From: Polaromonas sp. CG_9.7
GTDB lineage: Bacteria > Pseudomonadota > Gammaproteobacteria > Burkholderiales > Burkholderiaceae_C
DNA: 64,000 nt
Direction: 5' to 3'
Assembly (NCBI RefSeq): GCF_015752205.1
Contig: NZ_JADOVG010000002.1
Coordinates: 186,001 to 250,000, forward strand
Made by a program: the position numbers and the translations under genes. The notes beneath the pieces are model-generated. The model saw only the letters and a program-made list of their open reading frames with translations. It was not told the DNA's origin and made no database searches. Below, piece by piece: positions 1 through 64,000 of this stretch. How positions within the stretch are numbered: position 1 is the stretch's first letter; each line of letters starts with the position of its first letter.

Positions 1-1198
1 CCTTGGCATGGACCATTCCATCGACCAGCCAGACGCTGGCGCCTGCGGCCGCCATTTCGCGCAGGGCGGCCGGCCGCGCCATGTCGGCCAGCATGTGGTT
101 GGAACGGCGCGGCATGATCAGGTCAACGGCCACACCGCGCCGGGCGGCCAGCGTCAGCGCCATCAGCAACGTGGAATCAGGCACAAAGTAAGGCGTGATC
201 AGCAGGATGCGGCTGCGCGCCGTGAAGCAGCTGGCGATCAGCAACGAATACAGCGTGTCCTCTGCCTGGTCAGGACCGCTGGCAATCAGCTGTGCACCCG
301 CCACGTCGAAGGTCGGCCCGGCCAGCGCGAGTGAGGGTGAGGGCCGAACCTTCTTCACTGCCTGCGTGGCAAAGTCCCAGTCCTGGTCAAAGCGCTGCTG
401 CGCCTGGCGCGCCAGGTCGCCGCGAAAGTCAAAGCTGAGGTCGATCCAGGGCGCTCTTGGCGGCTGGCCGGCCGCGTCGCCAACAAAATATTCCGCTGCC
501 AGGTTGCGCCCGCCGGACCACATGCGATGGCCATCTGCCACCACCATCTTGCGGTGATTGCGCAGGTTGGTGCGGCCGGGCAGCGGCGAGCGAAATGGCG
601 AAACGAACAGCGCCACCTGCACGCCGGCTGCCGACAGCGGCTTCAAGTCGGGCCGTCCACCCAGGTACACGCCAATGCCGTCCACCAGCAGCCGCACCCG
701 CACGCCGCGACGCGCCTGCTGCATCAGCAGGTCGCTGACTTCACGCCCCAGGGCGTCGCGACCGATCAAAAACGTGCAGATGTCCAGCGTTTGCCTGGCC
801 TCCAGCAGCACGCTGCGAAGTGCAGCCAGCGCTTCCTTTCCATTTTGGTGAATGGCCAGCTGCTCGTAGGCCGCAGCGGGCGGCAGGCCCATGGCAGCGG
901 CCAGCTGCTGGAAGCGATACGCCGGCGCATTCAGTGCCGGCATATTGACCGGCAGGGCGGGCGTGTCGCGCAACAGCGGCCCGCGCGTCACCTTGCGGCT
1001 GCCGAACAACAGGTACAGCGGCAGCGCCAAATAAGGCATCAAGGCGAGCGACACCACCCAGGCGATGGCAGCTGACGGATGCCTGCGCTGGCGCCGGGTA
1101 TGCGAGGCGATGACATACACCACCAGGCCCGCCAGCGTCACCAGGCCATGCACCGTCAACCCCCAATGGCTCAGGAATTCATGCAGGCGAGGCATCAT
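1..1198 (-). CDS. cls: Cardiolipin synthase / phospholipase D family protein (3' end outside window)
   Basis: Membrane enzyme that condenses phosphatidylglycerol to cardiolipin, judged by family. The frame opens at the ATG at 1198 (MMPRLHEFLSHWG) and runs off the left edge with no stop, so about 399 residues are present. Two hydrophobic helices at about residues 15-35 and 45-65 form the usual PLDc_N anchor. The first HKD motif reads NHRKMVVADG, and the second begins as VHAK exactly at the window edge, so its last residues cannot be seen. A non-cardiolipin phospholipase D of the same superfamily is the alternative. No partner gene is visible upstream; the phasin gene is divergent. Confidence 0.85.
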   Translation of the reverse strand, partial: MMPRLHEFLSHWGLTVHGLVTLAGLVVYVIASHTRRQRRHPSAAIAWVVSLALMPYLALPLYLLFGSRKVTRGPLLRDTPALPVNMPALNAPAYRFQQLAAAMGLPPAAAYEQLAIHQNGKEALAALRSVLLEARQTLDICTFLIGRDALGREVSDLLMQQARRGVRVRLLVDGIGVYLGGRPDLKPLSAAGVQVALFVSPFRSPLPGRTNLRNHRKMVVADGHRMWSGGRNLAAEYFVGDAAGQPPRAPWIDLSFDFRGDLARQAQQRFDQDWDFATQAVKKVRPSPSLALAGPTFDVAGAQLIASGPDQAEDTLYSLLIASCFTARSRILLITPYFVPDSTLLMALTLAARRGVAVDLIMPRRSNHMLADMARPAALREMAAAGASVWLVDGMVHAK

Positions 1199-1393
1199 GA
1201 AGCCAGCGGCTGGCAGTGCATTCGGCTGGCAACGGTTGGCATGGGTCGAAACGGGCGGGTAGGCATCGAACCACTATATCGTCAACAAGGGGTGGCCATG
1301 GTCATCAAGCCATGCCGAAAAGTGCGAGGGTTTTTACTGTTTACAACTACGAATAAAAAGTGGGCTTGCATTAAATGACATGTAATGGTGTAA

Positions 1394-1407
1394 TTGCTGC
1401 ACTGCAA
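1394..1407 (+). promoter_or_regulatory. Candidate PhaR-type operator upstream of phasin gene
   Basis: The imperfect palindrome TTGCTGCACTGCAA lies 31 bp before the phasin start codon. Known PhaR repressors of PHB-producing bacteria bind TGC-rich, partly palindromic sites upstream of phaP. The match is by motif and position only, and no phaR gene lies in the window. Confidence 0.35.
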
Positions 1408-1437
1408 CATTTTTTAATCTCAACCCAAGGAGCTACC

Positions 1438-1962
1438 ATGAACTTCAACAACGACCAGCTGATCGCCACCCAAAAATCCAACGTCGAAGCCTTTGCCGGA
1501 CTGTCTGAAAAAACATTCGCCAGCTTCGAAAAGCTGATCGAGTTGAACATGGCCGCTTCGAAAGCCATGATCGGCGAGTCCATCAGCCACCTGCAAGCCC
1601 TGACCGAAGTCAAGGACGTCCAGGGTCTGATGTCCCTGCAATCGGACATGGCCAAGCCAATGGCTGAAAAAGCAGCTTCCTACAGCCGCCACCTGTACGA
1701 CATCGTGTCCGGCAGCAGCGCCGATTTCACCAAGGTGTTCGAAGCGGCCAGCGCTGAATCGCAAAAGACCGTCACCGAACTGCTGGAAACCTCGCTGAAG
1801 AATGCACCAGCCGGTTCCGAAGCCGCCGTTGAAGTCATCAAGTCCGCCATGACGGCCGGCAACAATGCTGTTGAAACCGCCCAGAAAAGCGCCAAGCAGG
1901 CTGCGCAAATGGTCGAGTCCAACATGGCCTCGCTGTCCACCGCTGGTCAAAAAGCCGAGTAA
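1438..1962 (+). CDS. phaP: Phasin, polyhydroxyalkanoate granule-associated protein
   Basis: Small amphipathic protein that coats polyhydroxybutyrate granules and limits their size. The 174-residue product is alanine, serine and glutamate rich and almost wholly helical. It has the phasin_2 signature near the N-terminus (NVEAFAGLSEKTFASFEKLIELNM) only as short stretches such as NVEAFAGL and EKLIELN. The start at 1438 is chosen because AAGGAG lies 8 bp upstream and the sequence before it is unlike the family. It is a single-gene unit closed by hairpins at 1978-2034. It implies the organism stores PHB. Length is close to the usual 180-190 residues. Confidence 0.9.
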   Translation: MNFNNDQLIATQKSNVEAFAGLSEKTFASFEKLIELNMAASKAMIGESISHLQALTEVKDVQGLMSLQSDMAKPMAEKAASYSRHLYDIVSGSSADFTKVFEAASAESQKTVTELLETSLKNAPAGSEAAVEVIKSAMTAGNNAVETAQKSAKQAAQMVESNMASLSTAGQKAE

Positions 1963-1977
1963 GCACTGACAAAAAAA

Positions 1978-2034
1978 CCGGGGCTTTCAACGCCCCGGCA
2001 TCAAACTGCGGCACCTTCGGGTGCCGTTTTTTTT
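1978..2034 (+). terminator. Tandem hairpins ending the phasin gene; second is an intrinsic terminator
   Basis: The first hairpin pairs CCGGGGC (1978-1984) with GCCCCGG (1992-1998). It has A7 before it, so it can also terminate minus-strand transcripts. The second pairs CGGCACC (2009-2015) with GGTGCCG (2020-2026) around a TTCG loop and is followed by T8, a textbook rho-independent terminator for phaP. Confidence 0.85.
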
Positions 2035-2103
2035 GGCACGATGGCAGTTTTTAAGGTCCGGTGCGCTGCAAAGCCCTTACGGTCCGGCAAGTGCTCGCGG
2101 ACA

Positions 2104-2604
2104 ATGCACGCCATGACCCAACATTTGACCGCTGCCGCGCCCCTGCCCGAGTTTGAAGAGGAGTTCATCACCGGACTCAAAGCCATCTTCGAAGAAAAAA
2201 TTGTTTTCAACCAGATGCTCGGACTGAAGATCACCTCGCTCAAGGCCGACCGCGTCACCGCCCGCATCGACATGCGGCACGAACTCATCGGCCATCCGGC
2301 CTACAACCGTATTCATGGCGGCGTCATCAGCGCCGGACTGGACGCCATGGGCGGGCTGGCGGTGATGGTGGCCATGGGCGCCCGGCACATGAACGACACG
2401 CCGGAGCAGCGGCTGCAGCGCTTTCACAAGCTCGGCACGATTGATTTGCGCGTCGATTACCTGCGCCCCGGCATTGGTGTGCATTTCGAGTTGCGCGCCG
2501 AAGTGATGCGCCTGGGCTCGCGCGTGGCCAGCACGCGCATGGAATTTTTAGGCGCAGACGGCACGCTGCTCTCGACCGGGGCAGCCGCCTACATCGTTTC
2601 CTGA
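2104..2604 (+). CDS. Hotdog-fold thioesterase, YigI-like
   Basis: Probable acyl-CoA thioesterase of the PaaI/YigI hotdog superfamily. The protein has the family signature RIHGGVISAGLDAMGG around residues 70-85, with HGG lining the active site, and GTIDLRVDYLRPG further on, which is very close to E. coli YigI. Two near starts exist, ATG at 2104 and ATG at 2113; neither has a clear ribosome site, so the first 3 residues are uncertain. It stands alone between the phasin terminator and the convergent cca gene (4 bp from its end). The substrate cannot be read from sequence. Confidence 0.8.
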   Translation: MHAMTQHLTAAAPLPEFEEEFITGLKAIFEEKIVFNQMLGLKITSLKADRVTARIDMRHELIGHPAYNRIHGGVISAGLDAMGGLAVMVAMGARHMNDTPEQRLQRFHKLGTIDLRVDYLRPGIGVHFELRAEVMRLGSRVASTRMEFLGADGTLLSTGAAAYIVS

Positions 2605-2608
2605 GGGC

Positions 2609-3895
2609 TCAGGGCGACGCCGCAAGCGCGGATGCAAAAACCAGGTGCTGGGCGACGGCTTGCACCCGCGCCCGGTGAATCCACTCGCCAATCTTCGGGC
2701 CACTCTGGCCAGCCGCCATGGCCTGGTCGGCGACCTGGTCGGTTGCCACGCTCTGGGCTGCCGCCAGCGCTGCCAGCAGCCGGGGGCGCTGCGGATAGCT
2801 TGATTCCTGCAACCCCAGGCGGCCGCGCGCATCGCATTCGCAAGCCAGCAAGATGTCGGCAAAGCGCTGCGGCTTGCGAAATGCGTCGCAACGCTCCAGC
2901 AAACGCACCATGGCGGCGGGGCTGAAGTCTGCGCTGCGGTGGATGTTGCCATGCTCGCGCGCCACCACGTCGGCAATTTCGCGGCACTCCACGGGTACGC
3001 GCAGGCGCTGGCACACGCCCTTGAGCAATTTGGCGCTGCGCTCCTCGTGGCCGATGTGGCGCGGCAACACGTCGGCTGGCGTTAATCCCTTGCCCAGGTC
3101 GTGGCACAGGCAGGCAAAGCGCACCGGCAGCGGCGCGTCGAGCTGCGCGGCCATGTCCAGCACCATCATCAGGTGAACGCCGGTGTCGATTTCCGGGTGG
3201 TATTCGGCGCGCTGCGGCACGCCCCAGAGCCGGTCCACTTCGGGCAGCAGGTGGCGCAGCGCGCCGCACTCGCGCAGCACCTCGAGCATGCGCGAGGGCG
3301 TGCGCTCCATCAGCCCGCGCGCCAGTTCCTGCCAGACGCGCTCGGGTACCAGCGCATCGACTTCGCCATCGTCCACCATGTCACACATCATCGCCAGCGT
3401 TTCGGACGCGATGGAAAAGTCGGCAAAGCGTGCCGCAAACCGCGCCAGCCGCAAGATGCGCACCGGGTCTTCGCGAAACGCGTCGGTGACATGGCGCAAT
3501 ACTTTGGCCTGCAAGTCGCGCTGGCCGCCGTAGGGATCGACCAGCGCATCAAAATCAGGCTCAAAAGTGCCATTGGCGCTTTGTGAGTGGGCGGGAGCCG
3601 CTATGGAATTGATAGTCAGGTCGCGTCGTGCCAGATCCTGCTCCAGCGTCACATCGGGCGCGGCATGGACGGTAAAGCCCCGGTAGCCGCGCGCGCTGTT
3701 GCGCTCGGTGCGCGCCAATGCATATTCTTCACGCGTCTGTGGATGCAAAAACACCGGAAAGTCTTTGCCAACTGGCAGGAATCCCTGCGCCGTCAGGGCT
3801 TGCGGCGTGGCGCCCACCACCACCCAGTCGTGGTCTTGTACGGGCAGGCCCAGCAATTTGTCGCGCACCGCGCCGCCGACCATGTAGATTTTCAT
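2609..3895 (-). CDS. cca: CCA tRNA nucleotidyltransferase (multifunctional, with HD domain)
   Basis: Adds or repairs the 3' CCA end of tRNAs without a template. The 428-residue protein opens MKIYMVGGAVRD, the glycine-rich GGxVRD nucleotidyltransferase motif, followed by DHDW with the catalytic carboxylates. RRDLTINSIA, the head-domain motif and the ERVWQEL helix follow. A C-terminal HD phosphohydrolase region shows CHDLGKG near residue 265, as in the E. coli-type enzyme with 2'-phosphatase and phosphodiesterase activity (412 residues). Its start 5'-ATGAAAATCTAC at 3895 is the only sensible one. It converges on the thioesterase gene. Confidence 0.95.
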   Translation of the reverse strand: MKIYMVGGAVRDKLLGLPVQDHDWVVVGATPQALTAQGFLPVGKDFPVFLHPQTREEYALARTERNSARGYRGFTVHAAPDVTLEQDLARRDLTINSIAAPAHSQSANGTFEPDFDALVDPYGGQRDLQAKVLRHVTDAFREDPVRILRLARFAARFADFSIASETLAMMCDMVDDGEVDALVPERVWQELARGLMERTPSRMLEVLRECGALRHLLPEVDRLWGVPQRAEYHPEIDTGVHLMMVLDMAAQLDAPLPVRFACLCHDLGKGLTPADVLPRHIGHEERSAKLLKGVCQRLRVPVECREIADVVAREHGNIHRSADFSPAAMVRLLERCDAFRKPQRFADILLACECDARGRLGLQESSYPQRPRLLAALAAAQSVATDQVADQAMAAGQSGPKIGEWIHRARVQAVAQHLVFASALAASP

Positions 3896-4180
3896 TCGGG
3901 CAGTTTAGCGTCGGCACAAGGGCGGCCCTGCTCCGGCACGCGGTTGCCCCGCTGTCCCAAGCGCCAATTTCCTACGGCATTTGTCGAAAATCACCAGCAT
4001 TGGCTGCTCTTTGCTGCGGGGATGCTATCGGTTCCCCGGGCCTCGCCATACCGTGTGGCCGGACTGCTTTTAGGTGGACACCATCGCCATGCTTTTCCCC
4101 AACCCTGAAAATCCCCGTCCCATCTTCCTGACGCACTGCCTGCCGCCTTGCCTGCCGGGCGCCACCAGCCAGGAGTCCGC

Positions 4181-4411
4181 ATGGACCTGCTGAACCTGGT
4201 GCAATGGCCGGCCATGCTGGTCACCGTGGTGGCGGCCTGGTATGTGGCGTCGAGCCACAAAGGCAAGCGCAACTGGGGCTTCTGGCTGTTTCTGGCCAGC
4301 AATGTGTTGTGGATCGTCTGGGGCGTTCACACCGGCGCGCCAGCACTCATCGTGTTGCAGGTCTGCCTGGCGGCAATGAACATTCGCGGGGCCATGAAAG
4401 CGCAGGCTTGA
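4181..4411 (+). CDS. Small two-helix membrane protein of unknown function
   Basis: A 76-residue protein starting MDLLNLVQWPAML, chosen because AGGAG lies 5 bp upstream of ATG 4181. Two hydrophobic segments (about residues 8-24 and 32-52) flank a short positive loop (SSHKGKRNWG), and a third weaker hydrophobic stretch ends before RGAMKAQA. I do not recognise a named family, though the pattern resembles small conserved membrane proteins of Comamonadaceae. It ends 18 bp before the convergent GST gene. Nothing shows its role. Confidence 0.6.
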   Translation: MDLLNLVQWPAMLVTVVAAWYVASSHKGKRNWGFWLFLASNVLWIVWGVHTGAPALIVLQVCLAAMNIRGAMKAQA

Positions 4412-4429
4412 TGCCCGGCGTGCGCCAGG

Positions 4430-5113
4430 TCAGCGTTGCAGCCGGTACGGTTCCTCGAATTCGCGAAAGTCGTTTTCTGCCAGCGCGCCGGCTGTCCAGG
4501 CCTTGACGCCGGGCATGGCGGACAAGCGTTCGATGTAGGCGGCAATGTCGTCGGGCACCGGCAGGGCGTAGGTTTTAAGCCGCATGCAGACCGGCGCGAA
4601 AAAAGCGTCGGCTATGCAGAAGTCGCCAAACAGCATGGGCCCCTCGTGTCCGGCCAGCAGTTCGCGCCACATGGCGACCAGGCGTGCCACGTCGGTGCGC
4701 ACCGCAGGCTTGTCGCGCCAGATCAACGCGCCGGTGTCTGCCAGGTTGGCTTCGATGTTCATCGGGCAGGCGCTGCGCAGGGCGGCAAAGCCGCTGTGCA
4801 TTTCGGCGCAGATGCTGCGCGCCCGCGCCCTGGCTTGAACGGCTTGCGGCCAGAGGTTCTTTTCAGGAAAACGCTCGGCCAGGTATTCGGCAATCGCCAG
4901 CGTGTCCCACACCTTGAACCCGTCGTCGTCCAGCACCGGCACCTTGCCCACCGGGCTGACGGTGCTGATCTGCTTTCTGAAGTCCGAACCTTCGTCAAAC
5001 GAATCGAAGCGGACGAAGATTTCCTCAAACGCAATCTCGGCCTGCGTGAGCAGCACCCAGGGCCGCATCGACCAGGACGAGTAGTTTTTGTTGCCGATGT
5101 AGAGCTTGAGCAT
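4430..5113 (-). CDS. Glutathione S-transferase family protein
   Basis: Cytosolic two-domain GST of 227 residues. The N-terminal thioredoxin-like domain has the NYSSWSMRPW stretch, with a serine in the usual glutathione-activating place, and SPVGKVPVLDDDG with the cis-proline. The helical C-terminal domain follows, with GDFCIADAFFAPV near residue 170. The subgroup resembles the maleylacetoacetate isomerase/zeta-like class in many beta-proteobacteria, but the substrate is not inferable. It is 24 bp upstream of the next minus-strand gene, an NDUFA9-like reductase, so the two may be co-transcribed. Confidence 0.88.
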   Translation of the reverse strand: MLKLYIGNKNYSSWSMRPWVLLTQAEIAFEEIFVRFDSFDEGSDFRKQISTVSPVGKVPVLDDDGFKVWDTLAIAEYLAERFPEKNLWPQAVQARARARSICAEMHSGFAALRSACPMNIEANLADTGALIWRDKPAVRTDVARLVAMWRELLAGHEGPMLFGDFCIADAFFAPVCMRLKTYALPVPDDIAAYIERLSAMPGVKAWTAGALAENDFREFEEPYRLQR

Positions 5114-5137
5114 GGATTTCCCGGTGAAGGCAACGGT

Positions 5138-6094
5138 TCAGAACCGGCCGGAGGTTTTGCGTTTTGCCATCAGGCCGCTGCGCAAACCCCGCGCGCCCAG
5201 ATAGGTCGGGCCAATTGCCGCCAGCGACGCCGGCGTGATGCCCAGCGCCTGCAGTCCGGGCAGTTTGCCGCTGGCGACGTTGTCGGTCTTCATGGCGTCA
5301 AGGTTGTCGCGGCTGAGCACCGGGTCGCCGGGCGCAAGCTCCATGAAAAACGCCTGCACTCGCGCCAGTGCGTTGGGCAGCCCGATCACCGGCCTGCCGT
5401 TGCCCTGGCCGATGCCGGCGTAGCGGCCGGCCAGCTGCACCAGCTGGCGCAGCGTGAACACATCGGGGCCGCAGGCTTCATACACCTGGCCGATGGTGTC
5501 AGTGTCCTGCAGGCACTGCACCACGGCACTGGCCACGTCGCCGACCCACACCGGCTGGAAGCGCGCGTTGCTGCCGGCCAACGGTATCACCGGAAACACC
5601 TGCTGCAGGCTCGCGAAGGTGTTGAGGAACTTGTCGCCCGCACCAAAGATGACGCTGGGGCGCAGCACTGTGACGTCCAGCCCCGAACCGAGCAGGGCGG
5701 CTTCGCCGCGCGCTTTGCTGCGCTGGTACATCGATGCCGATTCGGTGGAAGCGCCCAATGCGCTGATGTGTACCAGCCGCCGCACGCCGGCGGTCTTGCA
5801 GGCGCGCACCAGGTTCAGCGGCCACTGCACATGCACCTTTTGAAATGCGTCTTCCGAGCCGTGCAGGATGGCAATCAGGTTGACCACCGCATCGTGCCCG
5901 GCCACCAGTGCGGCCAGGGCCGCCGCGTCATTGATGTCAATTTCTGCCACGTCCACCAGCGGCAGCAATTGCAGGTGCCGGGCGCTGTCGCGGCGGCGCG
6001 TGGCCACGGTCACGCGGCATTGCATCTGGTTGAGTTTTTCGCAAACCTGGGTACCGACAAAGCCGGTTCCGCCGAAGATCAGAAATTTTTTCAT
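5138..6094 (-). CDS. Atypical short-chain reductase, NDUFA9 / complex I-associated family
   Basis: NAD(P)-binding Rossmann protein of 318 residues opening MKKFLIFGGTGFVGTQVCEKL with a GxxGxxG dinucleotide motif at residues 8-13. The middle has HISALGAS and YQRSKARGEAAL, the YxxxK region of extended SDRs. The C-terminal half matches proteins related to mitochondrial NDUFA9, which bind NADPH without clear catalysis. The start at ATG 6094 is chosen over the longer frame because the extension is not family-like. It probably acts in quinone, lipid or nucleotide-sugar chemistry; its exact role is unknown. Confidence 0.8.
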   Translation of the reverse strand: MKKFLIFGGTGFVGTQVCEKLNQMQCRVTVATRRRDSARHLQLLPLVDVAEIDINDAAALAALVAGHDAVVNLIAILHGSEDAFQKVHVQWPLNLVRACKTAGVRRLVHISALGASTESASMYQRSKARGEAALLGSGLDVTVLRPSVIFGAGDKFLNTFASLQQVFPVIPLAGSNARFQPVWVGDVASAVVQCLQDTDTIGQVYEACGPDVFTLRQLVQLAGRYAGIGQGNGRPVIGLPNALARVQAFFMELAPGDPVLSRDNLDAMKTDNVASGKLPGLQALGITPASLAAIGPTYLGARGLRSGLMAKRKTSGRF

Positions 6095-6247
6095 AGGGCC
6101 TAATTTAGCGTGTTTGCCGTGGTTTTCCCTGAAAACCTTTTCTTTTAGCGCTTCAGGCCTGCAAGTGGCCGACAAACGCGGGCCGATTCGAGTGTTCCGC
6201 CTGAATAACTGCACACCACCACCGGCTGACGCTGCTTGCCGGCGGAC

Positions 6248-6778
6248 TCAAGGCCTGTCCTGGCCGGCAGTTTCATCGACCACCAGCGCTTCGGGTTTTT
6301 CAAGCATCCTGACCAGGCGCGGCATCAGGGCCAACACGGCGAGCGCCAGCAGCGTGCTGAGCACGGCCGTGGACTCGCGCCCCATGCCGGCGGCCACGCC
6401 TATGGCAGCGGTCAGCCAGATGCCGGCGGCCGTCGTCAGGCCCCTGACCTTGTCTTCGTTGTCGCCCTTGAGGATGGTGCCCGCGCCCAAGAAGCCGATG
6501 CCGGCGATGATGCCTTGCATGACGCGGCTGACGGCATCGTCTTCCATGCCCGACTGCTGCGACAGCAGCACGAACAGCGCGGCACCCATGGCCACCAGCA
6601 TGTGGGTGCGCACGCCAGCGGCCTTGCCTTTTTGCTCGCGCTCAATGCCCAGCAAGCCGCCCAGCAGGGCCGCCAGCGTCAGGCGAAGCAAGATGCGGGT
6701 GACCTGCGCGGCATCGGGCAGGTCGGAAAATTCAGAGGCGATGGTTTGAGCCACCTCCTGCCACGTGCCTGAACCCAT
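6248..6778 (-). CDS. MgtC/SapB family membrane protein
   Basis: The 176-residue product holds the MgtC membrane domain: LGGLLGIEREQKGKAAGVRTHML with the conserved ERE and R-T-H residues, then GIIAGIGFLGAGTILK and GLTTAAGIWLTAAIG. About four membrane helices are visible. The C-terminal ACT-like cytoplasmic domain of Salmonella MgtC (230 residues in all) is absent, so this is the short SapB-like form. The family is tied to magnesium limitation and inhibition of F-type ATPase, but a role here is inferred only. A dispersed palindrome (6803-6866) lies just upstream of its start. Confidence 0.88.
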   Translation of the reverse strand: MGSGTWQEVAQTIASEFSDLPDAAQVTRILLRLTLAALLGGLLGIEREQKGKAAGVRTHMLVAMGAALFVLLSQQSGMEDDAVSRVMQGIIAGIGFLGAGTILKGDNEDKVRGLTTAAGIWLTAAIGVAAGMGRESTAVLSTLLALAVLALMPRLVRMLEKPEALVVDETAGQDRP

Positions 6779-6802
6779 GCCAACTCCTTGTCGTCAACTG
6801 TT

Positions 6803-6866
6803 TTATATAAAAAGTGCTTTTTGCGCTTATCTGGCGTGCATAAGGTGCTATTTATTCAATAGCAAT
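6803..6866 (+). repeat. Dispersed palindromic element, copy 1 (intergenic)
   Basis: The core TTGCGCTTATCTGGCGTGC is followed by ATAAGGTGCTAT and the tail ATTCAATAGC, the same order as in the other copies. It is closest to the copy at 59762-59825 read on the minus strand. It lies between the mgtC start and the thioesterase end, and its tail runs to the stop codon of the latter. Confidence 0.75.
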
Positions 6867-7321
6867 CAAGGCTTGGCGATCTTTTGCGGTTTGCCGGCGT
6901 CGTCAATCGCCACGTAGGTCAGGCTGGCTTCGGTGACCTTGTAATAACGGCCCTGCGCCCGGAAACCTTCGGCAAACACCTCGACCTGCACCGTGATCGA
7001 GGTGTTGCCGATGCGCGTCACGGTGGCAAAGAACGACAAGATGTCGCCAACCCGCACCGGCTGCTTGAAGATGAACTGGTTGACGGCCACTGTTGCCATG
7101 CGGCCATCGACATAGCGTGCCGGCAGCACCGCGCCCGCCAGGTCCACTTGCGCCATCACCCAGCCGCCAAAAATGTCGCCGTTGGCATTGCAGTCGCGCG
7201 GCATGGGAATGACCTTGAGCACCAGTTCCTTGTCGGTCGGCAACTGGCCGTGCAGGGCGCGGGTTTCCCGGTCGAGGGTGGCCGCGGTATTGGCCGGCAG
7301 AGCGCTTGATTCGAGGGACAT
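6866..7321 (-). CDS. Acyl-CoA thioesterase, YciA/BACH-type hotdog
   Basis: The 151-residue single-hotdog protein hydrolyses acyl-CoA by family. The motif KVIPMPRDCNANGDIFGGWV near residues 35-55 carries the N-x-x-G-D-I-F-G-G catalytic loop of YciA-like enzymes, and TVAVNQFIFKQPVRVGD follows. The start could be GTG 7327 or ATG 7321; the ATG is taken because the sequence just before it has no better ribosome site. It is divergent from the Atm1-like exporter, 47 bp apart. A dispersed palindrome meets its stop codon. Confidence 0.87.
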   Translation of the reverse strand: MSLESSALPANTAATLDRETRALHGQLPTDKELVLKVIPMPRDCNANGDIFGGWVMAQVDLAGAVLPARYVDGRMATVAVNQFIFKQPVRVGDILSFFATVTRIGNTSITVQVEVFAEGFRAQGRYYKVTEASLTYVAIDDAGKPQKIAKP

Positions 7322-7368
7322 AGGCACAATCTCTGAGGTTTGAAAAATGACTCCAATGATTGTGACTT

Positions 7369-9234
7369 ATGCGCTCCCGAGCTTCCACTGCTGATTCCTA
7401 TCCGGCGCCAGCCGTGGCGACCCCGGGCGCCATGGCCGCGCCCACGCTTGTGCGTTCCGACTGGGCAACGCTGAAAAGGCTTTTTCCCTACCTGTGGGAA
7501 TACAAGTGGCGCGCCATGGCCGCGCTGGCCTTCATGGTCGGCGCCAAGCTGGCCAATGTCGGCGTGCCGCTGCTGCTCAAAGACCTGGTCGATACCCTGA
7601 GTCTCAAGCCTGGCGACGTGCAGGCCGTGCTGGTTGTGCCGATTGCCTTGCTGCTGGCGTACGGACTGCTGCGGCTGTCGACCACGCTGTTCACCGAACT
7701 GCGCGAACTGGTGTTTGCCAAGGCCACCGAAGGCGCGGCGCGGCGCATTTCGCTCGAAGTGTTCCGGCACCTGCATGCGCTCAGCCTGCGCTTTCATCTG
7801 GAGCGGCAAACCGGCGGCATGACACGCGACATCGAGCGCGGCACACGCGGCGTGCATTCGCTGATCTCGTATTCGCTCTACAGCATCATCCCGACGCTGA
7901 TCGAGGTGACGCTGGTGCTCAGCCTGCTGGCGGTCAAGTTCGATGTCTGGTTTGCCGGCATCACCCTGATTGCGCTGGTGTTCTACATCACCTTCACCGT
8001 GCTGGTGACCAACTGGCGCACGCAGTTTCGCAAGACCATGAACGAGCTGGATTCGATGGCCAGCAGCCGTGCCATGGACTCGCTCCTGAATTACGAAACC
8101 GTCAAGTATTTCAACAACGAAGAGTTCGAAGCCAGGCGCTACGACGAAAACCTGGTGCGCTACCGCGCCGCCGCCATCACCAGCCAGCGCACGCTGAGCA
8201 TGCTCAACGCCGGCCAGCAGCTGATCATTGCGTTTGGCCTGGTGGCGATGCTCTGGCGCGCCACGCAGGGCGTGGTCGATGGCCGCATGACGCTGGGCGA
8301 CCTGGTGATGGTCAACGCCTTCATGATCCAGCTCTACATTCCGCTGGGTTTCCTGGGCGTGATTTACCGCGAGATCAAGCAAAGCCTGACCGATCTGGAA
8401 AAGATGTTCACGCTGATGGAGCGCGAACGTGAAATTGCCGACGAGCCGGGCGCGCAGCCGCTGCACATAGAGGCCACACCGGCCGTGCGGTTTGAAAACG
8501 TCAGCTTCGCCTACAGCCCGGCGCGGCCGATTTTGCACAACGTGAGCTTTGAAATTCCGCCCGGCAAGACCGTGGCCGTGGTCGGGTCGTCAGGTGCCGG
8601 CAAGTCCACGCTGGCGCGGCTGCTGTACCGCTTTTACGACGTGCAGCAGGGCTGCATCACGATTGCCGGCCAGGACATCAAGCAGGTCACGCAGGCCAGC
8701 GTGCGCCAGGCGATCGGCATCGTGCCGCAGGACACGGTGCTGTTCAACGACACGGTCGAATACAACATCGCCTATGGCAAACCCGGCGCGACGCACGAAG
8801 AGGTCGAGCAAGCCGCCAGGGCTGCGCGCATCCACGATTTCATCGTCTCGACGCCGACGGGCTACCAGACGATGGTCGGCGAGCGCGGCCTGAAGCTGTC
8901 GGGCGGTGAAAAGCAGCGCGTGGCGATTGCCCGCACGCTGCTGAAAAACCCGCCGGTGGTGATTTTTGACGAGGCCACGTCAGCGCTGGACTCGGCCAAC
9001 GAGCGCGCCATCCAGAGTGAATTGCGCACCGCCGCGCAGAACAAGACCACGCTGGTGATTGCACACCGGCTGTCCACTGTGGTCGATGCGCATGAAATCC
9101 TGGTGATGGATGCCGGCCGCATCGTCGAGCGAGGCAGCCACACCGCCTTGCTGACAGCGAATGGCCGATATGCCGACATGTGGGCCATGCAGCAGCAGGC
9201 CAGCGAACGAATTCTGGATGAAATCGGCGTCTAG
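7369..9234 (+). CDS. ABC exporter of the Atm1/HMT heavy-metal and Fe-S related type
   Basis: A 621-residue half-transporter with an N-terminal six-helix membrane domain (about residues 40-340) and a C-terminal ATPase. The TMD has the Atm1 hallmark NYETVKYFNNEEFEARRY. The ATPase has Walker A GSSGAGKST near residue 405, signature LSGGEKQRVAI near 509 and Walker B VVIFDEATSALD. Mitochondrial Atm1 and bacterial relatives export glutathione-linked sulfur or metal species; that substrate is inferred here. It acts as a homodimer in the inner membrane. It is followed by a LysR gene transcribed the same way after 118 bp. Confidence 0.88.
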   Translation: MRSRASTADSYPAPAVATPGAMAAPTLVRSDWATLKRLFPYLWEYKWRAMAALAFMVGAKLANVGVPLLLKDLVDTLSLKPGDVQAVLVVPIALLLAYGLLRLSTTLFTELRELVFAKATEGAARRISLEVFRHLHALSLRFHLERQTGGMTRDIERGTRGVHSLISYSLYSIIPTLIEVTLVLSLLAVKFDVWFAGITLIALVFYITFTVLVTNWRTQFRKTMNELDSMASSRAMDSLLNYETVKYFNNEEFEARRYDENLVRYRAAAITSQRTLSMLNAGQQLIIAFGLVAMLWRATQGVVDGRMTLGDLVMVNAFMIQLYIPLGFLGVIYREIKQSLTDLEKMFTLMEREREIADEPGAQPLHIEATPAVRFENVSFAYSPARPILHNVSFEIPPGKTVAVVGSSGAGKSTLARLLYRFYDVQQGCITIAGQDIKQVTQASVRQAIGIVPQDTVLFNDTVEYNIAYGKPGATHEEVEQAARAARIHDFIVSTPTGYQTMVGERGLKLSGGEKQRVAIARTLLKNPPVVIFDEATSALDSANERAIQSELRTAAQNKTTLVIAHRLSTVVDAHEILVMDAGRIVERGSHTALLTANGRYADMWAMQQQASERILDEIGV

Positions 9235-9352
9235 CGATTTAACGACGGGCATATTCAGCTATCAAAATATGATTCAATGAGCGCCGGCCCATTGTTGCTT
9301 TTGACGGTGCAATGCACGCCGCCTGCACAGTTTCCCGCCGCATAATCCGGGC

Positions 9353-10333
9353 ATGGAAACCAAATGGCTGGAAGATTTTGTCTCGCTCGCTGAAACCCGC
9401 AGCTTCAGCCGGTCCGCGCAACTGCGGCATGTCACGCAGCCGGCTTTTTCGCGGCGCATCCAGGCGCTCGAAGCCTGGGCCGGCACTGATTTGGTGGACC
9501 GAAGCTCTTACCCGACACGGCTGACGCCGGCCGGCAAGACGCTTTACAACCAGTCGCTGGAAATGCTGCAGGGCCTGCAGTCCACCCGGGCCATGCTGCG
9601 TGGCCACACGGCGGCAGGCCAGGACTTCATCGAGTTTGCCGTGCCGCACACGCTGGCTTTCACCTTCTTTCCCGCGTGGGTCAGCAGCCTGCGCGACAAG
9701 TTCGGCCCGATCAAAAGCCGGCTGATTGCGCTCAACGTGCATGACGCAGTGCTGCGGCTGACCGAAGGCAATTGCGACCTCCTGATTTCCTACCATCATG
9801 ACTCACAGCCCATCCAGTTAAACGCCGATCGCTACGAGATGGTGCTGCTGGGTCAGGAAGTGCTGGCGCCGTTTTGTCGGGCCAACGCCGATGGCACGCC
9901 CGAATTCCGGCTTCCCGGAAACGCCGGCCAGCCCTTGCCTTACCTGGGTTATGCGCCTGGAGCGTATCTGGGACACATGGTGGAACTGGTCCTCAAGCAG
10001 TCAGGCGTCCCCATCCATCTCGACCGGGTGTACGAGACCGACATGGCCGAGGGGCTGAAAGCCATGGCGCTGGAAGGGCATGGCGTGGCATTTCTCCCCC
10101 TCAGCGCCGTGAGAAAAGAGCTTCGTTCCCGCAAACTGGTCCGTGCCGGCGCGGGCCTTGAAATGACCATGGAGGTCCGGGTCTACCGTGAACGCCCGAA
10201 CGCGCGGAATGCTGCCAAACGCCACGCCCAGGATTTGTGGATTTATTTGCAGTCGCAGGCCGATAGCAAGGGCAATGCAGTTGGCCTGGGCGTCTTGACG
10301 GCGCCCGCCAAGCCCTTGCCCGCAATTAGGTAA
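9353..10333 (+). CDS. LysR-type regulator related to HypT (YjiE)
   Basis: A 326-residue LysR protein. The helix-turn-helix is at the very N-terminus (ETKWLEDFVSLAETRSFSRS, then TQPAFSRRIQALE). The opening ETKWLxDF and the lack of the usual long linker match E. coli HypT, a hypochlorite-responsive activator. HypT senses oxidants through methionines; whether that holds here is not known. The ligand-binding domain occupies residues 95-300. The gene lies 401 bp upstream of gltI in the same orientation, so control of the glutamate transporter is possible but not shown. A second protein of this subtype is at 30921. Confidence 0.82.
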   Translation: METKWLEDFVSLAETRSFSRSAQLRHVTQPAFSRRIQALEAWAGTDLVDRSSYPTRLTPAGKTLYNQSLEMLQGLQSTRAMLRGHTAAGQDFIEFAVPHTLAFTFFPAWVSSLRDKFGPIKSRLIALNVHDAVLRLTEGNCDLLISYHHDSQPIQLNADRYEMVLLGQEVLAPFCRANADGTPEFRLPGNAGQPLPYLGYAPGAYLGHMVELVLKQSGVPIHLDRVYETDMAEGLKAMALEGHGVAFLPLSAVRKELRSRKLVRAGAGLEMTMEVRVYRERPNARNAAKRHAQDLWIYLQSQADSKGNAVGLGVLTAPAKPLPAIR

Positions 10334-10669
10334 CAACCCGGGGGTGTTATAACTATTTTGCATAGTTTTTCGCACAAATAGCATTTGCGGTTTCGGAACA
10401 GTAAAATTACAGTCCGTTACGCTCGATTTTTGATGCGATTCATCACCCGAGAATGGTCATACTCTTTGTCTTTTTATCAACAAGAGATTTTTTGGAGATG
10501 AGATTTTTTTCAAAGCGCCACCCGATGCGCAGTTGGGGCATCAAAAAGTGAACGGCACAAAGATTGCTTTCGAGAAAGAGATGCTTGCAAGTCCGGTTTT
10601 AAAGCTGGAAAGCAGGTATTTGCAGGCGATGCCCGGGTGGTAGGGTCATGTTGCCAGAGCGGGTAAACC
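10334..10669. other. Non-coding stretch upstream of gltI
   Basis: No credible gene, repeat or RNA is seen. It is less GC-rich than its neighbours, with several T-runs near 10490-10510, consistent with a leader or regulatory region. The promoter proposed for gltI is at its right end. Confidence 0.4.
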
Positions 10670-10699
10670 TTGGCACGGCCTTGCTGTCGGCTCTATAGA
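10670..10699 (+). promoter_or_regulatory. Candidate sigma70 promoter of gltIJKL
   Basis: TTGGCA (10670-10675) and TATAGA (10694-10699) are 18 bp apart, and the start codon of gltI follows 35 bp later behind AGGAG. The same bases, TTGGCACGGCCTTGC, also look like a sigma54 site, but the spacer between GG and GC is one base short of the strict consensus. Confidence 0.45.
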
Positions 10700-10734
10700 A
10701 TAGTTTTTCCAATTGTTTCATCACAGGAGATTTC

Positions 10735-11634
10735 ATGAAATTCAAGACAGCCACTCTGGCGCTCGCGTTGTTCGCGTCAGGCGCAGCTTTTGCCCAGGCG
10801 AACGATACCGTCGCCAAGGCCAAGGCTTCCGGTGTTGTCACCATGGGGGTTCGCGATTCGTCCGGCGCCCTGTCCTATACCCTGGGTGATGGTAGATACG
10901 TCGGTTACCACGTCGAAATCTGCAACCGCATCATTGCCAACCTCGAAAAAGAAGTTGGCCGAAAACTTGAAGTCAAATTCCTGCCGGTCACGTCGCAGAA
11001 CCGGATTCCGCTGGTGCAAAACGGCACGGTCGACATCGAATGTGGCTCCACCACCAACAATGCAACCCGCGCCAAGGATGTTTCCTTCCTGCACACTACC
11101 TTTGTCGAGGAAGTTCGTATCGCGGTGAAGGCCAATTCAGGCATTACCTCGATTGCCCAGCTCAACGGCAAGAGCGTCGCCACCACCACCGGAACCACGT
11201 CGGTGCAGACGCTGCGCAAGAACCAGCGCGCCACGGGCGTTGATTTCAAGGAAATTTATGGCAAGGACCACTCCGACAGCTTCCTGCTGCTGGAATCGGG
11301 CCGCGCTGATGCGTTTGTCATGGATGGAGCGATCCTCGCAGGCAATATTGCGACTTCCAAGAATCCGGCTGATTTCAAGATCGTGGGCGAAGTGCTCAGC
11401 GTCGAGCCGATTGCCATCATGGTTCGCAAAGACGACGTCAACCTGAAAAAGATTGGCGACAACACCATTGACGCCCTGATCAAGAGCGGCGAAATCAACA
11501 AGCTCTGGGACAAGTGGTTCATGCAGCCGATTCCACCGAGAAACACCCGCGTTGGCCTGCCCGTGAGCGAAAGCACCAAAGAGGCCTGGGCCACGCCGAA
11601 CGACAAGCCGATGGAAAATTACGCCACGAAGTAA
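10735..11634 (+). CDS. gltI: Glutamate/aspartate ABC transporter, periplasmic binding protein
   Basis: Binds acidic amino acids in the periplasm and delivers them to GltJK. The 299-residue precursor begins with a classic signal peptide, MKFKTATLALALFASGAAFAQA, cleaved after AFA. It then shows the SBP_bac_3 fold: KASGVVTMGVRDSSGALSYT, CGSTTNNATRAKDVSF (a motif typical of GltI) and RADAFVMDGAILAG. The length matches E. coli GltI (302). It is the first gene of a four-gene operon, separated from gltJ by a partial terminator, which would allow excess binding protein. Confidence 0.93.
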   Translation: MKFKTATLALALFASGAAFAQANDTVAKAKASGVVTMGVRDSSGALSYTLGDGRYVGYHVEICNRIIANLEKEVGRKLEVKFLPVTSQNRIPLVQNGTVDIECGSTTNNATRAKDVSFLHTTFVEEVRIAVKANSGITSIAQLNGKSVATTTGTTSVQTLRKNQRATGVDFKEIYGKDHSDSFLLLESGRADAFVMDGAILAGNIATSKNPADFKIVGEVLSVEPIAIMVRKDDVNLKKIGDNTIDALIKSGEINKLWDKWFMQPIPPRNTRVGLPVSESTKEAWATPNDKPMENYATK

Positions 11635-11656
11635 TACTGGACTTCAAGGTCAAAAG

Positions 11657-11693
11657 ACCCCGCTCGTGTTCACGCTGGCGGGGTTTGTTGTTT
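11657..11693 (+). terminator. Hairpin between gltI and gltJ, probable attenuating terminator
   Basis: ACCCCGC (11657-11663) pairs with GCGGGGT (11678-11684), followed by TTGTTGTTT. The T-run is broken, so read-through into gltJ is expected. This arrangement is common after binding-protein genes of ABC operons. Confidence 0.65.
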
Positions 11694-11741
11694 GACCCTG
11701 GGAATTAATCAGCTGGCAAATCACAACAGGCAGGAGTCACC

Positions 11742-12464
11742 ATGACGTGGGATTGGAAAGTTTTTTTAAATGATGACGGTGGCGGACGCACCTACCTGGA
11801 GTGGATGATGACCGCCTGGGGCTGGACCTTGTCGGTGGCCATCGCCTCCTGGGTTGTCGCCATGATCTTCGGTTCGCTGATGGGCACCTTGCGCACCCTG
11901 CCGAACAGCCCGTGGCTGGTTCGGCTGGGCAATGTCTGGGTCGAGCTGTTTCGAAACATTCCGCTGCTGGTGCAGATTTTTCTGTGGTACTTCGTCGTAC
12001 CCAAGATGTTCCCCGCCATGAAGGACGTGCCCGGTTTTGTTCTGGTGGTACTGGCGCTGGGCTTCTTTACTTCGGCGCGTATTGCCGAGCAGGTGCGCGC
12101 TGGCGTTCAGGCGCTGCCGCGCGGCCAGCGATATGCCGGCATGGCGCTGGGCTTTTCGACTGTGCAGACTTATCGCTACGTGATCCTGCCGATGGCTTTT
12201 CGCATCATCATGCCGCCACTGACCAGCGAGTCGATGAACCTGCTGAAAAACTCGTCAGTGGCATTTGCCGTGTCAATTGCCGAACTCACCATGTTTGCCA
12301 TGCAGGCGCAGGAAGAAACCTCGCGCGGCATTGAGATCTACATTGCCGTCACCGCGCTTTACGCGATTTCCGCTTTTGCGGTGAACCGGCTGATGGCGCT
12401 GGTCGAAAAGAAAATGCAGATACCGGGCCTGATCGTGGTCGGCGCTACTGGCGGAGGACACTGA
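11742..12464 (+). CDS. gltJ: Glutamate/aspartate ABC transporter permease GltJ
   Basis: Inner-membrane permease of 240 residues in the HEAAM/His-permease family. It opens MTWDWKVFLNDDGGGRTYLEWM, as GltJ proteins do, and has about five hydrophobic helices. The EAA loop contacting the ATPase reads GVQALPRGQRYAGMALGFS near residues 125-145. It pairs with GltK, whose start lies 2 bp after its stop, showing translational coupling. AGGAG precedes its start codon. Confidence 0.93.
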   Translation: MTWDWKVFLNDDGGGRTYLEWMMTAWGWTLSVAIASWVVAMIFGSLMGTLRTLPNSPWLVRLGNVWVELFRNIPLLVQIFLWYFVVPKMFPAMKDVPGFVLVVLALGFFTSARIAEQVRAGVQALPRGQRYAGMALGFSTVQTYRYVILPMAFRIIMPPLTSESMNLLKNSSVAFAVSIAELTMFAMQAQEETSRGIEIYIAVTALYAISAFAVNRLMALVEKKMQIPGLIVVGATGGGH

Positions 12465-12465
12465 C

Positions 12466-13134
12466 ATGTTCGGATTTGACCTGACTTTTTTCAACTGGGA
12501 CATCTTGTCCAGGTTCGTCATCAACGGCTTTTTGTTCAGCGTGCAACTCACCGTGATCGCCACGCTGGGCGGCATCGTATTGGGCACGCTGCTGGCACTG
12601 ATGCGCCTGTCGGGCAGCAAGTTGCTGGCGATTCCCGCCACCATCTATGTCAACGGCATGCGCTCGATTCCGCTGGTCATGGTGATTCTGTGGTTTTTCC
12701 TGCTGGTGCCGACCATCATTGGCCGCCCCATTGGCGCGGAGCTTTCGGCCACCATCACCTTCATCGCCTTCGAGGCCGCGTATTTCAGCGAAATCGTGCG
12801 TGCCGGCATCCAGTCAATCTCGCGCGGCCAGGTGAATGCCGGGCGGGCGCTGGGCATGACTTACGGGCAGAACATGCGGCTGATCATCCTGCCGCAGGCC
12901 TTTCGCAACATGGTGCCGGTGCTGCTGACGCAGACCATCATCCTGTTCCAGGACACCTCGCTGGTCTATGCCATTGGTGCCTACGACCTGCTCAAGGGCT
13001 TCACCACCGCTGGCAAGATTTACGGCCGGCCTGAAGAGTCGTACCTGCTGGCTGCCGTGGTTTATTTCGTGCTGTGCTACAGCCTGTCCTGGATGGTCAA
13101 GCGGCTGAACAACCGCATTGCCATCATCCGCTAA
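12466..13134 (+). CDS. gltK: Glutamate/aspartate ABC transporter permease GltK
   Basis: Second permease subunit, 222 residues, opening MFGFDLTFFNWDIL. The EAA loop is GIQSISRGQVNAGRALGMTYGQNM near residues 115-140, with several membrane helices around it. The C-terminus WMVKRLNNRIAIIR is positively charged and cytoplasmic. Its length and order in the operon are as in E. coli gltIJKL (224 residues). Confidence 0.93.
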   Translation: MFGFDLTFFNWDILSRFVINGFLFSVQLTVIATLGGIVLGTLLALMRLSGSKLLAIPATIYVNGMRSIPLVMVILWFFLLVPTIIGRPIGAELSATITFIAFEAAYFSEIVRAGIQSISRGQVNAGRALGMTYGQNMRLIILPQAFRNMVPVLLTQTIILFQDTSLVYAIGAYDLLKGFTTAGKIYGRPEESYLLAAVVYFVLCYSLSWMVKRLNNRIAIIR

Positions 13135-13179
13135 ACCCAGCTTGATACAGTAACACCCAAGAGAACATCGGAGAAAAAG

Positions 13180-13917
13180 ATGATTGAGTTGAAGGAAGTT
13201 TCCAAATGGTACGGTGATGTGCAAGTGCTGAACAAATGCAGCACCCGCATTGAAAAAGGCGAAGTCGTCGTGGTTTGCGGGCCTTCGGGCTCGGGAAAAT
13301 CGACGCTGATCAAGGTCATCAACGCACTGGAGCCATTCCAGAAAGGCCAGATTTTTGTTGATGGCCAAGCGGTGCATGACCCGAAGACCGACCTTCCCAA
13401 GCTGCGCTCCAGGGTTGGCATGGTGTTCCAGAATTTCGAGCTTTTCCCGCACCTGAGCGTGACCGAGAACCTGACCTTGGCGCAGGTCAAGGTGCTGGGC
13501 CGCAAGCCTGACGAAGCGAAATCGCATGGCCTGAAATACCTGGACCGCGTCGGCCTGATGTTGCACAAGGACAAGTTTCCCGGTCAGTTGTCGGGCGGAC
13601 AGCAGCAGCGCGTGGCCATTGCCCGGGCGTTGAGCATGGACCCGATTGCCATGCTGTTCGACGAGCCCACCTCGGCGCTTGACCCCGAAATGGTCGGCGA
13701 GGTGCTCGACTGCATGATGGGCCTGGCCACCGACGGCATGACCATGATGGTCGTCACCCACGAGATGGGTTTTGCCAAGAAGGTCGGCAGCCGCGTGATC
13801 TTCATGGACGTGGGCGGCAAGATTCTGGAAGACTGCTCAAAAGACGAGTTCTTTAGCCATCCGGAAAACCGCCAGGAACGCACCAAGGATTTTTTGAACA
13901 AGATCCTGTCGCATTGA
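13180..13917 (+). CDS. gltL: Glutamate/aspartate ABC transporter ATP-binding protein GltL
   Basis: Cytoplasmic ATPase of 245 residues that powers the GltIJK importer. Walker A is GPSGSGKST (about residues 38-46), the Q-loop is [10 protein letters not shown], the signature is [15 protein letters not shown] and Walker B is [12 protein letters not shown]. The switch histidine is in VVTHEMGFA. It lies 45 bp after gltK behind a weak ribosome site and closes the operon. Confidence 0.94.
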
Positions 13918-14217
13918 GCCCAAAGGGGACTGGTCCTCTTTCGCTGCACATGAGTGGATGCTAGGATGAACCTTTATGCAGCCCACGTTCACGTTCACCC
14001 TCCATGCCATCGCTCATGCGCCTGCTGCCCCCGTGGCGGTTCGCGCAGGGGCAGGGGGTTGCCCGCCACAGTGGCAGCACCATCCTGTGACACATTCTGG
14101 TGCCCGGCGATCCATCCTCCCTTGACTTGTAGCGCTTTTTTCTGGATCACCGGGCCTCGTTTACAGCGCTGGCTTACCGGTAAGCCTGTTCCGGCTTTTT
14201 GATTCAGGAGTTCATTT
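13918..14217. other. 300-bp gap between gltL and rnk
   Basis: A short open frame at 13954-14202 is cysteine- and proline-rich with no family-like features, and I regard it as chance. No repeat or RNA is recognised. AGGAG at its right end serves rnk. Confidence 0.4.
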
Positions 14218-14628
14218 ATGGCTACTTCCCCACAGCCCCCACGCGTTCTGACCGAACTCGATCAGGTTCGTATCAGCAAGCTGCTCAACCATCCCGACAT
14301 GGCGTTTGCGGCCGAGCTGGCGTCGGTGATCGACAGTGCCGAACTGGTTTCTTCCTATGACGTGCCGCCCCATCGGGTGACCATGAACTCCCGGGTTCTG
14401 ATCGCCGACGAAATGCTGGGCGAGGAACGCACCCTGACACTGTGCTATCCGCCCGATACCGATCCGAACACCGGTTTTGTGTCGGTGTTGTCTCCGGTCG
14501 GTACGGCCTTGCTGGGCATGGCAAAGGGCCAGACCGCCCGCTGGAGCACACCCGGTGGCGAACCGGCCTCGGCAAAAATCCTCAAGATTGTTTTTCAACC
14601 GGAAGAAAACGGCGACTACCTGCGCTGA
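14218..14628 (+). CDS. rnk: Regulator of nucleoside diphosphate kinase, Rnk (GreA/GreB-type C-terminal domain)
   Basis: The 136-residue protein binds RNA polymerase in its secondary channel by family. It has a short N-terminal coiled region (TELDQVRISKLLNH) and a GreA/GreB-like C-terminal FKBP-type domain with SPVGTALLGMAKGQTARW, where GreA has SPLGRALIGK. It lacks the long coiled-coil tip of Gre factors, so no transcript cleavage is expected. Length equals E. coli Rnk (136). AGGAG lies 8 bp before the ATG. It is a single-gene unit and is followed by a dispersed palindrome. Confidence 0.88.
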   Translation: MATSPQPPRVLTELDQVRISKLLNHPDMAFAAELASVIDSAELVSSYDVPPHRVTMNSRVLIADEMLGEERTLTLCYPPDTDPNTGFVSVLSPVGTALLGMAKGQTARWSTPGGEPASAKILKIVFQPEENGDYLR

Positions 14629-14667
14629 CGCGGACAGGTTTGGACCCGCAAACGATGGTTTCATCAT

Positions 14668-14729
14668 TAAAAAGGCATTTTGCGCTTGCTGTGTCTGCGC
14701 AAGCAGCTATAAATTCAGGAGTAAAAATC
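14668..14729 (+). repeat. Dispersed palindromic element, copy 2 (intergenic)
   Basis: TTGCGCTTGCTG and TGCGCAAGCAGCTAT form the arms, with a four-base loop between and the tail AAATTCAGGAGT. It starts about 40 bp after the rnk stop and lies between two convergent genes. Confidence 0.8.
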
Positions 14730-14792
14730 TGTCGAATGCTGTGATGGAAGGCGAGGATGACTTCGCATCAGCCAAAAATTCCCGCCGTTCGA

Positions 14793-14826
14793 GCAAAAAA
14801 AAGCCCCGAAAACCGGGGCTTTTGGC
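14793..14826 (-). terminator. Intrinsic terminator of the TRAP operon
   Basis: Read on the minus strand, AGCCCCG pairs with CGGGGCT around a GTTTT loop and is followed by eight T. It sits just after the dctP stop. The hairpin may also slow plus-strand transcripts from rnk. Confidence 0.85.
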
Positions 14827-14840
14827 ATTCGGCACAGCGC

Positions 14841-15872
14841 TTATGGCTTGCGCGCGGCAATCGATTTTTCAGCCGTATTGACCAGGTTGGCGCCAATCTG
14901 GTTTTTCCACTTGTCATACACCGGGCGCGTCGCCTTGACAAAGGCTTCACGTTCGGACGGGCTGAGTTGCGTCACGGTCACGCCGTTGGCGGCGATGTCC
15001 TTGAGCAGCGGCTTGTCGGCTTCGACCAGGCCCTTGCGGGCAATGGCGATTTCCTGCTTGCCGGCATCCACTGCGGCCTGCTTGACAATGGCCTGGTCGG
15101 CTGGCGTCCACGACGCCCAGATGTCCTTGTTGACGACAAAGATCAGCGGGTCGGCGACATAACCCCACATCGTGACGTATTTTTGCGCCATGGTGTGGAG
15201 CTTGGCGGCGGTATAAATGGCGATCGGGTTTTCCTGGCCATCGACTGCGCTCGTGGCGAGCGCCGGCTGGGCATCGGCCCAGCTCATCTGGGTCGGGTTT
15301 GCGCCCAGTGCCGTGAAGGTGTCCAGAAACAGCGGCGAGCCGACGACGCGGATTTTCAGGCCCTTCAGGTCTTCCGGCTTCTTGATGGCCAGCTTGGAGT
15401 TGCTGATCTCGCGGTAGCCGTTTTCGCCCCACGCCAGCGGCATCACGCCGGCCTTGTCGATGATCTTGAAAATCTCCTTGCCAACCTCGCCCTGCGTCAG
15501 CGCATCCATCGCCGCATAGTCGGGCATCAGGAAGGGCAGCGAGAACAAATTCAGTTCCTTGACCTGCGGCGACCAATTGATGGTCGAGCCAACGGCCAGG
15601 TCGATCACGCCCTGGCGAATGGCGCTGAATTCACGCGTCTGGTCGCCCTGCAGGAGTGACACCCCCGGGTACAGCTTGATGTTGATGCGGCCCTGCGTGC
15701 GTTCCTTGACCAGATTTGCCCAGATTTCACCGCCCTTGCCCCACGGATAAGCGGGCCCGAGCACCAGCGACATCTTGTATTCGGACTTGTACGCCGTTTG
15801 CGCGGGCGCGGCAACGCTGAAGGCCAGCGCGGTGGCGGCCAGTGCCAGGCCGAGAAAATTCTTGCGTTTCAT
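14841..15872 (-). CDS. dctP: TRAP transporter solute-binding protein, DctP family
   Basis: Periplasmic receptor of a tripartite ATP-independent transporter. The 343-residue precursor begins MKRKNFLGLALAATALAFSV and has a signal peptide cut after APAQ. DctP-family signatures include KLYPGVSLLQGDQTREF, LFSLPFLMPDYAAMD and GLKIRVVGSPLFLDTF, with the conserved arginine that binds a ligand carboxylate. Ligands of this family are C4-dicarboxylates and related acids; the exact one is unknown. The start at 15872 is fixed by the signal peptide and an AAGGAG 8 bp upstream. It is the last gene of dctQ-dctM-dctP. Confidence 0.9.
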   Translation of the reverse strand: MKRKNFLGLALAATALAFSVAAPAQTAYKSEYKMSLVLGPAYPWGKGGEIWANLVKERTQGRINIKLYPGVSLLQGDQTREFSAIRQGVIDLAVGSTINWSPQVKELNLFSLPFLMPDYAAMDALTQGEVGKEIFKIIDKAGVMPLAWGENGYREISNSKLAIKKPEDLKGLKIRVVGSPLFLDTFTALGANPTQMSWADAQPALATSAVDGQENPIAIYTAAKLHTMAQKYVTMWGYVADPLIFVVNKDIWASWTPADQAIVKQAAVDAGKQEIAIARKGLVEADKPLLKDIAANGVTVTQLSPSEREAFVKATRPVYDKWKNQIGANLVNTAEKSIAARKP

Positions 15873-15907
15873 GGGGAAGTCTCCTTGGGTAAAAAAAGGG
15901 GTTGAAC

Positions 15908-17206
15908 TCAGTAGCCCAGCTTGCGCGGCAGCCACAGGGCCAGTTCGGGAAAGGCGATCACGGCAACCAGCACCAGGAACATGGACGCCAGCAGCCAGAC
16001 CACCCAGCGCACGGTTTCTTCCATGCGCACATTGGCAATCCGGCACGACACCATCAGGTTGACCGCCAGCGGCGGGGTGAACTGGCCGAGTGCCACTTTC
16101 AGCGTCAGGATGACGCCGAACCACACCAGATCCCAGTGGTAAAACTGGGCAATCGGCAGCAGCAGCGGCACAAAGATCAGGAAGATCGAAATACCGTCGA
16201 GGAACATGCCGACGGTGATCAGCATCAGGATCAGCAGCGACAAAATGCCGTATTCGCCCAACCCGGAATTGACGATGGCATTGGTCAGCGGGTCAATCAC
16301 ACCCAGTGTGTTCAGCGAATAGGCAAAAATGCTGGCCAGCGACACCACCAGCAAAATCACCGCCGACAACTCGCCCGACTCGCGCAGGATGGGAAACAGG
16401 TCGCGCACCGAGATCGTGCGGTAAATCACCATGCCGATGAACAGGCCGTAGAACACCGCCACCACCGCCGCTTCAGTCGGTGTGAACCAGCCAGCGCGCA
16501 TGCCGCCCAGGATCAGCACCGGCGCAGCCAGCCCCCAGACGGCTTCCTTGAAACTGGCCCATAAAGGCGGGCGCGGCATGCTGGCTTCCAGCGCGCCCAT
16601 CTTGTGCCTGCGTGACAGCCACACGGCCGGCACGATCAACGCGACGCCGGCCAAAATGCCCGGAATCATGCCGGCTGCAAACAGCGCCGGCACCGACGCG
16701 CCGGGTACCAGCACGGAATAAATGATGAAGGCCACCGAAGGCGGAATCAGGATGTCGGTCGCCGCCGCCGCACCCACCACGCTGGCTGAAAAAGCCGCCG
16801 GGTAGCCGGCGCGGTTCATCGCCGCGATCATCACGCCGCCGACTGCGGCCGCACAGGCCGGGCCGGAGCCCGAAATGCCGCCCAGAAACATCGCCACGAC
16901 AATCGCCACCAGCGGCAGCATGCCGGGGCCGCGCCCGACGATGGCAACGGCAAAGTTGACCAGCCGCAAGGCCACGCCCGAGCGGTCGAAAATCGAGCCC
17001 ACCAGCACGAACATCGGAATCGCCAGCAGCGGGTACTTGCCCAGGCCAGCATAGAAGTTCTGTGGCACGGCCAGCAGGCCAAACCATTGCGAGTCGCCAT
17101 TGGCCAGCGCAATCGCCGTGGCGCCGGCCAGGCCGAGCGCCGCGCCAATCGGCACGCCTACCAGCATCATGGCGATGAACGCCAGAAACAGCAGCGTGAC
17201 GATCAT
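15908..17206 (-). CDS. dctM: TRAP transporter large permease, DctM family
   Basis: The 432-residue protein has about 12 membrane helices and drives sodium- or proton-coupled uptake. It opens MIVTLLFLAFIAMMLVGVPIG, the standard DctM N-terminus, and shows GGISGSGPACAAAVGGVMI and FTPTEAAVVAVFYGL, conserved in the transport core. Start 17206 overlaps the dctQ stop by ATGA, so the pair is translationally coupled. A 35-bp gap leads to dctP. Confidence 0.92.
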   Translation of the reverse strand: MIVTLLFLAFIAMMLVGVPIGAALGLAGATAIALANGDSQWFGLLAVPQNFYAGLGKYPLLAIPMFVLVGSIFDRSGVALRLVNFAVAIVGRGPGMLPLVAIVVAMFLGGISGSGPACAAAVGGVMIAAMNRAGYPAAFSASVVGAAAATDILIPPSVAFIIYSVLVPGASVPALFAAGMIPGILAGVALIVPAVWLSRRHKMGALEASMPRPPLWASFKEAVWGLAAPVLILGGMRAGWFTPTEAAVVAVFYGLFIGMVIYRTISVRDLFPILRESGELSAVILLVVSLASIFAYSLNTLGVIDPLTNAIVNSGLGEYGILSLLILMLITVGMFLDGISIFLIFVPLLLPIAQFYHWDLVWFGVILTLKVALGQFTPPLAVNLMVSCRIANVRMEETVRWVVWLLASMFLVLVAVIAFPELALWLPRKLGY

Positions 17207-17730
17207 GTGCGGCGTCCCCGGCGGATGAACAGGCCGACGGCGCGCAGTGCAATGCCGATGGACAAAATCGGCAGCCAGATGGTGTACCACCACTGCGGAA
17301 TCCCGATGCCCGGCGAGGTTTCGCCAAATCGGTAGTCGTCCCACACCAGCCGCGCGCTCAGCACGCCGATGAGCGCAAACAGCAGCGCCACCAGCACTGC
17401 GCCCAGCCGCGACAGCTTCTTGCGCCGCGCCATTGAGCCGCTTTCCGAAAAGTATTCAATACGGATATGCCGGTCCCGCGCCACGGCCGCCGAACTGCCG
17501 ACCAGTGCCAGCACAATCATCAAAAACACCGAGAATTCTTCGGTCCAGGCGAACGACTGGTTGGTGAAATAGCGGGTCAGGACATTGGCAAAGGTGATCA
17601 GCGCCAGCGCGCCCATGACCAGGACGGTCAGCCAGTCTTCGATCTTGAGCGGCACACGGACCGGCTCGTCGGGGTTGTCAAGGGGTGGGGTGGCTTCAGG
17701 CGCCTGGCCAGCGTGGGGAGGGGAAGACAT
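17203..17730 (-). CDS. dctQ: TRAP transporter small permease, DctQ family
   Basis: The 175-residue protein has four membrane helices. After a polar N-terminus rich in proline it shows LTVLVMGALALITFANVLTRYF, then SFAWTEEFSVFLMIVLALVGSS, the conserved DctQ W-x-E-E motif. RDRHIRIEYF follows. The start at 17730 is taken because GGGGAGGGGAAG precedes it. It opens the TRAP operon; no regulator gene lies beside it. Confidence 0.9.
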   Translation of the reverse strand: MSSPPHAGQAPEATPPLDNPDEPVRVPLKIEDWLTVLVMGALALITFANVLTRYFTNQSFAWTEEFSVFLMIVLALVGSSAAVARDRHIRIEYFSESGSMARRKKLSRLGAVLVALLFALIGVLSARLVWDDYRFGETSPGIGIPQWWYTIWLPILSIGIALRAVGLFIRRGRRT

Positions 17731-17856
17731 GAAAGGAAAGCCCGGGTTGCAAGAGTTGAAACAGCCGGGATTATCCTGCAGCCAGCCTGCATCGTAACGG
17801 TGCGGTAGCGCTTCGCGCATCGGGGATTTCCTTGAGCCGGTGCGACAATTCAGCGC

Positions 17857-18915
17857 ATGACTTCAGCCACCCTCACATCCGCCACCCAGATCACTATCAC
17901 CCGGCCCGACGACTGGCACTTGCATGTGCGCGACGGCGACGCGCTGCAGACGGTCGTGCCGCACACGGCTGCGCAGTTTGGCCGCGCCATCATCATGCCC
18001 AACCTCCGCCCGCCCGTGACCACTGCCTTGCAGGCGTTGGCGTACAAGGCGCGCATCCAGGCCGCTGTGCCGGCCGGCGTGAATTTCGAGCCGCTGATGA
18101 CGCTGTACCTGACCGACAACCTGCCGCCCGACGAGATCAAGCGCGCCAAAGACGCCGGCGTGGTGGCGGCCAAGCTCTACCCGGCCGGCGCCACCACCAA
18201 CAGCGATGCGGGCGTCACCGACCTGCGCAAGACCTACAAAACGCTCGAAGCCATGCAGCGCGAAGGCCTGCTGCTGCTGGTGCATGGCGAAGTCACCTCG
18301 CCCGACATCGACCTGTTCGACCGCGAAGCGGTGTTCATCGACACACAGTTGATTCCGCTGCGACGTGATTTTCCGGAGCTGAAGATCGTCTTCGAGCACA
18401 TCACGACCAAGGAAGCGGCGCACTACGTGGCACAAGCCGACCGTTTTCTCGGTGCGACCATCACGGCACACCACCTGCTGTACAACCGCAACGCCATCTT
18501 CACCAGCGGCATCCGCCCGCATTACTACTGCCTGCCGGTGCTCAAGCGCGAAACCCATCGCCTTGCGCTGGTCAATGCGGCCACGTCGGGCAACACGCAA
18601 TTTTTCCTCGGCACCGACAGCGCGCCACATCCGGCACACCTCAAGGAGCACGCCACGGGCTGCGCCGGTTGCTACACCGCGCATGCCGCGATGGAGTTGT
18701 ACGCCGAGGCATTTGAGGCGGCCGGTGCGCTGGACAAGCTCGAAGCATTTGCCAGCGTCAACGGCGCTGACTTTTATGGCCTGCCGCGCAATCAAGGAAC
18801 GATCACGCTGGCAAAAGAAAGCTGGACGCCGCCAGTGAGTTTTTCCTTTGGCGAGGCAGAACTCAAGCCACTGCGATCAGGCGAGGCGCTGCCGTGGAAA
18901 CTGCTGGCTCAATGA
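17857..18915 (+). CDS. pyrC: Dihydroorotase, class II (PyrC type)
   Basis: Cyclises carbamoyl-aspartate to dihydroorotate in pyrimidine synthesis. The 352-residue protein (E. coli 348) has [11 protein letters not shown] with the two metal-binding histidines, [15 protein letters not shown] with the lysine that becomes carbamylated, LLVHGEV and FEHITTKEA with two more histidines, and GTDSAPH with the catalytic aspartate. It is a complete class II enzyme that works without an ATCase partner. Its stop overlaps the start of the following DUF3025 gene by ATGA. Confidence 0.96.
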
Positions 18916-19715
18916 GCGCAGTGCCCGAAGAAAAGACTCTTTTTCCCCCTCTCACGCCTCTGTCCGAAAAAGCACTGCCTGCCATCAACTGGCATTCCGG
19001 CTGGTTCGACGGCTGGCGAGCCAGTGGTCAGGCGGTGCAGTCAAAAATCTTGTTGGGCACCACGATGGCGGAGGCCCTCAACGCACAAGGCGATGCGCCT
19101 GTTCGCTTTCTGCCGCAATCCGGATTGCCAACCGGCATGGCTTATGAGCAGTTCATTTTCGAACAAGGCAATGTGCCGACCCGCGACAACCTGCACGATT
19201 TTTTCAATGGCTTGTGCTGGATGCGCTTTCCAGCCACCAAGGCCCGGCTGAACCAACTCCAGGCCGCTGAAATCGCCGTTGCCGGGGTCAAGCCATTGCG
19301 CGGCCCGGTGCGCGATGCGTTGACGGTGTTTGATGAAAACGCCGCTTTCCTTCTGGCGCCGCCGCTGCTGTGGGAGGCGTTGAATGCGCGCGACTGGCGG
19401 CGGCTGTTCGTTGAGCTGCGGCCGCTGTGGAAAGAAGCGCAGCTGGTGCTTTTCGGCCATGCGCTGCTGGAAAAACTGGTTTTTCCAAGAAAACAGGTCA
19501 CAGCGCACGTCTATCAAGCGCAACCAGCTATTGATTCAGTAGCGGAACTGGACGCCTGGATGGCCGCTGATTTGAGCGCCGCCAAGCTCGCCGGCAAGCC
19601 GTTCACGCCCTTGCCGGTGCTCGGCGTGCCCGGCTGGTGGCCCGGAAATGAGGACTTTTCCTTCTATGATGACGCTTCGGTTTTTCGTCCGCCCCGCCCG
19701 GAGAAAAAATTATAA
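18912..19715 (+). CDS. DUF3025 family protein
   Basis: A 267-residue cytosolic protein of unknown function starting [14 protein letters not shown]. Recognisable family stretches are [20 protein letters not shown] near residues 95-115, [15 protein letters not shown] and [14 protein letters not shown] at the C-terminus. The start overlaps the pyrC stop (ATGA), so it is coupled to pyrC, a common pairing in this order. Bases 19511-19545, about residues 200-211, look like half of a dispersed palindrome read through in frame. No catalytic motif is recognised. Confidence 0.8.
19511..19545 (+). repeat. Dispersed palindromic element, partial copy 3 (inside DUF3025 gene)
   Basis: Only the right half is evident: TATCAAGCGCAACCAGCTAT followed by TGATTCAGTAGC, which matches the right arm and tail of other copies. 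It encodes part of the protein without a stop. The left arm is not convincing, so this may be a relic or chance. Confidence 0.45.
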
Positions 19716-19868
19716 AAAGATGAATTCCGGGGCCGCTATATTCCATACGGAAAAGCTTGATTTGAGCTGAAACTCCCCCATTTTCTGTCGAGATATGCAC
19801 AATCCGGGCGTGTACCCGGTGTGCTTTTTTTACCCCCCTGTTTTTATCCAACGTCTCCCGGAGAATCC

Positions 19869-20753
19869 ATGAAACGCATCTTTCTGTTTATGTTGACCAA
19901 CATTGCCGTCGTGGTCGTGTTGGGCATTGTGGCAAGTCTGCTGGGCGTGAACCGCTTCCTCACGCCCAACGGCCTGAACCTGCCCATGTTGCTCGGCTTT
20001 GCGCTGGTCATCGGCTTTGGCGGTGCGATCATTTCACTGCTGATCAGCAAACCCATCGCCAAGTGGAGCGCCGGGGTGCGCGTGATCAACGGCCCCGATG
20101 GTCCGCAAAATGCCGACGAAGCCTGGATTGTCGAAACTGTGCGCAAGCTGGCTGAAAAAGCCCAGATCGGCATGCCTGAAGTCGGCATTTTTGAAGGCGC
20201 ACCGAATGCCTTTGCCACCGGCGCGTTCAAAAATTCGTCGCTGGTGGCGGTCACCACCGGTTTGCTTCAAGGCATGACCAAGGAAGAAATTGAGGCCGTG
20301 ATCGCTCACGAGGTCGCTCATATCGCCAACGGAGACATGGTCACCATGGCACTGATTCAGGGTGTGATGAACACCTTTGTGGTGTTCCTGTCGCGGGTCA
20401 TCGGTTACGCCGTGGACAGTTTTTTGCGCAAGGGCGACAGCAACAACTCCGGCCCCGGCATTGGGTATTACATCAGCACCATCGTGCTCGACATCGTGCT
20501 GGGCTTTGCCGCTGCCATGGTGGTGGCCTGGTTTTCGCGGCACCGTGAGTTTCGTGCCGATGCGGGCGCCGCACAGCTCATGGGACGCCGGCAGCCGATG
20601 ATGAATGCGCTGGCCCGTCTGGGTGGCATGCAGCCGGGCGAACTGCCCAAGGCAGTCGAAGCCATGGGCATCACCGGCGGCATGGGCAAACTGTTTGCCA
20701 CGCACCCCCCGATTGAAGAGCGCATTGCGGCACTGCAGAACGCACCGGGCTGA
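19869..20753 (+). CDS. htpX: Membrane zinc metalloprotease HtpX
   Basis: Inner-membrane M48 protease that degrades misfolded membrane proteins. The 294-residue product (E. coli 293) starts [19 protein letters not shown] with two N-terminal membrane helices, then the zinc motif HEVAH within [14 protein letters not shown] near residue 140, and the third ligand region [33 protein letters not shown] is typical. The start at 19869 is preceded by CCGGAGAA. It converges on proQ and shares the terminator at 20777-20802. Confidence 0.96.
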
Positions 20754-20776
20754 TCCGGGGTCCTGACTGTTTTTTG

Positions 20777-20802
20777 AAGGCCGGCTCAATGCCGGCCTTT
20801 TT
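20777..20802. terminator. Bidirectional terminator between htpX and proQ
   Basis: AAGGCCGGC pairs with GCCGGCCTT around TCAAT, and T-runs flank it on both strands, so it can end both convergent transcripts. Its right end touches the proQ stop codon. Confidence 0.85.
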
Positions 20803-21713
20803 CATGGCGCCGTGTCGGCCTTCGCTGTCGATTGCTCGGGCGATGCTTCCGGCACAATTTCAGCCTCGGTTTCTGCTTCTGCTTCTGCTTCTGCTTCTGC
20901 TTCTGCTTCTGCTTCTGCTTCTGCTTCTGCTTCTGCTTCTGCTTCTGCTTCTGCGGCCGCTGAAACTTCCTGCGCCTTGGCAAGAGCCGCTGCCTGGTCG
21001 GCACGAGCCCATTGCACTGTGCGGCCTACCTCGTCCGGATTCATGCCGTACATGTCCGAAAACTCGGCCACTGTCTTGCCGCTGGCTTCAAACATCCTGA
21101 GCAGCGCATCACGCTTGGCGGCGTGTTCGGCCAGTTCGGCAAAGACGTCGTCGAGCAATGACGTGGATACCTCGTCCTGCTGGCGGATGCACAGCAAATA
21201 GCTTTCCCGGCTCAGGCCGGATGCGTGGATCGCCTCGATCAGTTGCGCGCGTGCATAAGGCCGCAAGTCCTGGTTTGAGCGCGCCTGGCGCCTGCGGAAC
21301 ACTTCCATGATGGCGTGGTGGACATGTTCCGGGGCCACTGGCTCCACTGGTTCGCCGTTCAGGTCGTGGCGCTGCAGGCCGGACGCCACGCTTTCCAGGT
21401 AGCGGGTGGAGCGCGCATGCAAGCCGAGCGCAACTTTCAGCTCGTCCCGCTTGAACATTTCAGGGTGAAGCGCCAGCAAGTCCTGGAACACGCCAAGCTT
21501 GAGCGGAAGGAACTGTCCGCCGAACATTTTTGGGTACAGGTCGAACAGCTGCCGCAGTGCCGGATGCACCTCGCGCGGCGCGCGCGCTGGGGGCTTGGCT
21601 TGCGTCCGGCCGCGTCCGCCTTGCCGGCCCTGGCGTGGCGGGGACGCCGTTGTCGCGTCCTCGGGGGCAGGCGATGCATCGGTTTCGGCAGGTATTGGTA
21701 AGGTTTCGGTCAT
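20802..21713 (-). CDS. ProQ/FinO-domain RNA chaperone with Ala-Glu repeat tail
   Basis: RNA-binding protein of 303 residues. The FinO/ProQ domain lies at about residues 48-165: HPALRQLFDLYPKMFGG, PLKLGVFQDLLALHP and YLESVASGLQRHDLNGEPV. A basic, proline- and glycine-rich N-terminus (residues 20-47) precedes it. The middle part, RESYLLCIRQQDEV and VAEFSDMYGMNPDEVGRTVQWA, is helical. The C-terminal third is an Ala-Glu repeat encoded by 13 perfect hexamers, giving a highly acidic tail. ProQ proteins stabilise small RNAs and 3' ends; which RNAs is unknown. This is not the E. coli layout, which has a C-terminal Tudor-like domain. Confidence 0.85.
   Translation of the reverse strand: MTETLPIPAETDASPAPEDATTASPPRQGRQGGRGRTQAKPPARAPREVHPALRQLFDLYPKMFGGQFLPLKLGVFQDLLALHPEMFKRDELKVALGLHARSTRYLESVASGLQRHDLNGEPVEPVAPEHVHHAIMEVFRRRQARSNQDLRPYARAQLIEAIHASGLSRESYLLCIRQQDEVSTSLLDDVFAELAEHAAKRDALLRMFEASGKTVAEFSDMYGMNPDEVGRTVQWARADQAAALAKAQEVSAAAEAEAEAEAEAEAEAEAEAEAEAEAEAETEAEIVPEASPEQSTAKADTAP
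20875..20952. repeat. Perfect hexanucleotide tandem repeat, 13 copies of GCTTCT
   Basis: Thirteen uninterrupted GCTTCT units on the plus strand, with a partial unit on the left. They encode alternating Glu and Ala on the minus strand within the proQ-like gene. As the unit is 6 bp, slippage changes length by two residues and never shifts the frame. Confidence 0.97.
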
Positions 21714-21846
21714 GGATTGCTTTTGTCAGGTTGAGGTTTGAACGGCGCCTTGGCATCGCTTTGAAAAATGGTGCGCAGAGTGTTTTCCTGCGTTGCGGAG
21801 TGAATCCGTGAGGGCGAAGTATCCCCTATCCGGTCCATCAGGGGAT

Positions 21847-23508
21847 TCAGGCCAGCGCCAGCCGCGCACTTTCGGCGTCTTGCAGCAGGCTGCGCGCCAC
21901 CGCTTCGGCCACCTTGATGCCGTCGACACCGGCCGACAAAATGCCGCCGGCGTAACTCGCGCCTTCGCCAGCTGGGTACAGGCCGCGCACATTGAGGCTT
22001 TGCAGGTCGTCGCCCCGGCTCATCTTGATGGGTGACGAGGTGCGTGTTTCCACGCCGGTCAACACCGCGTCATGCAAATCGAACCCCTTGATCTTGCGGC
22101 CAAAGGCGGGGAAGGCTTCGCGCATGGCGTCAATCGCATAGCCGGGCAGAGCGGACGACAGGTCGCCCATCGCCACACCCGGCGTGTACGACGGCATGAC
22201 ACTGCCCAGGCCGGTGGACGCCCGCCCGGCCACGAAGTCGCCGACCAGCTGGCCGGGCGCCTCGTAGTTGCTGCCGCCCAGCAGAAAAGCATGCGTTTCA
22301 AGCTGGCGCTGAAGTTCAATGCCGGCCAGCGGATTGCCGGGATAGTCGCGCGGGTCGATGCCGACGACGATGCCGGCGTTGGCATTGCGCTCGTTGCGCG
22401 AATACTGGCTCATGCCGTTGGTCACGACGCGGCCAGCCTCAGACGTGGCCGCCACCACCGTGCCGCCGGGGCACATGCAAAAACTGTACACCGAACGGCC
22501 ATTGCTGGCATGGTGCACCAGCTTGTATTCGGCCGCGCCCAAGGACGGGTCGCCGGCATGGCGGCCCCAACGGGCGCGGTCGATCAGGCCCTGCGGGTGC
22601 TCGACGCGAAAACCGATGGAAAAAGGTTTCGCTTCGACATACACGCCGCGCGCATGCAGCATGGCAAAGGTGTCGCGCGAACTGTGGCCCAGTGCCAGCA
22701 CGACCTGGTCGGCGCGCAAGCCGTAGCTCTGGCCAGTCGCCTGGTCGAGGACCGTGAGGCCGCGAATGTGTTTGTTGTTAGAGCCGCCCTCGATCAGCAC
22801 GTCGGTCACGCGCTGCTGGAAGCGGATCTCGCCGCCCAGCGCGATGATCTGCTCGCGCAGGTTTTCCACCACCTTGACCAGCTTGAAGGTGCCAATGTGC
22901 GGATGCGCTTCAAACAAAATATTGGCGGGCGCGCCGGCCTTGACAAACTCGTTCATCACCTTGCGGCCCAGATGGCGCGGATCCTTGATCTGGCTGTAGA
23001 GCTTGCCATCCGAGAACGTGCCAGCGCCGCCTTCGCCGAACTGCACATTGGATTCGGGATTCAGCACATTTTTACGCCAGAGGCCCCAGGTGTCCTTGGT
23101 GCGTTCGCGTACGGTTTTGCCGCGCTCCAGCACGATGGGCCTGAAACCCATCTGCGCCAGCACCAGCGCGGCAAACATGCCACACGGGCCAAACCCGATG
23201 ACGACCGGGCGTAGCGGCAGGCTCGCCGGAGCGCTGCCGACCGGGCGGTAGGCCATGTCGGGCGTGGGAAAAATGTGCGGGTTACCGGCGTGTGTGACCA
23301 GCAATTGAGCTTCGAGCGCCGCATCGGCCAGCGTCACATCGACGATGTAGACCTGCATGATCACGGCCTTGCGTGCGTCAAAGCTGCGCTTGAAAACCGT
23401 GAAGCTCGCCAGTTCGGCAAGCGTGATGTCAAGGGTGTGAAAAATGGCCTCTTGCAGCGCGTTTTCAGCGTGCCCGAGCGGGAGTTTGATTTCAGTCAGT
23501 CGCAGCAT
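21847..23508 (-). CDS. FAD-dependent oxidoreductase, COG2509 family
   Basis: A 553-residue flavoprotein of unknown substrate. The N-terminal 95 residues resemble the small domain that opens this family (LRLTEIKLPLGHAENAL). A dinucleotide-binding fold then starts VVIGFGPCGMFAALVLAQMG and ends at VLERG. FGEGGAGTFSDGKLYSQI is a strong family mark, followed by LALGHSSRDTF, CMCPGGTVVAATSE and GLYPAGEGASYAGGI close to the C-terminus. The fold places it near geranylgeranyl-reductase-like or HI0933-like flavoproteins, but function is unassigned. It is a single gene; a dispersed palindrome lies upstream. Confidence 0.85.
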   Translation of the reverse strand: MLRLTEIKLPLGHAENALQEAIFHTLDITLAELASFTVFKRSFDARKAVIMQVYIVDVTLADAALEAQLLVTHAGNPHIFPTPDMAYRPVGSAPASLPLRPVVIGFGPCGMFAALVLAQMGFRPIVLERGKTVRERTKDTWGLWRKNVLNPESNVQFGEGGAGTFSDGKLYSQIKDPRHLGRKVMNEFVKAGAPANILFEAHPHIGTFKLVKVVENLREQIIALGGEIRFQQRVTDVLIEGGSNNKHIRGLTVLDQATGQSYGLRADQVVLALGHSSRDTFAMLHARGVYVEAKPFSIGFRVEHPQGLIDRARWGRHAGDPSLGAAEYKLVHHASNGRSVYSFCMCPGGTVVAATSEAGRVVTNGMSQYSRNERNANAGIVVGIDPRDYPGNPLAGIELQRQLETHAFLLGGSNYEAPGQLVGDFVAGRASTGLGSVMPSYTPGVAMGDLSSALPGYAIDAMREAFPAFGRKIKGFDLHDAVLTGVETRTSSPIKMSRGDDLQSLNVRGLYPAGEGASYAGGILSAGVDGIKVAEAVARSLLQDAESARLALA

Positions 23509-23650
23509 GGTTCGTCCGGTTCGTGGCTTGTGGTTATCAAGCAGAAGGGCATCATGATAAAACGCGCCGCGCTCAGCTTTGAAGTCGGACGCACCAGCCG
23601 CCGATTGCTGGGCTCGACGTTCGCATCATTCCTGATCGATGAATCTTGCC

Positions 23651-23716
23651 TATTTTTATATAAAAATGGCTGCTGGCGCTTGCTGGATAAGCGCAAGCAG
23701 CTATTTTATTAATAGC
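23651..23716 (+). repeat. Dispersed palindromic element, copy 4 (intergenic, best-conserved)
   Basis: GCTGCTGGCGCTT and AAGCGCAAGCAGC form the arms around GCTGGAT-like loop bases, with the tail ATTTTATTAATAGC. The left flank TATATAAAAAT is shared with copy 1. It lies between the FAD oxidoreductase start and the cysteine synthase end and can fold into a stable hairpin. Confidence 0.85.
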
Positions 23717-23753
23717 AAAAAAATGCCGCGCTCTGACTGCAACAGCGCCAGCG

Positions 23754-24671
<918 letters not shown>

Positions 24672-24733
24672 GGGGGCTCCTGGTCTGTTTGGGGTGTTTT
24701 TAGCGCGTTGCGGCGCACTGCCATAATAGAGGG

Positions 24734-25061
24734 GTGAAGCCTGCCAGACCGCCGCTGGTGCAATTTCCGAAAGGAAGCACTGGAGGAACGTCCGGACTGC
24801 TCAGGACAGCGTAGGAGGTAATACCTCTCCACCGTGAGGTGAGGATCAGAGCAACAGAGACGAGCCGATTCAGTTCGGGTGAAACGGGCAATCTCTACGC
24901 GCAGCAACACCAAATAGGCCAGCGTTGACGTGGTTCCGCGGAGCTGGCGGGTAGGTGGCACCGAGCCGGGCAGGCGACTCCCGGCCCAGATTAATGGCGG
25001 TCACACCGGATCATCGCAATGTGATCCGGCGCACAGAATCCGGCTTATCGGCAGACTTCAC
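24734..25061 (+). ncRNA. rnpB: RNase P RNA (bacterial class A)
   Basis: Catalytic RNA of about 328 nt that cuts 5' leaders from pre-tRNAs. Helix P1 pairs GTGAAGCCTGCC at 24734 with GGCAGACTTCAC at 25050-25061. The conserved 5' P4 strand GGAGGAACGTCCGGACT is at 24782, its 3' partner CACAGAATCCGGCTTATC is at 25032, and AGAGCAACAGAGA near 24849 lies in the conserved specificity region. The hairpin CCGGATCA/TGATCCGG is also visible. CATAAT at 24722-24727 is a likely -10 element. Short open frames crossing this region are not genes. Confidence 0.95.
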
Positions 25062-25094
25062 ACTTTATTTTCCGCACCAGACGCCGCTTGGCGC

Positions 25095-25634
25095 TCAGCG
25101 GCTGCCCAGCAGCGAGCGGCCCAGCGCGAACACCGAGTTGGGTGCGGTGGTGTAGACCGGCTTCGGTTTGGGCGCGCTGAAGACACCGCGCTTGGCCGGA
25201 CGCGCCTCGATTTTGACGCCCTTGGCGCGCTGTTCGCTGGCGAGGTGGCGCAGGCTGATCGACTGCATGTGCTCGACCATCTTGGCATTCAGTGCCGCCC
25301 ACAATTCCTGCGTCATCCACTCGCCCGAGCCTTGCTGCATTGCGAGGGTTGCGTCTGCCCTGGTTGGCTTGTCAGCATTGGCTTCGACGGCACCGATGAT
25401 GTCGGCCACCGAAATGCTCTCGCTGTTGCGGCTCAACGAATAGCCGCCGCCGGGTCCACGGGTACTTTCGACCAGTCCGCTCTGGCGCAGTTTGCTGAAC
25501 AGCTGCTCCAGGTAGGACACTGAAATCCGGTGCCGCATGCCGATGTCGGCCAACGAAATCGGGCCGGCGTTGCCTTGAAGGGCGATATCGATCATGGCGG
25601 TCACCGCGAAACGGCTTTTGGTGCTCAGGCGCAT
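25095..25634 (-). CDS. Rrf2/IscR-like regulator lacking the cluster-binding cysteines
   Basis: A 179-residue transcription factor. The winged helix of the Rrf2 family is clear: MRLSTKSRFAVTAMIDIAL, ISVSYLEQLFSKLRQSGLVESTRGPGGGYSLSR, then SVADIIGAVEA. In IscR three cysteines and a histidine ligate a 2Fe-2S cluster just after this point. Here the segment ADKPTRADATLAMQQGSGEW has no cysteine, and the whole protein has none. The rest (LWAALNAKMVEHMQSISLRHLAS) still aligns with IscR. No isc genes are nearby. It may be a cluster-free paralogue. It is divergent from nhaR. Confidence 0.85.
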   Translation of the reverse strand: MRLSTKSRFAVTAMIDIALQGNAGPISLADIGMRHRISVSYLEQLFSKLRQSGLVESTRGPGGGYSLSRNSESISVADIIGAVEANADKPTRADATLAMQQGSGEWMTQELWAALNAKMVEHMQSISLRHLASEQRAKGVKIEARPAKRGVFSAPKPKPVYTTAPNSVFALGRSLLGSR

Positions 25635-25707
25635 GGAATTTCTCCTTTAAACATCAAAAAGATGATGTGATGGACTTCACTATAGAAAGCTTTTCACTTC
25701 GTGTAAA

Positions 25708-25744
25708 TTCGTATTTATAACCATTTCATTTCGAAAAATACGAA
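25708..25744. promoter_or_regulatory. Inverted repeat in the rrf2-like/nhaR intergenic region
   Basis: TTCGTATTT (25708-25716) and AAATACGAA (25736-25744) are exact reverse complements, 19 bp apart, in an AT-rich stretch 50-87 bp before nhaR. LysR-type regulators commonly bind such sites before their own genes, so it may serve NhaR, the Rrf2 protein, or both. Confidence 0.45.
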
Positions 25745-25794
25745 CTGTTAAACCATTTTTAGTCATTGGCTGAACATTTCAAGGAAATCCCGGC

Positions 25795-26712
25795 ATGAAC
25801 TTCAAGCATCTGCATTATTTTTGGGTCACCGCCAAGGCCGGCGGCATCGTGCGCGCGGGCGAGCAGCTGCACACCACGCCCCAGACGCTGTCCGGACAGA
25901 TCAAGCTGCTGGAATCCTGGCTCGGGCGCCAACTGTTCCGCAAGAGCGGACGCCAACTTGAGCTGACCGACGAGGGACGACTGGCGCTGGGCTATGCCGA
26001 CCAGATATTCGCCCTGGGGGCTGAGATGGAAACCGCCCTGCGCCAGGCCAGCGGTGGCCAAAAAACGCTGGACTTTCGGGTCGGTGTGGCCGATTCGGTG
26101 GCCAAGTCGGTGGTCTACCACTTGCTGGAGCCTGCCTTGGCACTGAAGCAGCCGGTGCGGCTGATCTGCAGTGAAGGCAAGTTTCCGGATTTGCTCGCCC
26201 AGCTGGCGCTGCACCGCCTGGATTTGGTCATGGCCGACGAGCCGATGTCGGGCCGCGTCAGCATCAAGGCCTTCAACCACCCGCTGGGCAGCACGCCCAT
26301 GAGTTTTTTCTGCACGTCAGCACTTAAAAGCACGCTCAAGGGCGATTTTCCGCAGTGCCTGAACGATGCGCCGTTGCTGATCCTCGGCGTTTCTTCATCC
26401 GTGCGCAAACAGTTCGACAGCTGGTGCACCAAGCACCAGATTCACCCGCGCGTCATTGGCGAGTTTGACGATGGCGCGCTGATGAAGGCGTTTGGCCGCG
26501 AGGGCCGCGGCGTTTTCATGTCGGCCAGCGTGCTGGAAGCCGAAACGCAGATGCAATATGGCGTGGAAGTGATTGGCCGCACCGACGAGATGGTGGAAGA
26601 CTTCTTTGCCGTCACGGTTGACCGGCGCATCACCCATCCGTGCGTCGCCGCCATCACGGCAGCGGCGCGCGGGCAGTTGCTGCATGGCCTGGGCCGGCGT
26701 GGCGCCTCATGA
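25795..26712 (+). CDS. nhaR: NhaR-type LysR transcriptional activator
   Basis: A 305-residue LysR protein whose N-terminus MNFKHLHYFWVTAKAGGIVRAGEQLHTT is the very distinctive NhaR helix-turn-helix region. TPQTLSGQIKLLESWLG follows, then an effector domain with LDLVMADEPMS. E. coli NhaR activates the sodium/proton antiporter gene nhaA in response to sodium. No nhaA is in the window, so its target lies elsewhere or differs. The effector domain fits well along its length with no break. It is followed by a convergent amino-acid binding protein gene. Confidence 0.88.
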   Translation: MNFKHLHYFWVTAKAGGIVRAGEQLHTTPQTLSGQIKLLESWLGRQLFRKSGRQLELTDEGRLALGYADQIFALGAEMETALRQASGGQKTLDFRVGVADSVAKSVVYHLLEPALALKQPVRLICSEGKFPDLLAQLALHRLDLVMADEPMSGRVSIKAFNHPLGSTPMSFFCTSALKSTLKGDFPQCLNDAPLLILGVSSSVRKQFDSWCTKHQIHPRVIGEFDDGALMKAFGREGRGVFMSASVLEAETQMQYGVEVIGRTDEMVEDFFAVTVDRRITHPCVAAITAAARGQLLHGLGRRGAS

Positions 26713-26769
26713 CAGCAAGCCGGGCGCATCGCACAGAGTCGATGCGCTTTCGTGCGGCTTGGTCAAGAC

Positions 26770-27636
26770 CTATTTCGATGCGGCCACAGCCGGTGCTGGT
26801 GTCGTACCTGTTGCCGCAGGCGTCGCGCCGAAATACTGGGTGTAGATCTTGGTGTAGGTTCCGTCTTCCCGTATACCGGCCAGGCCCTTGTTGATTTTTT
26901 CCAGCAATTCGGCGTTGCCTTTCTTGACCGCGATGCCGTATTGCTCGGAGGCAAAGCTGCTGTCGGCCAGGGTCTTGAATTTTGAATCAGGGTTGTTGTT
27001 CACATAGTGGACCACCACGCCGTTGTCGGCCACCACGGCATCGACGCCGCCGCTTTCCATTTCCTTCAGCGCCAGCGGCGTGGACTCAAAACGCTTGACG
27101 TTCACACTGTCCTTGCCTTGCAGCTTGGTGATGACTTCATCGCCGGTCGTGCCGTTCTGCACGCCGACCTTGAGTTTTTTCAGATCGTCGAATTTGGCGA
27201 TTTTGGAGTCACTTTTGACGGCGATCAGTTGCTGCGCATCAAAGTAGGGCGTTGAAAAATCCAGCGTCTGCTGGCGCTCGGGCGTGATGGTGATGGCGGA
27301 CACCAGCAAATCGCGGTCGCCCTGGGCCACCGAATTGAAGATGCCCTCCCACGGTGTATTCAGGAACTTGACCTCAATCCCGGCTTTTTGCGCGGCGGCC
27401 TTGACCACGTCGATGTCAAACCCGACGATCTCGCCTTTTTCGTTCTGTGACTCGAAAGGGGCATAGGCAGCATCGGTGCCGACGACATAGACCCGGGCCG
27501 CAGCAGCAACGGGTGGCGCTGCAGTCGCGCCAGCAGCAGGGGTTGCCGGTTCCTGCTTGCCGCAGGCTGACAGTACCAGTCCGGCCAGCAGGACGCTGGA
27601 GGTTTTTAGAAAATGTCGCGTCGTGATCGTTGGCAT
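26770..27636 (-). CDS. Amino-acid ABC transporter substrate-binding lipoprotein
   Basis: A 288-residue SBP_bac_3 protein. Its signal peptide ends in the lipobox LSAC with cysteine 25, so it is probably a membrane-anchored lipoprotein. The linker after it is alanine, proline and threonine rich. The fold shows VGTDAAYAPFESQNEKGEIVGFDIDV, the typical opening for glutamine/basic amino acid binders, and GVQNGTTGDEVI. The C-terminal tail is again low-complexity. No permease or ATPase gene is next to it, so it must use components encoded elsewhere. The ligand is not certain. Confidence 0.85.
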   Translation of the reverse strand: MPTITTRHFLKTSSVLLAGLVLSACGKQEPATPAAGATAAPPVAAAARVYVVGTDAAYAPFESQNEKGEIVGFDIDVVKAAAQKAGIEVKFLNTPWEGIFNSVAQGDRDLLVSAITITPERQQTLDFSTPYFDAQQLIAVKSDSKIAKFDDLKKLKVGVQNGTTGDEVITKLQGKDSVNVKRFESTPLALKEMESGGVDAVVADNGVVVHYVNNNPDSKFKTLADSSFASEQYGIAVKKGNAELLEKINKGLAGIREDGTYTKIYTQYFGATPAATGTTPAPAVAASK

Positions 27637-27759
27637 GGAGCGTCCCAGAAGAGTTAATTGGCAGTCGTCCGTCCACCCGAGCCCGCGGTGGCATGACTAC
27701 CAGAGAAAAGTATAAGGCTCTGTCGGCAGGCAAGTGTTTCGCGGCGCTGGCTTGGTGCC

Positions 27760-29394
27760 TTAGTCAACGCGCCGGAGCGCATCGATGCGGTCCACATGCG
27801 CCTGCAGCGAGCGCAGCGCGATGGGCCACAGGCGCGGGTCGGTGTCGTCATAGGCCAGCGCCACCCAGTCATCCATCGAGCCTTCAGGCAGGGCTTGCAT
27901 CGCCGATGCCACCTTGGCTTCGCGCTTCAGGCGGTGCGCCCTGAGCTGGGCAATCGCCTGCGGTGCCTCGCCCAGCACATGGCCGTGCGCCGGCAATATG
28001 AAGTCGATCTGGTGCGCGTCGCAGGCATCGGTGAGCTGATCCAGCGAGTCGAGGTAGGCGTTCATCTCGCCATCCGGCGGGTTGATGATGGTCGTGCTGC
28101 CGTTCAATATGTGGTCGCCCGAAAACAGCAGACCGTCTTCGACCAGCACCAGGCACACGTGGTTGGCTGCATGGCCGGGCGTAAATATGACCTTCAAAGT
28201 GTGACTTTGCGCTTGATGGGTAAGCTTTATCAGCTCCTGATTCAATAGCGACCGGTCAGGCGCGAAACAGGCGTCGGCGCGTGCGGTGTCGGCGGAAGGC
28301 AGTCCCAGAATCGGCGGGCGGTGGGCGCACAGCGCCTGAAGCGGCCGCGCGCCCGGTGAATGGTCGGGGTGTGAATGCGTGCAGACGATCGCCTCGATGC
28401 GCCCGCCGGTCGCTTCAAACAGGCGCTGGATGTGCAAGGCATCGTTCGGCCCCGGGTCGATCACGATGTAGCCCGTGTCCGCCGTGCCGACGATGTAGCT
28501 GTTGGTGCCGGGGCCCGTCATCATGCCGGGGTTGGGCGCGGTCAGGCGCATGACGTTTTTCAGCAGCGGCACCGGGCGCTCGCATTGCCAGTCGAGCGAA
28601 TGCACGCGTTGGCCGTCAGGCGATGTCAGCGCCAGTTCGCCGTAGGGCGAGTCGTGCTCCATATAGCGCGCATCCTGGCCGCCGAGCAGGCCGGCGCGGG
28701 GGCAGGAAATCCACAGTGGCTTTTCGTGCGCGCAGGCGCTCAGCACCGCCTCGACACTGGCGTACTTCGCCAGGCGCTCCAGCGTGCGCAATGTTGGAAA
28801 AATCATGAAGAACGTGCCGGCTTCATGGCGTGCCAGTGCATCGGCCGGGCGGACCCAGCTGGGCTCGAACTGCTCGGTTTCATCGGCCACCGGCGTCTGG
28901 CCTTCGGGCATGCGGGCGACCAGGAAGGGCACGTCGAAACGGCGCGGCAAATCGCGGTCGGTGACCCAGTGGGCCAGGGTGAAGACGTCCTCGCCCGCCA
29001 GCATGAGGCCGCGTTCCTTGCACTGCACTGCAAACGGCGCCATGCGGTCCATGGCGGCAATGGCTTCGGTGGCGACATGGCTACCGTCGGCATGGCGCGC
29101 CAGCAGCACGCCAAGTTCCTCGAAGCTTTCGCGGATGGCGGCAACGGCCTGGGTCAGCTGCAGGTCGGACTGGCTGGACCGGCGCGTGGACTGCGCATGC
29201 GCTGCCGCGTCGGCCGTGTCGATGCAGCCGCCCGGGAAAACGTAGGCGCCGGGCGCAAAGCTGGCCGTCATGGCGCGCCGGGTCATCAGCACTTCAATGC
29301 CTTGCGGCGTGTCGCGCAGCAGCAGCACGGTAGCGGCGGGACGCAGGGGCGCGGGGTCGCGCTGCAGGTAAAGGAGTTGAGTGGGTCGGACCAT
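27760..29394 (-). CDS. NUDIX / metallo-beta-lactamase fusion hydrolase
   Basis: A 544-residue protein with two enzyme domains. The N-terminal part (about residues 1-260) is a NUDIX fold: AATVLLLRD, AYVFPGGCID and RESFEELGV, which fits the REUxEExGU core, with a long insert before it as in NUDT19-like proteins. The C-terminal part is a metallo-beta-lactamase with THSHPDHSPG (metal site, near residue 340), TPGHAANHVCLVLVEDGLLFSGDHI and LPAHGHVLGE, of the LACTB2-like group. Start ATG 29394 is taken because the longer frame adds an unlike extension. Bases 28200-28254 match the dispersed palindrome and encode about residues 380-398. Confidence 0.85.
   Translation of the reverse strand: MVRPTQLLYLQRDPAPLRPAATVLLLRDTPQGIEVLMTRRAMTASFAPGAYVFPGGCIDTADAAAHAQSTRRSSQSDLQLTQAVAAIRESFEELGVLLARHADGSHVATEAIAAMDRMAPFAVQCKERGLMLAGEDVFTLAHWVTDRDLPRRFDVPFLVARMPEGQTPVADETEQFEPSWVRPADALARHEAGTFFMIFPTLRTLERLAKYASVEAVLSACAHEKPLWISCPRAGLLGGQDARYMEHDSPYGELALTSPDGQRVHSLDWQCERPVPLLKNVMRLTAPNPGMMTGPGTNSYIVGTADTGYIVIDPGPNDALHIQRLFEATGGRIEAIVCTHSHPDHSPGARPLQALCAHRPPILGLPSADTARADACFAPDRSLLNQELIKLTHQAQSHTLKVIFTPGHAANHVCLVLVEDGLLFSGDHILNGSTTIINPPDGEMNAYLDSLDQLTDACDAHQIDFILPAHGHVLGEAPQAIAQLRAHRLKREAKVASAMQALPEGSMDDWVALAYDDTDPRLWPIALRSLQAHVDRIDALRRVD
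28200..28254 (+). repeat. Dispersed palindromic element, copy 5 (inside NUDIX/MBL gene)
   Basis: TGACTTTGCGCTTGATGGGTAAGC is the left half in pieces (TTGCGCTTGATGGGTAAGC), and CAGCTCCTGATTCAATAGC is the right arm and tail. It lies in antisense orientation within the metallo-beta-lactamase domain, and the coding frame stays open through it. Confidence 0.7.
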
Positions 29395-29499
29395 GGCGTC
29401 ATTTTGCAGTGAAACTGCCTTGAGATGCGCCGGGGACGCGTAGGGCCCTTGACGCCGACACCACCGCAAAGGGCATGCCGGCAGGTCAGGGCTTGACGT

Positions 29500-30666
29500 T
29501 CAGGCCGTCAGCGCCTTCATTTCGGCATACAGGTCGGCTTTGCCTTCAAAGCCAATGCCGGGCAGCGGCGGCAGGGTGACGTAGCCATTTTCCACTTTCA
29601 CGCCGTCGGGGAAGCCGCCATAGGGCTGGAACAGGTCGGGATAGGACTCGTTGCCGCCCAGGCCCAGGCCGGCGGCAATCGCCAGCGACATCTGGTGGCC
29701 GCCATGCGGCACGCAGCGGCTGGGCGACCAGCCGTAGGCCTTCAGCATGTCCAGCGTGCGCAAATATTCAACCAGGCCGTAGCTCAGCGCGCAGTCGAAC
29801 TGCAGCCAGTCGCGGTCCTTGTGCATGCCGCCGTAGCGGATCAGGTTGCGCGCATCCTGCATCGAGAACAGGTTCTCGCCCGTGGCCATGGGGCCGGTGT
29901 AATGCTCGCCCAGCCGTGCCTGCAGCTCGTAGTCCAGCGGGTCGCCGGCTTCCTCGTACCAGAACAGCGGGTATTGCGCCATCGCCTTGCCGTAGGCCAC
30001 CGCTGTCGCCAGGTCGAAGCGGCCGTTGGCGTCAACCGCGAGTTGCTGGCCGGCCTGCAGTCTGCCCAGCACCGCTTCGATGCGCTGCATGTCCTCGGCC
30101 AGCGGGGCGCCGCCGATCTTCATCTTCACCACGCTGTAGCCCCGGTCCAGGTAGCTTTGCATCTCGCCCAGCAGGCCCGCAATGCCTTTGCCAGGATGGT
30201 AGTAGCCGCCGGCCGCATAGACAAACACCTTCGGGTTGGCCATGCCATTGCCATAGCGCTGTGCCAGCAGGTCATGCAGTGGCAGCCCGGCGATCTTGGC
30301 GGTGGCGTCCCAGATCGCCATGTCAAGCGTGCCGACCGCCACCGAGCGCTCGCCGTGGCCACCCGGTTTTTCGTTGGACATCATGCAATCCCAGATCTTG
30401 TGCGGGTCGAGGTTGTCGCCTGTCTCATTCAACAAGGCTCCGGCCTGCGCTTCCAGCACGCGCGGACGAAAGCGCTCACGGATCAGCTGGCCCTGACCGT
30501 AGCGGCCGTTGGAGTTGAAGCCGTAGCCGATCACCGGCTTGCCGTCCCGCACGACGTCAGTCACAACGGCGACGAGGCTGAGCGTCATTTTCGAAAAGTC
30601 GATATAGGCGTTGCGGATGTCCGATTTGATCGGCCGGGTCGATTCGATGATGTCGATAATTTTCAT
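29500..30666 (-). CDS. tarD: D(-)-tartrate dehydratase, enolase superfamily
   Basis: Dehydrates D-tartrate to oxaloacetate. The 388-residue protein follows Bradyrhizobium TarD closely by recall: NAYIDFSKMTLSLVAVVTDV, NEKPGGHGERSVAVGT, FQPYGGFPDGVKVENG and GIGFEGKADLY. Active-site residues fall one place before the TarD numbering: K183 in KMKIGG, metal ligands D212, E238 and E264, and H321 in VPHGGHQ. All are present, so it should be active. Start ATG 30666 removes an unlike N-terminal extension. It is divergent from a LysR gene that probably controls it. A related acid-sugar dehydratase is the alternative. Confidence 0.9.
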   Translation of the reverse strand: MKIIDIIESTRPIKSDIRNAYIDFSKMTLSLVAVVTDVVRDGKPVIGYGFNSNGRYGQGQLIRERFRPRVLEAQAGALLNETGDNLDPHKIWDCMMSNEKPGGHGERSVAVGTLDMAIWDATAKIAGLPLHDLLAQRYGNGMANPKVFVYAAGGYYHPGKGIAGLLGEMQSYLDRGYSVVKMKIGGAPLAEDMQRIEAVLGRLQAGQQLAVDANGRFDLATAVAYGKAMAQYPLFWYEEAGDPLDYELQARLGEHYTGPMATGENLFSMQDARNLIRYGGMHKDRDWLQFDCALSYGLVEYLRTLDMLKAYGWSPSRCVPHGGHQMSLAIAAGLGLGGNESYPDLFQPYGGFPDGVKVENGYVTLPPLPGIGFEGKADLYAEMKALTA

Positions 30667-30920
30667 GGTGTGTGGAGTTGACGAAAAAAAAGGTGGTTGG
30701 TTTGGGCGCATGTTGGTGCAGCGCCAGCGCGGTGACGGCTTTTTACTGTAGCGTGAGTGCAAAATCCTCCGGCGGAAAACGATGCCGCGATAATTTGCAG
30801 CGAGGGCAGGCGGGAGAAAGTTTCCTCTGGTTGAATTCAGGGTCCGATCATCCGCACTGCCGGGCCTCGCGTCCAATACCCGAATCGCATACAACTATTC
30901 AACCCTAAGGACGCTGAACG

Positions 30921-31871
30921 ATGGGCCCTGTCAACCGGCCGCTGGACCTGCAATGGCTGGAGGATTTCCTGGCGCTGGTCGAAAGCGGCAATTTCTCGCG
31001 CGCTGCGCAGGCCCGTGCCATTGCCCAGCCGGCGTTCAGCCGTCACATCCGGGCGCTGGAGGAATGGGCTGGTGTCGAGCTGATCGACCGCGCCCGGCAC
31101 CCGGCCGCGCCCACGCTGGCTGGCGAGGTGTTTGTGGTGACGGCGCGCGACGTGCTGCTGCGTCTGGCGCAGGCCCGCACCCGCGCCCACGAGGCGCAAG
31201 AGCAGGCCAGCCGCAGCCTGCAATTCGCCGCCACGCATGGGCTGTCGCTGGCTTTTTTCCCACGCTGGCTGCAGCGCGTCGAGCAGCAGGTGCAACTCGG
31301 CCCCATTCACATGGTGTCGGACAGTTACCAGGCCTGCGAGGTGTTGATGCTGCAGCGCCGCGTGCAGTTTTTGCTGTGCTACGGCCACGCCGCCGCCAGG
31401 ACCCGGCTGCTGCCGCCCGGGTTTGAATTTGCCTGCATTGGCCAAGACCGCCTGGTGCCGGTAAGCGCGCCCGATGCCGAAGGCCAGCCGCAGCACCGCA
31501 TCGATGGCGACGCCTCTGAGCCCGTGCCGGTGCTGGCTTACAGCGAGGCGTCGGGGCTGGGCCAGATCATGCGCGAGCAGTTGCCGGGCGCGTTCGATGT
31601 GCAGCGCTTCAAGCCAGTGATGACCTCACACCACGCCGTGCTGCTCAAGACCCTGGCGCTGGAAGGGCGCGGTGTGGCCTGGCTGCCGCACAGCCTGGTG
31701 AGCGACGAAATGGCCGACGGCCGCCTGGTTGGCGCGGCGGATCCTGAATGGAGCTTGCCGCTGGAAATCCGGCTTTTCCGCGCCACGGCCGCGCTGGCAC
31801 CGGCTGCCGAAGCGGTCTGGGCAGAGGTAAAAAAGGCAGCTACGCAACCGCCCTCGCCAACCCGGCCTTGA
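30921..31871 (+). CDS. LysR-type regulator, probable regulator of tartrate dehydratase
   Basis: A 316-residue LysR protein. The helix-turn-helix is LDLQWLEDFLALVESGNFSRAAQARAIAQPAFSRHIRALE, seen in pieces such as LQWLEDFLAL and AQPAFSRHIRALE. It belongs to the same short-linker subtype as the protein at 9353 and E. coli HypT. The effector domain covers residues 95-290. Its start is 254 bp from the divergent tartrate dehydratase start, the classic arrangement for a LysR regulator and its target. The last 12 residues are low-complexity and poorly conserved. Confidence 0.83.
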   Translation: MGPVNRPLDLQWLEDFLALVESGNFSRAAQARAIAQPAFSRHIRALEEWAGVELIDRARHPAAPTLAGEVFVVTARDVLLRLAQARTRAHEAQEQASRSLQFAATHGLSLAFFPRWLQRVEQQVQLGPIHMVSDSYQACEVLMLQRRVQFLLCYGHAAARTRLLPPGFEFACIGQDRLVPVSAPDAEGQPQHRIDGDASEPVPVLAYSEASGLGQIMREQLPGAFDVQRFKPVMTSHHAVLLKTLALEGRGVAWLPHSLVSDEMADGRLVGAADPEWSLPLEIRLFRATAALAPAAEAVWAEVKKAATQPPSPTRP

Positions 31872-31971
31872 GCTTTCACGCTGATCTGGGCATTGCCGGT
31901 GTGTTGGTGCAATGCCACGAAGCGGGTTTTCATGACGCTGTGATCGACAGGCCGCAGGGATAATCGTGCCC

Positions 31972-32850
31972 ATGCGAATCCGATTTACCAAAATGCAGGG
32001 CGCGGGCAATGACTTCGTGATGCTCGACGAAACCCGGGGCTCCCTGAACCTGACCGCCGCACATTACCGCTTCCTGGCCGACCGCCACTTTGGCGTCGGC
32101 GCTGACCAGATATTGACGGTGCGGCCCTCGCCGGGCGAAAACATCGACTTTGAATACGTCATTCACAACGCCGATGGCGGCGAGGTCGAGCAATGCGGCA
32201 ACGGCGCGCGCTGCTTTGTGCGCTTTGTACGCGAGCAGGGCTTGACCGAGAAAAACGCGGTCAAGGTCAAGACCTTGGGCGGCATCATCGAGCCGCGCAT
32301 GCAGCCCGATGGCCGCGTCACGGTCAACATGGGCGCGCCGGTGTTTGAGCTGGCGCGCATCCCTTTCAACCCCGCCGGCTTGGCGTCCGAAACCACTGGT
32401 TCATGGCAGAAATGGCCTCTGGCGCTTGATGGGTGGGTGCAGACAGCTCCTGTTTTGATAGCGGTTGTGTCGATGGGAAATCCCCATGCGGTGCAACTGG
32501 TGGACGACGTGGACAGCGCCCCGGTCGCGCAAACAGGCCCGCTGGTCGAGCACCACCCGGCTTTTCCCAAGCGCGTGAACGCCGGCTTCATGCAGGTCGT
32601 CACGCGCAGCCAGATTCGCCTGCGCGTTTACGAGCGCGGCGCTGGCGAGACACTGGCTTGCGGCACCGGCGCCTGCGCCGCGGTGGTGGCGGGCATCCGG
32701 CTGGGCCTGCTCGACGCGCGCGTCGATGTGCTGATGCGCGGTGGCGCGCTGACGATTGAATGGACGGGCGCGCTGGATGCGCCTGTGATGATGACCGGAC
32801 CGGCAACGACCGTTTTCGAAGCCGAGATCGACGTTCCCGACAGGCTGTGA
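31972..32850 (+). CDS. dapF: Diaminopimelate epimerase
   Basis: Converts LL- to meso-diaminopimelate, needed for lysine and for the peptidoglycan subunit added by MurE. The 292-residue enzyme opens [20 protein letters not shown] and has both catalytic cysteines, in [10 protein letters not shown] and [31 protein letters not shown] is also diagnostic. ATG 31972 is chosen over GTG 31966. A dispersed palindrome-like stretch at 32406-32464 encodes about residues 145-164 without disrupting either catalytic half. It begins a dapF-DUF484-xerC-rlmI run. Confidence 0.95.
32406..32464 (+). repeat. Dispersed palindromic element, copy 6 (inside dapF)
   Basis: AAATGGCCTCTGGCGCTTG is nearly the left arm of copy 8 (AAATCGGCCTCTGGCGC), and CAGCTCCTGTTTTGATAGC is the right arm and tail also seen, with small changes, in copies 5 and 9. 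It is read through in frame between the two DapF domains. Confidence 0.75.
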
Positions 32851-32910
32851 CCCGCCGGCATCCGTGCGGCAGGGTGACGCCGCTTTAAAAAAAATGGAGA
32901 CAACACCGCC

Positions 32911-33642
32911 ATGAATCCTGCGATGAACCTTGCCGTGCAACCCGTCACCGAAGACGATATTGCCGATTTTCTGGCCAACCAGCCTGACTTTTTTGAGCGC
33001 CATGCCGAACTGCTGGCATCGGTGCAACTGTTCAGTGGCCATGGAGACCGCGCCATCAGCCTGCAAGAGCGTCAGGCCAGCTTGCTGAGGGAAAAAATCA
33101 AGGCGCTGGAAACCCGTGTGCTTGAAATGGTCGGCCACGGCCAGGACAACCTCGTGATCGCCGGCAGGATGCAGTCCTGGACGCGCCGGCTATTGCAAAC
33201 AGCGCAGGCGCGCGACCTGCCAGGCGCCATCGTCGAGGGGCTGGCCAGCGAGTTCCAGATTCCGCAGGCGGCCATCAGGCTGTGGGGCGTGGACGCTGCC
33301 CATGGCGGCGAAGATTTTGCGCAGGCGGTCAGCGACGATGTGCAGCGCTTTGCGGCTTCATTGACCACGCCGTATTGCGGCGTCAACACCGGTTTTGAAG
33401 CTGCCCGCTGGCTGCCGCATGCCGGGCAGGCGCAGTCGCTGGCGCTGATTGCGCTGCGCGCCAGCCTTGACGCGCCAATGTCCGGCCTGCTGGTGCTGGC
33501 CTCGCCCGATGCCCAGCGCTTTCACAGCGGCATGGGCACTGAATTCCTCGAACGGCTCGGCGAACTGGCCGGTGCGGCACTGTCGCGCCTGCAACTGCCG
33601 GTCGCCTTGCCGGCTGCTGAGCCGGCTGAAACTCCCGCATGA
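32911..33642 (+). CDS. DUF484 family protein (GAF-like)
   Basis: A 243-residue cytosolic protein opening MNPAMNLAVQPVTEDDIADFLANQPDFFERH, where DIADFLANQPDFF is the DUF484 signature. A short coiled coil follows (QERQASLLREKIKALETRVLEM in pieces, residues 52-75). The C-terminal two thirds look like a GAF domain, with FLERLGELAGAALSRL as its last helix. It is found beside dapF and xerC in many proteobacteria, and its function is unknown. Its stop overlaps the xerC start (ATGA). Confidence 0.87.
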   Translation: MNPAMNLAVQPVTEDDIADFLANQPDFFERHAELLASVQLFSGHGDRAISLQERQASLLREKIKALETRVLEMVGHGQDNLVIAGRMQSWTRRLLQTAQARDLPGAIVEGLASEFQIPQAAIRLWGVDAAHGGEDFAQAVSDDVQRFAASLTTPYCGVNTGFEAARWLPHAGQAQSLALIALRASLDAPMSGLLVLASPDAQRFHSGMGTEFLERLGELAGAALSRLQLPVALPAAEPAETPA

Positions 33643-34667
33643 CGCGATCGCCGCCTGCGCCGGTCGCGGAGCCTGAAGCGCCGGACCCGCTGGTCAGCCG
33701 CTACCTTGCGTATGTCCGGGTGGAAAAGCGGCTCGCCAGCCGCACCGTCGAGTTGTACACCGCCGACCTGCAAAAGCTGCAAGCCCAGGCGCGCAAGGCC
33801 GGCGTGGCGCTAACTGATGTGAAGCACACGCATTTGCGGCGCTGGGTCGCGCAAATGCATTCCGGTGGTCGCAGCGGGCGCGGCATTGCGCTGATCCTAT
33901 CGGGCTGGCGCGGTTTTTACACCTGGCTGGGCCGTGAAGGCCTGGTGCCGGGCAACCCGGTGCAGGACGTGCGCTCGCCCAAGGTGGCCAAGCCGCTGCC
34001 CAAGGCGCTGAGCGTCGATGAAGCGGTGCAGCTGGCCTGCTTTGAAGCCGACGCCACCGGCGTTGACGCCTTCATGGAAGCGCGCGACCGGTGCATCACT
34101 GAACTGCTCTACGGCTGCGGCCTGCGCATTGGCGAGCTGGTGGGGCTCGACGCGCAGGCCAGCGGCCAGGCGCGTGGCTGGATCGACCGCGATGCCGGCG
34201 AGGCGCATGTGCTGGGCAAGGGCGAAAAGCGGCGCAGCGTGCCGGTGGGCCGCGCGGCCCTCGCGGCGCTTCAGGACTGGCTGGCCGTGCGCAACGCCTC
34301 GGCGATTCCCGCTGTTGAAGGCCGCGCGGCGCTGTTCATCAGCCAGCGCGGCACCCGCCTCACGCCGCAGCACATCCGCGTGCGCCTGAAGCAGCGCTCG
34401 CAGCAGGCCGGGCTGGCCACACCAGTGCATCCGCACATGCTGCGCCATTCCTTTGCCAGCCATGTGTTGCAGTCCAGCGGCGACCTGCGCGCGGTGCAGG
34501 AGCTGCTGGGCCACGCCAACATCACCACCACCCAGGTCTACACGCGGCTCGACTTCCAGCACCTGGCGAAAATCTACGACGCCGCGCACCCCCGGGCGAT
34601 GTCCAACGGCGCAGGCGCCAAGGCAGACGCGCCGCCCGTGGCGACCGTGCCCGAACGCCCAAAGTAG
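33639..34667 (+). CDS. xerC: Tyrosine recombinase XerC
   Basis: With XerD, resolves chromosome dimers at the dif site. The 342-residue protein has an N-terminal SAM-like core-binding domain (about residues 20-110) and a catalytic domain. Catalytic residues visible are the arginine in LLYGCGLRIGELVG, HMLRHSFASHVL (H-x-x-R), the histidine in LGHANITTTQ and the nucleophile tyrosine in VYTRLDFQHL. It is about 40 residues longer than E. coli XerC (298), through both termini. It begins within the DUF484 stop. Confidence 0.94.
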   Translation: MTRSPPAPVAEPEAPDPLVSRYLAYVRVEKRLASRTVELYTADLQKLQAQARKAGVALTDVKHTHLRRWVAQMHSGGRSGRGIALILSGWRGFYTWLGREGLVPGNPVQDVRSPKVAKPLPKALSVDEAVQLACFEADATGVDAFMEARDRCITELLYGCGLRIGELVGLDAQASGQARGWIDRDAGEAHVLGKGEKRRSVPVGRAALAALQDWLAVRNASAIPAVEGRAALFISQRGTRLTPQHIRVRLKQRSQQAGLATPVHPHMLRHSFASHVLQSSGDLRAVQELLGHANITTTQVYTRLDFQHLAKIYDAAHPRAMSNGAGAKADAPPVATVPERPK

Positions 34668-34707
34668 CCGCGCTGGCCGGGGCGCTGGCAGACACGACAA
34701 TAGCCCG

Positions 34708-35898
34708 ATGAACATTATTCGATTGAAAGACGGCAAGGAACGCTCCCTGCTGCGCCGCCATCCCTGGATTTTTTCAGGGGCGATCGCCAGCGGCGACGGC
34801 GGGTCCGGCGAAACCGTGCGCATTGAAAGCCATGCCGGCCAGTTCCTCGGCTGGGCTGCGTTCAGCCCGACGTCGAAGATTCGCGCCCGGGTCTGGAGCT
34901 TCAACGAGGCGCAGCCCATCGACGCTTCGTTTTTCATAGCGCGCATCGACCAATCAATAAGCGCAAGAAGCCTTTTTGACATCAAAAGCGACGGCCTGCG
35001 GCTGATTCACGGCGAATCCGATGGCCTGCCAGGGCTGGTTGTGGACCGCTACGGCGACACGCTGGTCGCGCAATTTTCCAGCTGCGGCACGGAGAAATGG
35101 AAGCAAGTCATCGTTGACGCCTTGCTGGCGCAAACTGGCTTGACGCGGCTCTACGAACGCTCTGACGCCAGCGTGCGTTCGCTAGAAGGCCTGCCCGAAG
35201 CCACCGGCTGGCTCGCCGGATCGGGCGCCACTGGCATCGTCATCACCGAACACGACTGGAAACTGAGCCTGGACGTGGCCGAAGGCCACAAGACCGGCTT
35301 TTACCTCGACCAGCGCGACAGCCGCCAGAAGTTTGCCGTCTATGCGCGCCGGCTCGGGTTCAAGGACGTGCTGAACTGCTACTGCTACACCGGCGGCTTC
35401 ACCGTGGCGGCGCTGGCAGGCGGCGCGCAACACGTCACGTCGATCGACTCGTCCGGCCCGGCCATAGAGCGCGCAAAAGCCAACGTCGCGTTGAACGGGT
35501 TTGACGCCAGCCGCACCACCCTGCTGGACGCCGACGTGAACGCCATGCTGCGCCAGTATGTCAAAGACGGCCGGACTTTCGACGCCATCGTGCTCGACCC
35601 GCCCAAGTTCGCGCCGACGGTCACGCACGCCGAGCGCGCCGCGCGCGCCTACAAGGACATCAACCGGCTGGCGTTGTCGATTTTGGCGCCCGGCGGCGTG
35701 CTGTTCACCTATTCCTGCTCGGGCGGCATCAGCGCCGACCTGTTCCACAAGATCGTCGCCTCGGCCGGCACCGACGCCGGCGTGGACGCCTTCATCTGCG
35801 AACGCATGGGAGGCGCGCCTGACCACCCGATGACGGTGGCGTTTCCGGAAGGCGAATACCTCAAGGGGTTGGTGCTGGTCAAACGGCCGTCAAACTAG
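34708..35898 (+). CDS. rlmI: 23S rRNA m5C1962 methyltransferase, RlmI family
   Basis: The 396-residue SAM-dependent methyltransferase has an N-terminal PUA domain (LKDGKERSLLRRHPWIFSGAI) and a Rossmann methyltransferase domain. Markers are GFYLDQRDSR, VLNCYCYTGGFTVAALAGGA for the SAM site, DAIVLDPPKFAP for the catalytic DPPxF motif, and YSCSGGISADLF. E. coli RlmI has 396 residues. Start ATG 34708 matches that length; the longer frame overlaps xerC. Bases 34930-34976 resemble the dispersed palindrome and encode about residues 74-89 in the linker between domains. Confidence 0.92.
   Translation: MNIIRLKDGKERSLLRRHPWIFSGAIASGDGGSGETVRIESHAGQFLGWAAFSPTSKIRARVWSFNEAQPIDASFFIARIDQSISARSLFDIKSDGLRLIHGESDGLPGLVVDRYGDTLVAQFSSCGTEKWKQVIVDALLAQTGLTRLYERSDASVRSLEGLPEATGWLAGSGATGIVITEHDWKLSLDVAEGHKTGFYLDQRDSRQKFAVYARRLGFKDVLNCYCYTGGFTVAALAGGAQHVTSIDSSGPAIERAKANVALNGFDASRTTLLDADVNAMLRQYVKDGRTFDAIVLDPPKFAPTVTHAERAARAYKDINRLALSILAPGGVLFTYSCSGGISADLFHKIVASAGTDAGVDAFICERMGGAPDHPMTVAFPEGEYLKGLVLVKRPSN
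34930..34976 (-). repeat. Dispersed palindromic element, copy 7 (inside rlmI)
   Basis: Read on the minus strand: AAAAAGGCTTCTTGCGCTTA, then TTGATTGGTCGATGCGC and GCTATGAAAAA. The left part equals that of copy 2, and the right arm is shorter. The frame of rlmI stays open. Confidence 0.55.
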
Positions 35899-35908
35899 TT
35901 TTTAATGG

Positions 35909-35968
35909 TCAAATCGGCCTCTGGCGCAGACTGGATAAGCGCAGGTTGCTATATAAATCAAAGTAATC
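35909..35968 (+). repeat. Dispersed palindromic element, copy 8 (intergenic)
   Basis: AAATCGGCCTCTGGCGC and GGATAAGCGCAGGTTGCTAT are separated by AGACT, with the tail ATAAATCAAAGTAAT. It begins 11 bp after the rlmI stop. GCGCAGACTGGATAAGCGCA is almost identical to the core of copy 9 in murG. Confidence 0.8.
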
Positions 35969-36129
35969 GCCGATGTCTTTCCCTGCTGGCAACGCCCTGC
36001 CGGCATGCACCCGAGCCCCTCGGGGTCTTGAAGGCGGGGCTAAAGTCCTCACCTTGTCTGTTTCGCCTGGTTTCGCCTTACATAGGCCCTTGCGTATTTC
36101 TCACCTTCCCCGTTTTTTAGGTCACCACC

Positions 36130-37194
36130 ATGAGCTTGATTCCCGTCACCATCCTCACCGGCTTTCTCGGCTCGGGCAAAACCACGCTGCTCAAGCGCAT
36201 CCTGACCGAGGCCCACGGCCAGAAAATCGCCATCATCGAAAACGAGTTTGGCGAGGAAAACATCGACAACGAGATCCTGGTCAATGACACGCAGGAAAAC
36301 ATCATCCAGATGAATAACGGCTGCATCTGCTGCTCGATCCGCGAAGATTTGCGCGAAACACTGCAACTCCTGGCCGCCAAGAAGCGCAAGGGTCTGCTGG
36401 ACTTTGACCGCGTTGTGATCGAGACCACCGGCCTAGCCGACCCTGGCCCGGTGGCGCAGACTTTTTTCATGGACGAGGAGATCGCCGAGCAGTATCTGCT
36501 CGACTCCATCCTGACGCTGGTCGATGCGAAACATGCGCAGACCCAGCTGGACGACCGTCAGGAAGCGCGCCGCCAGATCGGTTTTGCCGACCAGATATTC
36601 ATCAGCAAGACTGACCTGGTAGCCGAGGATGATGTCAAGGCGCTGATGCACCGCTTGAGCCACATGAACCCGCGCGCACCGCAAAAAGCCGTTCATTTCG
36701 GCGAGGTGGCAATTGCCGACGTGTTTGACCTGCGGGGCTTCAACCTCAACGCCAAGCTCGACATCGACCCGGATTTCCTCAAGGCCGACGAGCCGCATGA
36801 CCATGCCCATCATGACCATGACCATGACCATGAACATGGTGAGCATTGCGACCACCCGTCGCATGCGGCAGAGCAGGGCAGCCACCATCGCCATGACGAC
36901 GACGTCAAAAGCTTCGTGTTCCGCTCGGACAAGCCTTTCAGTCCGGCCAAGCTGGAAGACTTTCTGGGCGCCGTGGTCAACATCTATGGCCCACGCATGC
37001 TGCGCTACAAAGGCGTGCTCAACATGGACGGCACCGAACGCAAGGTGATTTTCCAGGGCGTGCACCAGCTCATGGGCAGCGACTTGGGGCCGGCCTGGGC
37101 CGAGGGCGAAAAGAAAACCAGCAAGATGGTGTTTATCGGCATCGACCTGCCGAAAGATATTTTTTTCCAGGGGCTGGAGCAGTGCCTGGTCTGA
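36130..37194 (+). CDS. COG0523 (CobW/P47K) GTPase, putative metal chaperone
   Basis: A 354-residue G3E-family GTPase. Walker A is GFLGSGKTTL at residues 11-20, the metal motif GCICC has cysteines 65, 67 and 68, and Walker B is VVIETTGLADP. SKTDLV gives guanine specificity. Residues near 220-255 form a His/Asp-rich loop (DHDHDHEHGEHCDH and more), typical of zinc-handling members, encoded partly by CATGAC repeats. The CobW C-terminal domain follows (LRYKGVLNMDGTERKVIFQGVH in pieces). It lies 346 bp before a one-cysteine dksA; such pairs are known in zinc limitation. Confidence 0.9.
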   Translation: MSLIPVTILTGFLGSGKTTLLKRILTEAHGQKIAIIENEFGEENIDNEILVNDTQENIIQMNNGCICCSIREDLRETLQLLAAKKRKGLLDFDRVVIETTGLADPGPVAQTFFMDEEIAEQYLLDSILTLVDAKHAQTQLDDRQEARRQIGFADQIFISKTDLVAEDDVKALMHRLSHMNPRAPQKAVHFGEVAIADVFDLRGFNLNAKLDIDPDFLKADEPHDHAHHDHDHDHEHGEHCDHPSHAAEQGSHHRHDDDVKSFVFRSDKPFSPAKLEDFLGAVVNIYGPRMLRYKGVLNMDGTERKVIFQGVHQLMGSDLGPAWAEGEKKTSKMVFIGIDLPKDIFFQGLEQCLV

Positions 37195-37540
37195 GACAGA
37201 CGGGTCATCTGCCAACGCATTCCCGCCTTGAAACAGCCGTGAAAACTCCCATGCTGAAAGTGTTTCAGGGGGAGATTTATTTAGGATTTCTGAAGATGCT
37301 TCGGCAAGCCGCTACAATCGCGCCGACCAAAATATCCGGGAATTTGAATCCGGAAGCCAGCCCCGGGGGAACCCGCTCGCTGCAAGGGCTGAAAGCCGCC
37401 TCACAGCGGTTTCAGGGGCTGGATTGGCGCAGACACACCAGATTATCTGGCACCAGGCAGGGCTTGGCGGCCCCAGGGCTGCCCAGCCAAAGAATCGGTT
37501 CGGGACATCACCCCGGGCCGCTTCCCAGAGGAGAGACTCA
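37195..37540. other. 346-bp leader between the COG0523 gene and dksA
   Basis: No gene is credible. TACAAT at 37313-37318 may be a -10 element of dksA, without a good -35. Downstream, GCCAGCCCCGGGG and GGAACCCGCTCGC begin a GC-rich leader of over 200 nt with several possible hairpins, such as GGGCTGAAAGCC. It may carry control of dksA. Confidence 0.35.
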
Positions 37541-38254
37541 GTGAATACCCCAGAAAAGAAAATCAAGACCCCGGTCAAGCCAGTGGCCAAGGATGGCAAG
37601 ACGAGCAAGGCACCGCTTGCGGCTCCTGTGCGCATGGATTCCGCGCCACTGAAGCCTGGTCGCAGAAGCTCGGCCCGCACCGCGATCCAGACGCCGGCGC
37701 CATCGCCCATGCTGCCTACCTATGCGCCCGACGCAGCCAAGGCGAGCTATTCAACGATGACCGAACGCGTCATTGCGCCGCCGGTTCATGCGGTGGTTCC
37801 CAAGGATCCGCAACTGGCCAACAACTGGAAGACCACGCCGGCCAACCAGCTGACCGACCCGGAAATCAAGGCCATGCCTGATTCCGAGTACATGAATGAA
37901 ACCCAGCTGGCTTTTTTCCGCCACCGCCTGTCGGTGCTGAAGCAGGAAATCCACAACAGTGCCGGCCAGACGACCGAGCACTTGCGTGAAGACGCCGCGA
38001 TTGTTCCCGATCCGGCAGACCGTGCGACGATTGAAGAAGAGCATGCGCTTGAATTGCGCACCCGCGACCGGGAGCGCAAGTTGCTCAAGAAAATCGAGCA
38101 GTCGATTGCCCGCATCGATTCGGGCGACTATGGCTATTGCGACGAAACCGGTGAAGCCATCGGCGTAGGCCGGCTGATTGCCCGCCCAACGGCCAATCTG
38201 TCACTTGAAGCCCAGCAGCGACGCGAACTCAAGCAGAAAATGTTTGGAGACTGA
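37541..38254 (+). CDS. dksA: DksA-type RNA polymerase-binding factor, one-cysteine form with N-terminal extension
   Basis: Binds the RNA polymerase secondary channel and works with ppGpp. The product has 237 residues against 151 in E. coli; residues 1-90 are a Lys/Pro/Ala-rich extension. The core is intact: ETQLAFFRHRL, then the coiled-coil tip PDPADRA with both aspartates, then ELRTRDRERKLLKKIE. In the zinc-finger region only one of four cysteines remains (C200 in YGYCDETGEAIG); the others are T, S and A. Such forms work without zinc in other species. It starts at GTG 37541 behind GAGGAGA; the upstream ATG frame is unlikely. Confidence 0.92.
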   Translation: MNTPEKKIKTPVKPVAKDGKTSKAPLAAPVRMDSAPLKPGRRSSARTAIQTPAPSPMLPTYAPDAAKASYSTMTERVIAPPVHAVVPKDPQLANNWKTTPANQLTDPEIKAMPDSEYMNETQLAFFRHRLSVLKQEIHNSAGQTTEHLREDAAIVPDPADRATIEEEHALELRTRDRERKLLKKIEQSIARIDSGDYGYCDETGEAIGVGRLIARPTANLSLEAQQRRELKQKMFGD

Positions 38255-38289
38255 TCCGCCATTCCTGCGCAACTTTTTGATTGAACAGC

Positions 38290-40053
38290 ATGTCCAAAGA
38301 CGATTCTGCTTCCGGCTTGTTGTCCAAGCTGGTCAAGTTTGTCCGCAATCCTGCCACCAACTGGACTGAACTTGATTCCATCGACGGTGGCAAGGATGAC
38401 GCCGTCACGAAGCAACTGCTCAATGAAATGATCGAGCGCAAGCGGCGCAACGATTTTGTGCGAAAGCGTGAATTCGACATGTTGCGCAAGTTGCGCAAAC
38501 TAGAGGTGTCTTCAGGACCCGCGGCTGATCCGGTTGGAAGGCCCTCATTTTTCCAAAGCAGTCTCACGTTCAATGTTGATGACCGTGCGGTAACCCTGAA
38601 AAAAATCGACGACATCGAAGCGCAGATGTCCAAGCATTGGTGGACCACCAAGAGTCAGACCGCTGATGGTTCGGTTAACGAGTTGGCACCGGTGTCATTT
38701 TCGCCGGTCAAATCGCGGCTGTCCACGGTACAAGGCGCTTTGCCTGATACCTTCCAGCCGACGATTCTTGCTGGCGCGGACTCGGTTCATCCGGCCGACG
38801 AGCCTGTTCCCGCCTTCCTGCTTGACGATCTTTTGGGTAGCTTGCCTGAAAGTCCGATCCATATGAAGTTTGCGGTTGCTGACAAGTCCACTGACAGCGG
38901 TGTGTCGGGATTGCTGCCGTCGCTTGCTTCGGACCTGGAGCACGAACCCATCGTGCATGACGCCGAACTTGAAGAGTCCGCCATTTTGTTTGCCAACGGC
39001 GATGATGCGGGTGCTGAGGCCGGTTTGTTCGAAATTCTGCGGCCAGGTGCATCGCATGCCGACAATGTCTATACCTGGCTGACGCTGTTTGATTTGTACC
39101 GCGCCACAGGCGAACAGGCCAAGTTCGAAGCGGCCGCCCTTGAGTTTGCAGAGCATTTCAACCGCTCTGCACCACAGTGGTTTTCGCTACCTGAGATGGT
39201 CAAGGCGCTGGTTCAGCCAGGTGAAAAATCCGGGCATGAGAGCATGGACACAGACTGGATCTGTCCCTCTGGCTTGAGCCTGCAGTCCGTGGGCGCTCTC
39301 AATACGGCAATGGCCCGATCCTCTATGCCATGGTGCCTTGACTGGCGCTATCTCAAGACCATCGAAACTGCCGCTCTTGAGTCTTTGCTCAAGGTTTTCA
39401 GCGACTGGGCTGTCCAGCCTGTGCAACTGCGCTTTCTTGGCGAGGCGCAGTTGCAAACGGTGTTGATTGATTCCACTCCTTCAGGCGAACGGGCGACTGA
39501 TACAAGGTGGTGGCTGCTGCGTATGGAAATGCTGCGCATCATTCACCGTCCGGATGATTTCGAACTCACCGCGCTTGATTTTTGTGTGACCTATGAGGTA
39601 TCGCCTCCGGCATGGGAAGTTGCACGCTGTGATTACAAGTCGCTCGATGACGAAGGCGACGCCATGGGCCAGGCAACCATTATTGGTGAGCCGACCACTG
39701 AAACCAACTATTCCACATTGATGGAATTGGGGGGTGATTCGGTGCTCGATTTTTCACCGAGCAAGTCCATCCGGTTCTTGTCAGTGGACCTGTCCGGCCA
39801 GATACAGGGCGATGCTGTGGGTGTTTTGGACAGGCTGGAAGCCAGTCTGACAGGGGCAGACAGAATGCAAATTTCCTGCGCCAAACTCATCCGGGTCGAT
39901 TTTTCTGCAGCAGGCATGCTGCTCAACTGGGTATCTGCGCGGCGGGCTGAAAATCGATTTGTCGAGTTTTCCGAGGTTAACCGGCTGGTGGCTGCTTTTT
40001 TCAGCGTGATCGGAATTGTCGAATACGCCAAGGTCAGCGCCCGAAACGACTGA
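38290..40053 (+). CDS. STAS-domain protein with two STAS-like units and a TPR-like middle
   Basis: A 587-residue cytosolic protein. The N-terminus (residues 1-100) is charged and helical. Residues 215-300 contain TPR-like helices (ESAILFANGDDAGAEAGLFEIL, TWLTLFDLYRATGEQAKFEAAALEF in pieces). Residues 322-395 look like a degenerate STAS domain (LDWRYLKTIETAALESLL). Residues 493-580 are a clearer STAS domain ending LLNWVSARRAEN. Neither has the serine in the phosphorylation place of anti-sigma antagonists, so it is nearer MlaB-type STAS. It follows dksA by 35 bp and may share its transcript. Its function is unknown. Confidence 0.75.
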   Translation: MSKDDSASGLLSKLVKFVRNPATNWTELDSIDGGKDDAVTKQLLNEMIERKRRNDFVRKREFDMLRKLRKLEVSSGPAADPVGRPSFFQSSLTFNVDDRAVTLKKIDDIEAQMSKHWWTTKSQTADGSVNELAPVSFSPVKSRLSTVQGALPDTFQPTILAGADSVHPADEPVPAFLLDDLLGSLPESPIHMKFAVADKSTDSGVSGLLPSLASDLEHEPIVHDAELEESAILFANGDDAGAEAGLFEILRPGASHADNVYTWLTLFDLYRATGEQAKFEAAALEFAEHFNRSAPQWFSLPEMVKALVQPGEKSGHESMDTDWICPSGLSLQSVGALNTAMARSSMPWCLDWRYLKTIETAALESLLKVFSDWAVQPVQLRFLGEAQLQTVLIDSTPSGERATDTRWWLLRMEMLRIIHRPDDFELTALDFCVTYEVSPPAWEVARCDYKSLDDEGDAMGQATIIGEPTTETNYSTLMELGGDSVLDFSPSKSIRFLSVDLSGQIQGDAVGVLDRLEASLTGADRMQISCAKLIRVDFSAAGMLLNWVSARRAENRFVEFSEVNRLVAAFFSVIGIVEYAKVSARND

Positions 40054-40788
40054 TTGCATTCGGCACAGCCGAACAACACAGTTTTGCAATCCGTCATTTT
40101 CCGCAAGGTAGCATGACCTGTGTGGGTTTGACATGCGGGCAAGGCGACATGGGTTTTGCACTTGTGCTGGCTCTGTTTTAAATTGAAAATCCCTGCTTCA
40201 CCTTGATGTCCAATGCCTTTGTCTCCGGTTTTTTGCTTCCTCAAGGTTTCGCATCCAAACCGGTTTTCCTTGCTTTTATTCGCAAGAATGAAGCGGGAAC
40301 ATGGCTGTTTATTTATTTCAAATAAAACACTTTGTGGCGTTTTCCGGTGGCTTAAAAGCTGCTGATCGTCGCCAAAATCGGCTTTTTCAAGCTAAAACCC
40401 GTTCGATGGATGTGTATCTTGAAATTAAGCCTGCAAGGCTTTAAAGCTTGGAAAAAAATCCATACGCTACGTTTTTGCTAGCTTTAAAACATGACCGATC
40501 AAGGCTTGCGGCACTGTTCAGCAAATGAATGATGCCGTCGTTTCACCTTTCCGTCAAAGATCACCTCAAAAAAGTCCAAGCAAGAAATTTTGATTTTTTT
40601 GGCTTCTTGATCAATCTTTATAGATTCCGAATATTTTAAATGTTTTACCTTAACTATCTGCGCTAAGTTATTTATACCAAATAACTTTAAATCTTTCAGA
40701 AGCTTTTCTTTAGTCCTCTAAGTTATTGATTTCATTGAAATAATTTGTGTCAAATTACAGGTTGGCAAGGGGTTCCCTGATACAGTGG
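40054..40788. other. AT-rich non-coding region before the dcw cluster
   Basis: About 735 bp without a credible gene on either strand. From 40200 to 40780 it is strongly AT-rich, unlike its neighbours, with many T- and A-runs. It may hold the mra promoter and binding sites for nucleoid proteins. No RNA family or repeat is recognised. Stop codons are frequent in all frames. Confidence 0.6.
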
Positions 40789-40842
40789 GAAAATGTGCAA
40801 TTCGGTGGTGAAAAGTGTCAGAGGAGGGATTGAAAAGTGTTA
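40789..40842 (+). promoter_or_regulatory. Three phased direct repeats at the mraZ start, candidate MraZ operator
   Basis: GAAAATGTGCA (40789), GAAAAGTGTCA (40810) and GAAAAGTGTTA (40832) recur every 21-22 bp, each preceded by a G-rich stretch (GTGGGA, GGTGGT, GGAGGGATT). E. coli MraZ binds GTGGGA-type direct repeats before its own operon. The third copy covers the GTG start codon of mraZ. Confidence 0.6.
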
Positions 40843-41265
40843 CAAGGTGCGTCATTTCTCGCTCTCGATGCCAAAGGCCGGCTGTCCGTCCCTGCGCGCC
40901 ATCGCGAGTCTCTGGGCGCAGACAACTCCGGCCGGTTCACCCTCACAAAACATCCCCATGGATGCCTCATGATTTTTCCTTTGCACGAGTGGGAAAAGTT
41001 TCGGGAACGGATTGCGTCCCTGCCCATGCAGGCGCAATGGTGGAAACGAATTTTTCTGGGCAATGCGATGGATGTTGAAATGGACGCCACCGGCCGCATC
41101 CTGGTTTCGCCTGAACTCCGCAAAGCCGCAGGAATCAGCAAGGAATCGGTACTGTTAGGTATGGGCAACCATTTTGAACTCTGGGACGCAGCGACTTATG
41201 CTGCCCAGGAAGCTGAGCAGATGAAGGGCGAGATGCCCGATGTATTTAAAGATTTTTCTTTTTGA
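40837..41265 (+). CDS. mraZ: Transcriptional regulator MraZ
   Basis: First gene of the dcw cluster; a ring-forming AbrB-like DNA-binding protein that represses the cluster. The 142-residue product (E. coli 152) opens [23 protein letters not shown] and carries two SpoVT-AbrB-like halves, the second with [23 protein letters not shown]. It starts at GTG 40837, behind GAGGAGGGA 11 bp upstream. The start codon lies inside the phased direct repeats. rsmH follows after 6 bp. Confidence 0.95.
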
Positions 41266-41271
41266 AAGTAG

Positions 41272-42192
41272 ATGGTGAAGGGCACATGGACACACCGCAC
41301 CGTCCTGTTGAACGAAGCCATCACGGCGCTTCAGATCAACCCGGACGGTCATTACATCGACGCGACCTTTGGTCGCGGCGGACATTCGCGCCTGTTGCTG
41401 TCACAACTGTCGGCGATTGGCCGCCTGACGGCATTTGACAAGGACCTTGATGCGGTAGCCGAAGCGCAATCCATCGATGACCCGCGTTTTGCCATACGCC
41501 ATCAAGGGTTCAGGCATCTGGACCAGATGCCTGAGGCCAGCATCGCAGGCGTGCTGATGGACTTGGGCGTGAGTTCCCCCCAGATCGACAATCCAGAGCG
41601 TGGTTTTTCCTTTCGCAATGAAGGACCGCTGGACATGCGCATGGATACCACGCGCGGTCAAAGCGTGGCCGAGTGGCTGCAGGATGCTTCGATTGAGTCG
41701 ATGACCGAAGTCATTCGCGACTACGGCGAGGAACGTTTTGCCGGATTGGTCGCCAGAGCGATTGATCGGCACCGGCAGGCATCCGGCCCGCTTTCCACCA
41801 CAGCCGAATTGGCGGATGTGGTGGCCAGTGCCGTGAAGACGCGCGAACCGGGCAAGGACCCGGCAACGCGGACTTTCCAGGCGCTGCGGATTTTTATCAA
41901 TGCCGAACTGGAAGAACTGGAGCAAGCGTTGAAGGCGTCGCTCAAGGTGCTGCAGCCTGGTGGGCGCCTGGTGGTGATCAGCTTTCACTCGCTTGAAGAT
42001 CGCATCGTCAAGCAATTCATGGCAGCACATTCGCGCGAGGTATATGACCGGCGCACGCCTTTTGCCGCGCCCAAGGTGATGCAACTCAAGGCGCTGGGAC
42101 GCACCAAGCCCAGCGATGAGGAAGTTGCTGGCAATCCGCGCTCACGCAGCGCCGTGATGCGCGTGGCCGAGCGCACCGGAGAAGCCGCATGA
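41272..42192 (+). CDS. rsmH: 16S rRNA m4C1402 methyltransferase RsmH
   Basis: N4-methylates C1402 of 16S rRNA. The 306-residue enzyme has [10 protein letters not shown], the SAM motif [42 protein letters not shown] and [14 protein letters not shown], all diagnostic. Length matches E. coli (313). It is co-transcribed with mraZ. The last codon context leads to ftsL after 34 bp. Confidence 0.96.
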
Positions 42193-42226
42193 ACTTTGTT
42201 TACGCTGTTGGCATGAGAGACAGGCC

Positions 42227-42538
42227 ATGGGACGTCTGAATTTCGTGCTGCTGCTGGTTGTGCTGGCCAGTGCGCTGTACCTGGTGCAAACCCAGTATGA
42301 GTCGCGCCGTCTTTATGTGGAACTTGAAAAGGCGGCGGCACAGAGCCGCAAGATTGAAACCGAAAGCGAGCGGCTGCAGGTGGAAAAACGTGCGGAAGCC
42401 ACACCGCTGAAGATTGAGAAGCTGGCCAAGGACCGGCTTCAGATGCGCACTACCACGCCGGCCATTACGGAGTACATCAAGTACAAATCCGCTGCCGATG
42501 TTGCGGCCGCTGCAGGCCAAAAGGCGCAGCATGAGTAG
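42227..42538 (+). CDS. ftsL: Cell division protein FtsL
   Basis: Bitopic divisome protein that with FtsB and FtsQ activates FtsWI. The 103-residue product has a short cytoplasmic start (MGRLN), one membrane helix (residues 6-22) and a periplasmic coiled coil rich in Glu and Lys. The last 20 residues are alanine-rich. Length is close to the usual 90-120. ATG 42189 gives only a 16-codon frame, so ATG 42227 behind GAGACAGG is used. Its last eight bases overlap ftsI. Confidence 0.88.
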   Translation: MGRLNFVLLLVVLASALYLVQTQYESRRLYVELEKAAAQSRKIETESERLQVEKRAEATPLKIEKLAKDRLQMRTTTPAITEYIKYKSAADVAAAAGQKAQHE

Positions 42539-44267
42539 AAAAAATGTTCTTTATACGTCCAGCCCCCTGCTGGCCAGCAAGACGCCTGTCTGGCGAAGCA
42601 AACTCATCGTTGCGCTCATCGCACTGGCGTTTGCCGGCCTTGCAGTCAGGGCGGCTTATATACAGGTGTACGCCAACGAATTTTTTCAGCGCCAAGGCCA
42701 GGTGCGGTTTGCACGGACGCTCGATCTGCCAGCCAACCGTGGACGCATCCTGGACCGCAACGGGCTGATTTTGGCGTCCAGCGTTCCGGCCTTTAGCATC
42801 TGGGCCATTCCTGAAGACGTCAAGGCCAGTCCTGAACAACTGACCGAATTGGCCCGCTTGCTGGAAATGCCGCTGGCCGATCTGAAAAAGAAGTTTAGCG
42901 ACGAAGACAAGAACTTTGTCTGGGTCAAGCGTCAACTGGAACAACCCGTTTCCCGGAAAATCAGCGATCTCGGCATTCCCGGCATTTACCAGCGCAAGGA
43001 ATACAAGCGCAAGTACCCCGAAGGCGAAACCATCGCCCACATCGTTGGTTTCACCAATGTGGAAGACAAGGGGCAGGAAGGTATCGAGCTGACCTTCAAC
43101 CAGGCACTGTCGGGCAAGGCAGGTTCACGCCGTGTCATCAAGGACCGGCTGGGCCGCGTGGTCGAAGGCGTGGGCGAACAGATTCCGCCTGTTGACGGCA
43201 AGGACATTCAGCTCAGCGTTGACAGCAAGGTGCAGTTCTTCGCCTATCAGAAGCTGCGCGATGCGGTGATCGCGCGCAAAGCCAAGGCTGGCAGTGTCGT
43301 GGTGATTGACTCAATTACCGGTGAGGTGCTGGCGCTGGCGAATTACCCAAGCTTTGTGCCAGACAAGCGCCAGAATCTGACCGGCGAGCAATTGCGTAAC
43401 CGGGCTGTGACCGACACCTTCGAGCCTGGCTCGACAATGAAGCCCATCACGGTCGCCATGGCGCTGGAGGCCGGACGCGTCAAGCCGCAGACGCTGATTG
43501 ATACCGGTCCCGGCCGTTTCAGTATCGGTGGCTTCACCATCAGGGACACCCATAACTACGGCATATTGACTGTCGAGGGCGTGATCCAGAAGTCCAGCAA
43601 CGTGGGCGCGCTGAAAATTGCCCAGAAAATGACACCCCACGAAATGTGGGATACGTACGTCGCCTTGGGCTACGGACAGAAGCCGCAGATCGAGTTTCCG
43701 GGTGCCGTGTCCGGTCGCCTGCGCCCCTGGAAAACCTGGCGGCCGGTAGAGCAAGCCACCATGGCTTATGGCTATGGCCTGTCGGCATCGCTGTTCCAGA
43801 TGGCACATTCCTACACCTCTTTTGCCCACGACGGCCAGATCATTCCCGCCACCATGCTCAAGAAAAATGAACCAGCAGTCGGCGTCAAGGTGTTTTCTCC
43901 CGAGACAGCCCACGCCGTTCGCCGCATGCTGCAGATGGCCGCCGCACCGGGCGGAACCGGCCAGCTGGCACAGACTGTGGGCTATTCGGTGGGCGGCAAG
44001 TCGGGCACGGCGCACAAGCAGGTCGGCAAAGGCTATGCCAGCAACAAATACCGTGCCTGGTTTACCGGCATGGCGCCGATCGAGTCGCCACGCATCATCG
44101 TCGCGGTGATGATCGACGAGCCCAGTGACGGCAAATACTTTGGCGGCATTGCCGCCGCTCCGGTGTTCAGCGAAGTGGTTCAACAAACGCTGCGCATGAT
44201 GGGCGTGCAGCCCGACATGAGCGTGAAACCGCAAATCATCACGCAGACCGTGGAGGAGTCGTTTTGA
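42531..44267 (+). CDS. ftsI: Septal peptidoglycan transpeptidase FtsI (PBP3)
   Basis: Cross-links septal peptidoglycan in the divisome. The 578-residue protein (E. coli 588) has a cytoplasmic tail, one membrane helix at residues 25-45, the pedestal domain with RGRILDRNG, and a transpeptidase domain. The catalytic serine is in EPGSTMKP near residue 300, the SxN motif is KSSNVGALK and the third motif is GGKSGTAHK. It starts at ATG 42531 inside the ftsL stop. It is a class B PBP and a beta-lactam target. Confidence 0.95.
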   Translation: MSRKNVLYTSSPLLASKTPVWRSKLIVALIALAFAGLAVRAAYIQVYANEFFQRQGQVRFARTLDLPANRGRILDRNGLILASSVPAFSIWAIPEDVKASPEQLTELARLLEMPLADLKKKFSDEDKNFVWVKRQLEQPVSRKISDLGIPGIYQRKEYKRKYPEGETIAHIVGFTNVEDKGQEGIELTFNQALSGKAGSRRVIKDRLGRVVEGVGEQIPPVDGKDIQLSVDSKVQFFAYQKLRDAVIARKAKAGSVVVIDSITGEVLALANYPSFVPDKRQNLTGEQLRNRAVTDTFEPGSTMKPITVAMALEAGRVKPQTLIDTGPGRFSIGGFTIRDTHNYGILTVEGVIQKSSNVGALKIAQKMTPHEMWDTYVALGYGQKPQIEFPGAVSGRLRPWKTWRPVEQATMAYGYGLSASLFQMAHSYTSFAHDGQIIPATMLKKNEPAVGVKVFSPETAHAVRRMLQMAAAPGGTGQLAQTVGYSVGGKSGTAHKQVGKGYASNKYRAWFTGMAPIESPRIIVAVMIDEPSDGKYFGGIAAAPVFSEVVQQTLRMMGVQPDMSVKPQIITQTVEESF

Positions 44268-45763
44268 CCACCGTCCAGCTTCGCACCCCGGAGCAGGCTG
44301 CGCGCTGGCTGCACGAGCGCGTGACCGGTACGCTGTGGGCCGACAGCCGCAAGGCGTGCAAGGGCGATGGTTTCATCGCATGGCCCGGAGCAACTACTGA
44401 CGGACGGCAGTTTGTGAAGGCCGCTTTGGCTGCTGGGGCAGAAGCCTGTCTGGTCGAGAATGAGCACGTTCAGACTTACGGTTTCAATGATGATCGGGTA
44501 GCGACCTACGAGGATCTCAAGTCCGCCACTGGACTGATCGCTGCAGCCTATTTTGGCGCGCCAAGCGAGCAGCTCGAACTTGTGGCCATCACGGGAACCA
44601 ACGGCAAGACCTCGACCGCCTGGTGGCTGGCGCAGGCGCTTGGTCGGTTGACGCGCCCATGCGGCTTGATCGGAACGCTGGGAATTGGCACACCCGGTGC
44701 AATGGTTTCCACCGGAATGACGACGCCAGACCCGGTGCTGCTTCAACAGCAGTTGCGCCTTTTTGCAGGCAAAGGCTTTTCAGCCTGCGTGCTGGAAGCT
44801 TCATCGATAGGTATCCAGGAGCGTCGCCTGGACGGAACGAAGATTCAGGTCGCAGTGTTCACCAATTTCACCCAAGACCATCTTGACTACCACGCATCAA
44901 TGGACGCCTATTGGGCATCCAAGAAAGCGCTGTTCGACTGGCCTGGTCTGCGGGCAGCAGTCATCAATATAGACGACCACAAGGGTCTGGAGCTGGCTGG
45001 TTTTCTGGCATCAAAGCCGCTCGACTGCTGGACGGTGTCATGCGTTGGTCCTGCGCGGCTTGAGGCACAGGCGATCCGCCAAGGCCCGCAGGGTTTGAGC
45101 TTCGAGGTGGTGGAAGGCGCCGATCGTCACAGGCTTTCAACCACCATGGTGGGCTTGTACAACGTGTCAAATTTACTGGGTGTCGTGGCCACCCTGCGGG
45201 CGATGGCGGTGCCCCTGGCCGAGGCAGTAGCTTCCTGCGTGGATTTGTTGCCAGTACCCGGCCGCACTGAAACTCTGGCGATGGCCGGCCAGCCGCTGGT
45301 CGTCATCGACTATGCGCACACGCCCGATGCGCTGGAAAAAGTGCTGTTGGCGCTCAGGCCGGTGGCACAGGGCCGGGGCGGCAAGCTGTGGTGTGTTTTT
45401 GGCTGTGGTGGTGACCGTGACACCAGCAAGCGGCCCCTGATGGCAGCCGCGGCAGAAAAAATTGCTGACCAACTGGTGCTGACCAGCGACAACCCCAGAA
45501 GCGAAAACCCGCTGCGCATTATTGAACAGATGAAAAAAGGCCTGAACCAGCCGCAGGCTGCGCATGAAGAGCCGGACCGGCATGCCGCCATCGCTTATGC
45601 CGTGGTGCGAGCCCAAGTGCAGGACGTTGTATTGCTGGCCGGCAAAGGGCATGAAAACTACCAGGAAATCAACGGTGTGAAGATGGTATTTTCCGACCGC
45701 GACCAAGCGCAGGCTGCCCTGAATGCCATGGCGGCAGGGCGCCGGGCAAAGGCGGTCGCATGA
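44264..45763 (+). CDS. murE: UDP-MurNAc-tripeptide synthetase MurE (meso-diaminopimelate adding)
   Basis: Adds meso-diaminopimelate to UDP-MurNAc-L-Ala-D-Glu. The 499-residue ligase has the ATP motif TGTNGKTSTAWWL near residue 110 and the selectivity motif DNPR in TSDNPRSENPL, which marks the mDAP form, not the lysine form. The start is TTG 44264, overlapping the ftsI stop as TTGA; no ATG lies near. The alternative start may reduce translation. dapF at 31972 supplies its substrate. Confidence 0.94.
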   Translation: MTTVQLRTPEQAARWLHERVTGTLWADSRKACKGDGFIAWPGATTDGRQFVKAALAAGAEACLVENEHVQTYGFNDDRVATYEDLKSATGLIAAAYFGAPSEQLELVAITGTNGKTSTAWWLAQALGRLTRPCGLIGTLGIGTPGAMVSTGMTTPDPVLLQQQLRLFAGKGFSACVLEASSIGIQERRLDGTKIQVAVFTNFTQDHLDYHASMDAYWASKKALFDWPGLRAAVINIDDHKGLELAGFLASKPLDCWTVSCVGPARLEAQAIRQGPQGLSFEVVEGADRHRLSTTMVGLYNVSNLLGVVATLRAMAVPLAEAVASCVDLLPVPGRTETLAMAGQPLVVIDYAHTPDALEKVLLALRPVAQGRGGKLWCVFGCGGDRDTSKRPLMAAAAEKIADQLVLTSDNPRSENPLRIIEQMKKGLNQPQAAHEEPDRHAAIAYAVVRAQVQDVVLLAGKGHENYQEINGVKMVFSDRDQAQAALNAMAAGRRAKAVA

Positions 45764-47160
45764 AGCGCCTGGAGCAACTCGCGGCCTGGTTGCCTTTGTC
45801 CCGGCTGGTGGGCGACGGCAGTGTTGCCCCGCTGCGAATTCATACCGATACGCGAAGCCTGCGGCCGGGCGACCTGTTTGTCGCGCTCAAGGGCGAACAT
45901 TTCGACGCACACGATTTTTTGCCAAAAGCCAAGGCTCAAGGCGCTGTGGCCGCCATTGCACAGCACGGCCTGGCACGGGCTGGCCTGTCCGGTATTGAAG
46001 TCGCCGACACCCGCCTGGCGCTGGGCCAGATCGGCGCTGCCTGGCGTTCGCAGTTCAGCCTGCCGCTGATTGCCGTGACGGGCAGCAACGGAAAAACCAC
46101 GGTGACGCAGATGATCGCGGCGATTCTGCAGGCCTGGAAACCCGAAGAAGCATTCTCGACCGAAGGCAACCTCAACAACGATATCGGCGTTCCCCTGACA
46201 TTGCTGCGCCTGCGCGCTGCGCACAAGGTCGGTGTGGTTGAACTCGGAATGAACCACGCTGGCGAAATTGCCTATCTGGCCGATCTGGTTCGGCCGACGG
46301 TGGCGCTGGTCAACAACGCCCAGCGCGAACACCTTGAATTCATGGCCACGGTGCAAGCCGTTGCCCTTGAAAATGGCGCGGTGCTGGCCTCGCTGGATGC
46401 GTCTGGCATAGCCGTTTTCCCTGCCGACGATGTTTATACCGAGCTATGGCGGCGTCTGGCGGGCGCACGCCCGGTCATGACGTTTGCGCTTGAAGGGCCG
46501 GCCGATGTGACAGGCAGTGCGAGGTGGAATGGCGACGGCTGGGACGTTGAAGCCCGTACGCCGTCGGGGCTGCTGGCGTTTGCGCTGAATGTGGCGGGCC
46601 GGCACAACGTCAAGAATGCACTGGCGGCCATCGCCTGCGCATTGGCCGCCGGCGTTCCGCCGGCTTTCATCAGCGCCGGCCTTTCGGCGTTCATGCCGGT
46701 CAAGGGGCGGTCGCGTGCCTTGTCGGTTTCGCTGCCGGGACGCACGGTGACGCTGGTTGACGACACCTATAACGCCAACCCCGATTCAATGGAGGCGGCC
46801 CTCCAGGTGCTGGCCGAGCTTCCCGGGCCGCGCTTGCTGGTCATGGGTGATATGGGCGAGGTCGGCAGCCAGGGGCCACAGTTCCACCGTGAAGCTGGCC
46901 GAAATGCCCGTGCGTTGGGAGTCGAAAAGCTTTTCACGCTGGGTGAACAGTCGCACAGCGCAGGCGTCGCTTTTGGGGACAGTCGTCATTTCACCAGCAT
47001 GGCCGAACTGAGCACCGCCGTGGTGGACGAACTGCCGCACGTTGCCAGCATGCTGGTGAAAGGTTCACGGTTCATGAAGATGGAGCGCGTGGTCGAAGCG
47101 GCCATGGCCGCTGGCGCCGATTCACAAAAAGAAGACAAGAAAGCGCCTCATGTTGCTTAG
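45760..47160 (+). CDS. murF: UDP-MurNAc-tripeptide:D-Ala-D-Ala ligase MurF
   Basis: Adds D-Ala-D-Ala to complete the pentapeptide. The 466-residue Mur ligase opens [16 protein letters not shown], with [21 protein letters not shown] N-terminal domain ([18 protein letters not shown]) and ATP motif [13 protein letters not shown] near residue 108. [16 protein letters not shown] is diagnostic of MurF. It starts inside the murE stop (ATGA) and overlaps mraY by 11 bp. Confidence 0.95.
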
Positions 47161-48328
47161 CCTGGCCCAATGGCTCCAGACCCTATCGCCTGACCTGGGA
47201 TTCCTGCGGGTGTTCCAGTACCTGACCCTGCGCGCTGTGATGGCCGCGCTCACCGCGCTACTCATCGGCCTGCTGGCCGGCCCGTTCGTGATTCGCCGGC
47301 TGATCACGCTCAAGATCGGCCAGCCGATCCGTGAGTACGCCATGCAGACGCACCTGAGCAAAAGCGGCACGCCGACCATGGGTGGTGTGTTGATTTTGAT
47401 GGCGATCGGCATTTCCACGCTGCTGTGGTTCGATCTGTCCAACCGCTTTGTCTGGATCGTGCTGCTGGTGACCTTCGGCTTTGGCGCTATCGGCTGGGCC
47501 GATGACTGGCGCAAAGTGGTGCTCAAAGACCCGGAAGGCATGCGGTCGCGCGAAAAATATTTATGGCAATCCGTTATTGGCCTGATGGCCGCGCTCTACC
47601 TCGTGTTCAGCATCTCGGAAAGTTCCAACATGCGCGTGCTGGAACTGTTTGTCAGCTGGGTGCGGTCGGGGTTCGATGTCAGCTTGCCGCCCAACGCCGG
47701 GCTGCAACTGCCGTTCATGAAGGAAATCAGCTACCCGCTGGGCGTCTTCGGTTTTGTGATCCTGACGTACCTGGTCATTGTCGGCTCCAGCAATGCCGTG
47801 AACCTGACCGACGGCCTGGATGGGCTGGCCATCATGCCGGTGGTGATGGTTGGCTCGTCGCTGGGCGTGTTTGCTTATGTGACAGGCAGCTCGGTCTATT
47901 CCAAATACCTGCTGTTTCCCCACATCCCCGGTTCAGGCGAGTTGCTGATCTTTTGTGCCGCCATGGCAGGCGCCGGACTGGCCTTTTTGTGGTTCAACAC
48001 CCATCCGGCGCAGGTCTTCATGGGCGATGTTGGGGCGCTGGCGCTGGGCGCGGCGCTGGGCACCATCGCCGTTATCGTGCGCCAGGAAATCGTGCTGGCG
48101 ATCATGGGTGGAATCTTTGTGGTGGAGGCGCTGTCGGTCATGCTTCAGGTCACCTGGTTCAAGTACACCAAACGGCGTTACGGTCAGGGACGGCGTCTGT
48201 TGCAAATGGCCCCGTTGCACCATCATTTTGAAAAATGCGGCTGGAAGGAAACCCAGGTCGTTGTCCGTTTCTGGATCATCACCATGCTGCTGTGCCTGGT
48301 CGGTCTTTCAACGCTGAAACTCAGATGA
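47150..48328 (+). CDS. mraY: Phospho-MurNAc-pentapeptide translocase MraY
   Basis: Makes lipid I by joining phospho-MurNAc-pentapeptide to undecaprenyl phosphate in the inner membrane. The 392-residue protein has ten membrane helices. Conserved pieces are [24 protein letters not shown] with the catalytic aspartates, [13 protein letters not shown] and [14 protein letters not shown] with the three-histidine cluster. It is longer than E. coli (360) through a loop near residues 160-185. It starts within murF. Confidence 0.96.
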
Positions 48329-49836
48329 GAAACCTGGCACATCAAAACATTCTGGTTCTGGGGCTGGGCGCATCCGGTCTGGCGCTGGCGCGCTGGTGCG
48401 CTCGCTGTGGTGCCCGTGTCACCGTGGCCGATACGCGTCCTGCGCCGCCGCAACTCGCCGCCTTGCAGGGCAGCATGCCAAACGCCCGCTTCATCAATGC
48501 TGCGATGGATGGCGCACTGCTGGACAGCGAAAACTTCAACCTGGTGCTGAAAAGCCCTGGCCTGTCACCCGCCTCCATTGCTGGAGTCGTGGCGGCAGCC
48601 CGTGCCCAAGGCATCCCTTGCGGCAACGAACTGAGCCTGTTCGCGCAAGCCCTGGCCGAACTGAAACAGGACAGGGGTTATGCACCTCGGGTCATCGGCA
48701 TCACTGGCACCAACGGCAAGACCACCGTGACGTCCTTGACGGGGCAACTCATCGAGCGCGCCGGAAAAACGGTGGCGGTGGCCGGCAATATCGGCCCCAC
48801 GCTGCTGGACACACTTATTGAAAAGCTGGAGGTGCAAGCCCGCGATGAAACCTTGACGCTGCCTGAGGTCTGGGTGCTGGAACTGTCCAGTTTTCAGCTC
48901 GACGGCGTCGCGAATTTCCAGCCTGACGCGGCAACGGTGCTGAACGTCAGCCAGGACCACCTCGACTGGCATGAAACCTTGACGGCCTATGCCGCCGCCA
49001 AGGCGAATGTCTACGGCAGCGCTGGGCTCATGCTGCTGAATCGCGATGATCCTCAGGTGATGGCGGCATTGCCCGCACCCGTCAAGGGCAGGCAAATACG
49101 CCACTACCTGACCTTTGGTGGCGACGAGCCGAGGCGGCCGGGTGACTACGGGATCCAGACGGTCAACGGCATGGCATGGCTGGTACGCGCCGCCGAGGCC
49201 GACGAAACCCTCAAGCGCCGCAAGACCGAAGATGTGGTGCTGCATATCCAGCGCCTAATGCCGCTCGAAGCGCTGCGAATTCATGGCCGGCACAACGCCG
49301 CCAATGCACTGGCTGCGCTGGGTCTGGCCGTCGCCGTGGGTTGCCCGTTGGCGCCTATGCTGCATGGCCTTCGGGAATACCGGGGCGAGCCGCACCGCGT
49401 GGAGTCGGTGGCCGTGCTGCAGGGCGTGGAATACTTTGACGACAGCAAGGCCACCAATGTCGGCGCCACGGTGGCGGCGCTGGCCGGATTGGGCGTTGAT
49501 CGCAAACTGGTGTTGATTTTGGGCGGGGAAGGCAAGGGCCAGGATTTTTCGGCGTTGGCCGATCCGGTGGCGCGCTATGTCCGGACTGTGGTGCTGATTG
49601 GTCGTGATGCGCCGCTGATTCGCGCTGCACTGCAAGGCCGACAGGTCGAGTTGCTGGAGGCGGCTTCCATGGCGCAGGCGGTCAGCCTGGCTGCTGCGCA
49701 GGCACATGCCGGTGACGCGGTGCTGATGTCGCCTGCGTGTGCCAGTTTTGACATGTTTGACAATTACCAGCATCGGGCACGGGTTTTTTGCGAGGCAGTT
49801 CAGGAACTTGCCGTCGAACAGGGAGCTGTGCTGTGA
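48325..49836 (+). CDS. murD: UDP-MurNAc-L-Ala:D-Glu ligase MurD
   Basis: Adds D-glutamate to UDP-MurNAc-L-Ala. The 503-residue protein opens [24 protein letters not shown] and has the ATP motif [12 protein letters not shown] near residue 130, [11 protein letters not shown] and [22 protein letters not shown], all MurD marks. It is longer than E. coli MurD (438), partly by inserts at residues 165-180 and 285-310. ATG 48325 overlaps the mraY stop (ATGA). Confidence 0.95.
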
Positions 49837-51086
49837 CTGCCAAACTGCGTCGTACCGGCTGGTTTTCAGGGGCTGGCAAGGTTGCTTCGGATGCCTTGCC
49901 AGTGCGTTTGGGCGGCCGCAGTCTTCCGGGTAAGCTCACCACCCCGGTTCGATTGGCAGGACTCGATTGGGGGCTGGTCTGGGTCACTGTGGCCTTGCTG
50001 CTGTTCGGCTTGGTGATGGTGTATTCGGCCTCGGTGGCGATGCCCGACAACCCCAAGTTTTCGCGCTATGCACACACATTTTTCCTGACGCGGCATTTGC
50101 TTTCGCTGCTGGTGGCGACGCTTGCAGCTTATCTGGCTTTCCAGATCCCCATGGCCACCTGGGAAAAATATGCGCCCTGGCTTTTCATGGGTTCGCTGTT
50201 GTTGCTGGTGCTGGTGCTGGTTCCCTTCATTGGCAAAGGGGTCAATGGCGCGCGGCGCTGGATTCCATTGGGCGTCATGAACTTCCAGCCTTCGGAGCTG
50301 GCGAAATTTGCCGTGCTGCTGTATGCCGCCAACTACATGGTGCGCAAGATGGATGTCAAGGAGCGCTTTTTTCGCGCGGTGCTGCCGATGGCTTTTGCCG
50401 TGGGCATCGTCGGCATGCTGCTGCTGGCCGAACCCGATATGGGCGCCTTCATGGTGATTTCTGTCATTGCCATGGGCATTCTTTTTCTGGGCGGCGTCAA
50501 TGCGCGGATGTTTTTGGTGATTTCAGCGGTGGTCGTGGTGGCTTTCGGCATGATGGTGATGTTCAGTGAATGGCGTCGCGAGCGGATCTTTGCCTACATG
50601 GACCCGTGGAACGAAAAATACGCCTTGGGCAAGGGCTACCAGTTGTCCCACTCGCTGATTGCCTTTGGCCGGGGCGAGATCTTTGGCGTCGGCCTGGGCG
50701 GCAGCATCGAAAAACTGCACTGGCTGCCCGAAGCGCACACCGACTTTCTGATGGCTGTGATTGGCGAGGAATTCGGCCTCATCGGCGTGCTGGTGATCAT
50801 CGCTTTGTTCGTGTGGATGATCCGCCGCATCATGCACATCGGCCGCCAGTCCATCGCGCTGGACCGGCTGTTTTCCGGGCTGGTGGCGCAGGGCGTTGGC
50901 ATCTGGATGGGCTTTCAGACCTTCATCAACATTGGCGTGAACCTTGGCGCCTTGCCGACCAAGGGCCTGACGCTGCCGCTGATGAGCTATGGCGGCTCCG
51001 CGATTGTGATGAACCTGATTGCGCTGGCGGTCGTGCTTCGCATCGACTACGAAAACCGCGTGATGATGCGTGGAAGCCGCATATGA
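49833..51086 (+). CDS. ftsW: Septal peptidoglycan glycosyltransferase FtsW (SEDS)
   Basis: Polymerises lipid II at the septum together with FtsI. The 417-residue SEDS protein has about ten membrane helices. Marks are [50 protein letters not shown] (the aspartate essential in SEDS enzymes) and [14 protein letters not shown]. It starts at GTG 49833, overlapping the murD stop as GTGA; a longer ATG frame would run inside murD. The first 45 residues are cytoplasmic and basic. Confidence 0.93.
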
Positions 51087-52165
51087 ACCCTCAGCGCTGT
51101 GCTTTGATCATGGCCGGCGGAACCGGCGGCCATATTTTTCCCGGCCTGGCCGTGGCGGAGGCCTTGCGCGCGGGTGGCTGGCGCGTGCACTGGCTGGGCG
51201 GCAAGGGCAGCGCAGAGCGCCCCAGCATGGAAAGCCAGTTGGTACCGCCGCGTGGCTTTGCCTTTGAGTCGATTGATTTCTCGGGCGTTCGTGGCAAGGG
51301 GCTGTTAACGTTGGCCTTCCTGCCGCTGCGCCTGCTCAAGGCTTTCTGGCAAAGCGTACAGGTCATTCGCCACGTCAAGCCTGATGTAGTGGTCGGTCTG
51401 GGCGGCTACATCGCCTTTCCGGCCGGCATGATGAGCGTGCTGCTGGGCAAGCCGCTCATCCTGCACGAACAAAATTCCGTGGCCGGCCTGGTCAACAAAC
51501 TGCTGGCCCGCGTCGCCGACCGCGTTTTTACTGCTTTTCCACTTGTGCTGAAAAATGCCGAATGGGTGGGCAATCCGCTTCGGCCAGCTTTTACCCTGCA
51601 GCCAGATCCGACGGTGCGCTTTGCGCAGCGAAGCGGGCCGCTCAAGGTGCTGGTGGTGGGCGGCAGTCTGGGCGCGACGGCGCTGAACGAACTTGTTCCC
51701 AAGGCGCTTGCCCTGATTCCAGCGGCGCTGCGTCCCTGCGTCACACACCAAAGCGGTGCTCGCCAGCTTGAAGCGTTGCGCGCCAATTACCTGGCTGCCG
51801 GCGTGGGTGCCGAACTCACGCCTTTCATCAACGACACGGCCCAGGCCTTTGCCGATGCGGACCTGATCATCTGCCGCGCCGGCGCCAGCACGGTGACCGA
51901 AATTGCCGCTGTCGGTGCTGCGGCGCTGTTTGTTCCCTTTCCGTCTGCCGTAGATGACCACCAGACCGCCAATGCCAAATTTCTTGTTACACAAGGCGGT
52001 GGCTGGCTGGTGCAACAACATGACCTGACCCCCGAAAAACTTGCGATAATGCTACAAAAAACAGAGCGCTTTGCGCTTGTCCAGTCTGCGCTAAAAGCCA
52101 AAAACATGCAAAAAACAGATGCCACCGCCCATCTTGTCGCCGCTTGCGAGGAACTTGCGCGATGA
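51083..52165 (+). CDS. murG: Lipid I GlcNAc transferase MurG
   Basis: Transfers GlcNAc to lipid I to make lipid II on the inner face of the membrane. The 360-residue GT28 enzyme has [32 protein letters not shown] and [14 protein letters not shown] in the N-terminal domain, and [16 protein letters not shown] and [25 protein letters not shown] in the donor domain. ATG 51083 overlaps the ftsW stop. The C-terminal 20 residues or so (about 321-341) are encoded by a dispersed palindrome-like sequence, in a region that is variable among MurG proteins. Confidence 0.95.
52045..52106 (-). repeat. Dispersed palindromic element, copy 9 (inside murG)
   Basis: Read on the minus strand: TTTTTGGCTTTTAGCGCAGA, then CTGGACAAGCGCAAAGCGCT, then CTGTTTTTTGTAGCA. 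The core GCGCAGACTGGACAAGCGCA differs from copy 8 by one base, and the tail is like that of copy 6. The murG frame is open through it. Confidence 0.7.
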
Positions 52166-53598
52166 AGCACGCCATCAAGCACATCCATTTCATCGGCATT
52201 GGTGGGGCAGGCATGTCCGGAATTGCCGAGGTCCTGCACAACCTGGGGTATGTGATTTCCGGCTCCGACCTGTCGGACAGCAGCACGCTGCAGCGCCTGG
52301 GCGGACTCGGTATCCAGACCTTTGTCGGCCATGCTGCCGGGAACCTGGTCAATGTCGATGCCGTGGTGACCTCCACGGCAGTGCAAGCCGACAACCCGGA
52401 AGTCGTGACCGCGCGTGAAAAACACATTCCGGTCGTGCCGCGCGCAATGATGCTGGCCGAACTGATGCGCTTCAAGCAGGGCATTGCGATTGCCGGTACC
52501 CACGGCAAGACCACCACCACCAGCCTGGTGGCCTGCGTGCTGGCCGAAGGCGGACTGGACCCGACGTTCGTGATTGGTGGCAAGCTCAACAGCGCTGGTG
52601 CCAATGCCAAGCTGGGATCGGGCGACTACATCGTGGTCGAAGCCGATGAGTCGGACGCGTCTTTCCTGAACTTGCTGCCCGTGATGGCAGTGGTCACCAA
52701 CATTGATGCCGACCACATGGAAACCTATGGGCACGATTTTGGCAACCTGAAAAAGGCGTTTGTCGATTTCCTGCACCGCATGCCGTTCTATGGCACAGCG
52801 GTCTTGTGCACCGACGACCCGGTGATCCGTGACATCGTGCCCCAGATGTCCTGCCCCATCACCAGCTATGGCCTGAACGACGCCGCGCAAATACGCGCCG
52901 TGAACGTGCGCGCTGTCGGCGCGCAAATGCATTTCACCGCGCAGCGCCGCAATGGTGTGCAACTGCCCGACCTGGAGGTGGTGTTGAACCTGGCCGGCCA
53001 GCACAACGTGCTCAATGCCCTGGCAGCCATTGCGATTGCAGTGGAACTCAACGTGCCCGACGCCGCTGTGCAAAATGCGCTTGCCGGCTTCACTGGCGTG
53101 GGCCGGCGCTTCCAGCGCCATGGTGACCTGCCTGCCAAAGACGGCGGCCGGTTCACGCTGATCGAGGATTACGGTCACCATCCGGTCGAGCTGGCGGCTA
53201 CGTTGTCGGCGGCGCGCGGCGCTTTTCCGGGTCGGCGGCTGGTGCTGGCATTCCAGCCACACCGTTACACCCGCACCCGCGACTGTTTCGAAGATTTCGT
53301 CAGGGTCATCAGCAGCCACGCCGACGCGGTCCTGCTGGCCGAAGTCTATGCCGCTGGCGAATCGCCCATCGTGGCGGCCGACGGCCGCTCGCTGGCGCGT
53401 GCGCTGCGTGTGGCCGGCAAGGTCGAGCCGGTCTTCGTCGGCGACATTGCAGCCATGCCCCAGGCCATCCTCGATACGGCACGGGGCGGCGATGTGCTGA
53501 TGTGCATGGGCGCTGGTTCTATCGGCCAGGTACCCGCCGGTGTCGTGGCCATGCTGGAGTTCCAGGAATTCAAGGTGCTGGAAGGTCAAGCCGCATGA
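52162..53598 (+). CDS. murC: UDP-MurNAc:L-Ala ligase MurC
   Basis: Adds L-alanine to UDP-MurNAc, the first Mur ligase step. The 478-residue enzyme opens [25 protein letters not shown], has the ATP motif [14 protein letters not shown] near residue 112 (the THGKTTT form is specific to MurC), and [12 protein letters not shown] and DDYGHHP-like [14 protein letters not shown]. Length is near E. coli (491). Start ATG 52162 overlaps the murG stop; murB is not in this cluster, as usual for beta-proteobacteria. Confidence 0.96.
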
Positions 53599-54572
53599 AC
53601 GCCCATCCTTCGAGCTTCGGCAAGGTCGCCGTCCTGATGGGCGGGCGCTCCGCCGAGCGTGAAATTTCGTTGATGTCGGGGCAGGGCGTGTTGCAGGCGT
53701 TGCGCTCGCAGGGTGTCGATGCCCATGCCTTCGACCCGGCCGAGCGCGACCTGGGCGACTTGAGGAAAGAGGGTTTTGCCCGCTGCTTCATCGCGCTGCA
53801 TGGCCGCTTCGGCGAAGACGGCACGGTGCAGGGCGCGCTGGAACTGCTCGGCATTCCGTACACCGGCTCCGGTGTCATGGCGTCGAGCATGGCCATTGAC
53901 AAGGTCATGACCAAGCGCGTGCTGCTGTCCGAAAACCTGCCCACCCCCCGCTATGTGCTGCTGCGCCGTGGTGGATACAGCGCGGCAGAGGTCAATGCGG
54001 TCGCCGACACGCTTGGCCTGCCGCTGATCGTCAAGCCGGCGCGCGAAGGCTCGTCGCTGGGCTTGACCAAGGTAACTGAGCGCGCCGATATGGCAGCCGC
54101 TGTGGCACTGGCCGAAAAAATGGATGCCGACATCCTGTGCGAGCAGTTCGTTAGTGGCGACGAGGTGACCTGTCCGGTGCTTGGCACCGGCGCGCAGGCG
54201 CGGGCGCTGCCGGTGATCCGCATCGTTGCGCCCGAGGGCAATTACGACTATCAGAACAAGTATTTCACCGACACCACGCAGTACCTGGTGCCCTGCGGCC
54301 TGCCAGACGGAGAAGAGCAAGCCATCCAGCAACTCGTGCTGCAGGCTTTTCGCACGCTGAACTGCCGGGGCTGGGCCCGTGCCGACGTGATGATCGACCA
54401 GGCGACGCGCAAGCCCTACCTGCTGGAGATCAACACCTCGCCGGGAATGACCGGGCATTCGCTGGTGCCCATGTCTGCGCGGGCAGCGGGCATTTCCTAT
54501 GAGGACTTGTGCGTCCAGTTGCTTCAAACCGCAGCGCTCGACTGCCAGCCCCGGGACGGAACACTGCTGTGA
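53595..54572 (+). CDS. ddl: D-alanine-D-alanine ligase
   Basis: Makes the D-Ala-D-Ala dipeptide used by MurF. The 325-residue ATP-grasp enzyme has [47 protein letters not shown] in pieces, [15 protein letters not shown] and [17 protein letters not shown] with the metal ligands. It is of the DdlB type. ATG 53595 overlaps the murC stop as ATGA. The tail is followed by a GTGA junction with ftsQ. Confidence 0.96.
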
Positions 54573-55372
54573 GCCGCACCATGCCACTGCCAGCCGCCCT
54601 GCCACCAGACGTCAGGCTCATGAACACCGTGTCGGTGCTTCTGGGTTTGATGTTCGGCGCCATGGTGCTGGCCTTGGGCATGGCTTGGCTGGCACGCCAG
54701 CCCGCCTTCAACCTCAGCGCCATACGTGTCGGTGGCGACTTGACGCACAACAATGCCGTCACCCTGCGCGCCAATGTGGCGCCCAAACTGGTCGGCAACT
54801 TCCTGACAGTGGACCTGGAATCCACGCGCGCTGCTTTCGAATCCGTGCCCTGGGTTCGCCGGGCCGTGGTGCAGCGCGAATTCCCGAACCGCCTGAAAGT
54901 GGTCCTGATTGAGCACAAGGCCGTTGCCTACTGGGGACCCGAGGGCGATGCCAGGTTGCTCAACAACCTGGGCGAGGTGTTTGACGCCAATCCCGGCGAT
55001 GTCGAAAACGAAGAATTGCCGCTGCTGATCGGCCCCAAGGGCCAAGCGCCGCAGGTGCTGCAGGCTTACCACGAAATGCTTCCGTTGTTTGAAGAGATGG
55101 ATGCGGTGCTGGAGCAGTTGCAGTTGAATGATCTGGGAAGCTGGCGCGCGCAGCTTGACAGTGGCGCGGTGATCGAACTCGGCCACGGTTCGCGGGCTGA
55201 AGTCCAGGCGCGTGCCCGGCGCTTCGTCGACACCGTGACGCAGGTGTCGTCGCGCTTCGGACGCGACGTGGAGTCTGCCGACCTGCGCTATCCCACCGGC
55301 TATGCGCTCAAGCTCAGGGGCGTCACCACCGGCGAGATCGCTGACAAAGACGACAAGAAAAAGAAAAGGTAA
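54569..55372 (+). CDS. ftsQ: Cell division protein FtsQ
   Basis: Bitopic divisome protein that recruits FtsB and FtsL. The 267-residue product has a cytoplasmic start, one membrane helix ([19 protein letters not shown]), then the POTRA domain with [20 protein letters not shown] and the beta domain with [24 protein letters not shown] in pieces. The highly basic tail DKDDKKKKR is unusual. GTG 54569 (GTGA overlap with ddl) is chosen as in the neighbouring ftsW; ATG 54581 is the alternative. Confidence 0.92.
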
Positions 55373-55376
55373 ATGA

Positions 55377-56606
55377 ATGGCCAAAGAATATAAAGATCTG
55401 GTGGTGGGGCTGGACATCGGAACGAGCAAGATCATGGTCGTGGTGGCCGAGGTCATGCCCGGCGGCCAGCTCAAGCTGGCCGGTCTGGGCATTGCCGCCA
55501 GCCAGGGACTCAAGCGCGGCGTGGTGGTCAACATCGACGCCACCGTGCACAGCATCCAGCAGGCATTGAAAGAGGCCGAACTTATGGCCGACTGCAAGAT
55601 TGGCCGGGTCTTCACCGGCATCACCGGCAGCCACATCCGCGGCATCAATTCCAGCGGCATGGTGGCCGTGAAGGACAAGGAAGTGACCCAGGCCGATGTC
55701 ACCCGGGTGATTGAAACCGCCAAGGCCATCAACATCTCCACCGACCAGCGCCTGCTGCTGGTCGAGCCGCAGGAATTCGTGATCGACGGCCAGGATGTGC
55801 GCGAGCCCATCGGCATGAGCGGTCTGCGCCTGGAGGCCAAGGTCCACATCGTGACGGGCGCACAAAGCGCTGCCGAGAACATCATCAAATGCGTGCGGCG
55901 CTGCGGCCTTGACGTCGACCAGTTGATGCTCAATCCGCTGGCGTCCAGCCTGTCGGTGCTGACGCAGGACGAGCAGGAACTGGGCGTGGCCATGGTCGAC
56001 ATTGGCGCGGGCACCACCGACGTCGCCATCTTCACCGGCGGCGCCATACGGCACACCGCCGTGATTCCGATTGGCGGCGACCTGATCACCAGCGACATCG
56101 CCATGGCACTGCGCACGCCAACCAAGGACGCCGAGGACATCAAGGTGGAAAACGGCTGCGCCAAGCAGTTGCTTGCCGACCCCGATACCCAGGTCGAGGT
56201 GCCCGGCCTGGGCGACCGCGCCTCGCGCATGCTCAGCAAGCAAGCGCTCGCCGGCGTGATCGAGCCGCGCGTCGAGGAAATCTACCTGCTGGTCCAGCAG
56301 GCGATCCGCGAGTCAGGCTACGAGGAAGTGCTGTCCTCGGGCATTGTCATCACCGGCGGCAGCGCCATGATGCCCGGCATGATCGAGCTGGGCGAAGATA
56401 TTTTCCTCAAGCCGGTACGGCGCGGTCTGCCGCGCTATTCCGGTGCTTTGTCCGACATGGTCGCCCAGACCCGTGCCGCGACCGTCATGGGGCTGCTCGA
56501 AGAAGCCCGGCTGGCGCGCATGCGCGGCTTCAAGGTGTCGCAAAAGGCCGGCAGCGTGCACAGCGCCTTTGGCCGCGTCAAAGACTGGTTTGTGGGGAAT
56601 TTTTGA
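55377..56606 (+). CDS. ftsA: Cell division protein FtsA
   Basis: Actin-like ATPase that ties FtsZ filaments to the membrane. The 409-residue protein opens MAKEYKDLVVGLDIGTSKIMVVVAEV (phosphate 1 motif), has the 1C domain near residues 85-165, VDIGAGTTDVAIF (phosphate 2) and ITGGSAMMPGMIELGEDIF (adenosine motif). The C-terminal amphipathic membrane-targeting helix is seen at FGRVKDWFVGNF. It begins 4 bp after the ftsQ stop. The gap to ftsZ is 142 bp and may hold an ftsZ promoter. Confidence 0.96.
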   Translation: MAKEYKDLVVGLDIGTSKIMVVVAEVMPGGQLKLAGLGIAASQGLKRGVVVNIDATVHSIQQALKEAELMADCKIGRVFTGITGSHIRGINSSGMVAVKDKEVTQADVTRVIETAKAINISTDQRLLLVEPQEFVIDGQDVREPIGMSGLRLEAKVHIVTGAQSAAENIIKCVRRCGLDVDQLMLNPLASSLSVLTQDEQELGVAMVDIGAGTTDVAIFTGGAIRHTAVIPIGGDLITSDIAMALRTPTKDAEDIKVENGCAKQLLADPDTQVEVPGLGDRASRMLSKQALAGVIEPRVEEIYLLVQQAIRESGYEEVLSSGIVITGGSAMMPGMIELGEDIFLKPVRRGLPRYSGALSDMVAQTRAATVMGLLEEARLARMRGFKVSQKAGSVHSAFGRVKDWFVGNF

Positions 56607-56748
56607 TGACCCGTCTGTCCAGATTTTTCGGCCGTCCCTGGCGCCGAACCCATTCGGGAGGCGCTGATCCACCGGCCTGACCCGCCATGTTTCGCAAAAA
56701 ATTTGACATGTATTCACCCACCTTATTTACCCCAACAGGAGGCTCCCC

Positions 56749-57927
56749 ATGAGTATCGAAATGATTGAAATCACTGAATTTAACCAAGGCACGCAGATCA
56801 AGGTGATTGGCGTCGGCGGCGGTGGCGGCAATGCCGTCGGCCACATGATCCAGTGCGGCGTGCAGGGCGTTGAATTCATCTGCGCCAACACCGACGCGCA
56901 AGCGCTTAACCGCGGCACCGCGCACAAGAACATCCAGCTGGGCGCCAGCGGACTTGGCGCCGGCAGCAAGCCTGAAAAAGGCCGCGAAGCCGCCGAACTC
57001 GCCGTGGACGACATCCGCGATGCCATCAGCGGTGCGCACATGCTGTTCATCACCGCTGGCATGGGCGGCGGCACTGGCACGGGTGCAGCGCCCGTGATCG
57101 CCCGCGTGGCCAAAGAAATGGGCATTCTGACGGTCGGCGTCGTGACCAAGCCCTTCGACTTCGAGGGGGGCCGGCGCATGACCAATGCCGACCTCGGCCT
57201 GGCCGAGCTGGAGGCCAATGTCGATTCGCTGATTGTCGTGCTGAATGAAAAGCTGCTTGAAGTGCTGGGCGACGACGTGACGCAGGACGAAGCCTTTGCG
57301 CATGCCAACGACGTGCTGAAAAACGCTGTTGGTGGCATTGCCGAGATCATCAATGTTCCCGGCCACGTCAACGTCGACTTCGAGGATGTGCGCACCGTGA
57401 TGGGCGAGCCCGGCAAGGCGATGATGGGAACGGCCCGGGCCAACGGCCCCGACCGCGCCCGCATCGCTGCCGAGCAGGCCGTGGCCTGCCCACTGCTCGA
57501 AGGCATCGACCTGTCGGGCGCCAAGGGCGTGCTGGTGCTGATTTCGGCCGCCAAGGGCTCGCTCAAGCTGAACGAGTCCAAGCTGGCCATGAACACCGTG
57601 CGCGCCTACGCTTCGCCCGATGCGCATGTCATCTACGGCACTGCCTACGACGACGAGCTGGGTGATGACATCCGCGTCACCGTGGTGGCGACCGGCCTGA
57701 GCCGCCAGGAAGTGCGCAGCAATGTTGCGCCGTTGCAGGTGCTGCGTGGTGCCGGCCAGAATGCGGGCGGCCCGCAGGGTCTGAAGCAGCCCGACTACGG
57801 CAACATGGCCGTTCCCAGCGTGTGGCGCACCAACCGCACACAGGCGGCGGCCAAAGTCGATGCGCTGGCATCTGGGGGCATGGACGACTTCGAGATTCCT
57901 GCCTTCTTGCGCCGTCAGGCAGACTGA
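56749..57927 (+). CDS. ftsZ: Cell division protein FtsZ
   Basis: Tubulin-like GTPase that forms the Z ring. The 392-residue protein has GVGGGGGNAVGHMI, the tubulin signature GGGTGTGAAPVIA and the T7 loop NVDFEDVRTVM with catalytic aspartates. The C-terminal conserved peptide DDFEIPAFLRRQAD, which binds FtsA and MinC, is intact after a variable linker of about 60 residues. It starts at ATG 56749 behind AGGAGG, the best ribosome site in the cluster, in keeping with its high abundance. Confidence 0.97.
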   Translation: MSIEMIEITEFNQGTQIKVIGVGGGGGNAVGHMIQCGVQGVEFICANTDAQALNRGTAHKNIQLGASGLGAGSKPEKGREAAELAVDDIRDAISGAHMLFITAGMGGGTGTGAAPVIARVAKEMGILTVGVVTKPFDFEGGRRMTNADLGLAELEANVDSLIVVLNEKLLEVLGDDVTQDEAFAHANDVLKNAVGGIAEIINVPGHVNVDFEDVRTVMGEPGKAMMGTARANGPDRARIAAEQAVACPLLEGIDLSGAKGVLVLISAAKGSLKLNESKLAMNTVRAYASPDAHVIYGTAYDDELGDDIRVTVVATGLSRQEVRSNVAPLQVLRGAGQNAGGPQGLKQPDYGNMAVPSVWRTNRTQAAAKVDALASGGMDDFEIPAFLRRQAD

Positions 57928-58078
57928 TCCTGCCTGTAACTGTACCGGCCTGCCACGGCGACAGGCCGGCACCGCATGGCCTGCTTTATGGCGTGCCATG
58001 CCTGCTGCACGCCAGCATGCCGTGTGGGCTTGACGGGCTCCGCCATGGCGCTGCGTGCCTGGCAATTTAAAATAAGAC

Positions 58079-59002
58079 ATGCTCGCTCAAAGAACCCTCA
58101 AATCACTGACCCGGGCGGTCGGCGTCGGGCTGCACAGCGGCCAGCGGGTCGAGTTGACCCTGCGGCCGGCACCACCCGACAGCGGCATCGTGTTCCGGCG
58201 TGTTGACCTGCCGCAACCGGTGGACATCGCCATCTCGCCCGAAGCCGTCACCGACACCCGGCTGGCGTCGACTATTTCCAGCGGTAGCGCCAAGGTGCTG
58301 ACGGTCGAGCACCTGATGTCGGCCTGCGCCGGGCTGGGCATTGACAACCTGGTCATCGACATCACTGCCGAGGAGGTGCCGATCCTGGACGGCTCGGCGT
58401 CGTCGTTTGTATTCCTGCTGCAATCCGCCGGCATTGCCTTGCAGCCGGCGCCCAAGCGCTTCGTGCGCATCCTCAAGCCGGTCGAGGTCCGCGAAGGCGA
58501 GGGTCCAAATGTGAAATGGGCGCGGCTGAGTCCCTATGAAGGCTACAAACTGAGCTTCGAGATCGACTTTGACCACCCGGCTGTCGATTCGACCGGTCAG
58601 CGCGTCGAGTTCGACATGGGCAGCGGCGCCTACAGCCGCGACATTGCCCGCGCGCGCACCTTCGGTTTCACCAAGGATGTCGAGATGATGCGGGCCAACG
58701 GCCTGGCGCTGGGGGGTGGGCTCGACAATGCCATCGTCATGGACGACTACAAGGTTTTGAACAGCGAAGGGCTACGCTACAACGACGAATTCGTCAAGCA
58801 CAAGATCCTCGACGCCATGGGTGACCTGTACTTGCTGGGCAAGCCGCTGCTGGCCGCCTACAGCGCTTTTCGCTCGGGCCATGCCATGAACAACAAGCTG
58901 CTGCGCGAGTTGCTGGCGCAGCCTGAAGCCTATGAAATCGTCACGTTTGACGACGAAAAAAGCGCACCCAAGGGTTTTGCCACCCTGGCGCGGGCCTGGT
59001 AA
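58079..59002 (+). CDS. lpxC: UDP-3-O-acyl-GlcNAc deacetylase LpxC
   Basis: Zinc amidase for the committed step of lipid A synthesis. The 307-residue protein (E. coli 305) has [17 protein letters not shown], the zinc histidine in [31 protein letters not shown], and the second zinc site [16 protein letters not shown] with the histidine and aspartate. [13 protein letters not shown] holds the general acid histidine. It lies 151 bp after ftsZ; the gap carries a GC-rich hairpin (57945-57969) with no T-run. Confidence 0.97.
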
Positions 59003-59035
59003 GGCCGTGTCGCGCGAACGGCAGGAAGCCTGATC

Positions 59036-59212
59036 ATGGTGGTGTTCCGTTTGATGATTTTGCTGGCGCTGCTGGCTTCTGCCGTGTCATTTGTGCTGTA
59101 CGCCATCACCTCACAAGTGCGGTTTCGGCGTCAGGGGCTGAACATCCTGAAATGGACCCTTGTTGCCGCTTTCGGATTTTTTGCGGTGCTTATCATGGAT
59201 CGGGTCGGTTAG
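59036..59212 (+). CDS. Small conserved-looking two-helix membrane protein downstream of lpxC
   Basis: A 58-residue frame starting MVVFRLMILLALLASAVSFVLY, with a second hydrophobic segment near WTLVAAFGFFAVLIMD. A basic loop (SQVRFRRQG) lies between, so both ends probably face the periplasm or both the cytoplasm. It follows lpxC by 33 bp with GGCAGGAAG upstream. Small proteins of this layout follow lpxC in other beta-proteobacteria as I recall them. It was too short for the ORF list. No function is known. It converges on ruvC with only 4 bp between. Confidence 0.65.
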   Translation: MVVFRLMILLALLASAVSFVLYAITSQVRFRRQGLNILKWTLVAAFGFFAVLIMDRVG

Positions 59213-59216
59213 CCGG

Positions 59217-59765
59217 TCAGCGGCTGCGTCCGGCGCGGTAATGGCCGCCCATCTTGCCGCTGGCTTCACTGGCCTGCGCCAGCCGCGCCATTGCCGCACC
59301 CACATGCGCATGCGTGATGGCCAGCCCCAGGGCGTCGGCGGCATCCTTGCCCGGCAGCGACGGCAGCTTCAAGAGGCGCATGACCATTTCCTGGACTTCC
59401 GCCTTGCCGGCCTTGCCGTAGCCGGCGACGGCCTTTTTCATCTGCAGCGCGGTGTATTCGGCCACCGGCAGGTCGCTTGACACCAGCGCCGTGATGCATG
59501 CGCCGCGTGCCTGGCCCAGCAGCAGCGTGGCCTGCGGGTTGACGTTCACAAACACAATCTCGACCGACGCGGATTCGGGCTGATAGCGCTGCACCACCTC
59601 GCGAACGCCGTCGAACAGCACCTTCAGCCGGCCCGGCAAGTCCTTTTTGTCCAGGTGCGCGGTCTTGATGGTGCCGCTGGCGATGTAGCGCAGGTGCGGG
59701 CCGTCCATGTCCACCACGCCAAAGCCCGTGATCAACAAACCCGGATCGATTCCCAATATATGCAT
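59217..59765 (-). CDS. ruvC: Holliday junction endonuclease RuvC
   Basis: Cuts Holliday junctions in recombination, acting as a dimer with RuvAB. The 182-residue protein (E. coli 173) opens [19 protein letters not shown] with the first catalytic aspartate, has the glutamate in [10 protein letters not shown] and the two aspartates in [16 protein letters not shown]. All four catalytic residues are present. The start ATG directly follows the tail of a dispersed palindrome. ruvA and ruvB are not in the window. Confidence 0.96.
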
Positions 59766-59825
59766 TGCTATGATTAAAGTAGCTGCTTATGCAGGCTGGT
59801 ATTGCGCAAAGGCAAGAAATGACTC
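59762..59825 (-). repeat. Dispersed palindromic element, copy 10 (upstream of ruvC)
   Basis: Read on the minus strand: CCTTTGCGCAATACCAGCCT, then GCATAAGCAGCTACTTTAAT and CATAGCA, ending at the ruvC start codon. It matches copy 1 through core, right arm and tail. It must be part of the ruvC leader. Confidence 0.75.
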
Positions 59826-59847
59826 GTAAAATATGAAAAGCAGGCGC

Positions 59848-60597
59848 TCATGGCAGTTCTACCCCGCCCATGCGCGCTGCAATGGTCCGGGCGCGCGAGG
59901 CCAGGTAGCCCGAGCCGGTGTGGGTTTCAAAATACTTCGGCCGGGGCAGCATCACCGCCAGCCGGGCCGATTCGATGGCGCTCAGGCGTGCGGCCGACTT
60001 GCGGTAATAGTGCTGGGCAGCGGCTTCGGCGCCAAAAACGCCTTCGCCCCATTCGACGTTGTTCAGGTAAATCTCCAGAATGCGCTGCTTGCTCAGCAGC
60101 GCTTCGAGCATCAGCGTCAGCAGCAACTCCTGTCCCTTACGCAGCAGCGTGCGTTCGCCTGACAGGAACAGGTTCTTGGCGAGTTGCTGGGTGATGGTCG
60201 AGCCACCGACGATTTTGGGTGGCTTGGCCAGCGGTGCGTTCGACTTGCCCTGCGCTTGTCGGCTGAGGGCTTGCGCGGCACGTTCCTCAGCCTGGGCGTT
60301 TTTCTCCCAGGCCTTTTCCAGCGCGTCCATGTCGAGGCCCTCGTGAAGCACAAAACTGGCGTCTTCCGAGGCAATGATGGCGCGCTTGAGGTGGCTTGAG
60401 ATTTGTTCGTACGGCACCCACTGCTGGCGCCATGCAAGCGTGCCGGTGTTGCGGGCCACATTCCACGCTTCAGAACGCTGGAAGGCGGTCGATTCCGGGT
60501 CGACAAATCGCATCAGCGCAATGCGCCCCGCAAAATACAGCTGCAGCGCCAGGCCTGCCAGCAAGGCCAGGAGCAGCAAGCGACCAAAGGCCTTCAT
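59848..60597 (-). CDS. mtgA: Monofunctional biosynthetic peptidoglycan transglycosylase MtgA
   Basis: Polymerises glycan strands from lipid II. The 249-residue GT51 enzyme has one N-terminal membrane helix ([16 protein letters not shown]). Motif 1 is [12 protein letters not shown] with the catalytic glutamate, motif 2 is [20 protein letters not shown], and motif 3 starts [13 protein letters not shown]. An insert rich in Ala, Gln and Arg lies between motifs 1 and 2. ATG 60597 (MKAFGRL) is used over ATG 60606. E. coli MtgA has 242 residues. Confidence 0.94.
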
Positions 60598-60753
60598 GCC
60601 CACCATACCGGCTTGCCGGCGTGGGCAGGTGTGACTCTGCCGTCTTCCACTGGGTTGTCCGGCGCCGGGCCATGCGCTGCGCTTGCGGGATTGCGGGTCA
60701 AGGGGGTGTCTTTTTCATGCGAATATTTTTCAATGCAGGCGATGTACCCAGGC

Positions 60754-61686
60754 TTAGCGATCCGTCAGCTTTGTTTCCAGGCTGTCATCACGCCCGAAAT
60801 TGAAGCTTGATACCACCACGATCTGGTCGGCCTTGCCGCGCATGGCTTCGCTGAACGGCTCGAAAGGCCCGCTGCCCTGCACCAGGCTTTGCGCCCAGCG
60901 GTCGAGCGTCGGGTTGCCCGAACTTTGCACCACCTCGGTCGTCAGCACCTGGCCGTCGGCATTGACCGTCATTGTCATGGTCAACTCGCCATAGAGTTTT
61001 TTCCCCGCCCGCTGCGGAAAGTTCAGCGTGCCCTTTTTCTCGATTTTCCGGCGCATGGCGTCGTAATAGACCGCATAAACCGCCTCGCGGGTCGAAGGGC
61101 TGATGTAGCGGCGGGACGGCTGTGCGCCGTCTTCATTGATGCTTTTTTCAATTTCAGCGAGCAGCTTGACCAGTTGCCGGCGCTTTTCTTCCTGCTCGGT
61201 TTGTGCACGCAGGCTGGACGGCACGCTCAAGTCGGGCGGTGGCAGCGCAGCCAGTTCATTGCGTGTCTGCAGCAGCAAATCTTTTTGCTGTTCCTTGAGC
61301 GAGCGAACCTGGCGCTGTTCATTTGCGTCTTCCTGCGCGTCGCCGTTTTTTTCCACCACCGAAGGCGGCAGCGGCGACGTTGGCCGGCCGCTGTCAAGCA
61401 TGCCGCCGCCCGCCAGCGACGCTTGCGCAATGGCTTTGGCGTTCGCCTCGGGCGTGTCGCTCGACTTGGCATTGACCAGAATGACTTCAAGCGGCGTGTC
61501 CTGGAACACGCGGTTGAAGCGTTCCGGATCGACAATCCGCACGGCCAGCAGCGCAGCGTGCGCGGCCAGCGAAATACCCAGCGCCACCTGCAAAGTGCTG
61601 GGCGATCTGAATTTCCCCAGCCGTCGGTCAGGTTTCTGCATGAAGGCGCGCTGCCAGGTGCCGGTCATCGGTGGCGCGCTGGACAT
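60754..61686 (-). CDS. TonB-like energy transducer
   Basis: A 310-residue protein with an N-terminal cytoplasmic tail, one membrane helix (TLQVALGISLAAHAALLAV) that keeps the Ser and His of TonB (S-x3-H), a long periplasmic linker rich in Gln, Glu and Leu predicted helical (about residues 95-185), and a TonB C-terminal domain (LTMTMTVNADGQVLTTEVVQSSGNPTLDRWA in pieces). exbB and exbD are not adjacent. It is unlike classical proline-rich TonB, so it may serve a private function. Start 61686 lies 10 bp after the RNB gene stop, so the two are probably co-translated. Confidence 0.8.
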   Translation of the reverse strand: MSSAPPMTGTWQRAFMQKPDRRLGKFRSPSTLQVALGISLAAHAALLAVRIVDPERFNRVFQDTPLEVILVNAKSSDTPEANAKAIAQASLAGGGMLDSGRPTSPLPPSVVEKNGDAQEDANEQRQVRSLKEQQKDLLLQTRNELAALPPPDLSVPSSLRAQTEQEEKRRQLVKLLAEIEKSINEDGAQPSRRYISPSTREAVYAVYYDAMRRKIEKKGTLNFPQRAGKKLYGELTMTMTVNADGQVLTTEVVQSSGNPTLDRWAQSLVQGSGPFEPFSEAMRGKADQIVVVSSFNFGRDDSLETKLTDR

Positions 61687-61696
61687 CTGGGCGGCT

Positions 61697-63778
61697 TCAG
61701 GCGGCCGCAGCGGGAGCCGGCTCGGCATCTGCTGGTGCTTCGTCCATGTCAACAGCAATCGAAATCGGTCCGGCGGCGATTTCATCTTCGCCATCTTCTG
61801 CGTCTTCGCCAGCGTCGCTGTGCTGCGCTTCGGCCGAAGCCTCGGCAACCGTGTCAAGCCGTTCAATGACCGTGCCCGCAACGTCCAGCGTGATCTCGTC
61901 AATCGCGCCGAGCCTGATGCGCACCCGGGCGCCGCGCGGCAGGCCTTGCGCACCCAGGGCGGCCAGCACCAGCGGGAGATCGTCGGCACGCACCAGGTTG
62001 TCCTTGAAGCTGGTGGCTGTCAGTTCGGTGATGCCGTTTTGCTGCAGGTATTTCAGCGTCCAGTAGCGTTCGATGCCCGACTGGAAGCCGTTGTAGGCGC
62101 TGTAGGCCGCGTCAAAGCACGAAATCACCGAGAACAAATCGGCATCCTTGGGCTTGAAGGGTGCGACCAGCGCAGCGCTGCGGCCGTGTTTGGTGACGGC
62201 AATGATCTGCCACTGGTTCACCAGGTCGGTGTAGCGGCGCAGCGGCGAGGTGCTCCAGGCATAGCTTTTCACGCCGAGGCCGGCATGCGGCAGCGCCTTG
62301 GTGCCCATGCGCACCTTCACGCCGGGCGCCATGCTGGCCTGGCTGCGGTAAATGCCCGGAACGCCATGCTCGGCCAGCCACTGGCCCCAGGTGCTGTTGG
62401 CCAGGATCATGGCCTCGGCGACGATCAAATCGAGCGGTGCGCCGCGCTGGCGCGTGCCGATGCTGACCGCCTCGTCGCCCTGCGGCTCGCCGCCTGTCGG
62501 GTTGTCGAGCTTGAAGTTGTAGTCGGGCCGGTTGAAGTTCTCGGGCTTGCCGCGAGCGATCTCACGCTGGCCTTTCAGGTGCCGTGCCAGGCGGTGCAAA
62601 AAGGTCATTTCCACGCCCCATGGCACATCGACCGGCGAGGTCAGTTGCGCCGCTTCAAAGAACGCTTCGTTGAAAACGTTGTCGAGCGCGTCGTGGCGCA
62701 GGTTGCTGACGATGGGCACTTGCTCCAGCCGGGTCACGCTGGAAGTGATGTCCAGCGTAGTTTCGTCCATCGTGATGTAGAGCGACAGGGCAGGGCAGTT
62801 GCGGCCTTCCTGCAGTGTGTAGGCCTGCACGATCTCGTCGGGCAGCATGGTCAGCTTGTAGCCCGGCATGTACACGGTGGACATGCGTGCGCGGCCCACG
62901 GCATCGATCGGGCTGCCCGGCAGCACCGCCAAGCCGGGCGCTGCAATGTGAACGCCCAGCGTGACCGTGCCGCTGCCCATACCTTGAACAGACAGCGCAT
63001 CGTCGATCTCGGTGGTGCTGGAGTCGTCGATGGAAAACGCGCGCACGTCGGCCAGTGGCAGCTCGTCCTTGACAGGCGGCGCCTGCAGTTCCGCAAAGCG
63101 CGTGCCTTTGGGGAAGTTCTCGAACAAAAAGCGCTTCCAGTGGAACTGGTAGGGCGACGCAATGGCGCCGGCTTTTTGCAGCAGGTCGAGCGGCGCGGTA
63201 TGCGTGGCGCGCGAGGCATCGACCACCGCCTTGTATTCGGCGCTGTTCTTGTCGGGCTTGAAGAGGATTTTGTAGAGTTGCTCGCGGATTGGCGCCGGAC
63301 ACTGGCCCTGGCCCAGTTCCTCTGCCCAGCTGGCGATTTGCGCGGTGATCTGCTTTTTCTTCTCGATGGCGGCCAGCGCCTGTTGCAGGATTTCGGGCGG
63401 CGCTTTTTTGAAGCGGCCCTTGCCGGCGCGGCGGAAGTAATGCGGTGCGTCATACAGGCGAAACAGGGCGGCGGCCTGCTGCTCGGCCGACGCCGGCTTG
63501 GACGCGTCGGCGCTGAAATAGTCGCGCGCCAGTTCGGCAAAGCCGAATTCCTCGTCGCTGGCAAATTCCCAGGCCAGGTCCAGGTCGATTTCTTCAACCA
63601 GGCGCTGGCCGGCGGCAATGAACTCGGCCGGTGCGGGTTTTTCAAACTTCAGCAGCGCATTTGCCGCCTTGACCTTGACGCGCTTGCCCGAGTCCAGCTC
63701 GACCTGCAGCGAGGTGTCCGCTTCCGACAAAATCCGGCCGGCCAGGAACTTGCCGGTTTCTTCAAACAATACAAACAC
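61697..63778 (-). CDS. RNB-domain exoribonuclease (RNase II/R family)
   Basis: A 693-residue 3'-5' exoribonuclease. The RNB domain occupies about residues 240-560. Its active site reads AFSIDDSSTTEIDDALSV, aligned with D201, D207, D209 and D210 of E. coli RNase II, where the second is glutamate here. HIAAPG, RARMSTVYMPGYKLTMLPDEI and STSPLRRYTDLVNQWQI are also family-like. The N-terminal cold-shock domains are not obvious, and the C-terminal part ends in an acidic, alanine-rich tail. It is closer to a proteobacterial VacB-like subgroup than to rnr. It is 10 bp upstream of the TonB-like gene. Confidence 0.88.
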   Translation of the reverse strand: MFVLFEETGKFLAGRILSEADTSLQVELDSGKRVKVKAANALLKFEKPAPAEFIAAGQRLVEEIDLDLAWEFASDEEFGFAELARDYFSADASKPASAEQQAAALFRLYDAPHYFRRAGKGRFKKAPPEILQQALAAIEKKKQITAQIASWAEELGQGQCPAPIREQLYKILFKPDKNSAEYKAVVDASRATHTAPLDLLQKAGAIASPYQFHWKRFLFENFPKGTRFAELQAPPVKDELPLADVRAFSIDDSSTTEIDDALSVQGMGSGTVTLGVHIAAPGLAVLPGSPIDAVGRARMSTVYMPGYKLTMLPDEIVQAYTLQEGRNCPALSLYITMDETTLDITSSVTRLEQVPIVSNLRHDALDNVFNEAFFEAAQLTSPVDVPWGVEMTFLHRLARHLKGQREIARGKPENFNRPDYNFKLDNPTGGEPQGDEAVSIGTRQRGAPLDLIVAEAMILANSTWGQWLAEHGVPGIYRSQASMAPGVKVRMGTKALPHAGLGVKSYAWSTSPLRRYTDLVNQWQIIAVTKHGRSAALVAPFKPKDADLFSVISCFDAAYSAYNGFQSGIERYWTLKYLQQNGITELTATSFKDNLVRADDLPLVLAALGAQGLPRGARVRIRLGAIDEITLDVAGTVIERLDTVAEASAEAQHSDAGEDAEDGEDEIAAGPISIAVDMDEAPADAEPAPAAAA

Positions 63779-63884
63779 AACGAAATCCTTTGGCCTGGGG
63801 GTGCGGGGTCACGGCCCTTGCGGGACAGCCTGCTAGTGTAATCAGGCAGCGCCTGGCCCCAAACCAACGGGTGCTGGCTTCAGG

Positions 63885-64000
63885 TCAGGTCCAGGAAGTT
63901 CAGGATGGCGGGCAAATGGACATCGAAGTCGCTCAGCGCATGGTCGCCGCCTTCAAGCAAGCGCAGTTGGGCGCCCGCATAGCGCACCGCCATCTCGCGC
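63885..64000 (-). CDS. YqiA/YcfP-like esterase, C-terminal fragment
   Basis: Only the last 38 residues are in the window, reading from the edge and ending ...GGDHALSDFDVHLPAILNFLDLT. GGDHALSDF holds the catalytic histidine seen in YqiA and related alpha/beta hydrolases. The stop is at 63885. The gap to the RNB gene is 106 bp. Everything upstream is outside the window. Confidence 0.7.

Follow-up and report, generated by a model that had tools for sequence, protein, structure and literature searches.

A dispersed family of two-dyad repeats, between and inside genes, in Polaromonas and other Comamonadaceae

A family of ~70-bp repeats in Polaromonas sp. CG_9.7 and its relatives may represent a long-established set of double-stranded DNA sites that a putative chromosomal protein probably preserves by binding them; we place this reading just short of an even chance. 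Dispersed palindromes are usually classed as selfish repeats. The observations that point elsewhere are that copies inside genes leave the length of the encoded protein segment unchanged in most cases, that they match the family better than synonymous versions of the same genes do, and that the strength of one such site follows the number of copies in the genome.

Results

The analysis began from a 64-kb stretch of Polaromonas DNA (the window), in which the original prediction had placed one dispersed, dense family of palindromes on both strands. A profile scan of the window found a copy at each of the ten places named (10/10) and two more, at 3563 and 9221, giving 12 copies, nine on the plus strand and three on the minus strand. 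Six of them lie in genes, a point that the original prediction did not raise, and five of these six leave the segment unchanged in length relative to JS666. The repeat family is real, as the proposed comparison with shuffled sequence bears out: with a profile made from the seven clearest copies, 11 nonoverlapping window copies scored 15.8 to 50.3 bits, against 10.2 bits at best when the window was shuffled 40 times with its dinucleotides preserved, and the whole genome holds at least 150 significant matches. The seven seeds match this profile by construction, while the four nonseed copies (52050, 34923, 59766, and 19490) scored 15.8 to 25.6 bits. The copy at 9221 scored 8.2 bits in this first scan and 24 bits with a later profile; its P. 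glacialis orthologue scored 45 bits. The window copies are as follows.

3563..3617, plus strand, antisense inside a PolyA_pol/CCA-type nucleotidyltransferase gene (2609-3895, minus strand); missed by the original prediction
6810..6864, plus strand, intergenic
9221..9275, plus strand, decayed copy mostly in the spacer 3' of the open reading frame at 7369-9234, with stronger orthologues in P. glacialis and in genomes G042 and G033
14669..14723, plus strand, between convergent genes
19490..19544, plus strand, sense, inside a DUF3025 gene (18921-19715, plus strand)
23663..23717, plus strand, highest score in the genome under model R1; its spacer exceeds that of three copy-free relatives by 131 to 133 bp
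28196..28250, plus strand, antisense, inside a metallo-beta-lactamase-fold gene (27760-29394, minus strand)
32409..32463, plus strand, sense, inside dapF (31966-32850, plus strand)
34923..34977, minus strand, antisense, inside a YccW/RlmI-like methyltransferase gene (34708-35898, plus strand)
35911..35965, plus strand, immediately 3' of the methyltransferase stop codon
52050..52104, minus strand, antisense, inside murG (51104-52165, plus strand)
59766..59820, minus strand, immediately upstream of ruvC (59217-59765, minus strand)

Thirty-eight copies, trimmed to equal length beforehand, aligned without gaps over 55 columns, and conservation reaches from about position -11 to +59, i.e., roughly 70 bp. 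Each site combines the dyads TTGCGC-N11-GCGCAA and GCTAT-N7-ATAGC, whose centers keep a constant distance of 23 bp, with an A/T-rich edge beside them. The plan first described stands (an arm with GCGC, a loop that often contains TGG, GCGCAAGCAGCTAT, and an ATAGC tail). The copy at 19511, which had been called partial, is full length (19490-19544). The information content of the 55-bp core is ~51 bits per site, by our own arithmetic far above the ~14 bits needed for site finding, so that template copying fits as well as binding.

Sixty-one copies in 378.5 kb of the Polaromonas genome suggest a total of about 670 in it. The original prediction was right that relatives share the family, which occurs in Polaromonas, Acidovorax, and other Comamonadaceae. 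It is broadly but unevenly distributed: within the GTDB family, 60 of 200 genomes (the Polaromonas genome included) and 43 of 126 genera carry it. Polaromonas JS666 has 2 matches genome-wide, and no position in 240 kb of its syntenic DNA exceeded 4.0 bits with a profile from 59 intergenic copies. The original prediction named as a refutation that every relative has an identical sequence at the orthologous positions; this held only in part, with sites common to carriers of the family and absent from noncarriers.

Among 125 copies mapped in the Polaromonas genome and P. glacialis, 98 are intergenic and 27 lie in genes, with an excess in convergent spacers (35 versus 9.3 expected) and a deficit in divergent ones (8 versus 20.8). 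The spacing of copies is more regular than uniform random placement would give (CV of 0.64 and 0.73); against random spacers, evenness gave P = 0.088 in the Polaromonas genome and P = 0.007 in P. glacialis. Four of the 100 P. glacialis matches listed lie off the main contig, which makes up 78% of that genome. Together, the preference for convergent spacers and 3' ends, the even spacing, and this rarity off the main contig suggest marking of transcription-unit ends or organization of the chromosome, either of which the putative protein would carry out. Strand bias is weak in the sampled stretches, where 76 of 127 copies follow the leading strand (P = 0.03); among the matches listed for P. glacialis, 64 of 96 copies do so.

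Six genes could be tested against JS666; in five, the encoded segment has exactly the JS666 length and the alignment is gap-free at the site; in the sixth, encoding the metallo-beta-lactamase-fold protein, the window protein is 5 residues shorter than that of JS666. Because five of the six segments are as long as in copy-free syntenic JS666, these copies do not resemble insertions. The MurG segment measures 39 residues in 23 of 23 genomes aligned (two further genomes did not cover the site), which is 1 to 2 residues less than in the PDB chains 3s2u and 7d1i, and the YccW-like protein is not longer than its distant PDB homologues. Relative to PDB homologues, the CCA-type protein has 8 more residues at the site, and DapF has 4 to 5 extra residues in the site and 5 to 7 just before it, in both cases less than the 55-bp unit.

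The in-gene signal resides at the DNA level. Fourteen in-gene copies of the Polaromonas genome scored 27 to 56 bits with the profile made from the 59 intergenic copies alone, for which the maximum on the reversed contig was 12.2 bits. All 13 in-gene copies tested (8 sense and 5 antisense) beat all 500 synonymous recodings. In dapF, 24 of the 80 genomes aligned, among them that of the window, have a copy at a single shared position, and all 24 beat all 500 recodings; all 400 recodings were beaten in 18 of 23 genomes for murG and in 15 of 53 for the YccW/RlmI-like methyltransferase gene. The dapF site score was strongly correlated with genome copy number in 19 genomes (Spearman, 0.88; the top copy numbers are given as at least 150) and had no link with GC content in the same comparison. 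The murG signal is absent in C. testosteroni, although this species carries the family. In genomes with a copy, third-codon-position identity in informative columns was 0.67 to 0.76 versus 0.54 to 0.57 in flanks, and GC3 dropped from 0.74-0.84 in flanks to 0.40-0.52 at copies, a codon-position contrast that is partly built in, as these genomes were picked by score and related genomes are not independent. Between the Polaromonas genome and P. glacialis, in-gene copies were 0.84 identical and their flanks 0.86 and 0.84, so that copies are not more conserved.

Across nine comparable spacers with a copy, that of JS666 is shorter by 84 to 153 bp in four, equal in one, and longer in four. In favor of the original prediction, copy 23663 has the look of a recent gain, lying in ~132 bp of additional DNA; intergenic copies can thus bring extra DNA. 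No clean empty site with a duplication was found, the intergenic flanks being too diverged. At 23663, the one lineage-specific copy studied for comparison with MITEs, a target duplication was not seen, and divergence has blurred the ends.

The extra DNA would suit a REP-like or MITE-like element, probably spread by intergenic insertion via a putative transposase, whose older copies would have been kept or have decayed. The bias to convergent genes and 3' ends, also described for REPs (PMC3733652), fits such an element, as does the fact that copies score as whole units with few intermediate scores. Spread and nearest-neighbor identity both indicate, in all three sets, that copies within a genome resemble each other somewhat more than column shuffles do, and the closest P. 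glacialis pair exceeds 300 of 300 shuffles, whereas 38 of 300 reach the closest pair of contig C2 of the Polaromonas genome. Against insertion stand the in-gene copies without length change. Mobilization in trans by a REP-type transposase, which the original prediction had raised, found no support: the genome's one PF01797 match has no copy in the surrounding 3.3 kb, and PF01797 genes occur in 19 of 20 genomes, copies present or not. A genome profile search with PF01797, the transposase family used, found no matching transposase. Twenty of 26 PF01797 (Y1) loci were scanned, and the best hit per locus exceeded 20 bits at 2. A RAYT/Y1 partnership, of which these scans gave no sign, was rejected. 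One consensus query matched 1 of 72,556 plasmid records and 0 of 50,697 phages; yet 15 of 19 viral contigs picked by an exact pattern carry a copy. On balance, we consider this mobile-element origin rather unlikely.

Hairpins serving as transcription terminators or mRNA stabilizers, in RNA or DNA, would also lie near 3' ends. Of six copies folded, one was much better than shuffles and one marginally so (14 of 200 shuffles as good), but four were no better. Arm-to-arm covariation beyond shuffles was absent in 38 copies, and none was found among the strongest column pairs of 177 copies, in which strong covariation is restricted to neighboring columns; selection for hairpins was rejected on this ground. 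An RNA family search at the gathering threshold returned RNase P only. Given also that copies lie in genes in either orientation, a hairpin function is highly improbable.

Short single strands could template the replacement of partly similar sequence. Such short-patch recombination, in which a copy without function overwrites partly similar sequence elsewhere and the family is thereby kept alike, would explain overwriting at constant length and whole-unit copies, and the murG copy and the intergenic copy at 35911 share even most of the loop. At 12 orthologous intergenic sites, copies were 0.72 identical in an ungapped comparison (left flanks, 0.40; right flanks, 0.65), but loops were only 0.50 identical, and random copy pairs reached 0.59. 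The faster divergence of loops and the likeness of orthologues indicate that conversion is not frequent, and we regard this origin as very unlikely. Searches of open-licence papers did not find the mechanism described.

Discussion

Comparison with known systems sets the Polaromonas repeat apart from each. Like REPs (PMC3733652), it is a dispersed palindrome in many copies, placed at convergent junctions and close to 3' ends, with some copies within genes, and its location is of the REP kind. However, it is ~70 bp long with two dyads, whereas REPs are 20 to 40 bp; no RAYT gene was seen surrounded by copies; in-gene copies add no length relative to JS666 in five of six genes; and arm covariation is lacking. 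A constant GTAG/CGTC tag is lacking: of 177 copies, 39 have GTAG/CTAC within their outer 8 bases, and 25 have CGTC/GACG at any position. The main text of PMC3733652 mentions none of the six Comamonadaceae genera for which it was searched. Rickettsia palindromic elements also occur in unrelated genes and are common to related species, but they are described as inserting in frame (PMC10969869), unlike the present repeat (relative to JS666, five segments equal, one shorter). BRE, a dispersed Betaproteobacteria repeat, is likewise mostly intergenic with some copies in genes, but is described as about 90 bp, 69% GC in Bordetella, often tandem, and present in 29 copies in JS666 (PMC3110155), where the Polaromonas repeat is nearly absent; the two are set apart by description.

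DNA uptake signals offer a different explanation, in which biased uptake during natural transformation spreads a motif by substitution in tolerant places, genes included. In-gene sites without insertion, noncoding excess, and even spacing are shared with the Haemophilus and Neisseria signals (PMC1939737), and the rarity of copies off the P. glacialis main contig also fits. The known motifs are described there as nonpalindromic, with 9- to 10-bp cores (29 and 16 bp once weaker edges are counted) and no orientation bias; the Polaromonas repeat is much longer, palindromic, and somewhat strand biased, and it shows few intermediate scores. ComEC occurs in 20 of 20 genomes, compatible with uptake but uninformative as a discriminator between carriers and noncarriers. 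An uptake function is accordingly, in our assessment, distinctly unlikely.

For the network of protein-bound sites that we favor, the following mechanism is proposed. The ~70-bp sites lie at intervals of roughly 6 kb, both between genes and within them, and some have a position shared by several genera; two side-by-side protein dimers would suit the constant distance between the two dyads. In a lineage that lost the protein, sites would decay and, in genes, return to ordinary synonymous codons. A bolder form, possible but doubtful, is a chromosome-wide Comamonadaceae address system in which a putative dimeric protein reads ~600 to 700 two-dyad sites of 70 bp, placed at even intervals along each genome, and in which selection would have rewritten stretches of core genes such as dapF and murG codon by codon over codon usage, with protein length unchanged. 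Searches of open-licence papers for motif strings and Comamonadaceae repeats found no published report of the family, and the original prediction as a whole is partly supported.

The unchanged length, the recoding test, and the joint gain and loss with the family across genera point to a putative trans-acting factor at hundreds of sites. The repeat offers a testable case of core genes in which selection on the DNA itself may override codon usage, and a lead toward a new chromosome-organizing or DNA-uptake protein.

A dispersed family of palindromic repeats

The dispersed repeat family that had been claimed for this stretch was confirmed: a copy is present at all 10 places named in the original prediction, and with a profile built from seven copies, 11 window copies scored 15.8 to 50.3 bits, compared with a best of 10.2 bits in 40 dinucleotide shuffles. 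One more copy, the twelfth, is decayed; it lies at 9221 and came to light later through its stronger orthologues. The 55 core columns align without gaps across 38 copies from the window and its own genome (cut to equal length), and the conserved stretch runs from about -11 to +59. The exact dyad GCTAT-N7-ATAGC, counted on both strands, occurs at 23 places in 378.5 kb of this genome, all within copies. At spacings of 3 to 12 other than 7, the same dyad occurs once there (spacing 6, outside copies), and the exact dyad is absent from 240 kb of the relative Polaromonas JS666. Among 177 copies, the left edge (columns 1 to 4) is mostly an A-tract (AAAA in 76, AAAT in 46) or a T-tract (TTTT in 17), and these columns are strongly linked to one another.

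Other features of the window are as follows.
20856-20955, TTCTGC-type repeat array within ORF 20802-21713 (minus strand)
24736-25063, bacterial RNase P RNA (RF00010), the window's only Rfam match above threshold

A search of the own genome returned at least 150 matches with E < 1e-8, and the HMM gave no match on reversed sequences. The 378.5-kb stretch holds 57 copies by HMM and 61 by an intergenic profile at 20 bits, and 800 kb sampled from Polaromonas glacialis R3-9 holds 127; by extrapolation, the 4.15-Mb own genome would carry about 670 copies if density were uniform. Matches varied widely among 19 genomes searched (table), and in the GTDB family, surveyed with a stricter filter and 28 scored per genome, they turned up in 60 of 200 genomes, counting the own one, and in 43 of the 126 genera.

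Table. Matches to the repeat family in the cross-genome search
P. glacialis, Acidovorax NO-1, Acidovorax 210-6: at least 150 each
Acidovorax MR-S7: 149
Polaromonas AER18D-145: 144
Simplicispira psychrophila: 123
Paracidovorax wautersii: 107
Comamonas testosteroni: 66
Polaromonas YR568: 58
A Polaromonas MAG: 30
Variovorax J22R193: 12
JS666: 2
Paracidovorax konjaci, Paracidovorax oryzae: 1 each
Limnohabitans WS1, Hylemonella, a Hydrogenophaga MAG, Variovorax boronicumulans, Delftia PS-11: 0

Copies within genes

Six window copies lie in genes, encoding a CCA-type nucleotidyltransferase, a DUF3025 protein, a metallo-beta-lactamase-fold protein, DapF, a YccW/RlmI-like methyltransferase, and MurG. 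A profile made from 59 intergenic copies only gave 27 to 56 bits for 14 own in-gene copies and at most 4.0 bits in 240 kb of JS666. When codons were redrawn synonymously by local usage, none of 500 recodings per site reached the real score, either at the 13 own in-gene copies examined or at the 24 copy-bearing dapF sites, while the remaining 56 dapF genes had a mean z of 0.26 with a few weak remnants (z ≤ 4.7), although shared ancestry of the genomes inflates the contrasts in all in-gene comparisons. All 400 recodings were beaten in 18 of 23 genomes for murG (the exceptions being JS666, C. testosteroni, and the genomes G005, G022, and G057, with C. testosteroni and G005 family carriers) and in 15 of 53 for the methyltransferase. 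Third positions at informative columns, AT-rich in GC-rich genes, showed higher identity than third positions in the flanks, but only where a copy exists, a contrast inflated by picking genomes by score. The dapF site scored at least 22 bits in 23 of 80 named loci and below 12 in the other 57, and its score tracked the number of copies in the genome (Spearman 0.88 over 19 genomes, the richest entered as at least 150) but not GC. On these comparisons, the in-gene signal resides in the DNA. The dapF gene of a Rhodoferax MAG has an in-frame stop exactly at the repeat site.

JS666 has copy-free orthologues of all six window genes, five aligning without gaps at the site; its metallo-beta-lactamase-fold protein is 5 residues longer there. 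All 23 genomes aligned have a MurG segment of 39 residues, 1 to 2 shorter than in PDB 3s2u and 7d1i; the methyltransferase segment has no gaps among the relatives listed and lacks 2 residues relative to 3c0k. The DapF segment is 31 residues long in every one of the 24 genomes with a copy; the same length is seen in 30 of the 56 copy-free genomes, the others having 27 to 35. Compared with PDB homologues, the CCA-type protein has 8 more residues at the site, and DapF has 4 to 5 extra within it and 5 to 7 immediately before; an old length gain is therefore possible in those two. Overall, the in-gene copies do not look like insertions.

Gain and possible copying

At 12 intergenic sites orthologous between the own genome and P. 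glacialis, identity was 0.72 in the copy, 0.50 in the loop, and 0.40 and 0.65 in the left and right flanks (ungapped), compared with 0.59 for random cross-species copies; at nine in-gene sites it was 0.84 in the copy and 0.86 and 0.84 in the flanks. The window copy at 23663 appears to be a clear recent gain, its spacer being 245 bp compared with 112, 114, and 113 bp in three relatives without the copy. Among nine spacers with a copy, that of JS666 was shorter by 84, 87, 120, and 153 bp in four cases, of equal length once, and longer in four. Extra DNA can thus accompany intergenic copies, whereas gene copies show none, and no one mechanism tested covers both.

The suggestion of a mobile element was upheld only in part: the 23663 gain with its extra DNA agrees with it, but gene copies without extra DNA do not, and the REP-type transposase partner looked for was not found: the own genome's one PF01797 match is not near any copy. 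Of 20 genomes, 19 have such Y1 genes, without any evident link to the copies; at 2 of 20 Y1 loci scanned the best match exceeded 20 bits. The Y1/RAYT-like gene is a single match in 16 of 20 genomes, as if domesticated. ComEC is present in 20 of 20.

Of 300 column shuffles per set, 38 equalled the closest pair of copies on the 378.5-kb stretch and 4 equalled that among 102 own copies; none did so for P. glacialis, whose closest pair is truly close. Spread and nearest-neighbor identity exceeded column shuffles in all three sets (0.072 versus 0.060 and 0.689 versus 0.671 on the own stretch), which could come from unequal decay or some copying. A single consensus query, whose sensitivity for such a variable motif is limited, matched 1 of 72,556 plasmids (from Comamonas) and 0 of 50,697 phages; with an exact pattern, matches came from 19 viral contigs, of which 15 have a copy within the part fetched. 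Because the shuffle statistics and the viral contigs lend slightly more weight to copying, we graded a REP-like element slightly up, and protein-bound sites slightly down; the former nevertheless seems unlikely.

Position on the chromosome

With genes called by a simple purpose-made codon-usage caller, the 61 own copies and 64 on the syntenic P. glacialis stretch were 98 intergenic and 27 in genes. The 89 in spacers favored convergent spacers (35 versus 9.3 expected) over divergent (8 versus 20.8) and tandem ones (46 versus 58.9), and in tandem spacers the upstream gene's 3' end was closer for 32 of 46 (22.8 expected). Copies were more evenly spaced (CV 0.73 own, 0.64 P. glacialis) than under uniform placement (0.98; P = 0.005 own, 0 of 1,000 draws P. 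glacialis); against random spacer choice, P was 0.088 and 0.007, respectively. In P. glacialis, 4 copies lay off the 4.14-Mb main contig (78% of the genome) among 100 listed of at least 150 matches. By GC skew, 64 of 96 main-contig copies among the matches listed pointed with the leading strand, as did 76 of 127 in the sampled stretches, a lean that gene orientation could produce.

Taken together, we tentatively favor chromosomal sites bound by a protein, which fit better than a mobile element; the binder, selection on the sites, and their role are inferred.
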